In this document: positions 1-64,000 of the stretch, piece by piece
Layout: each line of letters starts with the position of its first letter
Position numbering within the stretch: the first letter of the stretch is position 1
Assembly: GCA_031213475.1 (NCBI GenBank)
Contig: JARUPZ010000005.1
Location: 10,983,260-11,047,259 of the forward strand
Reading direction: 5' to 3'
Source of the DNA: Nereocystis luetkeana
Taxonomy: Eukaryota; Sar; Phaeophyceae; Laminariales; Laminariaceae
DNA: 64,000 nucleotides
Notes under the pieces: generated by a model
What the model was told of the DNA's origin: nothing
The model's database searches: none
What the model saw: only the letters and a program-made list of their open reading frames with translations
Made by a program: the position numbers and the translations under genes

Positions 1-322
1 TGATAAGCAAGCACCCAAAGAAAAACCAAAGAACGCGAAGAAAGCAAAGACCCCGTAGAAGCGACGATGGAGGAGTGTTATGTTATCCCCTCTCCCCGGT
101 TGCGGCATTATGGTTAGTAGCAATCGTCTCCTTCCTGATCATATATCGCCTGCCTTTCTGAGGAGCGCCTCGCCCCTTCGTTCAGAAGACATCTATCTTC
201 TGTCGAGGCAAGCAGCAACTATAACATCTAACATCGCCAAGCACCTCGTGTGGTGAGTGAACAGGGCAGAGCCAAAATGCATCAACCTGTTGACAGTATA
301 GTCGGTCCCTAGGTCCATGCCT
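1..322 (+). repeat. Dispersed direct repeat R1, copy A (runs off the window edge)
   Basis: This segment aligns along its whole length with 1360-1682: shared blocks include gcgaagaaagcaaagacccc, the cgcctgcctttc block and the caagcacctcgtgtg block. Copies differ by substitutions and small indels. One indel is a 12-bp insertion in copy B beginning CCTGG between two TA dinucleotides. I see no protein in it, and its left end lies outside the window. Confidence 0.8.
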
Positions 323-1132
323 GGGATAAAACTAGTAGTGGTCCGGTGTCTGTTGCGTGCCGTGCGAAAAAATGCGATATTTGCGCGAATATATGCCCGA
401 ATGTCAAGTAACAAAGTGCGTTTAAACGCCTCCCGAACCTCAAAATGGCGTGTATCCGGATAATAATATAATTCCTTTTTTTGTTCTACTCCTCCAGGCG
501 AAATAGAAAATATGCCTAAAACACACAATTAATTCGCCTACGTCGAGTTCAAAAATGGGGCTTAATTGTTTTGTCGCCAAAGACGAATTTGAAAAACACA
601 GTCAGTTACAAAAAAAAACGCCTACGGCGAACAAGAAAGGCCTCAACAAACAGTTTTCGGGTCTGAGGTCAAAAACGTTGCGCGCCCAAAATCGCGTGTT
701 GCGCTGTGCGCAACCCGGGCCCTCGGCGGCCGTTGCGGAAAATGGCAATTTTGACCAAACTGTTGCGCTACCACCGCAGCAATAGCGCAAGAGCAAATTA
801 TATCCCTGGCCCGTACGGCTGCCTTATACTTAACACTAGCGTCGTTGGCAGGGCTACTGCCTCACAATACTACGCAACAGCACCACAGGCCTTAAACTTT
901 TGTATGTGTGTGCACTCGTACACATATAATATATATCACGAGTACCTCCTGGTAGCGTGGCAAACCTATATCATCAGTAATACTCATATCGCGGATATAT
1001 ATGTAGATCAACATCTGGCAGCACATACATGTAATAATTCGTACTACGTACCAAGGAGGTACTGGTGAGCATGGAGAATAAAAAAATAGTATCTACAACA
1101 ACAACAGCAGCAGTATTTACTGCAGCGCACGT
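323..1132. other. Intergenic, nothing recognised
   Basis: Only short, mutually overlapping reading frames with no recognisable motif. Imperfect inverted words such as tacctcctggta (about 943) and taccaaggaggta (about 1049) occur, but no gene is supported. Confidence 0.5.
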
Positions 1133-1229
1133 TTAACCCTTTTAGAACTGCAGTCCCATTTTGGGGACAAACCAGTCAAATTTCAAGTAAGTTGTCCCCA
1201 AAACGGGACTGCAGTGCTAAAAGGGTTAA
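1133..1229. mobile_element. TTAA-flanked MITE-like palindrome, copy P1
   Basis: A 97-bp near-perfect inverted repeat begins TTAACCCTTTTAG and ends with the complement. Its arms contain the block CTGCAGTCCC and a GGGGACAA block. Both ends carry TTAA, and CCCT/AGGG termini beside TTAA are typical of piggyBac-type elements. There is no coding capacity, so it would be non-autonomous. Copy P3 at 20392 has exactly the same length. Confidence 0.7.
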
Positions 1230-1359
1230 ACGCAGTGTAGTACGTGATGAAAATCATGCAGAAGATATCTCCAGTATTCCTCCCGGACCGGTTCGAAGCA
1301 TAGTACGTATTACGAAGTTTCGGGGTTTTTTTTTCCCCTTTCCGAGAAAAAAAAGTGTG

Positions 1360-1682
1360 GCACGACAAGCAAGCACGTAGAGAAACCAAAGCACGCGAAG
1401 AAAGCAAAGACCCCGTAGAAGCGATGACGGAGGGGTGTTATGATATCCCTGTTGCGGCATTGTGGTTTGTAGCAATCGCCCCCTTATCATACCTGGCAGG
1501 CGTTATCGCCTGCCTTTCCGATGAGCGCCTCGCCCCTTCGTTCAGAGGGCATCCATCAATAAATAGCGAGGCAAGCAGCAAATATACCATCAACCATCGT
1601 CAAGCACCTCGTGTGAGTGACCAGAGCAGAGCCAAAGGCATCACACTCTGCCATTAATAGCAGTAGTCGGCCCCTAGGCCCT
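1360..1682 (+). repeat. Dispersed direct repeat R1, copy B
   Basis: Second copy of the repeat at 1-322. Relative to copy A it carries a 12-bp insertion near 1489 (CCTGGCAGGCGT between atcata and tatcg). It is one of several insertions in this window that begin CCTGG directly after a TA. Confidence 0.8.
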
Positions 1683-1960
1683 TACTGCCTTACACTTAAT
1701 AACAGGGAGCGAAGACAACACATTTTAAATGGAGTATCGTTGATAAAGCATAACACAGAGATAGCTATATTAAAATTTATAGAGACCTTTTTTGTGCAGA
1801 AGTTTGTTCCTTTGTACGGGGATTTCTTCGTTCAGGAATGCCTTGAGTGATCAACGTTGAAGCTCATGCTGCACATTTTATTGCCGGGTTTATTGTCGGA
1901 TGGCAAGCAAGCATGATAATAATGAATGACGACTATTATAATAAATAGTCGTCGTAGGCT

Positions 1961-2483
1961 CGCTGTGCGCGAGGCAAATGCCTTCATAATCGCGTGAAAA
2001 AAGGCAAAAAGACAAACAAACGTATACCTGGTACCTGGTACTAAGTAAGTCTGTCTATGATTGAAGTAACAATGTAGTAGGTGATGCCCTGTGTCTGCCT
2101 GTCTGCGCATTTTTTCCCCCCCGCCGACGAACAAGACGCGTGGCAAGCGCCACAGCGCAGCATTTCATCTCACGATCACTTACCATCTACCACCGCTGCT
2201 GTGCCTGTGGTACTGAACGCGCTGTGCGCGAGGCAAATGCCTTCATAATCGCGTGAAAAAAGGCAAAAAGACAAACAAACGTATACCTGTGGTACCTGGT
2301 ACTAAGTAAGTCTGTCTATGATTGAAGTAACAATGTAGTAGGTGATGCCCTGTGTCTGCCTGTCTGCGCATTTTCCCCCCCCCGCCGACGAACAAGACGC
2401 GTGGCAAGCGCCACAGCGCAGCATTTCATCTCACGATCACTTACCATCTACCACCACCGCTGCTGTGCCTGTGGTACTGAACG
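1961..2483 (+). repeat. 259-bp near-identical tandem duplication
   Basis: Unit 1 is 1961-2219 and unit 2 is 2220-2483. Both begin cgctgtgcgcgaggcaaatg and end tgtggtactgaacg. Differences are a few bases, including CCTGG versus CCTGTGG at the first of two nested TACCTGGTA words and one extra cac triplet in unit 2. The near identity implies recent duplication, or an assembly artefact. Confidence 0.9.
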
Positions 2484-3772
2484 TGCAGACAAAAGACGCG
2501 CGCGGTTTGAATGTTAGATCCAGGATCATAGACTACTGTAGATATATATATGATATGTATGTGTATGTTCATATAACGACTGACACATTTATATGCCATG
2601 CATGCCTCCACTGGCTTTCCGTCACCCACAATAAATAATACCCTGGTAACAATGTAATAGTATGCTTCGCGATCCTGACGTACCAAACACTGCTGCTGCA
2701 TACTGTTGTACCGCGAGACCACGAGCAGTATTCACACAACGCTGGTTGAGCGCTTATTGCTTGTGCTTTTTGCGCCGCTCCAATTGGCGCGAAACTCCAG
2801 GCAGTGGCCCGCGTGGGCTTATTATGTCCTATGTACGATATTTATTCGCAACATTTTAATCCTATTAATACTACTACTGCTGTCTGTAGATAGATGTATG
2901 TGCACAAGTACGACTCTTCTCCTACAATATACCAGGTATATATATATGCCGAATTTTAGAGGCGTGTGCCCAAAGGATCGCACTTTCGATTTGTCTCTGT
3001 TTTTATAATAGTTTTCTCTTTCATTGTTTCCCTTTCGTTTCTCTATTTCATAGAATGTGTATGTTGTGCCTGCCGTACCTACTATTAATATAATGACATG
3101 GCATTGTATTGCCCACTGCTGTGCTTACTGCATACATACGTGGCAACGTGGTATATCTGTGGCGTAGCTTTGTGACCACATAACTTGTATCTCTCCTATA
3201 ATGGGACTGAAGAATCGGCACGGACACTGGTTGTGCTGGATGTCGACCGGTAGAAAGAACGGAGAACATACACACACACATAACGAAAACAGGAAATCAT
3301 TACGCGAACTTGACGAGTATCAAGATACACCCTGACATCAGGGTACTACTGCTGCTGTAGTTCAACAGCGCTATGCAGCGTTGGTTTGAGATGCCTCGTG
3401 CCTCTGGTAACGGTTTTCTTTGCGTTCATGATGGATCATGTTGGAAGTTGAAAGTTCCAAAGTTCGCAGGTTCATTCCTTTCATGATAAACAAGCAATAT
3501 TCCGACGAAATTCAAAGCACTATTCCACCACTCTACACTACTCCATGCTCCATTTCAGGAACAAAACTCATCTGCTCAATCCGTAGACATGGCCACATGT
3601 ACATCATGCGGGGGAGGTGTTTATGACGCCAGCACAGTAGCTGAGGGCGGTGGTGTGTTGGCAGTGTTTTGGCTGATTTTTGTTTTGATGCTACAAAATC
3701 AAGAACTCGAACGCCTTCAAAATTGTTATAAAACCTTCACCATTATTAACATCTTGCAAACAAAACTTTTAC
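2484..3772. other. Intergenic, no gene recognised
   Basis: No supported gene. It contains TACCAGGTA at 2930 and TATTAATA at 2863 and 3083, which belong to the micro-insertion families described in the findings. The open frames here are short and carry no motif. Confidence 0.5.
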
Positions 3773-3925
3773 GTCACGGACGCAGCATCCGAGGGCCAGT
3801 ACTCGTCGGGCAGCTGCAGCCAGTATTTCCCCGTTATCACAGCGGACATCCTCGAACTACTTGCGGCGGACCCGCGTTTCTGTTGTTATCGCGGCAAGAC
3901 TCCGGCCGATCTCTCGGCAACGTAG
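3773..3925 (+). CDS. Possible 3' coding fragment, weakly ankyrin-like
   Basis: An open frame of 50 codons without an ATG ends in TAG. Its translation ends ITADILELLAADP, then RFCCYRGKTPADLSAT. The pattern of a helix with LELL, then AADP, then GKTPADL is what the end of an ankyrin repeat normally looks like. It could be a terminal exon or a relic. No upstream exon was identified, and no clear acceptor is seen before it. Confidence 0.25.
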   Translation, partial: VTDAASEGQYSSGSCSQYFPVITADILELLAADPRFCCYRGKTPADLSAT

Positions 3926-4547
3926 TCGCCGCTGACACGCTTTGTGAGGCGTGGGTTGTGTCGAAAAACCTTCACTGTTTTTTGCATCTTCGGTTCTACC
4001 CTCGTGGAGTCTCGTCAAGACAGGCCGAAAAGTACCTTCTCCTTTGGGAAGCGCATGGCCGTGGCGCGGGGCAGGCAAGGAAGCCTCGCTCTTCACATCT
4101 CGACCCAGGCTCACAGGTGCGCGTGGTGAACGGGTGTGGTTGGAGTGTGGTTTGGACATTGGTCTGTGTCGCAGGCGATACTCTAGAGTTTTTGTTGTTG
4201 TCCTCGTTTTTGTGTACGTAGGTGAATAGTACCTACCTATTTGTCCGACATTATAAGAAACGGTTTAACTGAATATGAATGGACAAGTGACCATTACATT
4301 TGGGTACAGATTGATACGGTGTGCTCTGCTTACGATAGACTGCTTTGAATATTCCGCACACTTTTTCACCCAATTAATAAATTACGAGCAAGAAATTGTC
4401 ACGCTCTCTCGCGTCGCACGTGGCTGGCCTCCATGTATGTACCAGTCTGTGATAGCAGCAGTCGGGAGTCAGAAGTATTTACGTGGGAGGGAGGGGAAGG
4501 TCTTGCAGAGTTTCCTTCATGGTGCAGTGATCGCATAAAGATTGCCC

Positions 4548-4550
<3 letters not shown>
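3926..4550. other. Intergenic, nothing recognised
   Basis: No motif or repeat stands out. Two overlapping open frames cover the first part, in different registers, and neither has recognisable content. Confidence 0.4.

Positions 4551-4590
<40 letters not shown>
4551..4590 (+). repeat. (CAG)13 microsatellite
   Basis: Uninterrupted CAG triplets. They read as poly-Ser, poly-Ala or poly-Gln on one strand or the other, so long frames crossing them are not evidence of a gene. Confidence 0.95.
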
Positions 4591-4593
<3 letters not shown>

Positions 4594-5432
4594 ACAGCAA
4601 ACAGTAGCAGTGCGCGATTACAGGGAGCAGGCTTTCAGCGTCAGACTCAGGGTCAGACCGGGGTGTGAATCGGGCTCGTTTTCCTGCCCGCTGAAGCGAA
4701 TGCCCGGTATGTAGACACACCAAATAGACACGTTTCCCGTGGCGTTACAGGGTAGCCCTGGCGTTACCCATGATTCCTGCCCACTTTCTCTGCTATTTGG
4801 GCCGTGAATGGTGACCTGTGTGCCTGTCTATTGGTATGCCACCTCATGATACGGCAGCAGTACGTGTATACATCAGCTGTTTGTTGTTGTTCTCACGTCA
4901 ACTCGTCACAATACAAGCAGACAGCAGTACAAGCTCGTTCGTACAACAATGGAGTCCGTGGTCGCAGGACAGGCTCCAATAACACTCTGATGGGGTGGAA
5001 GAATACCTCGGGGGGAAAAAATAAAAACAATAGGCCAAGTTTTGAATATATCAGCTGGAATATATGAATATGTGTCAACCTCGGGGAAAAAAAATAAAAA
5101 AATAGGCGAAGTATGAATACATGAATACGTGTCAAACCTTACCTTTGTTGTTCTGGGACACAGGGCCGAGAGGACTCGACTCGCGACCAGAATTTCGCCC
5201 AGAGGTGCGGCTCGTAATCCGTGCGTACCAGCCGCCTGATGATGAGATGATTAGGGCCACTCTGTCCCTATATGTAAGGAACTTTTTGACACTAATATCA
5301 GAACCAAGCGGTCCTTATATTTGCGGCCAGAGTTGGGCGTCGTACCTACATTATAACGTGGCGAGTGCCCACCATTAATACTATTAATAATAGTAGTGGG
5401 ATCGATCGAGCAGCTTTCCTCGTACTACTTAC
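4591..5432. other. Intergenic, nothing recognised
   Basis: It contains a local near-repeat of a [19 protein letters not shown] segment at about 5010 and 5082. TATTAATA occurs at 5382. No gene is supported. Confidence 0.4.
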
Positions 5433-5554
5433 TATTACTGGGGACTGTAGTTAATACGATCAAATATTGTTATTAATAGTAGAAATGGTTAAATATATAC
5501 CTGGTAGGTATTTATGTATACCACAGGTCCTGTTGACTATGGTCCCCCGTAATA
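5433..5554. mobile_element. TA-flanked MITE-like element, copy M1, with two micro-insertions
   Basis: Terminal inverted repeats TATTACNGGGG...CCCCCGTAATA with an AT-rich core, degenerate at the left end. Compared with M2 and M3 it has two extra pieces. One is TACCTGG before TA at 5498. The other is TTAATA at about 5472. Removing them restores the core of the sister copies almost exactly. TA at both termini fits a Tc1/mariner-type target duplication. Confidence 0.75.
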
Positions 5555-6336
5555 CTTGTCTGCTGGTCCGTCGTCCGACTGAACGTCTCAATGTTCGATC
5601 ATCATCTGCGCAAGGTGCCGGAGAAGCCCGTTCGGTCACCCCCCCCTCCCTTAAACTTGATATATACGACCTTATTTCATTACCAGGTACCTGGCAGGTC
5701 TCAGCAGCAGCCAGCAGCCAGCAGCCCACCCTCGTTCGACCGGGCAAAGGTTGTCAGGAGACGGCACTTTCACCCCTTGACAGACAGCAGCTTTTGCCTT
5801 GACATGCGTTGACTGACACCAAACTACTAGGTTTTAGACTGAAACACTCGGCCCTCTACCCTTGACAGCGCACGTTTTTGCCGTGCTTGACATGTCTCCT
5901 GAAACGTCCGGTGACTGGTGACACCTGACCGCGCACTCGTCGCTTTGACTCGTTTTTCTCAGTGACGTCACGAATACAGCAGTCGGTGCCTGTAACGATG
6001 CCGCACCACTGCCGTGTTTATTGCTGTCGCACCAAGTACGCAGTTCCTGTTTGCAACGTGCTAAATAAAGCCGGCTTTGTGGCCAGTTTGGCCCGTTTTG
6101 GCTGCGGTTTGGGGTCAGGGTTATAGGGTTAGGCTTATAGAGTGAGGGTTTGGGCTGGGCCTTCGCCCGTACCTTGATCCCAACAGGAACCAAAATACCC
6201 GAGCAGCCTACCGACCTGAAGATGCGAGCTAACGGATAGTATTTCTCGTGGAACCTCGCCGGCTGTCGCTGATTGCTTCTTCCATTTGGTTGCTTTGCTT
6301 ACATGTACCAGTTATGTATCCGTACTCGTGCAGCAG
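5555..6336. other. Intergenic, nothing recognised
   Basis: Holds TACCAGGTA at 5681 overlapped by tacctggcagg. A short telomere-like tract (ggttatagggttaggcttat) lies at about 6119. No gene is supported. Confidence 0.4.
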
Positions 6337-6440
6337 TATTACGGGGGGCCATAGTTAATAGGACCAAATATTTTTAGTAAAAATGGTTAAATATATAGGT
6401 TTTTATGTATACCGTAGGTCCTATTAACTATGGTCCCCCG
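6337..6440. mobile_element. TA-flanked MITE-like element, copy M2
   Basis: Same family as M1, M3, M4 and M8. The left end is TATTACGGGGG and the right arm is GGTCCTATTAACTATGG. The final TAATA is missing and replaced by a run of about 16 T. It serves as an uninserted reference for M1 and M8 because it lacks CCTGG in the core and right arm. Confidence 0.8.
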
Positions 6441-7930
6441 TTTTTTTTTTTTTTTTTTTTCGATGTTCCTAGGAGATCTGGGTAAAAAAAGCTTACGCCC
6501 AACGCACTTTCTTATTTTTGTACCGGTTCTAGTCCATCTGAAGGACACAGGCTTTAACATGACACTCCGCCAGTGTACATGTCATGAACTTGCCGGACCT
6601 CTATGGTCGACCCCTTAAAGTTTCAGGTTCGATCAAGAGAGAGGTTGGGATAGATATTTAAAGGAATCAACACCTCATTTTGCTCCGTCTTTTACCTCGG
6701 TAGTGCGAGATTTGCCTGCGCCTGTTCATTTTTTATTTTCTGCATTTACTCTCCTATGGCTCCCCCGTGAAGGGACCCTGCTAGAAGAGTAGCGGCGGTG
6801 GGCCTCCACCTGCCGTCAGGAAAAAAGGCGCACTCGCTAAATAAACGCATTTGCCCTACTATGTTGACGCTCAGGCTTCGTATCCCCTCACGTTCTCAGC
6901 TCTCCAAAGACTTGGGGAACGTGCATACCATAGCACGGTTATACCCCTACCCCACACCTCGATCGGCGCATCGGCTCACCCTGATGAATGCCTCACACTA
7001 CATGTTTGCATGCGGGCTGGAGGCGGGTCGTTCCGCCCCCCCCCAATCTATGTTCCTCGATTCTGTAAACACCCACCGCCAGGTTAACGGTTATTGACCT
7101 CTCGGCCTCCACCTCAACTCCCACCCTTTGGTAACGGCACATCGCCTCTTGGTGTCTTTGCTTGGGGTGTCGCTTATTTTCTACTCACCACGTAGATTGG
7201 GCACCCCTTCTCTCCTTCTCCAACTCCGGAATCATAGACACGTGCTAAACTTGATCAGAGCGCACGTTTTTTTTTTTAAAGAGGTTTAAAATGTCTCGAA
7301 ACTTCCCGTCCTTTGTCCCAAGATCTCGGTCATTGTCTGTTGCCTTGCAGGTACTCGGCCTAATAGTAATAATCCGACGCCACGCATTTCGCTTCTACGG
7401 AGAGATACTCGTACGTATACCTAGTGGTATACGATACCCCGGTATGCGCTGGAGCAGCAAGTCACACTTGCGATACTGCTGCGTTGCACCCACGCTTTTA
7501 TGGCACCGGATACAGCAGCAGTGGTATAGCCGCCTTGGGACAGGGAATTTTGGTGGGCTTATTTATCTCCACTACGAGACACCATACTAATCAAGACCCA
7601 CCACGTACACGACAAACCTGTAATAATAGCAGATATTTTTTTTCTGGACTAATTTCGGTCCTGATCACGCCATGTTCCGCCGTTGTAGTATGGTATTATC
7701 TCGTACTACAGTTTTTACTATAGTATTAATAGTACACTACTCAAACAAATATTCGGTACGTACCACAAAGTTGTTCCAAGTACTTTTTTTTTTCGTGACG
7801 AACCGATTGGCCCTTGTTCACTCCACCCGAAAACGTTATAAGTTGGAGGGCCTTAAAGTGGGTGTACCACTGCTGTACCGGGTGCCGGTGCGTTAATTAG
7901 CTGCTGCTCAACATTTTCGATGAAGTTGAA
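6441..7930. other. Intergenic region upstream of the phosphatase gene
   Basis: No gene recognised. Contains TATTAATA at 7724. It presumably includes the promoter and 5' UTR of the gene starting at 7931, but I see no recognisable core promoter element. An out-of-frame ATG lies at 7920, 11 bases before the proposed start. Confidence 0.4.
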
Positions 7931-8052
7931 ATGGCTGCTACCCGTATCACTCGCCGAAGGCCATGTCTGGCCTACCGCAACACGACTGTTGGTCGTCGCA
8001 AGTTGCCGCCGCCTCCGCAGGCAGCGTCACTTGTTGCGGCGGCTAATTCGCG
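7931..8052 (+). CDS. Exon 1, putative start and targeting peptide
   Basis: Begins [17 protein letters not shown], rich in Arg with no acidic residue, resembling an organelle presequence. The donor is cg|gtagac. The exon leaves two bases over, which match the one base carried by the acceptor at 8616. It was chosen because exon 2 has no internal ATG in frame. The out-of-frame upstream ATG at 7920 is a caution. Confidence 0.4.
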
Positions 8053-11000
8053 GTAGACTTCCTTGGATCCTATCCCCCCCTCTCCCCCCCCCCCGCCGCG
8101 CAAGTGATTGGACGCTGCTATCCGCGAACAAGAAAGTACGCACAAGGTGCCGAACTCCGCCTCATGAGCGGTTCCTCGTATTTAAGTGGTATTTAAGGAT
8201 GCAGCTCACCCTTGATGCAACTCGCCGAACGTCTAACGGCGCTTCGCGCTTGGTGCAAGCAAGGCCTACCTGGTCGGCGAAGACTCCACGTGCTCCGTCC
8301 CAGCGTCGTAGGGGTGCAAGCGTCTATGGTCATACGATTTACATACGGCCATGCGTCACAGCGATGACCCCCCCCCCCCCGCACCCCCTCCCGCCTCTTG
8401 CTGCGATACTTTTGTTGTTGTTGTTAATCTACATTAGTACCTAAGTTTAGGCACGGCTCCGCGGGATGTTCGTGCTCCCGAAAAACGCGGTGTAGATCTT
8501 CGTGTGTTGTCGTTGTCGTGCTCGTACTCGTCGCCGTACCCCACCCACCCCCCCCCACGCTTCGCTCCCTTCCCCCGCCGCCTTCTGCTTCAAACGGACG
8601 CGAAATCAATAAACAGGTGTCTCTCGGCAGGGCGTGCGCACCTCCCTCTTTCGGGCGGCAGCAGCGGTACCGGCAATTGTAGCGGAATCGGAAGCAGCAG
8701 CGGCAGCGGCAGCGGCGACAGCCTCTACCGCCCCTCCACACCACGTCCGAAAGCGGCAGGACCACCACTAGCAGGGCCGCCTCCAGCAGCGGCGGCAGCG
8801 GCGGCAGCAGCAGCAGCAGCAGCAACAACAACAGAAGGAGCGGAGCAAAAAGCTCAGCCGCCCTACTCCTATTCCCACCTCTCCTCCCCCGCCTTCTCTA
8901 CCCATCGTCACCTTTTTTCGTCATGCGCGACTTCCGATGACACGCCACGCCTCGCGGTCGGCGGCGAGAGCGTTGACAGCGGCGGAGGCGGCGGTAGCGG
9001 CAGCGGCCGCAGAAGAGCGGCGGCGGCGGCGGCAACGGCGGCGGCGGTGGTCGGGTCGGCGGTGAAAGTGACGCCGATAACCCCCGTTTCAAGCGAGCAG
9101 CTCCGCTTGTTGTCCTCGTTAGCGTCGTCGACATCTTTCTCGTTGTCGCCACCGCCTGGCGCCTTTGTCAGCTGTCCGCCGCTGCGGGGCTTGAGCCTCG
9201 GCAGAAGTGGCGGCGGCAGCAGCAGCGGCAGCAGCAGCAGCAGCAGCAGCGCAAGCGGTAGTGGTGGTGGGGGCGGTGGTTTCGTTTTCGCACAGAGGCA
9301 GGGTCGGCCGCGCCGAGAGGGGGCGGGGGTGGGAGCGGCACGAGGCGTTTCGTCGAGCGGGGGAAGGGGCTACCGGCGGCGCGGGTTTGCGTCGGCCAGC
9401 AGCAACCCCCCCGAGCAGTACTTGAGGTACATTCACCGGGTCAAAACGGAGCCCTCGGAGGAGGCCGCGCCGGTGGAGGTGAGGCTTAGGTTTCGTCTTT
9501 TGGCCTCGTTGTGTTTTTATGTGTGAGCAATACCTTTGGGGGGTGGTGCCTGGTTGCTTACTGAGCTCGCATTAGGTGCTCGATGTGTCATCCGAACACA
9601 TGACCTTGAATACGTTTATCTCGCGCAACCCCACTACCATCGACCCTTGTAGGGCTGCAGCCCCGTGTTGGGGACAAACTACTTGAAAAATGTAGTGGTT
9701 TGTCGACAAAGGGGACTGCACTCCTAACGAAAGGGTTCAGTAGCCTTGCGACAAATGGAGTATTATTAGTATAGTGTCCGGTACACTGGGAGTCGCTTGC
9801 TCGAGAAGCTCCACCGGCCAGGCACTGTTGCGCCCAAATGGTCCACACCCCTCCCCTCTTCGTTGAAGATAAGTCGTATTACGGGGGGCCATAGTTAACA
9901 GGACCAAATATTGTTAGTAAAAATGGTTAAACATATAGGTTTTTATGTATGCCATAGGTCCTGTTAACTATAGTCCCCCGTAATAGTCTCAGCTTCTGCG
10001 TTGTGGTCGGTGTAAGCGTCGGCATTGGTCGTTGATGTTGGGATTATGGCTGCGGGTGTTGGTGTTGGTGTTGGTGTTTTTTTTTTTTGAGGTTTGGTCG
10101 TGTTAGTGTCGGTGTTGGCGTTGATGCTGCTATATACGGTGAAGATGATGATGGCGTCGGCGTTGGCGGTGTTTGCGGTGTTGTTGTTTGATGGCGGTGG
10201 TGCTGGGGCGCTGCTGCTGCTGCTGCTGGTGTTGCTGCTGCTGCTGCCTCCGCCACTGCTGCTGATGTTGTTCTTGGTAGTTGTGCTTTGGTTTTGTTCG
10301 ATTTCGTTTTTTGTGGTTCCTTTTTTCTGTTTTCGGCGTCGTCGTCGTTTTTTTTTTTTTTTCTTGTTCTTTCTCGGGCGCTGCTGGGGTTGATTGGAGG
10401 ACCCGGAGAGCGGCCGCGGACATTTCGTTGTCGTCCTGCTCGATGGTCTCCTTTCCCTTGCTCTATAGCCGCTTTTCCGATCGTGCCGCTTTCTGGCCGT
10501 GCCTTGTGTTTCCCTCCGCCCTTTTTTTGTTGTTGCTGTTAGCGTATTGCTCCGCGTTCGCCGTACCTTTCTTTGCCTTTTCTTTTTCCTTGTCTTGCTT
10601 GCTTTTGTTTTCCTGACCCTTGCTTCCCCCCCCCCCCCCCCCCGCCCGCCTCGCAAACGCAATTAAATGTGGCTCTCCTTGTGGCATCGGCCAGCAGCCC
10701 TCTCCAAAGACACCAATCAGTGGGCGCGGCGCCGGCCAATCACGAGACGAGGACGGGGCCAGGGCGAGGGCGTCCCCGGAGAATGCCGTGGCGGCTGCGA
10801 GGGGGTCGGCTCGCTACCGGCGATCGGAGGGGGACAGCGAGGACGAGCTGGGGGTTGATGCGGATGGTCAGAGCAGGGAGATGACAAGGCGGTGGCTGAA
10901 GGGCTTTAAGGCCAAGGACATCCTCAGGGATAAGACGCTTCTCAGGCAGCAGTTGGAGGTGGGGCAGGGGTTCTCGGGGCGAGGGGCGGGGGTTTCTCGG

Positions 11001-11246
11001 GGAGCGGGGGCGGTGCTGGGCGGGGCGTGCGCTGCTGGTGTGATTTCGGGAAACGAACGGTTTTGCTTGAACGGACAAGAGATGAAACATGAAGCGTTAA
11101 GACACTGATTGGCTGACTGACTGACTGACCGACAGGCTGACTGACTGACTGACCGACAGACTGACTGATTGACTGATTGACTGACTGATTGACTGACTGA
11201 TTGACTGACTGATTGACTGACTGACTGACCGACGAACCGACAAACT

Positions 11247-11278
<32 letters not shown>

Positions 11279-14200
11279 GACCGACGGACCGACCGACCGA
11301 CCAACGGATTAAATTGCGACCACGTGATTGGCTGATCCGGCGAAACGGCGCTCTAGGTGCGGGGCGACTGCACGGTGGACGAGGCGATTACGGCGATCGT
11401 GAACCAGAAGGTCACCTCATTTGTCGTCGTTAACAGGAGGAAGGTAAGAAGTAAGAAACCTCGACAGATTAAAAAAAACGTTTTGACATTGAGGAAGTGG
11501 ACCGCGCTCGCACGTCCTTCGGACTGGACTGCGAAATGATCGAGAGGAAGGATATGCATATCGAGGAGGCCGCGCACAAAATATTTTACACACCTCTGGC
11601 AGAGGATCGGTTCCCACTTTCATGACTTTGATTTTTCGAAGGGCAGGTAGATACAGTCCTGATCTGTATGATCTGTATGATATGTATAATCTAGGTCGTG
11701 TTGACGCTTGGCAACCGTATCGTAACCTGCATGATCGAGGACGCGTTTCCTTGGTTAGATCTGTACTACACACAGATCGTGCACAGCACCTCTCATAGCG
11801 TCAGGCTAGGGCCTATAATAGATGAGCTACAATAGATAGATATGTAGATAGATAGTCAAGATAGATCGTGATCTGTCTGCCGTATCGTAAGTATTAGCAC
11901 ACCCGGTACGCAGACTTCCGTTCATACTCCCTCATTACGGGGAAACATAGTAAATCAGGACCAAACATGCTTCGTAAAAAACACTGGAATTTATCGCAGG
12001 TTTTCTTCTGCATGTGATGGGTCCGGATTGCTGTGGTGCCCCGTATTTAGCATTTTTTCGCCTGCGACAGGCTCGTCGGGGTTTTTGTATAGAGCACGGC
12101 ATGCGTAGAGGTAATCTGTTGGTTTATTGGCTTCCGGCTTCTGCGGGTAGTTCCGGAATCGCCTTCGCTTGCGCGCTCCGGCTACCCCCACTCCCCACCC
12201 GCACCCGCCCCTCCTCATCACCCGTACCCCCCCCCCCCTCCACCCTTCTTCTGTCCCAACATTCTTCGCCCGCTCATTGAAGCTGTCATGCTTATGCAAG
12301 TCCGCCTCGCAAGCGGTCCATAGTAGGATGCAGCTCACCCTTGACGCGACTCGCCGGATACCTCACGTTTCGCTTCGCGCTTGGGGCCAGCAATTGAATG
12401 CCTGGTCGGTGAAGACCCTACGTGCTCCGTCCCGGCGTTGTAGGGATGCGAGGGTCTCTGCGGTCATACGACTACGACCACGCATGATATCGAGTATACC
12501 CCTGCCTGGTCGGTGAAGACCCGACATGCTCCGTCCCGGCATTGTAGGGATGCGAGGGTCAATGGTCATACGACTACGACCATGGATGAGATCGAGTACA
12601 TCTCTCATATTGAGTACACCCCCCCACCCCCCCCTTTCCCCCTTACGACTACAGCCATGCATGACATAAGTACACCCCCCCCCCCCCGCCCCCCTCCCCG
12701 CCTCTCTTCCCCCACGTTTCCCTCACGTTTCCAGGAGGTGATCGGGATGTTCACGTCGAGAGACCTCCTGGGAGAGCTGGCTCGCTACCCAAACAAGGCG
12801 GACGGCCTGAAGACGAAGGCTCACGAGTTCATGATCCCTCTGGGCCGGATGATCTACTGCTCCCCCAAGGACAGCTTGTACCAGTGTCTCCTCGTCATGT
12901 CCGAGCTCAAGGTAGATGCACGTATAGCGGTGTTGTTGCGTGCATCGCCCCGCCCAGCCCCCTCACGGCGCCTCGCGGTTGGCGCCGCGTGGGTATGCAT
13001 GTCTGCTCGGTGAAAGCCCGACTTGTTCCGTCCGGGTACTGTATGTAGGGGATGCGAGGGTCCATGGTCATAGACGGCTACGGCCATTCACGAACATGAG
13101 TGCACCCCCCCGACCTCTTTAAAGCGCCTCTTTCCGTGACGGTTTTCTCCGTTCGAAGCCCTGTCTTTATTTGTACGCATTTGGCATTATTCCATTCCGT
13201 CCTTTCGCGACCGTTTCTTGGTGTGGATGTTCCTCTCCCTCTCGATCCTTTCGCGAACCTTTCGCGATCCTTTTGTGATCCTTTTGTCCCCTCGTAGTCG
13301 TTTCCCACTCCTTCTTTTACGTGTTCTTACCCACGGTGACACACCTTCGTTTTGTCGTTTTATTTTCCTATGTACCCACGGTGACATACCTGACACTCTT
13401 TTTTTGCCCTCGGGTAATCGTTTCGCAGTCCTTTCGTGCTGCCGTAATCCTTCCGTCCCTCTGGAACTCCTTTCATGAGCCCTTGGCAACTATTTTCGTC
13501 CTCTGGCACCCCCCCCCCCCAAAAACAAAAAGCCTCCACAAAATCCTTTTCGCCCTCCGGCACTCCTTTCATCCGCCTTCACCAAAATCGTCGCTCCCTT
13601 ATCAGACCCTCCTTCCGTTCGTATGCCGTTCGTATACCGTTCTCAATCCTTCCTAAAACCTTTCAAAAGCCTCCTCCGCAATCCTTTCCACCATGCCCTT
13701 TTTGAACACAAGCAGCCTCTATCCAAATCATTTCCGTCCTCTGGGCACTCCTCCTTCCCTTCACAGCCTTCACAGCCTTTTTTGCGAAATCGTATCGTCT
13801 GCTCTTTTTCGTCCTCGTCCTCGTCTGGTGGGCCAGGTTCGCAACCTGCCAGTGGTTTGGGAGGGGAAGGTGCTGGGGATCGTGAACGTGAACGACATCA
13901 GCGACTTCAGCTTCAGCATGGAGGAGCTCGGCGGCAAGAAGGCTTACATGAAGAACATCAGCCAGAGGAAGGGCCTACCTAAGGTGAATCATGTGCAGCA
14001 GTAAGACAGGATAGAGGGAGGGGGGGGGGGGGGGCGTACTTATTTGTTGCTTGCCTTAGTCATTTGACCATTGACCACGCATCCTTTTCGAGACGGAGCA
14101 CCGTTCCTACTCCTGATGAAGACACCTCCAACAATTGGGCGCTCATTACGTTGTTTCCATATATTACATAGTTTTTTTTTGCTATTCTTATCCCCTTCCT

Positions 14201-14503
14201 GGGGGGGAGGGGGGGGGTTACTCACTTCATGTATGGCTGTAGTCGTATGACCATAGTCAGGGGGGGGGGGGGGTTCTCTGGATAGGAGAGATGTACTCGA
14301 TGTCATGCATGGCCGTAGTAATGTGACTAGGGAGAGGGGTCCTCATTGTCATGCATAGTCTTGGGGGCGGGCGGGCGGGGGGGGGGTGGTGGTGGAGGGA
14401 GGGCGTGACGGGAGAACAAGGGATTGATATTGCGAGAGCGAGAATAAAACATACTGGTACGGAGGAGCCGAGCGGGAGAGAGAGGAGGAGGAGGAGGGGG
14501 GGG

Positions 14504-14562
<59 letters not shown>

Positions 14563-17500
14563 CAGGGTCGATATATACATAGGGAGAGAAAGAGAGAGAG
14601 AGGCGGACTCAGTGTTTTTGGCAGCGTGTTCGTCCGATCGTGTGTCTCTCGTGTATCATGTACGTGCGTCGCAGAAAATCAATCGACCTTGCAGCAGGTG
14701 GCAGTGTTTTTGCAGGGTTGAACTCATAATACAAGCAACTGCGAGGGGGGCAACTTGATAAATATCATCTCACCAGATGGAGGCAACGCGTCCTCCTTTT
14801 CTCCCCGACCCCGCCGGCGCCCCCCGTCCGTCTCTCCCTCCCTCCGTCCCTACCACCGCGTTGTGCGTACGGGCGTGCTTCCTTGTCCTGCTCGTCCTGC
14901 TTGTGCTGCGTGTGCTGCTCGTCCTGCTTATGCTGCTTGCGCTGCTTGCGGTGGTCCTTTTTGTCCTGCTTGCCCTTTTTGTCCTGCTTGCCCTTTTTGT
15001 CCTGCTTGTCCTGCTTGTCCTGCTTGTCCTGCTTGTCCTGCTTGTCCTGCTTGTCCTGCTTGTCCTGCTTGTCCTGCTTGCCCTGCTTGTCCTGCTTGTC
15101 CTGCTTGTCCTGCTTGTCCTGCTTGTCCTGCTTGTCCTGCTTGTCCCGCCCTGGCGTTTGTGTGTTCGCTGCCGCCTGTGCCTTGCGCTCGTGCTTGCAG
15201 GGAGTCGGGCTCGACCCAGGGCAGAACCGCGAGGGGTGGAAGCAGAACTTCTCCGCTTCTGTGGGGGCGGTGGCATTGCCTCACCCCCACAAAACGCCCG
15301 ACGGCCTCGTCTCGGCGAACACGAGGGAACATCGGTGAGCCTCCCCCCCCCCCCCCCCTCCCGCCTCCCATCACTGTCTCTTGGGAGTGGCTACACTAAT
15401 CATTAAATTAACTCATTAAAGCTGTCATCCATATGTAACTCCGCCCCACAAGCTGTTCTTTGTATTGATAGGATACGCATTTACCCTCTATGCGACTCGC
15501 CGAGCGAACATCTCACGGCGCTGCGCACTTGGTGCAAACAAAGCCTGCCTGGTCGGTGAAAACCCGACGTGCTCCGTCCCGGCGTTGTAGGGGTGACGCG
15601 AGGGTCTACGGTCATACGACTACGGCTATGTATGATATCGAGTACACCCCTCCCCTCCACCCCATTTTAGGCATGCGATGTCCATGTGTGGTCATACGAC
15701 TACGCCCATTAATGACATTAGTACACCCCCCCCACCCCCCGCCCCCCATCCACCTCCCGCCGCTCTCGGACTAAAATATTCCCCTAAAATCGATTTTATG
15801 AATTTCCACTTTTGACGACGGCAGAGCAACCCGCCCTCCCCCCTCCTGCTGCTCTCGGACGTATTAAAAAGTATACTATTACGGGGGACCATAGTTATTA
15901 GGACCTATGGTCTACATAAAAACCTATATATTTCACCATTTTTACTAACAGTATTTGGTCCTATTAACTATGGTCCCCCGGTAATAAATATCATCGAAGG
16001 GATTCCCGATGGTAGCTCATCCCCGCCCCCCGCCCCCACTCCTCGCCGCCTGCCGCTCTCGAAATGAATGAGACTCCCCAACAACCGTAATATTCACCAC
16101 CTTCAATTTTGTTGTCATCGGCAGAGCCCCCCCCCCCCACACACACACACCCCACCCTTCCGCCGCCACCCTATATATTGAAACCCCTATATTAGCCGCA
16201 CCTTCATTCTGGGGATATCTTGGAACTTGGCAAAAAGAGTTGCGTAGAGTTGTGCAGTGTGTATTGATAGCACTTGGGTGTGTATGCGAACGTGCGTGGG
16301 ACAATGTTTCGCTAGTTCTCGTTTTTTTACGACAGGCACCCAACCCCCCCCCCCCCCCCTCTCCCCACCGCCTCCTCGCTCTCTCTGTCGCTCCAGACCC
16401 GCCACACGGCAGAAGTATCACGATCTGATGTAGGCCATCTGTAAACTTGATCCTAGCCTGCCGAACGATACCTTGTGCAGGTTCTGTGTGCGTCGTTCAG
16501 ATCCAACCCAAGACTAATGTTGCTGCGTACCTGGTAGGTTATAGTGCAGATTTGTGTGCCCCCCGCGCCCGTTAACGTTGGGCTTTAGACCGGGCCACGC
16601 TGATCAGCAATCTTTACCTACATCTGCCTGAAAAATGAACAACATATCATCAAGAGTGGAAGTCGATGATCTGCCCGAAGTGATGTATCGTATATAATAC
16701 GTCGATGTACACCAACATGCTTGGAACGATTTTCCACTCGCTCGGTTTTGACGGCTCCTGGTCCCCCTTCCCCCTTCCCCGTTTCTATACTGCTTCCTTG
16801 CTCTCATTGTCCCTCCAAACCCTTCAAACACGCACCGCCGGCCCCGCCGTAACGTTCTCATATTGCTCGGACAGGCACCTCGAGGTCGCAGACGATCCCA
16901 CGCTCAGCGAAGACGCCCACTTTGTGCTTGACGTGGCCTGGCCCACCCCGACGACCGACACGGTGAACTACGTGGGGCTTGCGGACGGGGTGGGCTCGTG
17001 GCGGAAGGTTGGAGTGGACCCGAGGGAGTTCAGGTGCGTGGGAGGGGAGGACGAGTGGGCTTGTTCGTTTTCTCATTACTATTTTCACTTTTTTTAAATT
17101 TTTCGTTCGTGTGTTTTTTTTTCATGTTTTTTTTCTTGTATGTGTATGTTTTTTGTCTTTTCCTGTTTTCTAATTTTCTGTGGTATTTGTCAGGGTTTGT
17201 TTTTGAGTGTGTGTTTTATGTGTATGTGTCTTTTGTCTTTTCTGGGTATTTTTTTCTCCGATTTTTTTCCGTGTGCATCGTCTTGTGTTTGTTTTGCTTT
17301 TGCTTTTGCTTTTGCTTCTTTTTTTTTTTTTTTTCGTGTTTTGTCGGCTGTTGAGTGTTTGGGTGGGTGTAGGGTAGGTTTGTGAGGGCAATGGGTGCTG
17401 GGTGCGTTCGAAATCGAGACGGCGGGAATCGGGAGGGGACAAAGGAAGCGCTAGGACTGTGTTGGTGTATGTACATGCACATTAATTTGTGTATTCATTT

Positions 17501-20500
17501 GTAGATTGTCGATGCGGTGTGGTGGGTGAGATACCGCGCACCCCCCCCCCCCCCCTGCCCCCCCCCCTACCGCCGCCATAACGCCTCCAACAGGAGTTCG
17601 TAGGATAAATAGAAGGAGGAGAGCACCGACTGCGGCCGACGGGCCGTTTTTGATATGGAGGTTGTTTCCCTACCGGCCTCTCGCGAATAACCCTCGTACC
17701 GCTGGACGCACCGACGGACAGACTGACCGGCCTCCTTCCTTGAAACCCCCCTCGCTCACTGTTCCAGATAACAGCGAGAAAACCATGGCTATCGTACATG
17801 TAAGATGATAGTGGGGGGCCGCAAACGGCGAAACAGAAAGGAAATAGTACAAGCATTTTTTTTTTCAATGTATCACTCGAACTAAAATATGAAAAAACGT
17901 AGCGAGAAAACCATGGCTATCGTAGGATAAAGATGGTGGGCCGCAAACGGCGAAACAGGAAAGGGGATGATACAAACATTTTTTTTCTTCAATGTTATAC
18001 TCGAACTATTAATAGATGTATGAAAAAACGCAGTGAGCGCCTAATTGTTGGAGGTGTTTCTAGCAGAGGAGTGGGAACGGTGGAAGGGATGCGTGGTCAA
18101 TGGTCAAGTGACTGATGCAAAGCGACAAACGAGTACGCCCCCATCCCCCCCCCCGCACCGCCTCGAAAGGAATACGTGGTCAAATGACTGAGGCGAAACA
18201 ACAAAGGAGTACGCCCTCACCCCCCCCCCCCCCCCCCCCCCCCCCTCCCCCCCAACCCACACAAAACCCCCACCCCCTTCCTTTCCATCATCCTTCGTAT
18301 CTGACGTATACATACGTTGCGGGTGCTGTTGTGCGTTTTGTTTTTGTTTGGTTCACTTGGTCACTACCTTTTCAGCTACCGCCTCATGCACTGGGCAAGG
18401 GAGTACATACTGAGCACGGCGCCGGGTTCCGGGATAGGGGGTGAAGGTCACCTGCCCCCCCCTCCACCTAAGCCGCACGAGGTGCTCATGGCGGCGTGGG
18501 AGTACACCATCGGGGAAAAGGTACGCCCCCGCCCTGCCCCCCCCCCCCCCAACCCGCGCTACCGCCTCTTTTCCCGTCTGGGTGTATTCAATTTTCTCCT
18601 CGTGAAATGTTGCGGTTGTGGTTGTGGTTGTTGTCGTTGCTGTTCTCGCCTCCTTTTTTTTTTTTTTTTTCTTGTTTGTTCGTTTTCTTGTGTGTTTTTT
18701 TTTTTTTTTTTCGTGTTTTGTGTTTTTTGTGTTTTTTGTGTTTTTTGTGTTTTCTTCCGTTTTTTCGTGTTTCCCTTAGTAGAAAATTGCCGGTCCAAGT
18801 GTTTTTTTTCCCGACTATATTCGCAATACTCGTACCCTAGTTGCTTGCTGTTAGAGGTCCTGGTATGTTATGATATGGTATGTGACAGTGTGTGATTTGA
18901 GCTCCTTGTATGGCACGGTATGGTATTGTATGGTGCGGTATTGTAAGGTATGGCATGGTATGGTATTTATGGTTTATGGTATTACATGGTACTGGTAGGG
19001 TATAAGCGTGGTCTGCTATGGCGCCATATGGTATATAACATGGCGTGCCTTGATGGTATGGCATGACGTCGTATGGTATGGTATTGTTCGCCATGTCTTA
19101 CGTCATGTTATTAACACAGGTGGTGGGGAGCAGCACCGCGTGCGTGGCGGCTCTGGACTACGACCTGGAGCAGCTGACGTTCAGCAACATCGGAGACTGC
19201 GGAGTGGTGGTGTTGAGGCACATCGACTCGGACGTTGCCGGCTACATGCGGGAGAAGAGGACGCCGCGGTACCTCAGGGAGTGAGTCCGCGTTGGCCGAA
19301 ATCGTTTTATCCGTGGAGAGGCACAGATGCTACGTAAAAATTGCCCATTTTGTTACAATTTTCCGCCAAGAGTACCGACGGAATCGGGCCTCGAGGAGGG
19401 GGGAGGGGACCGGGGGCGGCCGGGTGTACTCGATATCATGCATTGCCGTAGTCGTATGACCATAGACCCTCGTATCCCTACAATGTCCGGACGGAGCACG
19501 TCGGGTTTTTACCCACCCGGCAGACAGACATTGCTTGCACCAAGCGAGAAGCGCCGTGAGATGTGAGCGAGCCACATGGCGAGTGATCTGCATCTTACCA
19601 ACACCCGCTTGTGATGCGGCCTTTCACGTGGATGGCAGCTTCAATGAGTTAATTGAATTTCGGTGTGGCCACTTCCAGAGACAGCAATATGGGTACTTGA
19701 GTATTGCCTCGTGGGTGCCTTACCACAAACACTACGTGATGCGATTATTCCCCTTGTGCGGAGCATAGGCGCTCCACCCCGCCCGAATGAGCTGTGATTC
19801 GATCGCCAGCTGTGACCGACCGCCAAAAAAAACGAAAGCAATAAAACGGTACGTACCCTGGTTGTCTACTGTAGCTCACGTAATGAGCGGCATGTTTTTC
19901 CGCGTCGTTGCCAACCGACGCCAACCCAACCGACATAGGGGGGAGGGGGGTGGGCGATGTTGGTTCCGGTGCCCGAGTGGGACGGCATGCCGCCACCGGA
20001 TCGGCCTTGAATGCAGTAGACACCCTTGGGGTTAGGGTTGTCGCCAAGCGTCGGAGGAAGTAAGGGGGGGGGGCTGCGGTTGCGCGTTCGGTTTTAGACG
20101 TACGTAGCGTCTTCCGGCTCTTGCTGGGTGGTAATGTGTTCGCTGCTATTGAAAAGGGTTGTTTGCTTGCCTGGGCGTGTTTTTTTGTTCTCCTTTCTTA
20201 TTTTTTTTGTTTCCTTTCTGGTGGCTTTCGCGCGCTTTTTGCTCAAATCGATTTTTTGTATTTTGCCCCAATACCCTGTAGTGCATTCCGTGCTCAAATC
20301 GGGTGTGTGCTGTTTCGCGCTCATAGTTGTGTGTGTATTCCGTGCGCCCGCCGCCCACGCTTTTAGCGGTTTTGGTGGACCGCGTTGGCGCTTAACCCTT
20401 TTAAAACTGCAGTCCCGTTTTGGGGACAATCCACTCAATTTCCGAGTAGTTTGTCCCCAAAACGGGACTGCGGTCCTAAAAGGGTTAAGAAACGGTTGCT

Positions 20501-23500
20501 TTGCTTCCATGTTTGTGCTTTCGTGTGGTAATTGTTTTGTTTTGTTTTGTTGTCTTGGTGTTTAGTTTGTTTTTGTTGTTTCGTTGTTTGTCATATTTTT
20601 GTTTTTGTGTTAATCTTGTCATGTCTTGCGTTTGTTTCTCGTGTGTGTGTGTGTGCTTTTTTTTCTGGTGCCGCAGTTCCGACCTGAGGCTGGCGTTCAT
20701 CTCTCAGCAGCAACTGCGGTCGTTTAACCTCCCGTACCAGTTCGGGTACACCAACGTACACGAGGTGAGGGAGAAGGGGGGTGGGCACGGTGTTTTGGCT
20801 ACGTATTCCTGATTGGGCTCGCTCCTATGATAGTATCTTTACTTACAGTATTAATAGGTTGAAGGACAGCCCGGTGTGGTTGATGGTGTTCGTGTTATTG
20901 TTGTTGGTGTTGGTCTGTTGTTGGTGTTGGTGGAGTGGGTGTGGGTTTGTTGCTGCTGCTGCTGCTGCTGTTGTTTTTGGTGCTGGCCTTGGTTGTTGGC
21001 CATGATGGTGGTGTTGGTGGTGACTATGTGGGATTGTGTATTTCATGTTGTAGGTGTTGATGTTGGTGTTGGTTTTGGTGTTGTTGGCGTGGAGTTGGTG
21101 TTGTTGTTGGCGTGGGTGTTGGCGTCGGTGCTGGTGCAGGTGTTGATGTTGATGCTGGTGTTGATGTTGGTGTTGATATCGATGGTGGCGTTGGTATTGG
21201 TATTGGTGTTGGTGTTGGTGTTGGCGTTGATGTTGGTGTTGGTGTTGGTGTTGGTATTGGTGTTGGTGTTGGCGTTGATGTTGGTGTTTGTGTTGGTATT
21301 GGCGTTGGTGTTCGTGTTGGTATTGGTGTTGGCGTTGGCGTTGGCGTTGGTGCTGTTGTAGGTGTTGGTGTTGGTGTTGGTGTTGGTATTTATATAGGTG
21401 TTGGTGTTGATGTAGGCCATTGTGTTGGTGTTGGCGTTGGCGTTGGTGTTGGTGCTGGTATTCGTGTAGGTGTTGGCATTGGTGTAGGTGTTGGTGTTGG
21501 CGTTGGTGCTGGTGGTGGTGTTGATGTTGGTGTTGGTGTTAGTGTTGATATTGGTGTTGGCGTTGGTGTTGGCGTTGGTGTAGGTTTTGGTGTTGATGCT
21601 GGTGCAGGTGTTGGCGTTGGTGTTGGTGTTGGTGATGGTATTGGTGTTGGTGTTGGTGTTGGCGTTGGCGTTAGTGTTGATATTGGCCTTGGTGTTGGTG
21701 TTGGTGATGGTGCTGGTGTTGTTGGTTTTGGTGTTGGTATTGGTGTTGGTGGTGTTGACGTTGATGTTGACGGTGTTGGCGGCGGCGGTGGCGATGGTGA
21801 TAGTCGTGCTGCTGGTGTAGGCAATGTCTACCGTATCACTTTGTCTATAGTGCGATGCTCCTTTTCTGCGGGGCTCTTCCCCGGTGATAACCTGACCCGC
21901 GGGTTGGGTCAGCTATTGTTGGAAATATACTGGTTTGGGTCGTGTCGGGTCAGGAGGTTTTCAATTTCTCTCGGATCGGGTGGTGTAACTCTTTCCTCAC
22001 CCGACCCGACCCGACCCGACCCGCTTGGTTTCACCCGACCCGTGAACAGCCGTGGAGAATTCCCCCATGATCCCCCCATATGTCGTAAGGCACCCACCCT
22101 ACAAGGCAAACACGTAGTCTAAATACTCCTTGCTGTCTCCCAAAGGGGCCACGCCGAAAAACAAATCAATGCATTCGGCGCTGTCATCCACAAGTGTACA
22201 AGAAGGTGCGCAAAAGGTGCCGACGCCCGCGCCTCGCGAGCGGTTCTTAGCCGGATGCAGCTCTCACGCTTGCGTGCGACTCGCCGAGCACCCCACGGCA
22301 TTTCGGGCCTCTGCTGGTGCAAGCGAGCAGCGCAAGCAACGCCCGCCTGGTGGGGTGAAACGCGAAATCCCGACGGTCCTCCGTCCCGGCGTTGTGCGTA
22401 GAGATGAAGCGAGGGTCTGTGGCCATTATCCTACGGCCAATCATGACAGGAGTACACCCGCCTCGCCCCCCCAACGCTACGACTAGGGTAAACGCATGGC
22501 AATGGGTACCCGACGCGTGCTAAGGTTAGGGTGCAGTGGGTTATCCGTTTTAAAACCACCCGGTTTAAGGCCATAGTAGAGACAAAAAAAGGGATATCGG
22601 CTTTGTCCCGAGAAAAAAAGATGTTTTGGAATTCGTACGGTGTTATTTTTTCAGTAGTGTTCAGCTAGTAAAGTGCGATATTGGAGATATGCACGTTTTG
22701 TTTTTTTGTGAAACGGCGTTGTCTTAAAATGTACGTGGTATATACTCGTACATCCACGATTAGTAGCACTTCGGGGGGGGGTGGCAAACTAGTATGTGAC
22801 TAATTAGGCTGCTCCGTTGAGAAAGTACCCAATCAGCCACACTTCGTTTGTCCATCGGGTTACACAAGTATTTGCCCTCGAGGGCAGGTATTTGCGTGTG
22901 GTTCGTATAGCGAGCTCCTGAAGTGAGGAAGCCGCCTCATAAAAAAAAAGAAGGTATACACTTCGTACTCCCCTAAGGCATCATGCATCCCCTCCCCTCC
23001 CCCCCCCCCCCCGATTCCCCCACATTCCGAAACACCGTGCGCGTTGCTTTCCGCGACCGCTGTTTTTCGTTCGGTCCAGGATAACGCCAACTTTGAAACC
23101 CCGCGAGACGCCGTGAACACCTCGTTTCCTGTACGGCCCGGCGACATCATCATCCTGGGAACGGACGGCCTGTTCGATAACATGGAACTGGAGAATATCT
23201 GTGCTGTGAGTCATGGGTTCGGTGGCGATGGTGGTGGCGGTGATGGTGGTGTGCTGTTTTTGGTGGTGGTGATAGTGGTGTTTGTTGTTTGGTGGTGAAA
23301 GGTGGCGAAGACGATTATTTGGATGATGTGTTGATGGTGATGGCGATGGCGATGGCGGTGGGGATGGGGTTTGTGCCGTGCCGGTAGCGTGTTGGTGGGT
23401 GATGCTAGCGTTGTCAACGCGACCGACAGCGATTCTGGCGATGGTGATGATTTATGATGGGATGCTGGCGATAGGAGACGCTGATGATGACGGGGTGGTG

Positions 23501-24954
23501 TTGTTGACGGTCTTGATGACGACCAAAACGACAATGACGACAGCGCTGTCGACAGCGACCATTGCACCGATGGTTACCGACCCCAAGATCGACCAAGCCC
23601 CGAACGGACCGGGTCGAGATTTCATCTGAGAAGAGGCCGGCCCGTCGCGCGCTTCCCGCGCCCGCCCTGGAACTCGATGTCCGAAGCCTCACCAGCCCTT
23701 TGTCTCGTTACCCTACCTCTACAAAGAAAAAAACGCACGCGGTCTTTACCCGGAGCCAATGCCTCTACCCGAATCGGTCTCCGGATTGGTCTCCGCCGGC
23801 GCTGGCAGGTGGCGCTCGAGTGGGAGAACAAGTGGTTCGGTGGGCCCCTGGCAGGTTTAAGCGAGCACAACAACGCCGCCATGGAGGACCTGGCCGAGCA
23901 GCTGGGGCACAGGTGGGCCTGCTTCAGTTGTTAGCCCCTGCCTTTAGGAACGGACTCCCGTTCTGAGGACGCGTTGCCTGGAGTGTGATTTATGTATTTG
24001 TTTGTTGGCAGTGCAGGCCTAACGCTCAGGGGACGGTGATGGTGGTGTTGGAGGTGGTGTTGGTGGTGAGTGTGTTGGTTCAAGTGGTAGTCGTGGTGGT
24101 GTGGTGTGCGTGGTGGTAATGGGGTTGGTGGTGGTGGTGGTGGTGGCAGGACGGTGGTGGTGTAGGTGGTGGCGGTGTTAGCGTTGGTGTTGCTGGTGTG
24201 ATGGTGTTGGTGGTTATGGATGCTGGTGTGGTGGTGGTGGAGTGGAATTAGTGTGTTGGTGTTGGTGTCGGTGTCGGTGTTGGTGTCGGTGTCGGTGTTG
24301 GTGTTGGTGTCTGTGGTGTAGGTGTTTATGTTGGTGATGATGGTGGTGGCGATAGTTGTGTTGGTGTTTACGGACGGTGCGGTGGTGGTGGCGAGGGTGA
24401 TGGTGAAGTGGGGATGACGATGACTTCGGGGGTGACGAAATCGATAGCTTTAATAATTCTGCTGCAGATTTTGGTGATGAGGATGGTGACGATGGCGACG
24501 GAGATGATGACGGAGATGGCGCTACTGTAGTTTCATAAGCGGGTTATGCGGTGGTTGCGCTGATGCGTAGTGATTTAACGCGCCCGTCACATCTAGAAGG
24601 GCATCCTGAGCAAGGCCTTAAGCCACCTTTGACCGCCGTACGATAGAATGCAGCATGCATAGTTGCATACCTCGTACAGGGGATAAGAGCCCGCCCGGCA
24701 CCTCCACGTACAGGTTCAAGGCCCCTGTGTGTTCTATTTCTTTCCCCTCGTCTCCATCCTTTTGTTATTTTGTTGTAACTATCGTCGTTAACAGCTTATA
24801 TATACACGGAGTATACACTTGAACCGTCAAATATACAGCATGAAGAAACGCCCGCAACATTTCGCCTCTCAGCAGCTCAGTTTTAGTTTGTTATAATGTT
24901 CCTCCCTCTCGACAGACGGTTTTAGTTTTTTGTTGTTGTTTTTATCGTGACTCC

Positions 24955-24999
<45 letters not shown>

Positions 25000-25730
25000 T
25001 TTTGTTTCTTTCGTTCTTTGTTCAGGGCGCGGGAGCTGTCCCTGGACTCCACGAGAGACTCCCCGTTCGCCCTGCTGGCGAAGGAAAACGACATCATGTG
25101 GGGAGGAGGCATGCCGGACGACATCACGGTAGTTGCCCTCCGCGTCATCAACAAGGCCGACTCCTCGGCTGCGGTAAGAGGCGCCTTTTTTGTCGTCCCC
25201 CGTGTCGACCCGTGTGTAGACGTCTTCGCACGTCGGGTTGATCGCGATCTTTGTAGATGCATCTGCGGTAGACTCCAGCCTGCCGTTTTTGCAGCAGTAC
25301 ACAGATCCAACCCGGAGTATACGTCACATATTTCGGGGGACCGTAGTTGAGAGGACCTATGGTATACCCAAAATCCTACATAGAACTACATACTTAGATC
25401 ACAACCCCTGAGCGTGCTCGGTTGGTGCATCCCTGGCCTCTCAGAGCTCCCACTCCCAAACCGCCTCCTTTCATTACTTGCCGGACCTTTCCAGCAGTTC
25501 TTTGTTTTCTCGGTCATTTCTTCCTTTTTTCTTCTTTCGTTTAGTGTGCGTGCGTGTTCTCCGAGCACGGCATCGCGGGGGGACCCGGCACCGTCGCGGG
25601 TGTCAGCGGGTGCTGGCGGGTAAGAGGGGGGGTTGCAAGGAGCGCGGTCGCCGCTTTCGTGCCTAGGCGTCGCGTGTGCCTCGAGACACGAGGGATGCAT
25701 GAACGGGCTTTGTCTGGCTTCTATTTATGA
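7931..25730 (+). CDS. Two-CBS plus PTC7-type PP2C phosphatase fusion (15-exon gene)
   Basis: Joining 15 phase-compatible GT-AG exons gives about 969 aa. Order: a basic, acid-free N-terminus; Ala/Gly/Ser low complexity (about 45-320); a charged linker ending in [15 protein letters not shown] (about 400-413); CBS motif 1 (about 420-465, with GMFTSRDLL); CBS motif 2 (about 475-530, with [11 protein letters not shown]); then PP2C (about 560-905). PP2C landmarks are [55 protein letters not shown] and [13 protein letters not shown]. The Asp residues that bind Mn/Mg in this family are all present. The family dephosphorylates Ser/Thr in mitochondria or plastids in fungi and plants. CBS pairs usually bind adenine nucleotides, so nucleotide control of the phosphatase is an inference. 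Exons 4-14 are firm, 1 and 15 tentative. Introns total about 14.9 kb for 2.9 kb of coding sequence. Confidence 0.8.
8053..8616 (+). other. Intron 1
   Basis: Contains a copy of the poly(C)-tailed dispersed repeat (8119-8395), then a pyrimidine-rich stretch with a C run, ending aataaacag. Confidence 0.4.
8119..8395 (+). repeat. Poly(C)-tailed dispersed repeat, copy C1
   Basis: Shares the ordered blocks gatgcagctcacccttga, a ctcgccgaacg block, ggcgcttcgcgcttggtgca, tgctccgtccc, a gtcatacga block and a terminal C run with the seven other copies listed. No coding capacity. It may be a SINE, but the head does not resemble a tRNA by eye. Confidence 0.7.
8617..9478 (+). CDS. Exon 2, low-complexity N-terminal region
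   Basis: Encodes about 287 residues dominated by Ser-Gly, a poly-Ala block (about 8785-8823) and Gly-rich tracts made of imprecise GGC/AGC/GCG triplets. It ends in a normal-complexity segment, [20 protein letters not shown]. The donor gag|gtgagg leaves phase 0, matching exon 3. The open frame extends further upstream to 8438, so the acceptor at 8616 is one of several options. The low-complexity part is probably disordered. Confidence 0.6.
9642..9738. mobile_element. TTAA-type MITE-like palindrome, copy P2 (degenerate)
   Basis: Diverged sibling of P1 and P3 with arms agggctgcagccccgtgttg and the rough complement ending cgaaagggtt. The terminal TTAA is no longer intact. It lies in intron 2. 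Confidence 0.6.
9877..9985. mobile_element. TA-flanked MITE-like element, copy M3 (complete reference)
   Basis: A 109-bp element with intact ends TATTACGGGGG and CCCCCGTAATA, the inner arm block ATAGTTAACAGGACC, and an uninterrupted AT-rich core. No coding capacity. It lies in intron 2. Confidence 0.85.
10695..10958 (+). CDS. Exon 3, charged linker before the CBS pair
   Basis: 88 codons in phase 0. They include an acidic stretch ([15 protein letters not shown]) and then an amphipathic basic segment with [15 protein letters not shown]. The sequence KAKDIL followed by the CBS strand in exon 4 is how the first CBS motif of a pair commonly begins. Alternative in-phase acceptors lie 3 and 15 bases downstream. 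Confidence 0.65.
10959..11356 (+). other. Intron 3 with a GACT tetranucleotide array
   Basis: A (GACT/GATT)n array occupies about 11107-11305 and accounts for the spurious SVSQSVNQ-type frame on the minus strand. The acceptor is ctctag. Confidence 0.75.
11357..11443 (+). CDS. Exon 4, first half of CBS motif 1
   Basis: 29 codons reading [15 protein letters not shown], then [11 protein letters not shown]. The pattern (T-V-x-E-A, a helix, then a hydrophobic strand) is the core of a CBS motif. Acceptor ctctag|g and donor aag|gtaagaag, both phase 0. Confidence 0.85.
11444..12734 (+). other. Intron 4
   Basis: Holds a partial MITE M5 (about 11933-11990), where the TTACGG end and a degraded agtaaatcaggaccaaa arm survive. 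It also holds poly(C)-tailed repeat C2, whose C run ends about 45 bases before the acceptor gtttccag. Confidence 0.65.
12283..12690 (+). repeat. Poly(C)-tailed dispersed repeat, copy C2 (with partial tandem extra units)
   Basis: A full unit is followed by a second copy of its 3' half (from about 12505) and a third short tail piece (from about 12640), each ending in a C run. Confidence 0.7.
12735..12911 (+). CDS. Exon 5, end of CBS motif 1 and start of CBS motif 2
   Basis: 59 codons starting [18 protein letters not shown]. The G-M-F-T-S-R-D-L-L segment is the usual closing strand and helix of a CBS motif, with the Asp that contacts ligand ribose. It continues into [20 protein letters not shown], the opening of the second motif. 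Both borders are phase 0. Confidence 0.88.
12912..13836 (+). other. Intron 5
   Basis: Holds poly(C)-tailed repeat C3 (about 12945-13112), then roughly 700 bases of C/T-rich sequence with degenerate internal repetition (cctttcg, atcctt and tcctttc words). The acceptor is gggccag. Confidence 0.55.
12945..13112 (+). repeat. Poly(C)-tailed dispersed repeat, copy C3
   Basis: The second half of the family is recognisable by the ctgctcggtgaaagcccgac block, the gatgcgagggtccatggtca block and a terminal C run. Confidence 0.6.
13837..13983 (+). CDS. Exon 6, rest of CBS motif 2
   Basis: 49 codons beginning [20 protein letters not shown]. Pattern R-N-L-P-V-V, then G-K-V-L-G-I-V, then N-D-I-S is a textbook CBS ending. 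The C-terminal helix reads [12 protein letters not shown]. Borders gggccag|gtt and aag|gtgaat, phase 0. Confidence 0.88.
14044..14160 (-). repeat. Dispersed repeat D, copy D1
   Basis: Inverse copy of 18028-18200: tgaccattgaccacgcatcc, a gacacctccaacaattg block and gcgctcatt. A third partial copy lies at 28473. Confidence 0.65.
14215..14370 (-). repeat. Poly(C)-tailed dispersed repeat, copy C4 (inverted, fragmentary)
   Basis: Three short tandem tail pieces with G runs (the reverse of C runs) and atgcatggccgtagt-type blocks. Confidence 0.55.
14880..15150 (+). repeat. 9-bp minisatellite TGTCCTGCT
   Basis: About 30 units of TGTCCTGCT with variants at the 5' end. A 9-bp period keeps every frame open, giving long spurious poly-(CPA), poly-(VLL), poly-(CLS) and antisense poly-(GQA) frames. 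It lies inside intron 6. Confidence 0.9.
15201..15334 (+). CDS. Exon 7, start of the PP2C domain
   Basis: 44 codons plus two bases. The segment [16 protein letters not shown] corresponds to the first strand of PTC7-type phosphatases, where an L-P-H-P-x-K motif is usual. The donor atcg|gtgagc (phase 2) fits the single base carried by exon 8. Confidence 0.8.
15415..15745 (+). repeat. Poly(C)-tailed dispersed repeat, copy C5
   Basis: Full-length copy starting near ctcattaaagctgtcat, a head also seen in C2 and in reverse in C6. It carries the tgctccgtcccggcgttgta block and the terminal C run. Confidence 0.7.
15877..15986. mobile_element. TA-flanked MITE-like element, copy M4 (inverted core)
   Basis: Intact termini; the core is in reverse orientation to M2 and M3. 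Arm GGTCCTATTAACTATGG has no micro-insertion. Confidence 0.85.
16875..17033 (+). CDS. Exon 8, PP2C metal-binding segment
   Basis: 53 codons' worth. It contains [12 protein letters not shown], where the Glu/Asp pair occupies the usual G-E-D-A position with Ser replacing Gly. It then contains [20 protein letters not shown], where the Asp of ADG is a metal ligand in this family. The donor ttcag|gtgcgt leaves two bases that join exon 9 to form the Ser of EFSYRLM. Confidence 0.92.
17773..18027 (+). repeat. 128-bp tandem duplication
   Basis: Units start at 17773 and 17901 with agcgagaaaaccatggctat. Unit 2 carries an extra TTAATA after ctcgaacta (18007) that unit 1 lacks. Confidence 0.85.
18028..18200 (+). 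repeat. Dispersed repeat D, copy D2
   Basis: Inverse of D1. Blocks gagcgcctaattgttggagg and tgcgtggtcaatggtcaa; the last block is repeated at about 18172. Confidence 0.65.
18376..18520 (+). CDS. Exon 9, PP2C helices after the active-site loop
   Basis: Encodes [13 protein letters not shown], then a Gly/Pro-rich insert, then [15 protein letters not shown]. The L-M and A-W-E-Y-T positions match the helical region that follows D-G-V-G in PTC7 proteins. The Pro/Gly insert looks like a family-specific loop. Borders ttttcag|c and aaag|gtacgc. Confidence 0.85.
18521..19119 (+). other. Intron 9 with a pentanucleotide ATGGT array
   Basis: T-rich tract with ttttttgtg repetition (about 18650-18780), then a degenerate (ATGGT)n array (about 18860-19085). 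The acceptor is ttaacacag. Confidence 0.75.
19120..19280 (+). CDS. Exon 10, PP2C core strand
   Basis: Encodes [15 protein letters not shown], matching the G-S-T/S-A/T core, and [15 protein letters not shown], matching the usual G-D-S-G strand with Cys in place of Ser. It ends in [11 protein letters not shown]. The donor gga|gtgagt is phase 2. Confidence 0.9.
19405..19650 (-). repeat. Poly(C)-tailed dispersed repeat, copy C6 (inverted)
   Basis: Reads in reverse order: G-rich start, the atcatgcattgccgtagt block, the ggacggagcacgtcgggttt block, tgcttgcaccaagcg, and the gcttcaatgagttaat head. Confidence 0.7.
20392..20488. mobile_element. TTAA-flanked MITE-like palindrome, copy P3
   Basis: 97 bp, the same length as P1, with TTAA at both ends, arms TTAACCCTTTTAAAACTGCA and the complement, and a short unpaired centre. 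It lies in intron 10. Confidence 0.8.
20677..20764 (+). CDS. Exon 11, PP2C segment
   Basis: 29 codons after a split Asp: [20 protein letters not shown], then QFGYTNVHE. The pattern Q-Q-x-x-x-F-N-x-P-Y-Q matches the conserved Q-x-H-x-F-N-x-P-Y-Q-L segment of PTC7-type phosphatases, with the His replaced. Borders ccgcag|t and gag|gtgagg. Confidence 0.9.
20880..21780 (+). repeat. Hexanucleotide GGTGTT-type minisatellite
   Basis: Degenerate GGTGTT/GGCGTT units over about 0.9 kb. The 6-bp period keeps frames open and produces poly-(Gly-Val), poly-(Val-Leu) and antisense poly-(Thr-Asn/Pro) reading frames, which are artefacts. It lies wholly in intron 11. Confidence 0.92.
21890..22040. repeat. Inverted GGGTC / GACCC tracts
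   Basis: A left arm with gggttgggtcag and gggtcgtgtcgggtcagg faces a right arm of (CCCGA)5 at about 21999-22025. The arms could pair. Confidence 0.6.
22165..22485 (+). repeat. Poly(C)-tailed dispersed repeat, copy C7
   Basis: Long diverged copy with aaaaggtgccgacgcccgcg, the gatgcagctctcacgct block, ctcgccgagcaccccacggc and the cctccgtcccggcgttgtg block. Confidence 0.65.
23080..23205 (+). CDS. Exon 12, PP2C catalytic loop
   Basis: 42 codons: [20 protein letters not shown], then [15 protein letters not shown]. The D-G-L-F-D-N motif contains a metal-ligand Asp and is diagnostic of PTC7-like PP2C. Borders ggtccag|g and gct|gtgagt, phase 0. Confidence 0.93.
23206..23808 (+). other. Intron 12
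   Basis: GGTGAT/GATGGT-type simple repetition in the first 350 bases, then unremarkable sequence. The acceptor is gctggcag. Confidence 0.7.
23809..23912 (+). CDS. Exon 13, PP2C helix
   Basis: 34 codons plus two bases: [16 protein letters not shown], then [13 protein letters not shown]. The C-terminal part resembles the helix before A-R-x-L-S in PTC7 proteins, while the W-E-N-K-W-F part is less typical. The donor cacag|gtgggc is phase 2. Confidence 0.75.
23913..25025 (+). other. Intron 13 with a 40-base C run
   Basis: GGTGGT-type arrays (about 24030-24540), unremarkable sequence, then a C run at about 24957-24999, within 30 bases of the acceptor tttgttcag. Confidence 0.75.
25026..25173 (+). 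CDS. Exon 14, PP2C C-terminal motif
   Basis: [20 protein letters not shown], then [19 protein letters not shown]-x-x-S, S-P-F-A and G-G-x-P-D-D-I-T are the closing signatures of the family; the first Asp of P-D-D is a metal ligand. The donor gcg|gtaagag is phase 0. Confidence 0.92.
25174..25544 (+). other. Intron 14 (tentative), with partial MITE M6
   Basis: A damaged MITE at about 25328-25400 keeps tttcgggggaccgtagttga and ggacctatggta. It ends in a good pyrimidine tract, cttctttcgtttag. Confidence 0.45.
25545..25730 (+). CDS. Exon 15, possible C-terminal tail
   Basis: In phase 0 it reads 61 residues rich in Gly, Val and Arg, without motif, to a TGA at 25728. A strong internal donor (cgg|gtaagag at about 25619) means the gene could instead continue. 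A short block with good codon texture at about 25842-25882 reads NTNVIELANDGH, lies between gtgcgcag and gtgagc, and is one candidate extension. Confidence 0.3.
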   Translation, partial: CACVFSEHGIAGGPGTVAGVSGCWRVRGGVARSAVAAFVPRRRVCLETRGMHERALSGFYL

Positions 25731-26473
25731 TTGTTGATAGAGTATGTACGAGTTTATAAAGGTCGTTCGGGAGGGCAATATAATATTCAAGCGGGGCTTA
25801 TTTTTGCGACCACGCTGAAGTTGAAAGAGGGAGGTGCGCAGTTTGAACACCAACGTTATCGAGCTGGCGAACGACGGCCACGGTGAGCACCGGGCTTCAC
25901 GCGGGGCGGGCGACGGGGCTGATTGTGGCAGAGAGTGATAAAAGCTTTACTCGGACCGAATCGGTAGCGAGGTGGTCGCGAGAGGGGCGGGCGGCGTACG
26001 AGGCTGAGAGAGAAGCTCTTCTGTGCGATTTTTTATTTTCTTCTTTTCGACCGGGTGTAAGGTGTTCCAATCAGGCAGCAAAATATTACACGAGGGGGGA
26101 CGGGGATTTTTTTTCCTTTCCGAGTTTTCGGTTTCATTTTCATTGTTTTTGCTGCTGTGCCGTGCTGTGCTTTCGCTTTCTTCGTACATACAGTACAGAC
26201 ATACCAGGTAGAGCATATCGAAAGAAGAAAATAGGTACAGACAGTAGTACCCTACCTGGGGTGTATGTACGTACGTACGACATCCGCGACGCGAAGCGTA
26301 TATGTGGCATCCAAGCTGACGTCGGAGCTGTTTTTTCCTGAAGCATGGCGGCGGGACTCTTGGCATTATCAAGTCGCCGGTTTGCAATTACGATCCTTGA
26401 AAAACTAAACTCAATCGTGGACCTCTGTTCGCTTCGCATAATATGATGTTTTTTTTTCTTCCTGAGCAAGCGT
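25731..26473. other. Intergenic, nothing firm
   Basis: Includes the possible small exon noted under exon 15 and TACCAGGTA at 26202. No other signal. Confidence 0.4.
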
Positions 26474-26500
26474 AGCGGGCGGCGTAGGCCGCCCGCGGAG
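26474..26500. other. GC-rich perfect hairpin
   Basis: The arms gcgggcggc and gccgcccgc flank a short gtag-type centre, directly before the MITE fragment M7. The function is unknown; it may be the terminus of another small element. Confidence 0.5.
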
Positions 26501-26511
26501 CGAAGCGCCTT

Positions 26512-26570
26512 GTATTTACCTATTTTTACTCACAACATTTGGTTCTATTTACTAGAGGTCCCCCGTAATA
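26512..26570. mobile_element. TA-flanked MITE-like element, fragment M7
   Basis: Only the right half survives: tttttactcacaacatttgg, then the ggttctatttacta arm and GTCCCCCGTAATA end. Confidence 0.7.
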
Positions 26571-28213
26571 GGTGATGCAGAAGGAACGGCTGCTCCCACG
26601 CGGCGACATGCGCTATACGTACACAATGCAGGCCAGGAATCTTATCTTGTGCCCAGAAATGTCTAGACCATGGTTTGAAAATCGACGAGCTACGTACTGT
26701 AGTCGCCGATGTCCGTGTGTATCATCACCCTGGAAAAGAAAAAGTGCGCTGAATCCCTGTGCGATCGCTATACGATATTTACCCCGTAGGTACACAACGA
26801 AAATCGGGGTCTATCGACATATCTCATCCCGTCGGGATATGTCCCTACACGCAGAGCGGCCACAGTTCGTAGCTGTCACAAATGGATACTGAACGTACGG
26901 TTGCTAGTGCATCATGCCGAAAGCTAGAGCTTTCGGCGCTGTCCAGGTACACGAGCAGCAGACAGCGTAGGCAGTCGGGAGATGAAAAAATAGAATATAC
27001 GAAACCGCGCGTGTCTCTCTTCCGTGAGACTGAAAAACTCTTTTTTCCCAACGGTTATCGCAGCTCCTGCGTACGACGTACTGCTGTTAATATTCTGGTT
27101 GATTTTCCTCCCGCTTGTAATAGCTGTGGGCCCTGCACACGCACGCACGACGCCGCAGTCCTGAGGAAGATGGCAATAGCTTGAGGAACGGCTGCTGCGT
27201 GTTGCACAGCGTATTCTGCTGTGCGAGTACTGCTGTGCTGTTTGTCAGTACTCCTGTGGCGCCGTGGCCGCATTGGACTCTGTAGACTAGGCTAGACATA
27301 GATCCGTAAGGTTACACCGAAACGTTCGGATAGCCGCCTATAGTTCACGTGCAGTTTGGTGCTGCTGTGCATCCTATTTTATAATACGTAGATCTGTTTT
27401 ATGTAGTTACCAAAATGCTAGAGAACTACGATACGCTCTTGTTTTTTTTTTCTAGCTTCGTACAACCGCTGCAGACAACCCAGAGAGGGCCGCAGGCAGG
27501 CCTGCAGCAGGGTATCAGCTACTGCTGCTCGGCGCTTGGTGTGTGCGTCGTTCAATGTCAAGTGTGGTGCACTTCTCTGCTGCCTCGTGCGTGGTGCGTG
27601 CTGTGTTTTATCTTCACGCGGCGGGGCAGAATCAAACCATATCACAATTCATGCGGATGAAAAAACAGTCGTACTCGTACAGGTTTTGCACGACGCCGAA
27701 ACTTGAGCCGTGTGCAAGCGCCCCCCCCCCCCTCCCCCCTGCGTGTCCCGCGGGCTAGAGCACGAGAACAGACCCGCGGTTGGAGGAGGGGAGTAGAAGT
27801 GTTCCGGTAAAAAGTCAATTTGGTAGACAGCAGCATGGCACTTTTTTTCGAGATACAGTATACCAGGTATATACTATACATGCTGCTCACTTCTCGCCGG
27901 AATCTCCCATTTTTTTTTGTGGAAATCCGATTTTTTTTCTCGCCGGAATCTCCCATTTTTTTTTGTGGAAATACATTTTTTTGTTCAACCCCCCCCCCCC
28001 CCCCCATCTTCGTCTATCGAGTACACCCACCCCCCCCCCCCCGTCTTCCCTGTTCCCTATGGTAACGCCGATTCATGCAACTCTCCTCAAAACCCCCCTC
28101 TCCCGCTACCGCTTCCGCCCCCGCCCCCGCCCCCGCCCTCGCCCTCTCCATTCTGACGCCCCGCGTTTGTGTTGTGTGGGTTTGTTGGTATGCCTGAAGG
28201 CTGTGTCGACCAG
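26571..28213. other. Intergenic, simple repeats
   Basis: Holds TACCAGGTA at 27861 and a 47-bp tandem duplication at about 27894-27980 (cgccggaatctcccat units with T runs). C runs lie near 27720, 27990 and 28030. No gene is recognised. Confidence 0.5.
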
Positions 28214-28262
28214 GGGAGTCAACCCGGACGACCAGCACGCGGAAGAAGTCGCGGTAGCCTGA
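28214..28262 (+). CDS. Possible terminal exon fragment
   Basis: After an acceptor-like tgtcgaccag, a short frame reads GVNPDDQHAEEVAVA and stops. The codon texture resembles an exon more than its surroundings. It could be a 3' exon of the phosphatase gene or of an unrecognised gene, but phase does not join cleanly with the candidate at 25842. Confidence 0.2.
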
Positions 28263-29698
28263 GACAGTTCAGTTCTACAGCGTCACGTACGCGTATGCCT
28301 CGTTTTCATTTCCTCTGTCGTTGTGGTTTGTTTCGTATTGTGGCGGCGGCTGGCGGGCGGGCGGGAAAAGGGTTGGAGGAGGTGGGCGAGGATTGGGTGT
28401 GTACCCCGCGCGCTTGGCTCGGGGGGGGGGCAGGGGCCGGGGGGCGGGGGGATGGAAGCGTTCCAAGGTTTTGCTTGCTTTTAGTCATTGGACCATCGAC
28501 CACGCTTTTTCTTTCGGGACGGAGTAGAAAGGGGGGGGCTATAATCCGCCCCCCCCCCCCCCCTGCCAATCTTGCGGCGTTTTTTTTTCATCTGGCGGGC
28601 TTCTCTCTTGGCTTGATTTGCTTGGCTGAGTCAGCGTGTCGCACCTCGACCGTCCGCAGGGATAGGGCGACCGTTTTGTGTTTTGCTTTTGGAAGGTGTA
28701 GAGGGCAGAGACGGTGCCGCGTTAATCCAGAGGAAGGCTCCGTTGCCATGCCCTTGTTTTCTTGGCATTTGGAGTGTTCTGGACCCGTCCGGGGGCGTCA
28801 GCAGCGTCAGCAGGAAACAGAGGAGGGCGGGTGGGGGGCGAGGGGGAAGGGCGGATGGAAGTCTCTTCTCTCTCCCCTCTGCTTTTAGCCTGCGATACCA
28901 ACGTGTTCGCATTTTTTATTTCATTTTTTTTTTTTTTGGTTGCCGCTTTTGCTTTCTCTGTTGTTGTTGTTGTTGTTGTTGGCTGTGTCGTGTGTTTTAC
29001 TGTAGTTTCTCGGCTGGGGAGGGGAGCACCGCCCCCGTCTCCCTTTACCTCCCTCTTCCGTCCTGTCCCCTTTTTTCTTCCCCCTTCCCTCCCCTTCACG
29101 TCTACGAAACCCTATGTATGCGCCCCCTCTTCCTCTGTCTTGTCGTTTTTCCGGGTTTGAATTGGGCTGGGCCGTAGACGCTCTCTCACGATCATTATTT
29201 GTTCTTTGCCCCGCTTGCGGTGGATGTACGGTAGGGGGTGTGCTTTCGTTTGACGCTCCCTCTCGCAGCAACGTACACCTCTTTTTTTTTTACTCCGCGT
29301 GGGTAGGGGTGTGTACTTCGTACCAGGTACCAGGTATACACTTTCTCTCGCAAGGTCTAAAGCCATTTTTTCTTTCTTTCTTTCTTTCTTTTCGAGCGGG
29401 GGTGGGTGTACACTTTTTCTAGTACCAGAGCATATACCGTCTAGAAACGAACACGCAAGCAGATACAATGCCTTCCCCTCGAGCGAACTTCGACGCCGAT
29501 ATTGTTTTTTCTCGGCAGCGGGGGTTGAGTGCGAGCGCTGAGCGATGATGCGTCTATCGTGGAAGACCCTCGAACGGCTTCATTTTCGTTGAGTTTGCCC
29601 CTCCGGGTTTCGAGAAACTCGCCTCGGAAATACGTCCTACGACGGGGTTCTGCGTACGGTATGTGGTTTTGCTTGGATCGGGGGCGTGGACGGTTTCT
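28263..29698. other. Intergenic, G/C homopolymer-rich
   Basis: Repeat D3 is at about 28473-28530 (agtcattggaccatcgacca block). T/C-rich and G-rich tracts and nested TACCAGGTACCAGGTA at 29321 follow. No gene is recognised. Confidence 0.5.
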
Positions 29699-29723
29699 CG
29701 CGGCGGCAGCAGGAGCAGCAGCA

Positions 29724-29762
<39 letters not shown>
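29699..29762 (+). repeat. CAG/GCAGGA triplet tract
   Basis: Imperfect then pure CAG repetition; it makes poly-Ala, poly-Ser and poly-Gln frames that I do not treat as genes. Confidence 0.9.
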
Positions 29763-29764
<2 letters not shown>

Positions 29765-30740
29765 TTTTTGTCTTCTCGCTTGCGGCCACCGCTTCGTTTC
29801 CGACCCTGTTGTTACGAGTCGGCGTTGACTGTCACCCCCCCCCCCCCTCCCTCCCCCCCCTCCCTCCCTCCCCCGGAGGATAACGCGCACCTACTGGTTG
29901 GAACTCCCTGTGTGATGTGAAGGCGGGATCTGTCTGATTGTGTGGTTGTGAACGATCAACTTATAATTTTGTCGAGGTGTCCCGTGGCAAGGGAATAGAG
30001 AATGGTGGAACTGCTGCTGTGGATGTTGGCGGTCAGCAGTAATTTTGGCCTCTCTTTTCGCCGTGTTTTTTTTTTTTTCGTTTCTTTTTACCGGTAGAAT
30101 CAGCCTTAGCGCGGGAGTGAGTGTGTCCGCTCTCAATTTGATGATGGTCCTTTACCAGGCATTGTTCGAAGTCTTTGACGGGCAAAGGGAGGGAGGGAGG
30201 GAGGGAGGGAAGGTGGGAGGGAGGAAGGGGAAGTAGGGAGGGAGAGAAAGCGGGGGGGGGGGGGAAGAGAGGGGGAGAGAGGGAGGGAGGGAGGGAGGGA
30301 GGGAGGGAGGGAGGGAGGGAAATTATGGTTGCGAGCGGGAGAGAGAGGGAGAGAGAGGGAAACATACGGAGAGGGAGAGATACAGAGCGAGAGAGCAAGA
30401 AAAGAGAAGGAGAGTGCAAAGTACGCACGCGACGGCACAAAGGGGGGCCGCCATTTCCCGCTAATCCTAAATTAACATACAGGATAAAGTGTACAGTACA
30501 ACACCTGGAGTTGTTATTAATAGCAATGGCGCCCGTGTTGTCGGGGTTCAGTGTTGATACCTGGTAGACAATTTGTCTGATTCCCCTCCCCCCCTACCCC
30601 CAAACCGTACCCCCCAATCCCGACTCCGACCCTATCCAGGGGGAACCTGCTCAGGGCGAAACCCCTCGACCAACCCAATTGTGAAAAAAAGATCCGACCA
30701 AACAAAAATATCACAGATATCGCCCCCCTCCCCCCCCCCC
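29763..30740. other. Intergenic with purine-rich tracts
   Basis: GGGA repetition at about 30183-30235 and 30278-30320, GA-rich to 30415, then TATTAATA at 30515 and TACCTGGTA at 30558. No gene is recognised. Confidence 0.6.
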
Positions 30741-30789
30741 CCCGCTAGCGTAAATGGTCATACGACTACCGCCATGCATAATATCGAGT

Positions 30790-30830
<41 letters not shown>

Positions 30831-30870
30831 ATTACCCCCATAATTTGTGCAACCACAGCTGTGCATTTTG
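30741..30870 (+). repeat. Poly(C)-tailed dispersed repeat, copy C8 (truncated) with a 40-base C run
   Basis: Only the tail remains: the taaatggtcatacgactacc block, the gccatgcataatatcgagta block, then a C run at about 30791-30830. Confidence 0.7.
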
Positions 30871-31518
30871 AGATGCAGCACCGGCTATGGGCGAAGGGCA
30901 TCTGTCTAGTCGTGGGGTATTTTGGGTATTTTGGGTATTTTGGGTGAGCGGAGCATGTTTCGGTGCTGTAGCTTCGGATAGGCTCCTGTGTCGTACCAGT
31001 ACCCAATGCGTTTTTGCTTGCGAAATGTTTTCGGCTCGCCCCTTACCTGATCCTCGGTGCGGCAATCGACTGATGGACAGAGGAGAACAGGTTGTACCTG
31101 GTACCTGATACGTACCGCATGTATTTGATTCGTACGTGCGCGGACCTCCCTTTATATGTTTCGTCTGAGGTGTAGATGTGCTTCAGTTATCATGTGTACT
31201 CTTTGCTTGTTTTATTTTTCACCAGCATAATTGCAGTGTACCACAATACGCACAGCGTGCCATGTGTTGGATACGCGTAGCATGTCACTGTTAGTTGCCC
31301 GGCTTCGAAATGCTAACATAATTCATACGCGCCTCAGGGGTCCCTGGGGTGTACCGGAAAATGAACCCTCCGAAGCCACACCCACACATTCCTATATTTC
31401 CGAGGCGTATACTAGACAGGGGGCGTCGCACTCGAAGCCAATAAAAAGTTGATTCCTTCTGTGTTGCTTTCTGTTCTGGTTGGCAGTTCCCAAAAACTCA
31501 AAACCCCAACCTTCACCT
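30871..31518. other. Intergenic, nothing recognised
   Basis: Contains three units of GGGTATTTT (30917-30945) and TACCTGGTA at 31095 abutting TACCTGATA. No gene is supported. Confidence 0.4.
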
Positions 31519-31619
31519 TGACCCCTTTTAGGACTGCAGTCCCGTTTTGGGGACACACTACTTGGAATTTGAGTGACTTTTCCCCAAAACGGTACCGCGG
31601 CGCTACCGTAGAAGGGTTA
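31519..31619. mobile_element. TTAA-type MITE-like palindrome, copy P4 (degenerate)
   Basis: Arms cttttaggactgcagtcccg and the rough complement ending agaagggtta. It is followed by two telomere-like ccctaa units and, at about 31684-31722, a further half arm of the same family. Confidence 0.7.
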
Positions 31620-33394
31620 CCTAACCCTAACCCTCTCATTATTGCACTGCACAATACGATGTATAACACTAAAGTTGCAGGTACTTTTCCCCCAATTGTC
31701 TTCAAAACGGGAGTGCGGTCCTCCTCCTCCACCACCACCACCCCCACCCCGACCGCCACCCCCACCCCGACCGCCATTCGCGCACCGCGGGTACGCATCA
31801 CTTGTCAAAACAATCCATGCCTCATCCATCCACCCTTGGACATATTGAACGCCTACCAGATGGGGGACGGCAGAGCAACCTCCATCGTTGGCGCAGCTAT
31901 ACAGCGGTAGTTATTGTTGCCGGCGGAGAGGTACGCGCATCGTTTCAACAGCGCTCCCTGCCTGCAACAGCCTCGGACGCATACTGGGCGCAGTTTACCG
32001 GGGGTCCTCTGCAACGGCAAGCCTAGACGTGTCCACTTAGCCATGGGACAGAAAACCGTATGCCTGGTAGAAACCGAAGAAAATATAATTGAATTGAAGA
32101 ACAGACGAACACACCGGGAGTGTTTCAAGCCAGTTGACGGTATGGGGGGTTTTCGCCACAGTGGGCACCTCGTGTCGGTATCTCAAGCTGCAACAAACCT
32201 TACGGAACTGTAGTAAATAGTGCGTCAAGGGACCGGTGCACTAGGGGACCGAACATAGGGTTTGTGCGTGGGAGGCCGATGCCTTAGGGGACCGCATCGA
32301 GCACCGTAGTTCTCAATATAGGGCACCGGGTTGCTAGGGGGCTCTTACCTATTCAGCGACGCCGATATAAGGTTCAATCAGTGGCGGATTTCCCCACGTA
32401 TACCGTCAACGGGTGCGGGATAAGAACCAGAGCACGGGGGTGCGTTCTACGATAGAGGTAGCACATTCCCGCCAAAATTGTTTCCGAATATACGTGGGTT
32501 CCTTAGCCCAAAGTCGCCAGATCGCCAATCTTGTTCAAAACAATGACGTAGTTGGATACTTGGGCCATGGGATTATTCATCGGAACGCGATTTGATTTTT
32601 GCTGAAGTCAGGTTTCGGGTGAAGTATGGATCTCCTCAAGTGAGGACCCTCAGAAAATATAATGCGCATCTCCATCGTAGGACGCCTCACGGTATACGAA
32701 GTAAGTACATTTCGTTGGAAAATGCTAGCGTCTGCCCGTCCGTCGATGGAATGCTACTTCAGACACGTGAGAGCAAAGTCAATACAAGAATAGCTGCTGG
32801 AAAGTACAGTGCGAACGCGTTGCGTGATCACTCTACAGTCCAGCCGCGGTCTCACGCCGAACTAAAAAACAGCATGTATGTGTGGAACAGCAGAAAACTC
32901 AAGCTTCTACCACCAACCATCGGCCGCAAAGAGGCCTCCGCTCTGAACAAAGACCGCTGCAGCACACAGTAACGCTCGGGAACAGGGTTTTGCTGGAAAC
33001 AAGGTTGAGGGTCGCGGTGGTGACATACTTGAGGGACCGAGGTGTCGTGTGCTGCGCCGTCTCATGCTCTTCTCCATAAGAGCGCCAGAATGTGGCTCAA
33101 ACATCTGAATGCAAACTTCGAACAAAGAAATGGCGGTTGGCTTGGGGTATCGTCTCGGACGTCAAGAGGCACGGTCATCAAGGAGAAGGGCATCCCGCTG
33201 CGGGGTTTTGCGGGCGCACACGGGGGTAGAGCGAGAAATATGGATCGGGGCAAATGTCTCATGCCTGGTTGACACACGTCTATCGGGAGAGGGCCATCGC
33301 ACAAATACACGTCGTTCGAAAAGCGCTACAACTGTACGATTGGCGATATTTAGCTTTTATAAGGGGCATTCCCGCGCAATTAAAGGCATTTCAT
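31620..33394. other. Intergenic, nothing recognised
   Basis: CCACCCCGACCG-type repetition at about 31725-31780. From 31.9 to 33.4 kb the sequence has normal complexity, but no motif or splice pattern that I recognise; it could be old element DNA. Confidence 0.4.
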
Positions 33395-35425
33395 GAACTA
33401 TCTACCGACAGCCCATGGACTGCTCAATGACTGCCCACGGACGCCCCACGGACTGCCCATGAACTGCCCACCGACGCCCAACGGGCTGTTCACCGACGCC
33501 CAATGACTGCCCAAGGACTGCCCACGGACTGCCGATGCACTCTACTCTACCCCATGGTCACCACATGGACTGTCTACGGACAATTCACCGACGCTCGACG
33601 GGCCGTCCACGGACTGTCCAAGAGACTGTCTACGAACTGCCCACAGACTGTCCACGGACTGTCCTTAGACTGTCCTCAGACTGTTCACGGACTCTCCACC
33701 GATGCGTCACGGACTCCACGGACGCCCCACAGACTGCGCACGGAACGATGCCCCATGGACTGTCCAAGGACTGCCCTTGGATGCCTCACGGACTGTCAAT
33801 AGATTGTGCACCGATTGCCCACCGACTGTCCACGGACGCCCCGCGGACTCCGCGGATGCCTAAATGCACCATGCACGGACTCTCTGCGGGGTATTCACGG
33901 ACGACCGACGGACGCTCCAACGACTGTTCGCGGACTATCCACGGACGCCTCAACGTCTGTCCGTAGGGTGTCCGCGGGCAACCCACAGCCTGTCCGCCGA
34001 CCTCGCGCGCACTGCCTGGGGACCGTCCGCGGACTGTCCTCGGACTGCCCACACACCGTCAGCAAATGCCCCATGGGCTGTCTACGGCTTGTCCACGGAA
34101 TATTCACGGATGCCCCACGGACTGTCCGTGGGGTGACCGCGGGCGATCCACAGACTGTCTACGGGCTGTCCACAGATGCCTCACGGAATTCACGAATGCC
34201 CCTCAGGACTGTCCACGGACGATCCACGGGCGCTCCACAGGTTCCCTGCGGACTGTCCACGGAGCATCCGTGGACTGCCCACGGACTGTCCGTAGGTTGT
34301 ACGCGGACTATCCACGGGCTGTCAACGGGCTGTCTTTAGGGTGTGCGCGCGGACTATCTACGGGCTGTTCATTACATACGGACTGTCCGCAGACTATCCA
34401 CGGGCTGTCCACGGGCTGTCCACGGGCTGTCAGTAGACGCCCCACGGGCCGTCCACGGACGAACCACGGACTATCCACGGAGCGTCCACGGATTATCCAT
34501 GGACGCCGCACTGAATGTCCGCGCACACCCAACGGACTGTCCAAGAACGCCCATCGGAGTGTTCATGGGGTATTGGCGAGCTGTCAGCGGGCTGTCCACG
34601 GACTGTCCACGGACTACCCACGGACTGCCCATGAACGCCCGACGGACTCTGTGGACGCCCCACCGACTGCCCACGAACTGTCCACAGCCTAGCCTCGAAC
34701 ACCCCATGGTCGGCCCATGGACTGTTAACAGACTACTCGCGGACGCTCCACGTTAGCCCTTGGGCTGTCCGCCGACGATCCGCGGGCTACCCAAGGAGTA
34801 TGGACTGTCCGTGGACCCTTCACGGACGCCCCACGGACAGCCCACAAACTGTACACGGACGCCCCACGGACTATCCGCGGGCTACCCACGGACACCTGAT
34901 GGACACCTAACGGACTATCCACGAACTGTTCGCGGGTGGTCCACGCACCGTCCGTGGGCTGCCCACGGGCTGCCCACGGAATACTCACGGAAAACCTATG
35001 AACTGCCCACGGACGATCTACAGATTATCGACGGACTGTCGACGGACTGTCCATGGATGCCCTAGGCCACGGACTGTGGACGAACTGTCACATAACTATC
35101 CACGAACTATCCACGAACTGTCCACGGACTGTCCGCAGATGATCAATGGACTATATGGACTCCCCACGTACTGCCTACGGCCTGTCCGCCAACTTTCCAC
35201 GGACTGTTCGCAGCCTATCCACGGGCACCCCACGAACTGTCCGTGAGGTGCCCACGGACTATCCACAGGCTGTGAGCAGGGTGTTCACGCACTATCCATG
35301 AACTGCACATGCCGTGTCGGCGGACTACTCACGGGTGCCGCACGGACTGCCGACGGACTGTCATTGGACAGTCCAAGATCTGTCCGCGGACTGTCCGCGG
35401 ACGCCCCACGGACTGTAAATTGATT
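33395..35425 (+). repeat. 11-bp satellite, forward half
   Basis: About 185 degenerate units of ACTGTCCACGG, with frequent variants ACGCCCCACGG and ACTGCCCACGG. Because 11 is coprime to 3, each plus frame cycles through all phases and reads the same 11-residue repeat, DCPRTVHGLST. That explains overlapping long frames in several registers. There is no start context or flanking exon structure, so I treat it as satellite rather than a gene. Confidence 0.93.
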
Positions 35426-36290
35426 ACCCACGCACAGTCCGTGGGGCGTCTGTGGATTATCCATGGGCAGGCGATCCTTGCATGGGCAGTCCGTGGGTCG
35501 CCCGTGAACACCCTACAGACATACCGTGGGCAGTCCCTGGATGGTCCGTGTAAAGTCCGCAGAAAGTCCGTGAGGGATTTGTGCATAGTCCACGAACAAT
35601 TTGTGGACTATTCGTGGGGCGCTCGTGGAGTCGGCGGGGTGTCTGTTGGGCGTCCGTGGAGCGTCCGTAGACAGTTCGCGGACAGTCTGCGGACAGTCCG
35701 CGTGAACAGTCGATGGACGCCCCACCGACAGTCTGTGGAGCGTCCCGATAGTCTGTGGAGCGTCCGCCGATAGTTCGCTGACAGTTCAGAGGGCGTCCGT
35801 GGATAACCCGCGAGCAGTCCGTGCACAGTCCGTAGGGCGTCCGTGTGATCCGAGGGGCGCTCGTAGAGAGTACATGGACAGCCCCTGGACAGCCAGCGGA
35901 TAGTTTGTTGGGTGTCTGTGCGAACAGTCCGTGGACAGTCCGTGGATAGCCCGCGGACACCACACGGTCCGTTCGTGGGATGTCCATGTACAGGCCGCGA
36001 ACAGTTGTCCCTAGACAGTCCGTGGACAATTCGCTGATTGTCTGCTGACACCCCACGGGCAGTCCGCTGCGCGTCTGTGGATAATCCGTGGACAGTCCGC
36101 GAGCAGTCCATGGAACGCCAGTGGATAGCCCACGGACAGTTCGTGGGGCATGCATAGAGTCCGTGGGGCGTTCGTTGATACTCCGTGGACACTCCGTGGA
36201 CAGCCCGTGGACAGTGCGCTTGGCGCCCGTTGGCAGTCCGTGGTCAGTCCATGCGGCGTCAGTGCATGGGCAGTGGGACGTCCGAGCACA
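35426..36290 (-). repeat. 11-bp satellite, inverted half
   Basis: The same units in reverse complement (TCCGTGGACAG). The switch lies between about 35415 and 35440. On the minus strand this half encodes the same 11-residue repeat (open frames of 194 and 232 codons). Confidence 0.92.
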
Positions 36291-36905
36291 CTCCTACGTG
36301 GTCAGTCCGTGAAATTCACATGAAACGCAAGAAAGAGGCCCATACAGAAATTGGACAGCATAGCCGTCGCCAGGAAACCGTGCTGAGAACGTCTCGTCAC
36401 TATATTCCGCAAGGCAGGCTCCAAGACGATAGGCACCACCAGGTGTAATCAGGAGTCCAGACCCACAGAGCCCCGACCCAGAGCGGCTCTGGTTTGCGTC
36501 GTCAATAATACTTAGTGCGTGGCTACCGCGGTTTATTGTGAAAGTGGGCGGGGAGAGCAGAAGGACAGAACCTGTTACATGACACAACCAGTATCTTGTT
36601 ACCCTCTGTGTTTCACTCCTACTAAGGTTGACAAAACAATATATATCCGCATCTTCAGCAGCACACCTGTAAGCTTCTTCTGTCTTCACGAAGCGTACTC
36701 GTTCGTACTTGTATCAAACGATGCGCAACACAAACATAGACCTCAACAGCAGATAGTAGGAAATACTTCGTCGCTTGGGTGTTTTCCCCCCCAGAGCACA
36801 GAGGAGGCGTTGCATACGTCAGGTGGAAGCCAAACCCGGCGGGCGTAGGTGATGTGGATGCAGCGCCGTTGTCTGTGGGGTTCAACATTTGACGCAAACA
36901 AGCGC
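36291..36905. other. Non-coding, nothing recognised
   Basis: Unique sequence leaving the satellite. No gene is supported. Confidence 0.35.
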
Positions 36906-37030
36906 CAGGAGAAGGAGGAGGAGGAGAAGGAGAAGGAGAAGGAAAAGGAAAAGGAAAAGGAGAAGGAGGAGGAGGAGAAGGAGAAGGAGAAGGACCATCC
37001 ACCACTACCCCCACCACCACCACCACCACC
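36906..37030 (+). repeat. GGAGAA purine tract followed by CCACCA tract
   Basis: Simple GAGGAGAAGG and GGAAAA repetition (about 36906-36994), then CCACCACC. The long Lys/Glu, Arg or Ser/Phe-Pro frames across it are low-complexity artefacts. Confidence 0.85.
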
Positions 37031-38079
37031 CCCACCAGGGTTCCTGTCTCGCCCCGCTCCACCGTCGGCCCCTCTCCCTTCCTGCTTCGTCCGGCGTTGA
37101 GTGCGTCTGGTGGACTGTTGGGCCACAACGTGCTGTTGTGCTGCTTGTTTTCTACAGACAGGCTCCAACTCTTTGTCTTGAAGACCCGGCGACACGAAAA
37201 CCTCCATAAAAATGTTGTACACGCCCTACCGTGCTTTTGAAATCCGTTGCGGCGTACGGCGTACGGGGTACGCGACAAGATCTCGAAACGGGTCCCTATA
37301 AAAGGACTTCGTCAAAATTTGAAGACTGCCTATTGTTGGGATACGACGATGTCAATCGGCGTGGCCTCCGATGGGATATAAAACGGACATATCGATATTG
37401 GTCGCGCGAGCCAGGTCACTACTGTAGAATTTACTCGTATCCCAAGTAGTCACCGTGCTCGCTTCACATTTCCTGAGATTTCGTCTGCCTTCCAAACTCG
37501 TCTGGGCGGTGCGAGCTGATAAGCTGGTTCTTGTATGCTGATACGCCTCGAGCGCGCATATACCGTAGTAGTGTGAGCTGACCCCGAAGACAAGGGCGGT
37601 CGCGGCTACCAGAGCAACGCACACCAAGAGACAGCAGGGCGTGGTAATGTATCAAGCGCAGTACATTGAATACGCGAGGGCAGTACGCACCGTTTTGTAC
37701 TCCGATGGAAGAGCCGGGTAGTCCCGGGTGGACAAAAAGAGACAGGAAAGGAAATCGGCCAAATAGAGAGAAATATATGTATAGAGAGAGGGCGAGTGAA
37801 GTAAAAAACGAGAGACAGAGCTGAGAAACACTTCGCGACGACTTCCCGCCGCAGCACCAGCGATGCATGCTACCCGTTGAAGCCCTTCCGGTAGGCAACA
37901 CCTTCATGATATCCTGCACCAGTTTATCATTCTGTCTCAACAAAAGCTGTGTCACGTAACGTCTCACACGCCACTTTGTGCGGCCTCCTAAAAACCACGT
38001 CACGGAAGGAGTCTTGGAAGGCCTCCCATAAGCCGCGCCATGAAGCTTTGAATGGCCTGGACCAATTGTCCAATCGCAA
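37031..38079. other. Non-coding, nothing recognised
   Basis: A 218-codon minus-strand open frame crosses much of this stretch (37464-38120) but lacks any recognisable motif and its composition is mixed. I do not call it. Confidence 0.35.
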
Positions 38080-38690
38080 CTTGCTGCTATGGTATCACAC
38101 TGGAAGCCCGCAAATTCCAAGTTTCCAGCGTTTTGGACTACGAGAAAGGGCTGATGTGAAACTTGGATGGAATTCGCGCGTGGGAAAACAGGAGACGAGT
38201 CGAGAGTCGAGAACCTCCTCCTGCCAGTCTGTTTCGTTCGTCTGAGATTGGGTCGGCAAAATACAAAGAGCTTACAAAGAACAAGTGAGTGGCAACGCTG
38301 AGGCCCCGTACCTTACCCTGAAAGATAATACGTAGAGCATATGTGTCGATGTGAGGTTTTAGAAGCCGCATATTCGATTCGTCCTGTAGTTTATGGGAAT
38401 CGGTGGTTCCACAAACAAAATCTTCCCATGTTTCTGTATGTGCAGCTCATCAGGGCGGGTTAGTGTTGTGGCATCGCACTGAATGCTTGCAATGGCCCAT
38501 GTTTCAGCTTTTGGAAATACGGGAATGGGACGGCGGAATATGTATTGGATGGCATTCGCTTGTAGGGCAAACAGGGGACAGGTAAAGAAACAAGTGCCCC
38601 CCTCCTGCTAGTGTTCCTCGTCCGTCTCCAACTAGACTCACACGACAAATGCGTAGCTCTACAAGCAAACGCAACTGAGGGACAACGCGG
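38080..38690 (+). repeat. Diverged tandem duplication, period about 379 bp
   Basis: The copy at about 38080-38300 aligns with about 38459-38690: tggtatcacactgg versus tggcatcgcactga, ttggatggaattcgcgcgtg versus ttggatggcattcgcttgta, and a shared cctcctgc block. Old duplication, no recognised product. Confidence 0.65.
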
Positions 38691-40189
38691 AAGGCGCTTG
38701 ATAAACAAACCTGGAAGGGGATATGCGTGCGTGGGCCAGGCCTACTACACCCAGGATAGCCACGGCAGTGCGTCAGGTCGTCTCAGACAAGCCTTGCCGC
38801 GTGGTTTAATGAAAACGTCGAAATGCCTTTTAAGCATTTTTTTTGCTTGAACAAGATGAAACAGCTTGCTTGCACCACATGACCTAAAAGAAATGCGCCA
38901 CTCAATCTAATCGGAACTGCGCCAGTTTTAGTCGCCATGGAGCTGAAGGCACGTCACATTAACCTCTTTAGCTGAACCGCCTGCCCCCCTGCAGGCGTCT
39001 TCACATTATGTCCTATCACTCCGTCGGGTGGTATACAGTGCGTCAGGTGGTCTAATTCAAGTTTCGGGGGCTACCTACAGCATGCACTTGTTTCGAGAAA
39101 ATATTTTTACATACTCTCATACAATCAGCTCCATCCTACCCCGTCAATACTGCGCCACGTTACAACCTACAAGCTACGCGACGTGCATCTCGAAAGATAC
39201 AAGCCTCGCCAATCCCTGCAAGCTTGATACATAAACGCCACATATCATGTAATACAAATATCCCAGCTGGACCACGTGGCCTCCAAACCGTGAATCACAC
39301 GGCCTACAAATGGCCAAGCCGTGTAATTTGCTGCAAGCTGAGTCTTGCCTCCATACAATAAAAGCCGATGTTCAGCTTATCACCTCCCACTTATTGTTGT
39401 ACGATTTCCTGTCCAGCCCCGCTCTAAGCAGCCCCCCCCCCACGGTGGTGCGTAGCTGAATTAAGGCCGTACGCTTGACCGATGTTCAATGGGAGGTTAA
39501 AGCTACTCGGCGTTCTTCAGCACGTCGGCATGTAACCCCCCCCCCCCGTCCCCAGTATAACCCCCCCCTTACCATTTTATTTAGTCGAAAACCTACCATT
39601 ACGTGCACTACACGTAAGAGGTCCCAAGCCTGTTTGACGATCTATTCTAGCGGCGCATGCTCGGTCCCCTTGCCTACCAAGCCAAAGCAATTACCTTGAG
39701 AGTTGCCTATTTTGAAAAGCTCCCACCCTGTTTGGTTAAGTTGCTGGTCTTGCCGCTTCGCTTGCACCATCTAGAAGCGGCGTTGCAGCCACAGAACGCT
39801 CTAGACACCTCGTGCCCCCACACATCATAGTCTCCCGTCCCTGTTTCTGAACCCCACCGAACACTCCGCCGCAAAATGTAGTTATCGTCATGCGGCTTTT
39901 ACGCGGGGGCGGGTATCGAATGAAAACCACCAACTTTGCTTGTCTGACGGTAGTTTTATATCAGGACCCCATTGGCTATGTCGAAGCTAACCATCGGGAA
40001 ACTCCGGGGCCATGGCATTTTTGAACGCAGAGCACGCACCCATGAATTCATCCCATATAATATAGACTAGAGAAGCGCACACCACCGAGACCGCCAGTTC
40101 TACTTAACTCCTGTTTGATGATCTTTGGTCTTTCATTCTTGCCTACAGACGCTCGGTACACAGCTACGCAAAACAAATGTGGCGCTCTA
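38691..40189. other. Non-coding, nothing recognised
   Basis: C runs near 39430 and 39540. A short shared phrase (cagtgcgtcaggt) lies at about 38768 and 39038. This may include the 3' UTR of the gene ending at 40190. Confidence 0.4.
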
Positions 40190-41450
40190 CTAAGGCTCCA
40201 AGCCTAAATCACGCATGGCGGCCTCGTAGATTGCCATCTTCTTCGCTGCCTCCTGCACCTCGTAGTCGGATGGTGGTGGGAGCCTGTCACCAGGACTGTC
40301 GAGTTCGGGGAACCCTCTGCCGGAGGGCCAGGTGCTCTCGTCGGGGAACGAGGCCGGCTGCGCCTCGACCCAGCCCTCCTCCATCCCGGTCTCTCGTCGC
40401 CGCTCAATCGCATCTAGACGTTCTTGGTTGCGTCGCTGTCGTTCCTCCAGGGGAACCGTCGTTGACATGTTGCCCCACCTGGGCTCGCATGGGCTGGTCC
40501 GGTCAGGCGGGGCTTCCGACTCGATCGCCGATTGTGCTTTGGGAGCAACGGGAATCAAACCGAGCACCAGTTTTAGCTCTCGCTCTTTCTTGGTCGACGA
40601 TATCGCTTGGGTGTAGGCCCCGCTCTTCCCGGCAGTACCCTCCTTGATACCGTCCGAGCGCGGGTGAGTCTCGAGTTCTCGTGCTATCTCAGTCAGTGAC
40701 ATCTGGCAGACAGGTACTTGAACCCCTTTCTCCAATGTGGTGTCACCGCCTATGCCTTCAGGAGGAGTGTGAGCGTCCTCCATACTAGCCCCCTCAGCAG
40801 ACGAACGCTTACGGGACAGCGGTGCCGTCCACTCAGTGACACCGTCTCCGATGCCTTTCGATTGCGCGCGACCTTCGAACGCTCGTTCGCTCTCGGCCGG
40901 CGATATCTGAGGAGCAAACGCCCCTTTCTCCTCAGCGATAATCCCTCCGACGCCTTCCGGACGCGGGTGGCCATCGTCAGAATCTGCAAGCAGAAACGAG
41001 TCTCGCCCGAGACGATCCAACTTGATTCCTATCGGAGACGCCGAGCTCTCGCGCAGGTCCACGCTGTCACCCTTAAATCCCTTCATTCCCCGGTCTGTCA
41101 TGTCATGGATAGACGTGCTGCCGTCGTGGGGAGGCCCACCGTGACCACCGTCGATGTATTTGGTTTGCGTACCACCCAAACCTGCTGACGACGCCCCGCC
41201 GATGCCCAACTCGGATAGGCCACCCGGCGATGTGGCGTTGGTGAAGGATAGGGGCGAGTATGCGTCCGGAGCTGAGGCGTCCGAGCCTCGAGTGTAAAGG
41301 ACTGGTATGTTGACGACAGATGGGCCGTCGACAACAGATGCCCCACTCGCGGGGAGGTCAGATGCCGGGGTGCTCGAGTGTGTAGAGCCTGTCTCGGGGC
41401 TGGTATTCGGAGGGTTGGCCGAGGCAGAAACATTGGCCAATCGAGGACCT
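40190..41450 (-). CDS. 33-residue-repeat protein, module B (downstream half)
   Basis: Open frame to a TAG at 40190, about 416 residues. It repeats the architecture of module A: a Thr/Ser/Pro-rich start, LSELGIGGASSAGLGGTQTK, SIHDMTDRGMKGF, then four 33-35-residue repeats with the pattern G-I/V-G-G-x(5)-K-G-x(6)-I-S-x-x-E-x-E-R. It ends in a charged helix (LEERQRRNQERLDAIERRRE) and a Pro-rich tail. The upstream join to module A is broken by a frame change of 2 bases and a TAA just upstream at about 41453, so it may be a pseudogenised half. No domain is recognised. Confidence 0.6.
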
Positions 41451-43254
41451 TAGATTGGACGGAGTTCACGCGCCGCATCGATATGATATATCGCATGGCT
41501 CGATGAGTAGATTTCCGGCTGCTGCTAACAGGGTCGTCGGTGGCACCACGTTCCTTTCTGTTGCCCTCCCCCGACGCCTTGGCCTCGGAACGGACGGGTA
41601 CGGGAGCAGCAGATCTAAACTGAGTAGGCGGCGAGACAGGAGCGGGCAAAGATAGGCCCGGGCCACAATCACCCCCGCTGTCCAGCGCCCTTTCCGCCAC
41701 CACCAGTCTTGCGCAGCCGGTTGATTTCTCCTCCGAATACACCTGACGCGGACAGCTCCCGATATCCCTAGTGGCCCCCCTCTTGATGATACCCGAACGC
41801 CCGTGTTTGTCGAGTTGTTGCTCTGCGCCGGTCGGTGACACCTGATATTGAGACTGTTCCTTCTCTTCAACAAACTCACCCCTAATGCTTTCCGAAAACG
41901 CGTGCGCTTCGAGTTCGTGTTCCCTTTCGTTTGACGAAATTCGGTCGGCAGACGTACCCTTCCCCGCAGTAGCACTGCCTCCGATGCGGCCGGAACGTGC
42001 GTGAGCCTCAAGCCCTCGTTCGTTGGCGGCCGACGATAGACGACAGGCAGCCGTCTCCTCTTCCTCGACACTGATGTGGACAGTGTCTTTCAAAGGCGGG
42101 TCAGCCTCGAGCTCTCCTTCTGGTTCGGCGGGTGACATCTGGGAAGCACACTCCCCCTTCCCGTCAGTATCGCCCAACCCGATGTCGTCCGCAAGTGCGT
42201 GAGCTTCTGGACCCGTCTCTATCGACGGCATACGGCCGGAAGACGATCTCTTCTTCTCAACAACGCCGCCTTCGATGCCGCCCGAAGGCGGGTGGCCATT
42301 GTCCGAGTGTACAAGCAGAGACGAGTCGAACCTGAGACGATCGTCGTCGGCGTTTCGTCCCATCGGCGGCAATGAGCTCGCGCGCGGTTCCACGCTGCAG
42401 CTCTCCCACTCTTCCATCCCTTGGTCTCGTATGTCATGGCTAGACGTGTTGTCGTCGTGGTAATGCCCGCTGCTGCCGCCATCGATATACTCGGTTACCA
42501 CACCGCCCCAGCGACCCGACGACGCCTCACCTACGTCTAAATCGGATAGCCCGCCCAGTGATGTGGCTTTGGTGAAGCCCTCCGGCAGCACGGTCCAGCA
42601 GGCAGAGTGGGTAGAGGAGGAGGGGGATGGCGTGTCGGGGGATGGCGATTCGGAGACTGATGCGCCCGGACCTGGTAAGCCAGGGCCTGATGATTGAGAG
42701 GCTGGCTGCTCGGAGACAGGTGCGCCAGTCGTTGGGGCGCCAGATACAGGCGCACTCGAGCGTGTAGAGCCCGCCTCGAGGCCCGGCACGGCAGGCTTGG
42801 TCGAGGCGCAAGGATTGGACTCTCCAAGGCCTATCGCATGTCTGAGCTCGCGGTCAGCCTCCGAGGATCGCTCATCGCGGCAAGTACGTTCGCTGCTGTT
42901 GTTGACAGGGTCATGGGTGGCACCACTCTCTCGCCTGCTACCCTCTTTGGACGCTGTGGTCTCGGACGAAGAGGACACGGAAGCAACGGGACTCAACCTG
43001 GCCGGTGGCACAACGTGAGGTGAGGTCAGGTTTCGCTCCCCGCCGTTGTCCCATTCCCTGCTTTCCCCAAGCGATGTATCTCCGCCTGATGAGGTTTCGG
43101 GGCTGAGGCTGAGGCGGGTGGGTCCACTGAGTTTGACTGGCATCGCGATTACATCCGATGCCGACGCGTCCTTGTCTCTGTACCCATACGTCGGTGGAAA
43201 AGAAGACTGGTGATGTGACTCTACCTCGGCCACTGGGGAACGTGGTGACAACAT
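41098..43254 (-). CDS. 33-residue-repeat protein, module A (ATG at 43254)
   Basis: Begins MLSPRSPVAEVE and is hydrophilic, rich in Ser, Glu, Gly and Pro, with no signal peptide or membrane segment. After a Pro/Ser linker it has LSDLDVGEASSGRWGGVVTE, SHDIRDQGMEEW, then six tandem 33-residue repeats. Two clear units start RSGRIGGSATAGKG and FSESIRGEFVEEKE, and units tend to end E-x-E-L-E-A-H-A. From about 41520 down to its stop at 41098 this frame leaves the frame homologous to module B, so the last about 140 codons are probably spurious. Function unknown; repeat regularity suggests a structural, coiled-coil or disordered protein. Confidence 0.65.
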   Translation of the reverse strand: MLSPRSPVAEVESHHQSSFPPTYGYRDKDASASDVIAMPVKLSGPTRLSLSPETSSGGDTSLGESREWDNGGERNLTSPHVVPPARLSPVASVSSSSETTASKEGSRRESGATHDPVNNSSERTCRDERSSEADRELRHAIGLGESNPCASTKPAVPGLEAGSTRSSAPVSGAPTTGAPVSEQPASQSSGPGLPGPGASVSESPSPDTPSPSSSTHSACWTVLPEGFTKATSLGGLSDLDVGEASSGRWGGVVTEYIDGGSSGHYHDDNTSSHDIRDQGMEEWESCSVEPRASSLPPMGRNADDDRLRFDSSLLVHSDNGHPPSGGIEGGVVEKKRSSSGRMPSIETGPEAHALADDIGLGDTDGKGECASQMSPAEPEGELEADPPLKDTVHISVEEEETAACRLSSAANERGLEAHARSGRIGGSATAGKGTSADRISSNEREHELEAHAFSESIRGEFVEEKEQSQYQVSPTGAEQQLDKHGRSGIIKRGATRDIGSCPRQVYSEEKSTGCARLVVAERALDSGGDCGPGLSLPAPVSPPTQFRSAAPVPVRSEAKASGEGNRKERGATDDPVSSSRKSTHRAMRYIISMRRVNSVQSKVLDWPMFLPRPTLRIPAPRQALHTRAPRHLTSPRVGHLLSTAHLSSTYQSFTLEARTPQLRTHTRPYPSPTPHRRVAYPSWASAGRRQQVWVVRKPNTSTVVTVGLPTTAARLSMT

Positions 43255-44670
43255 GCAGGAGAAACAGTATTTGCGAAGGCGTTAGTAGCTAGGCAATAGA
43301 TAGTATAGGTTGAATTCGATTCAACCATTCGTCGTCCGAGGGTAATTTATTTACGTGATATCTACGATACTCGCAAGGGTTACGTGTGGACAGGGTTCTC
43401 GTTGCTGCGGGGTTGCCTCCTTCACCACGACTACTATTTACGATGAACCACGAAGAGAACCTCCTCTTCGGACTGGGGCAAAAATATAGCACGTTTTGCG
43501 AAACAACGGGAAACCAGCATAAAATTGGGACGAACGCCACCAAATCGCTCGTACACTGCGCCCGTCCGTGTCACTGCACTCGGCCGCGACATAATTGGGG
43601 ACATGTCGAATGGAAGACGTCCTCGTGGTGTTCACGCCCGCCCAGTTTGACGTGGACAGGCTCGTAACCATAACGGTACGATAACCAGAACGGTACGACG
43701 ACTTTGGAAATGAAGAGGCCCCAAGGGCCCCTTCTTAGTTACGGAGGAACTTCAACACCTCATATCCCTGGGGCGTTGACATTTATTGTTGCAGTTGCGG
43801 TTGTGCTCTCGGCTGCTGATATTGTTGTGGTAGGCACTATGATCTCTATCGCTTGTTGTGTCTTTCTTCTTACGTTATCGCCCTACGCTTGCGCATTGTT
43901 CCAAGATAGGCACATCATAAAAGTCAATACAATACGAAATATATCTCGATATGTTGAAAACGCGCGCCCGGTGAATACTCACCCCCCCTCTCTCTCGCCC
44001 TGTTTCATGGGGGAGCCTATTCGCTGGGGCAGTGGTGTACACAGTGCCCTGGTTAGGGCACAATTTAATGTCCCCAGACCACCCACAGAGAGATCCGGAG
44101 TGACTGGCCTATAGTAGGTGTAGCCCTTGATTACATTCTCCGTAGAAGCAATGTATCCATACTTTGAACGAATCGGGCGGAGACATCACTACCCGATGGA
44201 TAATATATATATATGTATATTATACCAGGTATGTATGTATTCACAGACGCCGTTCCCGTAGGACATCTCTGCTCCTATTCAGCGGACCTCTCCAGTGAGG
44301 TCAAACTCGCGGAGTGACTTTGGTGGACAAGAACCAAAGTTTTGTCGCAAGAGCCGACGCCGCAGACACAGCGCTCAGTTTGTGAGTGACGGAGGTGTGG
44401 CTGAAAAGGATAAGAGGGAGCGCGCCCAGTGACAGTAGTCTCCCGACCATCAACAGGAAGTGCCTGACTTGCTTAAGGCGACGCCCCTGACTAGAGTGTG
44501 CGTGAAGACGATGGATCGATGATTTGACGACACAAGTACGAGCTCACACACGCAAGGGTGCAGGACAGGTTCTTCCTGACGTGAGGTTTGTAGGAGAACA
44601 CCGCGTAAAAAAACAGAAAATGTTGACAGCATCCGAATCGATTCGACGGAAATAACTTCTTACCAGACGG
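43255..44670. other. Gap between two minus-strand genes
   Basis: No firm gene. A plus-strand frame at 43704-44114 (136 codons) contains a long hydrophobic stretch (ALTFIVAVAVVLSAADIVVV onward), but it has no homologue I recognise. TACCAGGTA occurs at 44223. The upstream region of the module A gene should lie just above 43254. Confidence 0.35.
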
Positions 44671-46299
44671 TTAACCCGCAGGCTTTGCGCTCCGAAGTTT
44701 AGCGGGTGACGTGGGACCCGAGGACGGCACTGCATTAACGCCCACGTCAACAGCGCCTTCGAAGCATCTTGCACCTCCCGTCTGTGCAGCCAGCCACCTC
44801 AGTTTAGTTTCCTCCATACCCTCGACGATCCCGAGATGGAAACTGTGTCTACGGCTTAGCCCGTTGCCGGATACGATTCGTTCTAAACCACCAACATCGC
44901 TTTGCGACCTGACCCTCATTGGGAAGTCCTCTTTTGCAGCTCTCGAGACGTCTCGCGGGAAAGCCGGCCGCGACTTCGATGGCGAGTGCCCCACGCGGGC
45001 CGGTGACATTTCGCAGAGAGGTACCGAAAGCGGGGAGCCTGATGTTACGGCGGCGCATGGCTTCAGATCATCCGGCGATCCTACTCCGGGCTTGGTGCTG
45101 GAGTCATCAACGGGTTTAATGCATACGTTCTCTTCACCGTGTGCACTGTTGTTGTCAACAGGTTCTTCATTGTTGTTGTTGTTGCTAGAGTCGCTGATGG
45201 CGAGGCCATGGTCATCGCTTTGGTTGGTATCCTGAGGCGGGGAAGGCCCAGATGGAATGAAACCCCTTTGCACGCCCTGCGTGAGAGTGAGGAGGGGGTT
45301 GGTGAAGAACAAGGGATATTGAGGTCGATCATGTTAGAACCAACAAGTCCGCGGAACATGCCGGGAAGTCGTAGCAGCGGGCCGGATGGGTCAAGGTGTG
45401 GTAGGTGCTCGATGCGACGCATCGCCCAAAAGGTTGTGATGCACTGCCGTCTGATATCCGGGCGAAAACTTTTCGGGAAAAAAAAACAAGAGGGTAAAAT
45501 ATGACTGTTATCGGGGAACGCCATGAATGTCTTGGAATATCTCCATCCAGAGAGTATAAGCTCCTCGAGTCTATCAGACCAAGAAATGCGACCCACAACG
45601 GGATATACACACACAAGAAGTTCGAGAAAAAAGGTGCTGAAACGGCGAACCGGGCGTTTATTCCAAACTGGGCCGAGATAACACCGCCCGCCAAGCCCAC
45701 CAATTCGCGTACTACCCCCTACGCCCCTCACCTCAACGACTTCGATATTCTCTGCACCGGAACCTCCGACCCCGGTCGCACTCTCACTTGCAGCTACGCC
45801 AACAGCTGGCTCGTTCATGACAGCCCCGCTAGCAATCTCACCATTGCCATTCCCGTCGAACGCCACGGGGTTCCCACCGGCGTCGTTGGCGGCTCGAGCC
45901 AACCTCCAGCCGCGTGCGCGTACCTTTTTGACCACACAGCACACGAGATAGGCCGACATCCATCCTAAGATGTTCCACGCAAGCACGACCCCCAGCTTTG
46001 GCACACTTTTCGTAGCGAATTCCCAGAGATTAGCCGTCGCCGACACACCCCTTGTGAGCTCAAGGTCCCCTGCGCTCCTTCCACCGAGAGCAAGAGGGCC
46101 TTGTCGCTTGCGATAGGTAGACCATAGACTGGACGGACTAAGCCTTGGGTTCCCCTCCAAGTAGGATGAACAACGCTCTGGCGCTGCCATGGCGCAGATT
46201 TGTTCCTTGACGCTGGTGAATGCACCATCCGCCGAAGACGTGGCGCACTCGTGCAGCCACAGGTCACACTCCTCCTCCAAATCGTCGTCGGATTTTGAC
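44671..46299 (-). CDS. Single-pass membrane protein of unknown function (3 exons seen, 5' end missing)
   Basis: Exons on the minus strand: 46299-45732, 45443-45345 and 45276-44671. All joins are phase 0 with GT-AG borders (gag|gtgagg; ggcag|tgc; ctt|gttggt; cgcag|ggc). The last intron is only 68 bp and carries a ctaac branch-like motif. At least 423 residues: acidic start (SKSDDDLEEECDLWL), a membrane span (GVVLAWNILGWMSAYLVCCV) followed at once by KKVRARGWRLAR, a Gly/Ala/Ser-rich stretch, an Asn/Asp-rich segment, and a basic Ser-rich tail with MRVRSQSDVGG and LSRRHSFHLG. A good acceptor (cttactgtag) precedes 46299, so at least one 5' exon is missing. The basic residues after the span suggest a cytosolic C-terminus. 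I do not recognise the family. Confidence 0.6.
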
Positions 46300-46305
46300 C
46301 TACAG

Positions 46306-48369
46306 TAAGACAGGAGTGCATGGACCGGTATGGGTGGCGTTCGGAGGGGAGGGGCGTACGTATGACCACTCTATATACTCGGCAGCCCGCCCATGCCTTT
46401 TCACCTCACCTGCTCAATACCTTCGTACGAGCATGTTTGGTAGGCTTACCTGATCAAAACCGGACGGCGACGTACTCCGTGCTCCGTTTTGGGTCAACGA
46501 CGCACGAGCATCCCTTAAATTTATTTGCGGTTTTAATTAAAATCGAAGCCGCACTCATCACTGAGGTTTAGGACTACAGTACCTCATTACCCCGCAAATC
46601 CGCCTTTTAAAAAATTGCAATTATCTATGTAGGTCGAGCGAGTTTGTCCTTGCGGGTGCGTTGCACGAGACCATATTTAAACCACTTGTAGTAATATTTT
46701 GGCAGTAGTGCTCAACGGCTGAAGAAGCGGAAAGTGTTTCCTTTGACATTTTCGGGTTTCGTAGACAACCAGACCCGTTAGAAAGTCGTTGGAACGTCGT
46801 TCGAATGCGAGTGGGATGAACGTCGCGTTACGGTTAGATCATACCTGGTACTAGGCAAACGAGGGGATCAAGAATCACAAGTTTAAGAACGTGGACGTTG
46901 CATGAGAAACATCGTCTGGTATTGCTGTTGTGGGTTGGGGGCAATGTCGAAAACGGTTGAGCTCCGGCTCGAATTTTGGAGTGGCATATTACTGATTCTG
47001 CGCCGATCCATCTCCTTCGGGGCCCGTGTATGGATACCGCAAAAGCAACCAGTAAGTGCACGCAAAGAAGGCCTGCAAGGGTGCAAATATGTGATCATGC
47101 TGAGCGCGCTTCGTATACAGCATCATACTAATTACGCCGTCTTTCATTGCACTTCGGCCCCGTCCCGTACCCCAGCAACCGGGTAGGGCTGCTTCGTGTG
47201 GTCGAGGTGCTGTATACGGTAAGTAGTCGCGACCCTTTTTCGATACATATATACGTTTTTTTCCCGTCTGAAGTCCCGAAAGGGATAACAACTGATAGAG
47301 CTGTAGTGCGTCGTTGAGAGGTGCGTGGTGCCTGGTACGTAACGTAACAACCCTAATACCGCTTGCACTCCAACCACTTGGACAACGGACGGTAGAACAG
47401 TAGTACACTCTGCCGAGAGCAGCCAAGATCTATCCCGCAACCTCGAAGTTGTATGGGCCTTCCAAGTGCCTTCCAAGTCCTTGCCGCCCCCACCACGAGA
47501 CTTGCGCCAACATACATACGGACTTATTGACATTTACATCTTGTCTGCGGCCCGTACATCAGGCGCAATAATTATGTACGAGGATCGCCCGTCTCTTGGT
47601 TAGAACGGCAAATGCACTGATAGAGCAGTACATGACATCTACAGGTAGTTACTGACAACAACAACACGAACGATATGAAAGGCGAGCTGATATTTACAGG
47701 AACTACGAAACACGGAAACCGACATGCCGAGTTTTTTTCAACTCTACGAGTGCATACCGCACTCTTTCTCAAGTCATACGTATATCTAGCCTGTTGGGCC
47801 GGCACGCCTGCTTCTAGCAATATGGTAAAGCGCAACTAACTGTTAATACTGCTGTATCATTACCGTGCATACTGCTGTGGTATCCCATGCTGAAAATGTT
47901 AATACTACGTATTATTATTCATAAAAAACACGACATTTCACCTCCGAGCGATGAAACATAGAACACGTCGAATGTCCCGATATCCGATACTGAACACGAC
48001 CGCAAGGACAGGGCGAAGTCACCGGTGAAGGGATTTTTTGGCGTGCAAGTTGCAGTTCGAGAGATCTGATAATGGACACCCTGGGAGGCGCAACTTCATG
48101 AGGATGTAAAATCAATACCCTGGTGGTAAGTATGCAAGCAATATGCCAGGTATCGGTCAATCAATACGGAGAGTGAATCGGCACTCCATAAACGTCTTGA
48201 CATGATTGCATAAACATGGGAAACACCACCTCTCTCTCTATGTCGCACTGCCCGCAACCAAAGCTGATACTGCCAAAACTCCGGACACCAAAAACCCTGG
48301 AACCACGTCTGCCCGCGTTTTTTTCCTGACAATTTTTTCGTAATTCCGCTCTAGCTCCGAACGTTCCCA
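46306..48369. other. Intergenic, nothing recognised
   Basis: Should contain the 5' exon(s) of the membrane protein gene. A donor-like gatcag|gtaagcc (minus strand, about 46449) is a candidate, but the in-phase frame before it has a stop close upstream. TACCTGGTA lies at 46843. Confidence 0.4.
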
Positions 48370-48805
48370 TCGAGCTAAACATTGGCATGGCATATGTGAG
48401 CTCCTTGGTGCAATTAATTGTGCCAAGGCGACGTCACCTTTCGTGTCTTTCTTCGAGGCGAACCTTGTCGCTGAAGTTGGAAGTGTGGTCCAGGCGCTTG
48501 AACTTTCAGTTTATCGTACAAATTATTAATTTTATTGCTGTCGAACGAGAAGGAGAAACGTACGTACGTACGTACCCGTACAGCTTCTTCTGGGTTCCTC
48601 CTTGTCATTCTAGAGCAGAAAAAAGACTCGTCTACAGCAGTAAGCACGAGAAACGGAAAATTCGAGCGCCTGGAACCACATTTGAAAAACCTCAGCGACG
48701 AGGTCCGCCTCGAAAGAGGACACGAAAAGCGTTGTCGCTATGGCACCTCACGGAAGTGCCCCAAAGAGCTCATATCTGCCACACCAAACAGAGAAATCTC
48801 AGCTT
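48370..48805. repeat. Imperfect inverted repeat with 150-bp arms
   Basis: The left arm (about 48370-48515) is the reverse complement of the right arm (about 48655-48805). Shared blocks on the right arm are gcgcctggaaccaca, the cagcgacgaggtccgcctcg block and the agagctcatat block. The spacer is about 140 bp. On the outward strands both arms read related peptides (SDEVRLERGHEKR versus SDKVRLEERHER), so the arms are diverged copies of one coding fragment in opposite orientation. Confidence 0.65.
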
Positions 48806-48919
48806 GTTTTATTTTCCGCCTTTTTAGATCCTTGTCCTGTTGTGTTCTGAAACTAACTGCATATTCAACGAAACGACACATGCCATGCTATTTTATTTTG
48901 GGCGGAGACATTGCAGTAG
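48806..48919. other. Short spacer, nothing seen
   Basis: No signal. Confidence 0.3.
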
Positions 48920-49049
48920 TATTACGGGGGACCATAGTTAATATGACCAAATATAGTTAGTAAAAAAGGGTAAACATATGCCAGGTAGGCTTATTTCTTA
49001 TTTCTATACCATAGGTCCTACCTGGTATTAACTATGGCCCCCCGTAATA
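48920..49049. mobile_element. TA-flanked MITE-like element, copy M8, with two CCWGG micro-insertions
   Basis: Intact ends TATTACGGGGG and CCCCCGTAATA. Relative to M2, M3 and M4 it has TGCCAGG before TA in the core (48979) and TACCTGG before TATTAAC in the right arm (49019). Deleting either 7-mer restores the sister sequence. Confidence 0.85.
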
Positions 49050-49772
49050 GTGCTGGTGGGCTGATGCGGAAGTAGGTATCTACGAGTATGTATGTGTATA
49101 CCAGGTAGATTTTTCGGAAGGTGATAAACACAAGGATACCATACGCAGTTCATAAGACGATGAATGACCGGCCTGGCAACATATATATATCGGTGTGCAA
49201 GTAAGTGTGTGTTCCTTGTATCGGAGCGATGGCCGATTCAGATCATGCGGTACGGGGCCGAAAGCCCGATATCGGATACCCATATTTTCCCGAAGAACTA
49301 TTTAATGCGAGGCGGAAATATGCCAGGCCATGCTACCGCCGAGGAACATGCGTGTTTTGCTTTGTCGAATTACTCACCGTGGACACTCTGAACGGGGGCG
49401 GCAGTAGAGCAACATGCCCCCTCTTCCTACAAAAAAGACGTTTCTTCAATAATTAATAGGTAGGATATCGCGTGACATTCCATTCCCCGATTTCACAACC
49501 GATACAATTTCCCAGTGCTGTATTAATAGTCGGGATATATATCCGATACGATGCCCAACACTACATTGTAACAGTAAGTAGTAGTGCTGTTAGCCGTGGA
49601 TACACACCAGGTAGATTTGTACGTGCGGGCCGTTGCTGAGTTGTTGTTGCAGCACCCTGATGAGCACACGTCAGCCGACAACCGGTGCACTTCAGATGTT
49701 TTGTTTCGTTTTGTTTTGCTCACCACACATGCCAGATCTCGGATGTGAACGAGATGCTTCTACTGTCCACAG
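49050..49772. other. Intergenic, no firm gene
   Basis: TACCAGGTA at 49099 and TATTAATA at 49521. A plus-strand stretch around 49205-49380 reads a peptide of plausible composition (RGRKPDIGYPYFPEELFNAR), but no start or splice evidence supports it. Confidence 0.35.
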
Positions 49773-49929
49773 GTACGACAAGGCCGAAGTCGCAACGACG
49801 CCAAACGAGTTTGCCAGAAAGGCGCCCACACGGAGAGCCTCCATGACAGACCTGGCCGATCAGCCGATCAACGATGCTGCGATATCAACAAACGGCGAGG
49901 GGGGCCAACCAGGGGAGGGACCCCTTTGA
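49773..49929 (+). CDS. Possible terminal exon of an unrecognised gene
   Basis: After the acceptor-like ctactgtccacag, a frame reads RYDKAEVATTPNEFARKAPT, then RRASMTDLADQPINDA, and stops at a TGA (49927). It is hydrophilic and rich in Ala, Thr and Pro, like a disordered C-terminus. The third codon positions are mostly G or C, as in the phosphatase exons. No upstream exon was identified. Confidence 0.35.
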
Positions 49930-52900
49930 GCGGACAGAAGAAAGAGACACAGGTAGGCCACGGGTTTGAGATGTAAGGAGGGAATGCAGGCCAACTGTAG
50001 CCTGTTGATATTTGTGATGTTTCTCGGGCGAGACGACGACAGCAACCTCTGCATCATATATATGGTGCATGCATTCATACGTGCTACCAGTATAAAACTA
50101 CACCCGGGATCCGGTACAGTATTATTGCAACTCGTATCCTATCGGATCCCAGGTACCAGGTATGTGATACGCCTGAAATCTAGTTGACCGAAAAAGTAAA
50201 CGACTCTTCAAAAACCGCCGGCTGCGCTAGGTTCGAACCTTGCAGCGAACCGTACCCACGAATTGATCTCGACGACCCGCAGCCGCCCTGGAGCTAGCCG
50301 TACACTACAGGCTACTGTCTATTACCTGGTATATGATACGCGTGAGTTGCTACAAGCCGTATCATGCCAGCTCTTGATCTGTGCCAATTATACTCCCAAC
50401 GTATATAAAGAACAACAACAGCCGTTTTGCCAACAGGAACAATACGTGCCGATCTGCCCATGGACGAAGTATGTGCAAGCACAAATACGAACGGACGGAG
50501 ATATGCAGGCCCATGGACTAAAATGCCGTACCTATTGCGCGACCATGCGCTTTTCCCTTTCTTTGCCCGATCGATGTCGCCGATGACAAAATGGCTGCTT
50601 AAGCCTGAAGGCTACCAGTTGACCGCTCTCTCTCTGACATAGACACGTTTGCGAGGAATGACGACACTGCTGTTGTTTGAGAAAAACCTGGTCGAGCGCT
50701 ATACATACATACGTACAGTAACCGTCATATATATATAATATGCCAAACAAAACGTCTCCTTCACTGAACACGTGTAACCGTATCCGTATCTGTTCGTCGT
50801 GAAATAATCCGATATCCGATAATATATCCGTTTCGAACAAACCACTGTACCAGGTACAACTACTACGCTAAAATAGTAATCGTATTAATTGATTTTTTTT
50901 TTTTTATTGGCATGCCTATCAAGATCAATTTCGTGGGTTCAAGTAAGTCTCACTGAGGGCACATGCTCGGAGGGACGGTTTCTTGCATGAATACATTGAC
51001 TAGCGGAAAGCGCGAGAGCGTGAGTTAGCTACATTCGATAAAAATCGACGAGCAGTGGGAATGCTGAACCCTATGCGCGACAAAAAATATAAAGGCACGT
51101 ACCGGGGGGGGAGAAGGGACGACACCTGTGACCACGGCTTGTATAGAAGATCGCCGAGGGTAAAACCTCCTACGAGCTAGGCTGGAAAGTAAAAGTGATG
51201 AACAAAAAAAAAAAAACACTTGAGGATGTAGATATTTCAGGAAGATGAGATGCTATCATCCTCTCTGTTCGTGTGATATATATAGTAGCTACTTGCACGA
51301 TCTATTCGATATTATTTATACTTGTATTTATAGCTTTATGCTTTGTTTACAGTAGATCTGGTCAATAATGAATGGTACAGATCCTGCATAGCATCGCATC
51401 ATTCATACGTACCGGCAAATTGTTGCAGGATCCGGATAATCTACTGTTGTTGTTGTCGATCGCGATCTATCTGTCCGATGATCTGCTTAGTTACACAGGC
51501 CTAGCGATGTCCTTGATAGGGGCCACAACACCCCCTCCTTTTCTAGTGTATTTCCTCACCTCAGCCCTTGCACTGCCTTGCTGCTGGGGCCAGTCAAGTC
51601 GTCATCACCCCCGCCCTCCACAGCAAGAACGAAACTTGTATTGTGGCGAGACACCACACCTTTGCCTCAACGCCCCGTCGTATCTCTACTTATTATGTAC
51701 TCCAGCAAATAACTGTCTGCATCGCACCGATCGATGGGCTCTTCTTCTGTAGGAGTATACCCGAGAGAGACCAACCACTGTGCTACATACAGCCTTATCG
51801 TTTCGGGCATGCGACCAACCAGGTGCTACTGTTGTGTTGTAGTGTACCGGGTACCTGGTAGGCACAGCAGTAAGTCATAGTTTTATGTCCAATAGGCCAA
51901 CGCTGAGCGAAAGCCCTATTTATAACACTACTACCGTGCCTGCCCAACATCCGCAAAACGGCCACCAAGAATCGCACGATGTAAGGGAAAAAACACCTGA
52001 CATCGGTGTTTGAATTCTACGGCAAGCCAGTGGTTTGCACCTCAGGTCCGCGAGAGCTAGACGATCCTGCAGTACAGCAGGTAGTAGTATGCAAAGCACC
52101 ATCGTCGGCCGAGCGGAGAAAAGGCTGTTCGGATTCTTTGATTCGCAGTGGTGGAACCGGAAACATTTGGCACGTCGTGGGCATCACTGCAGATACTAAA
52201 CCTGGTACCAGGGTTTGTAGTAAGCTGGGTGCAAAATCCACCCATAGACTTGGCATGCCCTTGGCCAGCTAGAAGGAATGGCAAACCAACCCAAGCGACG
52301 TCAAGAGGGAGGGTGCTCGAGTTCTCAACCGATCGGCCGTTGAATCTCCCGGAGGAAGCGACATACTACGTACGTGGTAGGCACAGAGACGCCATGCAGT
52401 CTGAAAAACGAAGAAAGCCAGCGGCACGGAGAAGAGAAGACAGGCACCGAACAGACGAGGCAGCATAGTCCTCTTGCTGCCCACTAACTACTCCGTTGCA
52501 TCCGTCCCCTCCGCCATCGATGTTCCGTGGGTATGCTTTAATCTTAGATGCACCCGCACGAGGTCTGGTAGCCTCATACGGTGATCTGGCAGCAGGAATT
52601 TACGCCCACAACAATCAGGGTTCAACAAAGAACTTCACTCAATGATCAATGACGTATCAGAATATTCCGGCCACTTTCCCCTGGAACATCCCGTGAGACA
52701 CCCCGTGAGATCTCATGCAATTGCTTGTGAGATCGTATCCCTTATGGTCGCCTTTCCCATGGAATTGACCATCGAATAGGAGATGCTTCGAGGTGGGCAA
52801 TTGCCCCACGCACGTACTAGCGGCATCAGATTTAGGACGAAACCAACCAACTAGGAGAGCAGGAGTCTCTGCGGAGTTACCTCTGAACGTACTGACTAGA

Positions 52901-53192
52901 GAAGGGCACCGGTGAATAATCAAACAGATTACCGTGGCTTGGAAACCTGGCAGGCGTGGTGTGCACATATTCGTCAGAGACTTAATGTGAGAACAACAAC
53001 AAACAACAACTCGTAGTCGGTCGTTGGGAAAAGTCAACTGGCAGTTCTGCTTAGGTCCGATTCACAGGCCCACCGTCGAAAACGCTACAAACACCGGCTG
53101 AATCGGTTAAAACTGTTAAACTCGAAACACTGGTAGACCCATCTTTGTTCTTCTACGGATTACTCCGGGCTGGGCAATCGATACATCGTTTT
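49930..53192. other. Intergenic, nothing recognised apart from micro-insertion words
   Basis: TACCWGGTA at 50154, 50323, 50848 and 51852. The first two sit in near-identical local contexts (GGTATRTGATACGC direct repeat), one as CCAGG and one as CCTGG. No gene is supported. Confidence 0.45.
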
Positions 53193-53268
53193 ACCCCTAC
53201 AGCTCAGTAATTAAAACCTTCAAATTAAGGGACGTAGTGAGGGCACGGGTTCGAACCTCGATTGGAGT
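53193..53268 (+). other. tRNA-like relic (pseudogene or SINE head)
   Basis: ACCCCTA then CAGCTCAGT resembles the start of a tRNA with its A box. At the right distance ACGGGTTCGAACCTCGA resembles the T arm and B box. The terminal TTGGAGT pairs with the first seven bases at 5 of 7 positions. The D stem and anticodon stem are poorly formed, so a functional tRNA is unlikely. Confidence 0.35.
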
Positions 53269-54166
53269 GTTTTGTCTAGATGAAACCACTTGCGCGTGCG
53301 TCACTAAGGCCCCGTATTAACGAAATACTGTTATTTTGTAGAAAAACAGTTAAATATAGCTTGGTTTTATTTGAATATCATGTCGGTGAGAAATAAATAT
53401 TGTTGGGGGCCCAACCGAGAAAAGGCGTACTGCAGCGTTCTGAATTTCGAACAACGCGAAAGGTTCATCGAACACCCGCCGGCAACCAACGAGGCAAGCG
53501 ATCGCAACCAACCATCCTTCTCGGAGCGCCGCGGCCAGCGGACACATTTTGTGGGCACCGACCAGGAGGCTATTGCTCTTGGTATGTCTTTGAAGCAGTC
53601 GACTACACGGCTCAGGTTTGCGGGCTTGCTTCGGGGTCTTCGTGGAATATGCCACGTCGAGTTGGTCAAAACTCCCCAGATTGAATAATAATATTGAAGG
53701 ACGAGAGAACACAAGTCTCAATAGACTTCTTGTTGAATTTGGTCTTTTCTGTTGCTCATTAATTCTCGGTGTTAAATATTCTGATCCAGGCGAACCACTC
53801 TCGCTGTCGTGCTGAAACGCATGCCAGTTCTGTGGCGATCCCACCAGGATCATCAAAACCCGTAGTGATGCCCTCGTAAATTGCTGCCACTACAACCCCG
53901 CTCGATGCTTAATGTTATCAGCCAACCCGAAAACGTGCGCCCCGCACTTTCCCCTGCGGGGCAAAGTAACAGGTAATAGTCACTCCTATATAATATCGCT
54001 ACGCGTACGTCACCACGAGCCTTACAGCTAAACATTCGGACCGACTTGCGCAGCTTGTTTCTCCCCCTGTCCCGAGCAACAGAGCGTCCGGGTAGGAACG
54101 TCGATCGACGAAACAAGCTTGTCTCGTTGTCTTGTACCTCGCCGTAATCATAACAGCATCTCTGAT
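53269..54166. other. Intergenic, nothing recognised
   Basis: About 53325-53360 faintly resembles the MITE core (aaaaacagttaaatata), too diverged to call. Long frames here on both strands lack motifs. Confidence 0.35.
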
Positions 54167-54226
54167 GTCAACATATCTACCGTCAAGACAAGCTACGTCA
54201 ACATATCTACCGTCAAGACAAGCTAC
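54167..54226 (+). repeat. 30-bp tandem duplication
   Basis: Two identical units beginning gtcaacatatctaccgtcaa. Confidence 0.95.
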
Positions 54227-54415
54227 GACTGAAGGAGAACCAGCCGTCTCCTTCGTGTACTCCGTACGCCGGTAGTTTGTTGCCTTTACTGTCCCGTGTC
54301 GACTAGAGACTGGACGCTCTCGTCGTGTTCGTGTGTCGACGGAACACAAATCTTAATCTGTTTATCAAATTAAAACGCGGTCCGGAACCACCACTTTCCT
54401 GCGGAAACCTAAAGG

Positions 54416-54607
54416 TTGTTATTGCTCAAGCCTTCTCGAAACCATATGATTCTACTGCAGGCGTTTCTTCAGCTGGCGAAGCACGCTCGCTGTTGGGGTG
54501 AGAAGTTCTGCCTGTGCTGTGGCAAACCTGGCAACAGCGCCAGGACCTGTTGTGAGGTCGACGCAAGTACTTACCACAAAAAAAAACCGCGGGGCTTGAT
54601 GGGATAG
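54416..54607 (+). pseudogene. Possible gag-like fragment with a degenerate zinc knuckle
   Basis: A short frame contains FCLCCGKPGNSARTCCE, which has the spacing C-x2-C-x4-N-x4-C of a retroelement zinc knuckle with the His replaced by Asn. It is followed by a Lys-rich stretch. The only support is this motif. Confidence 0.25.
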
Positions 54608-55138
54608 GAGGCGTTCTACGGTAGACGTTCACCCTAATGTTTCTTAGGCTCCTCACTGAAGGAGCTCCATACCTCACCCGAAAACTGATTTCAGCAAAAA
54701 TAAAATTGCGTCCCGATGACCAATCCCATGGTTCGAGTATACAAAAACGTCATTTTTCGAACCAAGCTTGGCATTCCGACGAGTTCGGGTTAAGGACCCC
54801 CGTCATTCAGAAAACGTTACAGCGGAAATGTGCTACCTCTACCATAGAACGCGTCAGAGACAAACCTTAGAACGTATGTACGCACCCTCCCTTACGGTGC
54901 TACCAGGTAAGTAACATCTCGCACCAGGAGGCCAGCCTGACCATAAAGCTTCCACCCCCACTACTACAAAAAACTATCAACCCAATCTGCCTCATTGTTG
55001 CCAGAACAGTGGAGACGGAGTCTGCTCCTTGCCCAACCTCGCGCACGTACGACGTAAGGGCTCAAGCCTCCCACCTGCCCGCTCGCTGGATTTGAATATT
55101 TAGAACGCCTTGCGCCCCGAGCTGCGTTGGCCTCTCGA
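54608..55138. other. Intergenic, nothing recognised
   Basis: TACCAGGTA at 54901. No gene is supported. Confidence 0.35.
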
Positions 55139-55663
55139 TTATTTCCGAATGCAGCCCCTACTGTGCCGGGTCTCGGCCTTTACTCCGGAACATGTACTCC
55201 GGAGCATGCGTCTCAACGCTGGTGCCATCTCCGTCCGGGTGAATGGTTTCCAACCGCGAGACGTAAGCCTGACGGTCAAAGATTCCCTCTTCGGGAGCAG
55301 CATATGCACAGCAAGGAAACTTGAGAGGCTCCCACCGGGTCCCACGCCGGCTCTTCCGAGATAATCGCGTTCGAGTGATCGTGCATCCCGCCCTCTTCTG
55401 GTAGGTTTTCGACCCGACGAACTGCACCTGTACCGGGTTCGCACGCGCCCTGTCCTCGAACGCGAGGTTAGCCTCGACTCGGGAAGAACGTGAATCAGTT
55501 GCACGTCCGGCAGATCTGAGGGTGAGATTTTCAGTCCGCGTACGCCCACAAGTCCGACGCGCGACACATCAGAAATTGTCACAACGCGAGCCCCAAACCC
55601 ATGACATTTTGTCCGTCTACCATACCTGCGACTACCTGCCTTCGTTGTGACCAAAACGGCCAT
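55139..55663 (-). pseudogene. Relic of a possible tyrosine recombinase, frameshifted
   Basis: Two minus frames alternate. One gives VGSKTYQKRAGCTITRTRLS and WEPLKFPCCAYAA; the other gives TSRGWKPFTRTEMAPALRRM. The segments recall the catalytic region of tyrosine recombinases carried by some stramenopile elements, judged from memory. The catalytic H-x-x-R and Tyr segment is not clearly present. It lies downstream of the RT/RNase H relic on the same strand, as expected for an RT-RNase H-recombinase order. Confidence 0.3.
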
Positions 55664-56166
55664 GCCAGGGGCAGTCGGACATGTGCCTTTTCTGCGACAT
55701 ACCTTGCGCTCGATCTATCCTCTTCCCCACGGCGATTATTATGCTAAGCGAAGTTGGCCAATGCTAGCCTGCATACATCTTGTGGAAGAGCTTGACTGCA
55801 GCGAGATACCCCCATACAGTTAACTGCTGTTGATGTACACGTAACAGCGGCCTGCGATGAACTCCGTCAACTGATACAACACTCAGCTCCCAATGTCGGG
55901 GTTATATTCTAACCTCGCCCCCTTGTCCTGCGTCGCTCTCTCTGCTACCCTAGTACTTATTTCTCAATGTGAAGCTTCTGTGTATTACTCCCTACGGACA
56001 CGAGCGCCAGCATATTCACCAGACGTGCTGCTTCACCTTTGTCGTCCATCTTGTCGCGCCCTGTTTCTGCATAATTACAACACCGCGCGAAGCGATTGGG
56101 CAGGGAAATAAAAGAGGGGGCGGGGGGGGGGGAGTAGTCTCCCCCACAGGCCACCGCATGTGCGAC

Positions 56167-56789
56167 TCAAGCCGGACGCGATCCGTTGATCATGAGCTTC
56201 CACAAGCGACGGTCTTGCTCAAAAACCACGTTCTTGGCGCAGATCACGACATCACATGTCTTTAGGGCTCGGGAACCGATAGATCGTTTCTCCCAATCGT
56301 CACTGTTAGCCAGCGCGGTATGCCGCTTCCCAAGGTATTCTACACCCTGGGGATGTGGTTTCCGACGTGACTCCAACCGCCCTTGCTTTCAAGGCGGCCG
56401 AGCATTTTCATGAGGAGGCACGCCCTTTTCTCTCTAACCCCGCCGCTGCAATTGGCGCACGTGATGGCAGTCACGGTATCGCAGCGTATCCCGGTCGGAT
56501 CACCTACGGAAGCAGGGGTATCCTCCGTCAATTCAAGCACAACCCATGTTGCTACTACCGCTCCTAGTAGCTCTAGGGGGTTGATCGTGATGGTTCAATT
56601 TTCGCGTCGTTCAACTTTCCGTTTAAGTTCCTGTGTCAGAACGTCGTATCTCCAGTGATTTTTCTCTCGACACTGTACCCACCGACCGCTTCGAACCTTG
56701 CGCCGGATAGGTAGTGTTGTTTGGCCGGACGCTTCGTCGCAGTGAAGCAGGGTGTAAAACGACGAAATAGCCTGTAGTTTATCGCTCAC
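56167..56789 (-). pseudogene. RNase H region of a decayed retroelement
   Basis: Fragments in several frames. The 56595-56789 piece has EKNHWRYDVLTQELKRKVER. The 56340-56540 piece has REKRACLLMKMLGRLESKGG and WSHVGNHIPRV, typical of the end of an RNase H domain (helix, W-x-H-V, then H-I-x-x-x-D-N, with the DN lost). The 56167-56376 piece (LKTCDVVICAKNVVFEQDRR) is in another frame. It follows the RT pieces on the minus strand. Confidence 0.5.
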
Positions 56790-56964
56790 TTTCCAAACCT
56801 GACGTCGACATACAACTCTCTGCCGAGGAACACGGCAGTTTGATTTCTAGGATCCCGGTCGTCGGGAACCCCGGTGGGCCTCCATAAATCCCACACGAAG
56901 TACCTGCCGGTGCGTGCTACGTTTGTGAGGCTCTACAACGTCCCAGCCAAAATGAGAACGTTGC

Positions 56965-58149
56965 TCACTTTTGGACGGCGTCTTCTCGAGGGCCGACGAT
57001 TGGTCTACAGTCTTCCGATCGCTTCAGTTTTCTCGCTAGAGTCATAGATATTTTCGTAGTGTGTGAATTGATGGTGACACACAGAGCACCGATTGTACTG
57101 CCCCGATCTGTGCTCGGTTTGGGTGCTAGGATGGGAGCGACGCCGGGCTCTCCCCGCCCCGGACCAGGCACGTGGTCGGAAGCGAGCGAGGCCGCAGCGG
57201 CTTAGATCGGTCACGTTCTCGTCTTCATTTTGCACCCGTGGTAGTGGATAGTCGTCCATGTACACAGTGGTGAAAAACGGGTCGAACTCCACCCCCCCCT
57301 GTGCTCTGATGTTTGTGTCGTCGGGCACCGGTATTGACGTTCTTTCTTCCCACCGGTCCACCATCTCAGCGTTGGCCATCTTGTCGGCTCCTTCAGCAGG
57401 GGATCTGGGTTGTTGTTAGCATGGTGTTATAGTGGGCGTGTTCGACTGACAACCGTATCACACCCCAGAAACCGGCGACCCTGACCACTCGAACGCGGGG
57501 TGGGAGTCGATTGCTACCAGATTCCCTACCGTGTAGCAGGATTGTGGACTCCATCTGAGTCTGCCTCCTTACGCTTCGGAAGGCGTCCGACACGTCGGCC
57601 TTGCTCATCGGCATCTATCTGCTGAATCAAGTATTTCCCTCTCAGGCTGACTAGGTCTATGAGGGATTTGCGTGGTGCTTCGGCGCACAAACATTTAGCG
57701 AGGGTGTCCGAGTCTGCGTTGGCACCGAGTCATCCATTTTTTCGATTGTGCTCTGTGCCTCGATTGACAAATCCGTATTGGTCCGAACCTTATGCGTGAC
57801 GACCGCCCCCAGGGGTGGCCCCCGGGGGTCCGGCTTTCCCGTGCAGACGACTTGTGTATCACTAGGCATGTCTCCCGTCGTACGTCTTCTCTGAGTGTTT
57901 TCCAGATCGTTGATACATGTTCACTGGTACATGTTCGGCGGCGCTACGGTGATTGCCGTATCTGAGTGCGCGACCCGACCCCGCCCCGGGGGCTGCCTCC
58001 ACCGGCACTCCCCTCGTGACTATCGTGATCAGGATATCGATTGCATTGCGCCAAAGACGTTTGGAGCGCCGAAATATTGCCTTATCTCTGTGACGTTTAC
58101 CGGAGGGGCTACCAGTGAACCTGTCAGGGCTCCAGCTACGTTTTCCCAC
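56965..58149 (-). pseudogene. Reverse transcriptase relic, at least three frameshifts
   Basis: Read on the minus strand from 58149: RYGNHRSAAEHVPV (about 57910-57955), then LGAVVTHKVRTNTDLSIEAQ (about 57740-57800), then MSKADVSDAFRSVR (about 57565-57607). Next are VAGFWGVIRLSVEHAHYNT (about 57415-57475) and PDDTNIRAQGG followed by FFTTVYMDDYPLPRVQ (about 57230-57325). K-A-D-V-x-D-A-F and Y-M-D-D are RT motifs A and C. The pieces sit in different frames separated by frameshifts and stops, so the element is dead. The family is similar to long hypothetical proteins of oomycetes and brown algae, from memory. Confidence 0.65.
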
Positions 58150-58522
58150 GACGGCGTGGGACTCTCGTCAAGGTAGTACTAATTTCCGCTGGCTTATATA
58201 GCACTGCTTGTCGGCCGTGTGCATCGAGGTAGACAGTACGGCGTTTTGGTATTTCAGCATGCCAATCCTCTATCAGGAAAACAGCACCATCCACAAGTCG
58301 CGGACGTATTGATCCGTTACTCATCCGCGACTCAACCGGGGCAAACGTGTGCGTGGCTACCCGTGGCTGGCGTGTTCCAGCCCGGCCTTGCTCAGCAAAG
58401 GATTGCTTTGGTCCTGCGATGTGCATTGACTCCGACATCTGCTGTTGGGGTGGAATCCCCGGTGTGTTCGTGGGGGCGTCTGCATAATGTATAGGTCTTA
58501 CTCCGGGTTCAACCGCGTCCAA
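58136..58522 (-). pseudogene. Probable upstream ORF of the same retroelement (gag side)
   Basis: 128-codon minus frame just upstream of the RT. It has internally coherent composition, including FAPVESRMSNGSIRPRLVDG, DWHAEIPKRRTVYLDAHGRQ and AVLYKPAEI. No domain recognised. Position and strand suggest it belongs to the same element. Confidence 0.35.
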
Positions 58523-58739
58523 GAGGCCCCCCTACGGTGCTCGCGCATCTAGCGAAGGCAAGGTGGTGTGAGTCTTCGCCATGTCGTGCAGACGTAACTG
58601 ACTCTCTCTTCTTGCCCGGCCCGCGTGCTCATATTCCAGGTGGGAACTACTTCTATCTCTGTGTGAGTATAAAGGAGCACGCTGCACTTCGTGTGCTGAA
58701 GGGGGGGACTGACCCAATTGCGTCTGCGCCGGAATCTCA

Positions 58740-59350
58740 ATGAGCCTCCCCCGGGGTCGATACTGACGACGCACATGGGAGGGAGTATCCGGCTCTTGAA
58801 TGCAAGCAGTGGCGGGGCGTGAACCGTGTATCAAATCTGGGGGGGAGTAACTGGTCCATTCTCCGCGCCCTGCTCTAGGCAATGCATGAACGTTCGGCAA
58901 TCACTCTCGACACTGACCAATTGCCAATACAGTGGGATCCGGCCGGTCCTCTGTTCAAACACGCCCCTTGTGTCCTGTACCGGAACATTCCACGCCAAGG
59001 GTTAACTGATCAGCGTGATCATGTGGAAGAGTATATCGTCTGACTCTAGTTCTTGGTCTGGATCGAGTTCGCGATGCGTGTACGGAAACGGTGTACGGCC
59101 GTTACCGGATCTGCACGGGGAACTGATCGAGCCCCCCACGAGGTCGGTTCTGACGACGCGCACGGGAGGGGGTGACTCGCGCTCGAACTCAAGAAGCGGC
59201 GGGGCGTGAACGTTATCTGAAATCTGAAGAAGGGGTAACTGGCCCTCTGTTCGCGCCGCGCCCGTAGGAGTGTATACACCTTCGACGAACGCTTTCAACA
59301 CCGATCGATTGCCAATATAGCGGGGGATCCGACCTTCTGTTCGAAGTAGT
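58740..59350 (-). repeat. Diverged direct duplication of about 235 bp
   Basis: The segment about 58740-58975 aligns with about 59118-59350: agcctcccccggggtcgata versus agccccccacgaggtcggtt, ggcggggcgtgaac in both, and gattgccaat. On the minus strand the second copy lies in a 169-codon frame. It may be a duplicated part of the retroelement's first ORF. Confidence 0.6.
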
Positions 59351-59511
59351 CCTTTCATGGTGTACTTAGCGAAACGTGCAAAAAAAATGGGGTAAACGGC
59401 TTCGTGCTTGTACTCCAGCAGCAAGATGAAATAAGTTCGAAGGTGTTTGCCTCCCCTAGCAGCACACGAAGGGGGGGAGGGGGGCGAGGGGTGTTTTGGT
59501 ATGGACGGCAC

Positions 59512-62500
59512 AGCTGGCCCATCGACGGGGTGTCCTCCGCCCAGAGATATGAACGGATTGCTTTCAAGTCATTTTAGTGGTCCACCGCGCGTCCGGCGTC
59601 ATGGAGGCACGACACCTAATAATTCGGCTGTGCGTGGTTGTGTGTGGACACCTGCGTTAACACTCGCCGCGAAACAGGGCCGTCGAAAACGATCCCGGAT
59701 GGGGTACACTGTGGAGCGGCTCAGTCATCGTGATATCGGCAAACATGCCGTTTTCTCCGCCCCCCCCTCCCCCCTACCGTTCCCCCTTCTGTCGGCTCTG
59801 CCAGCCGGCATAGCTCGTGTTATCTATTTTCCGATCCCTCCGGCCTGTGTTCGCGCCCGAGTGGGGCCCGTCGCGCCCGCCGCCGGTGTAGTTCCTGCTG
59901 AACCGTGCTACCTTCCGCAGCCGACTCTCTTCCCGGCCCCGAGGAGGGCTTCTGCTCCTGCTGCTGTTGCAGCGGAGGGGCGGGCCGGGGGACGAAGAGG
60001 AGTATGTTCAGCAGTTTGGGTGCTGCTCCGGCCCCGGGCGTGCAGGCGACCTGGTCGTGAGCGAACGTGAGGTTGACCCTGGGGAAGTGCAGGCCGCCCT
60101 ACGGGTAATCGCAGACATCGTTCTGGGGTGCGTGACAGTTCGAGACGCGCCCTAACGTTCTCGCCCCCCGGTCAAGTGACCGCCCGGCTCCGTGCACTCG
60201 TCTCGTCTGTCTCGCAGCCCCCTGGAGACATGTTACGCTTCGAAGCTCCCTGCAGTGGTTGTGGATGCACGCGGCCACGCCCGCAAATCGGTGCGCGCGG
60301 AGAGGCTCTTCACGGTGCGTTTCCCCACCAGAGCAAGCCGGTGGCCTAACAGGCGGTGTTGAGAACTTGCGGACGCCCGGGGGAGGTGGGGTGAGTGTGT
60401 TGATTCTCCAGACGCCCACGGCTGCAAGCGCGAGGTTGTGGGGGGCTTCCTCGAGTCCAAGCGTCAAAGTCATTGACGAGCAATTTGCGAACTTGAAGTT
60501 TGCACGGCGCAAGGTCCCGGACAAGGAAATGGAGGTAGGTTCTCATCGACTTCTCGCCATCCTACCGCAGCTCCGCGACCGTGGTGGTACAGGTGGGAGC
60601 GGGGTTCTCCATGCCGTACGCAAGGACAGCCATACACGCACCGATGAAGGTGCCAAAGTGCATCTCTGCTGGCTATGCCATCGGTAGGATCCCGACTGGC
60701 GCCAATAGGGAAAACGCTAGTACACCCCAGCCGCCCAGGGTCTGGAGTTGCCGAGCCTCCTCGGCTGGCCCGCCTGCCACCTTTTGCAGGTCCAACACGA
60801 ACAGGGCGAGGGTGACTTGTTCCCGCATGTAGAAGCAGCCGTTGGCCACGGGATACTGCTGTCCCGCGCGGGATCCCCGTTGGTCCGCCGATAGCTTGGC
60901 GTTGGCTTTGACGGCTACGATGCGGGCGGCCGTTTGTTCCGGTGCTTTTGGCGCCGAGGGTTGTTTAGCGCCCATCGCCTCGCCCCCCGACAGCAGCAAG
61001 TGCTCCCCCGGGGAGGCCCTGCCCTGGGCTGGTAGGCAGACTGCGCGAGTGGTCGCTGCTGTGGGGTCTGCTGTGGGCCAGGGTTGGTTCCAGAATAGCC
61101 AAGCAGCCCAAACGGGCCTGTTAACCAACAGCCGGGACCTGAATCTACCGTATGAAAGCCCCGAGGACAGGTGGTACACTGCTCGAACGGGCATACTCGC
61201 CTCGTGGGTGCTGGCGAGGTGTCTTATCCTCCGAAGCACGCCTTGTTTTCCGACAGTGTTTTGGCAGTGCTGATCCCTTGAAATCGACTTGGGGTGGGAA
61301 CGAGGACAAGGAACTGTCACAACACCAGGCATATCGCGAAATTAAACGTTTCCGCACAGATTAACCTGCGTTCTTAAAACACATTTTTCCGTACAAGGGG
61401 GTGACCACAAACGCTGTCCGCAGCGGTGAGTCGAAAACAGATCCAGGACGGATAATACATCGCAGGCATGTCTTCGCGAACGTTCTCCGGCTTACCGACA
61501 CTTTACTAACCTCAGGAAGGCGTCAAGTACCCGCGTGGGCGTCCACATATAAATATCACTTGAAATTAGAGGAACAGGTTCGCGGTCAAGATCCACACTT
61601 CGTAGTTGTACAATATTTAATGACAATATTTTCATTTTGAATGAATAACGCCCTGCACATTGTCAGAAGGCAAATAATACTAAAAACAAATAATGATAAC
61701 ATACCAAATCCGGAGCTATTTAGCGTTTTTTGCACTTTGCTGGGGCCAATAGCTTACTACCCATAGTGGGAACGTAGTTTTGTCCCCCACAGCATCTTCG
61801 ACGACGATCACCTCAAAGCTGTATCCTCCGCCTGGAGAGCAGCAATCTTTGGGTGAAGGGCAACTCCCCATCGATGACGTAGCTATAGTGCTATGCTCCC
61901 TTACCTGAAATTAAACACCTTCAGAGTTTTTGCGAGCTTTTTGTGCTACTCGCCCAAAATCTCTAATACTAGAAAACACCTCATGAGTCGTTTCTCGGTG
62001 CCCAAGTCTGCAGTCTGCCCCCCAGGATGTCCTCACACCCTCCATCGGGAGCATCCCTCGAATCCGTGGGCAGTGGGTTCCTGTAAAAGGACGTAGCTAT
62101 CCGCAAGTGACGTACATACGTTCAGGTGGGCGTTGGTTTCAGTTACATTCTGTGCGCCTCAATCTTCGACCAATTTCGACCACTACAGCACCTCTTAAGT
62201 TGAGGTGTGAGCATCTGTTGAGAACCTGCGGGAAATCAATCTCGAGGGAATCACAAGTTGCTGTGACGAACCTCTTTCAAGTCACCGCCGCTCTCCGAGG
62301 AGCACAACCGAGCCGAAAATCTAAACGCAGCGTGTAAATATTGCGACGTTTTGTTCGGTTCTAACAGAACATCTAGAAATTAGATTGACTGCAAACACGG
62401 GGACCAGGAGACGCTTGGGTGCCAGCGTGGCTGCACGTTTTCTGCCGTAAAACTCGTGTTTCGGGGTCACTTTCTTGCCGCCCGCCAGGTTGACGTTGTG

Positions 62501-62712
62501 TCGCACTGAGCGTACATGTCGCCACAGGGCCCGATGGCGGCGGGGAGCTAAAAGTCATTTCGGCGACTGTGAGCCCCTTTGCACGGAGAGGTCCCCCATC
62601 ATGTGCTCGTCGCTGTTCGCCTCCTCCATCGAACAGAACGCCCGATATGGGCTCAACAACATAACTTCGCTTTACCTCGTCCCTTTGCTGTGACTGACCG
62701 CTACCTGTCTGG
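59512..62712. other. Mostly unrecognised; several mid-length frames
   Basis: The most protein-like are a plus-strand stretch at about 59967-60155 (GDEEEYVQQFGCCSGPGRAG) and a minus-strand frame at 60673-61332 containing ANAKLSADQRG and MREQVTLALFVLDLQKVAGG. None has a motif or splice support. They may be remnants of the neighbouring element's first ORF, but I cannot show it. Confidence 0.3.
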
Positions 62713-62772
62713 GATGGGACACGACTGATCAGACCGCAGGCGGATGGAACACGACTGATCAGACCGCAGGCG
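62713..62772 (+). repeat. 30-bp tandem duplication
   Basis: Two units beginning gatggracacgactgatcag and ending accgcaggcg, one mismatch. Confidence 0.95.
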
Positions 62773-64000
62773 AAGAGCACTTCGACCCCAACACCTCGGA
62801 AACTAACGAGTCGATGTTGAATCAGTATGTCGATCAAAAGTAACGGGGAGGTTTGCCGTATACAGGAGAGATGACCAGAACGACGTTCACGTAGGGGAAA
62901 GGGCATTGAGTTTGTCGATTCCAACGCGAACGCGGGCCTAGGAATAAACGAGCTCCTCTCGTAATCGCTCCGTACCTTTGGCAAGCTGTATGCTTCGTAC
63001 ATGAATGGAATACGCAACCGACGAAGCCAATGGTTGAGCACGACTACCACCATGTAGTTCGGTTATCAGGGAGGGACGTATGCCACGATAACGGTTCACC
63101 TCATGCTTCTGATCGGCCTCCCACGAATGGCTCTGGACCTCACCAAGTACATTGTTATTGTTGCAGCCCGAAGCAGCAGTAGGGCTCCCACGCTGTCCGC
63201 TGTCCCATGTTTTTCATTGTGTGCGTCAGTAACGCCGAAAGACTCTTCACTCCTACTTATAGCATGCCTTTGTTGCGGAACGACGACCATATCCACTGGC
63301 TCAATCAACACATCCTACGAACTCGCCTATTCGTTGGCTATTTATCAAGACCGGAACACCGTTTTACGTACTGACGATTCCAGGATGTGGATTTACCTGC
63401 AGGCCGACTTGCATTAAACGTGCAGGAGTATGCATATAGAGTGGCAGAACAGGATTATTTCCCCTTGGTTAGTGTACACCCCTCCCTGAAAATATTGTAC
63501 AGAACGTGTTGACGTCAGGACAACTCAGGTGCTCTACGTATCCCCTTCGATTTTGTTGCAAGCAAACGTGTACGCTTAGCCCGTTGACAAATCTCATGGC
63601 TTACGAGGCCTACACCGGAACGTATTGCCAATTGAAAAATACCCCAGACATTTCCTCAGCCCAGAGGCCCCATCAGCCAGATATATATATCTGGCCCCAA
63701 AGCTCTGGCTACCCCTATCGTAGTACGGGCCTCCATGTTATCTCTATCATGTAAAAAACAGCCCACAAACTGTGTTTCCTGAATGTTGATGGCTGGTATG
63801 ACCGTTCAGTTTCGTCACAACTCCCACCACACCGTGACGCCAGATCTCGTGAATACATGCCCCCTGTGTGGCGCCGAACGCGACGCCTTCTGGGAACACC
63901 CCTGGCGACCCCTCCTTGCCGGTCAAGAACAACATGTGATCGTCTCGCTCGTGGATCCAACCAGACACCAGTCTACCCGACCCATAACCGAACCGAAGGA
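62773..64000. other. Nothing recognised to the window end
   Basis: Short frames only, no motif, no repeat family shared with the rest of the window. Confidence 0.35.

Follow-up and report, generated by a model that had tools for sequence, protein, structure and literature searches.

The 9-bp word TACCWGGTA, which is dispersed throughout this genome, is probably an excision footprint left by a cut-and-paste transposon with TA as its insertion site and 5'-CCAGG as its end. The best reading of the source is a TA-targeting transposon, low in copy number or lost, that leaves 5-nt overhangs and follows a 7-bp TA spacing rule, and the evidence from target spacing and one-sided scars favours excision scars.

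Abundance of the word

Across the 465-Mb genome, TACCWGGTA was counted 182,395 times, against 1,744 for a reversed-pattern control. An earlier sequence-only reading of the window (the whole 64-kb stretch analysed here) had reported an excess of the word and 22 copies; all 22 are present, from 2025 to 54901, and the genome-wide count that it proposed as a check lay far above the control rather than near expectation, so that the excess extends across the whole genome. Words and copies of the M family of MITEs in the window are given below; strands apply to M-family copies, and words carry none.

2025..2040, two words in tandem, TACCTGGTACCTGGTA (2025 and 2032), forming a direct repeat with locus 2293
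2293..2301, word, duplicate of the 2025 locus, upstream word altered by a 2-bp difference
2930..2938, word, AT-rich target ataTACCAGGTAtatata
5433..5554, + strand, M-family MITE copy (M1 of the earlier reading), word in core (M alignment)
5498..5506, word, filled site, 17 of the 28 spanning alignments gapped by 7 bp
5681..5689, word, TACCTGG following as a second unit (half word, 5688)
6336..6441, + strand, M-family copy, word sites empty (M alignment)
9876..9987, + strand, M-family copy, word sites empty (M alignment)
15875..15986, - strand, M-family copy, word sites empty (M alignment)
16528..16536, word
26202..26210, word, filled site, 7-bp gap in 4 of 4 alignments at about 91% identity (L025 twice, L004, L018)
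27861..27869, word, AT-rich target agtaTACCAGGTAtatact
29321..29336, two words in tandem, TACCAGGTACCAGGTA (29321 and 29328)
30558..30566, word
31095..31103, word
44223..44231, word, AT-rich target
46842..46850, word
48919..49051, + strand, M-family MITE copy (M8 of the earlier reading), two TA sites hit (M alignment)
48979..48987, mutated word TGCCAGGTA, core of the M copy at 48919-49051
49019..49027, word, filled site, 7-bp gap in 20 of 20 alignments to M copies
49099..49107, word
50154..50162, word, CCCAGG immediately before (likely a decayed tandem unit)
50323..50331, word
50848..50856, word
51852..51860, word, TACCGGG immediately before (likely a decayed tandem unit)
54901..54909, word

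Expectations were calculated on 264 kb, comprising the window and 20 unselected 10-kb stretches. Here 101 words were observed against 1.7 expected from an order-3 Markov model trained on word-masked sequence; two harsher models, in which words were included, gave 17.5 (order-5) and 39.8 (product of half-words). Under the order-5 model, the word is equalled or surpassed by M-family ends and some simple repeats. The word made up 101 of the 1,053 TA-N5-TA occurrences in 264 kb (second-ranking core, 23). By raw count it ranked about twentieth among 9-mers of the window, the higher ranks being simple repeats or minisatellite. Genome-wide, the tandem form TACCWGGTACCWGGTA was found 15,917 times (control, 2), and word pairs occupying TAs at 7-bp spacing 3,210 times (reversed control, 0). 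Nine stretches of viral contigs match the tandem word. An Rfam scan of the window returned 0 matches, and no paper containing the words as whole words was found by literature text search, which words embedded in longer sequences would escape.

The centre of the word had been written as W. Since TACCAGGTA is the reverse complement of TACCTGGTA, W denotes a single word on two strands and by itself is no evidence of ambiguity; more informative is the rarity of an S centre (12 TACCSGGTA vs. 132 words in 316 kb). In 264 kb, single-mismatch copies exceed background by about 66, compared with 101 intact words, and the scars are therefore not all young.

Loci L001-L004 were chosen for tandem words and contribute 12 kb of the 276-340 kb samples. 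They were included in palindromic-target, half-word, TIR-pair, word-side, insertion-catalogue, M-alignment, repeat-copy-alignment, flank-score and z, and ladder counts, and excluded from the 264-kb Markov and half-word expectations, the TA-N5-TA ranking, decay, hit rates and the TA-offset scan. Collapsing similar flanks reduced 132 words to 75 clusters; in our reading, chaining of tandem units and of AT-rich flanks is part of the reason.

Insertion of 7 bp at TA

In the M MITE alignment (25 rows, some partial), the three before/after pairs described earlier are all visible (5498, 49019 and the mutated TGCCAGGTA), and the common state at word sites is empty, contrary to the possibility that the extra bases are ancestral there. 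Repeat copies were alignable across 21 of 139 words and gave 7-bp empty/filled pairs at 8; a gap of 7 was seen in 57 of 122 word-spanning alignments, covering these 8 words, among which L007_8155 aligned poorly and L013_7420 at 69-74% identity only. The TA is duplicated around the insert and single at the empty site, as in Tc1/mariner footprints (8/139 words). Among catalogued insertions that distinguish repeat copies, the TACCAGG rotation class had 8 entries at 6 places, or 8 of the 39 7-bp entries; the next classes of at least 4 bp had 7 and 6 entries (not de-duplicated). The M alignment, the catalogue and the gap-7 pairs thus support an addition of 5 bp plus a duplicated TA per event, as had been proposed. 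The words were also considered as one long repeat; this was rejected as far as tested, because for 118 of 139 words in the sample no alignment to a repeat copy spanned the word, and the flanks of the words have nothing in common but other words.

Target rule

Hit TAs sit in an AT palindrome, AYR-TA-YRT, with ATA preceding the TA enriched 4.2-fold; a palindromic AT-rich target is also a mark of Tc1/mariner footprints, and to this extent the proposal of TA targeting by a Tc1/mariner-like mechanism gains support. The hit rate rose from 0 of 405 TAs with no palindrome match to 2.0% at 5/6, and was 1.3% (4/301) at 6/6. It also depended on how many TAs lie exactly 7 bp away, rising from 0.40% at zero to 2.3% at one and 7.3% at two, a dose response that persists without word-like N5 (0.40, 1.9 and 6.4%). 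A TA at ±7 was enriched 6.3-fold, the peak among offsets 2-24 (offset 2, 3.8). This sharp spacing is a property absent from the earlier reading, and we know of no Tc1/mariner precedent for it. The footprint itself makes a TA-N5-TA layout, which may partly account for the tandem pairs.

A functional palindromic binding site (origin, regulator or methylation motif), kept or spread by selection, would suit a near-palindromic and very abundant word. It is highly improbable: where their origin is visible, the words arose through 7-bp insertion, mutated copies are common, and word placement tracks TA context.

Shorter and longer cores

Variants of the core are one-sided. TA-CCAG-TA was counted 38 times vs. 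11 for TA-CCTG-TA (Fisher, 2e-5; 35 vs. 10 with similar flanks collapsed, 4e-5), CCA 50 vs. CCT 15 (3e-4; collapsed 42 vs. 14, 0.002), and CCAGGG 7 vs. CCTGGG 1 (0.05; collapsed still 7 vs. 1). Flanks were word-like for CCAG (z 7.4 vs. 0.5 for CCTG), CCA (3.2 vs. 1.5 for CCT) and CCAGGG (3.6); the flank score was trained on words, so the words' own z is not independent, and repeats were kept in the z scores. Because the shorter scars read from one end, the element end would be 5'-CCAGG. Among other cores, GGACC (z 7.1) is an M-family match, and most other high flank scorers are AT-rich. TA-CAG-TA, TA-CGAG-TA and TA-CGAC-TA, also in excess, were considered as sister footprints and rejected, their flanks lacking the target signature (z 0.1, 0.8 and -1.4).

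Some observations count against footprints: flanks of TA-CA-TA are word-like (z 5.3) and those of TA-CC-TA are not (1.2), six-base cores with a doubled centre do occur, if rarely (CCATGG 3, CCAAGG 2), and at least 10 of the 50 TA-CCA-TA fall inside M copies.

Proposed excision and array formation

If the words are footprints, insertion of the element would duplicate the TA, visible as the CCWGG+TA insert. On excision, the transferred strands would be cut at the element ends and their partner strands about 5 nt further in, a staggered cut that would leave 3' overhangs CCAGG on both flanks. The two overhangs would match at four of their five bases, the A:A mismatch would be settled as A or T, and TA-CCAGG-TA would be sealed by end joining; less commonly 3, 4 or 6 end bases would stay, as the base content of the variants suggests. 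The putative transposase would favour a TA within AYR-TA-YRT plus another TA exactly 7 bp off on either side. As a footprint is itself TA-N5-TA, scars would readily be hit again, and tandem arrays would result. Scars pass to descendants with or without a surviving element, and a low-copy or lost element can therefore leave scars far in excess of its copies.

Array orientation is not random, whereas independent random hits predict 50/25/25, and this counts against footprints. Among 59 tandem pairs listed (of 15,917; by eye), 40 had the same orientation, 14 were A-T and 5 T-A. Of the 3,210 word pairs, the first 50 listed were classified by eye: outer units of triple arrays (20 listed) were 14 A-T, 5 same and 1 T-A, and pairs flanking another N5 (30 listed, not de-duplicated) were 16 same, 6 A-T and 8 T-A.

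The equal-orientation excess in tandem pairs (40/59 listed; 8 AA/TT, 3 A-T and 2 T-A in 316 kb) could reflect replication slippage or a minisatellite, the 7-bp unit TACCWGG expanding and dispersing. Such an origin is very unlikely for words that mostly have no aligned repeat copy (118/139): repeat copies show one unit inserted into a TA, the AT-palindrome target and the one-sided ladder are not expected, and pairs flanking another N5 fit random orientation. The empty/filled single insertions rule out slippage as sole cause; it may add copies inside arrays.

Search for a source element

The sequence-only reading had proposed either a TA-targeting transposon with CCWGG ends or a new micro-insertion process. 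No family of CCAGG-ended TIRs was seen in 276-316 kb; TA-flanked TIR pairs starting CCAGG were word-on-word matches or one weak 383-bp pair (L011, 8129-8511; ends CCAGACACATAACAAA and CCAGGCACCTACCAAA, 13/16 bases matching), rejected as single copy. Genome-wide, the right end of this pair has a single exact occurrence, and 62 matches when up to 2 mismatches are allowed (control, 11), many of these being words. No common inward sequence was seen by eye at 111 lone half-words beyond a few near-duplicate loci, and at 277 word sides other words were the only sequences in common. Pfam DDE_3 (PF13358) gave no match at E 0.001 among 30 candidates scored, and 29 ORFs from the window and sample gave one weak rve match, below the cut-off. 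The ladder suggests 5'-CCAGG as the terminal bases of a putative element, of which no resident family was seen in 276-340 kb. The earlier interpretation is partly supported: insertion, target and one-sided scars agree with it, and the element itself was not found in these searches.

A hAT-like family (TIR 5'-CAGGGCTTTTCGCGGGTCAGG, 1,422 termini) was at first taken as the source, since behind a TSD that ends in TAC its termini read TACCAGGG, and the word pattern had retrieved them. The words have next to no probability of being its ends or footprints: its TSD is 8 bp (exact in 4 of 7 two-ended loci), whereas the word adds 7 bp with a 2-bp duplication and lacks the 8-bp target duplication of a hAT footprint.

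A possible, rather unlikely, alternative is a body-less micro-insertion, in which an enzyme (e.g. a domesticated transposase) acts at TA-N5-TA and adds a 7-bp unit, no transposon ever being involved; every unit would make the next preferred target, and the unit would therefore self-spread. The negative element search, a spacing equal to the unit's own length, the 3,210 word pairs with the 15,917 tandems, and an array orientation bias unlike that predicted for independent excisions are all consistent with this. Against it, the one-sided CCA, CCAG, CCAGG and CCAGGG resemble variable cuts into one element end, and the source of a fixed CCAGG is hard to name where there is no element. If true, it would be a self-spreading 7-bp system, each product a new substrate, with 182,395 copies and no transposon body.

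Comparison with known systems

Excision footprints of Tc1/mariner elements (Tc1, Tc3, mariner, Sleeping Beauty, ZB) resemble the word in having a duplicated TA with few terminal bases between the TAs; according to PMC2874221, end joining leaves few terminal element bases between two TAs. The ZB target ATATATAT, given as palindromic and AT in PMC7913693, is like the word target. The core differs in length, being 5 bases in 132 words and 4 in 38, compared with Tc1/mariner footprints quoted as 2-4 bp in PMC7913693. Also unlike Tc1/mariner are the marked bias towards sites with another TA 7 bp off and the presence of about 182,000 scars, the search for their element having been negative. In Paramecium, IES excision (TA-bounded, PiggyMac-dependent) shares TA boundaries and genome-wide scale; however, the word does not match the IES end consensus TAYAGYNR, which resembles Tc1/mariner (PMC3464196), and 7 bp is added to the genome read here, whereas an IES is removed from the somatic copy. 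Like the word, MITEs that insert at TA, the M family among them, are TA-flanked, dispersed and present in many copies, but the word has no internal sequence and the M family ends in TTACGGGGG, not CCAGG.

Implications

The 7-bp TA rule is a concrete, testable feature of a target complex. At steady state, we estimate from density and decay that about one footprint per 285 substitutions would sustain the present number. If the words are footprints, scars outnumber any element seen, the end sequence, cut positions and target rule of the transposase can be read from them, and the genome is a readable record, a fossil log, of up to about 180,000 past excisions.

Frequency of the word

The word TACCWGGTA, in which W makes one word of the two strands, occurred 22 times in the window. 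The sequence-only reading had put this far over chance, and the excess was confirmed across the genome (465,085,209 bases, 1,987 contigs), with 182,395 matches vs. 1,744 for the backwards pattern and a density of 1 per 2.5 kb. In 264 kb, comprising the window and 20 unselected 10-kb stretches, 101 words were counted vs. 1.7 expected (order-3 Markov, word-masked); unmasked expectations were 17.5 (order 5) and 39.8 (product of half-words). CCWGG was the core of 101 of the 1,053 TA-N5-TA in this sample, and the runner-up core occurred 23 times. The 16-base tandem word was found at 15,917 places in the genome, and in 9 stretches of the IMG/VR collection.

Filled and empty sites

Words are insertions wherever repeat copies make their origin visible. 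Repeat copies were aligned with no prior on the word, giving a catalogue of insertions of any length (1,331 entries); the TACCAGG rotation class held 8 entries at 6 places (8/39 of the 7-bp entries), and the next classes of ≥4 bp held 7 and 6. Of 139 words used as queries, 21 were spanned by one or more alignments. Before/after pairs of the kind that had been claimed, in which CCWGG and one TA are added, were recovered as a 7-bp gap for 8 of these 139 words (57/122 word-spanning alignments), although one, L007_8155 (position 8155 of sampled locus L007), was poorly aligned and another, L013_7420, was just 69–74% identical. The best filled/empty pairs, at 88–93% identity, were L025_1557 (partners at window 26231 and in L018, L004 and L025 itself) and window 26202 (partners in L025, L004 and L018). 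The word was common to both copies in 5/122 alignments, the outcome was mixed in 30/122, and a 2-bp gap was seen in 30/122, 29 of these from the single M-family copy L017_7521, opposite which other M copies read TACC(A/G)TA.

The M family is a MITE of ~103–112 bp with ends TTACGGGGG and TA at either end. In a 25-row alignment from 276 kb (some rows partial), the empty state was commonest at its word sites, and different copies were filled at different TAs. One L017 copy carried two words at TAs 7 bp apart (TACCTGG-TATTTAC-TACCTGG-TA).

M-family copies and filled sites
Window 5433-5554, 6336-6441, 9876-9987, 15875-15986, 48919-49051: M-family MITE copies
Window 5498: core filled
Window 48979 and L019: core filled, mutated words
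Window 49019: arm filled
L017: filled at further TAs

Other window repeats were a short palindromic MITE-like repeat around GAACTGCAGTCCCGTTTTGGGGACA (1134-1228, 20393-20487, 31516-31615), a minisatellite from 33383 to ~36290 with an 11-bp unit like ACTGTCCACGG (almost 3 kb, inverted blocks), and a ~1-kb array of a GTTGGT-like unit (20964-21912).

Single-mismatch neighbours of the word were found at 111 places vs. ~45 expected, an excess of ~66 per 101 intact words; this tally enters the same S-centre places twice, once under each of two classes. If all words are of one age, their divergence is about 0.07 substitutions per site; alternatively, decayed copies are somewhat fewer than a steady process would yield. 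The process that makes the words did not begin just recently, nor did it cease long ago.

Target site

Flanks of 92 non-tandem words were palindromic (R at -1, Y at +1, then Y/R, then A/T), and ATA ahead of the TA was enriched 4.2-fold relative to all TAs. TACGAGTA (43 vs. 14.5 expected) and TACGACTA (24 vs. 5.6) were also in excess in the sampled loci and window, with this signature absent. Removing 7-bp units restored the empty sites and left 16,144 TAs in 304 kb, of which 109 were hit. Without a TA at 7 bp, 0.40% (56/14,048) were hit, against 2.3% (45/1,986) with one and 7.3% (8/110) with two, and a scan of offsets 2–24 peaked at 7 (6.3-fold; offset 2, 3.8; offset 4, 2.6). A second TA exactly 7 bp off is an unexpected target feature, and such a spacing rule is not known from Tc1/mariner elements. 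Decayed words were present among the neighbouring N5 (11/68 one mismatch from CCWGG vs. 5.5% background), but rates were still 0.40, 1.9 (30/1,582) and 6.4% (5/78) once N5 of ≤2 mismatches were removed. As the footprint is itself TA-N5-TA, it puts the preferred layout on offer for new hits; further hits on words numbered 9 vs. 0.74 expected at the average rate (304 kb), and word-N5-word occurred 3,210 times genome-wide vs. 0 in the reversed control.

Shorter and longer cores

If words are footprints, incomplete ones would be predicted to read from a single element end, here 5'-CCAGG. TA-CCAG-TA outnumbered TA-CCTG-TA (38 vs. 11; 35 vs. 10 with similar-flank sites collapsed), as did TA-CCA-TA over TA-CCT-TA (50 vs. 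15; 42 vs. 14) and TA-CCAGGG-TA over TA-CCTGGG-TA (7 vs. 1, unchanged on collapsing). Mutational slippage would be expected to alter the C run and G run alike, and does not predict this one-sided ladder. Word-like target signatures flanked CCAG (z 7.4), CCA (3.2), CCAGGG (3.6) and TA-CA-TA (5.3), and were absent from TA-CCTG-TA (0.5) and TA-CC-TA (1.2). The CCA step is weaker because the M family has a TACCATA of its own, which supplies at least 10 of the 50 counts. Among TA-flanked six-base cores, CCAGGA, CCAGGC and CCAGGT each scored 0; the doubled-centre cores CCATGG (3) and CCAAGG (2) were present.

Array orientation

Orientation was scored by the centre base (A, CCAGG; T, CCTGG).

Array-orientation bias
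G000 (whole genome): tandem arrays
L020 8111: array
L010 1558: array

Among 59 tandem pairs listed of 15,917, 40 were equal, 14 A-then-T and 5 T-then-A. The first 50 places listed of the 3,210 word-N5-word comprised 20 triple arrays, with outer units A-then-T in 14, equal in 5 and T-then-A in 1, and 30 pairs around another N5 (16 same, 6 A-T, 8 T-A). The orientations in tandem pairs and triple arrays do not fit independent hits. Slippage could be the source of equal-orientation units, but is no explanation for outer units with A first and T last, which is the orientation of two facing element ends. This bias leaves room for a mechanism yielding more than one unit per event.

Search for a source element

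The transposon with CCWGG ends that had been proposed was not recovered as a family by searches of half-words, TIR pairs or word sides. Inward sequence of 111 lone TACCWGG half-words had nothing in common beyond a few near-duplicate loci, flanks of 277 word sides shared other words only, and a genome search with the PF13358 profile, in which 30 candidates were scored, gave no match. TIR pairs within 3 kb and 9 kb were word-on-word matches and one weak pair, in L011; its interior includes a run of CCCTAA-like units, and it was rejected as a single copy, its exact right end being found once in the genome.

Candidates considered
L011 8129-8511: TA-flanked, 383 bp, imperfect 16-base inverted ends starting CCAGA/CCAGG
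L038-L045; window 22055 (-), related repeat: hAT-like family

Genome pattern ATATACCAGGG gave 333 matches vs. 220 in the control; the matches listed included M copies with imprecise core joins, and 4/100 listed ran on into CTTTTCGCGGGTCAGG or a near variant, which led to a family with 1,422 termini genome-wide (TIR 5'-CAGGGCTTTTCGCGGGTCAGG, ≤3 mismatches). This family was rejected as hAT-like, with TIR CAGGG, an interior rich in GGGTC repeats and 8-bp TSDs near GTAAATAC, which were exact at L040, L041, L044 and L045, with one change at L039 and L042 and two at L038; no second end for pairing was found at L043. Sampling 316 kb would not be expected to reveal a family with a few hundred copies, and a low-copy source may therefore remain.

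Relation to known systems

The word resembles Tc1/mariner excision in how it works, but its footprint is longer than the 2–4 bp quoted for those elements in a passage of PMC7913693. With this longer footprint, a spacing rule not known from these elements, and element and transposase not found in the searches made, it is not classed as a Tc1/mariner member. What the data establish is a product of insertion, spread across the genome, whose TA targets follow a strict rule and whose bases form a ladder like that of an element end; the transposon behind it is inferred.
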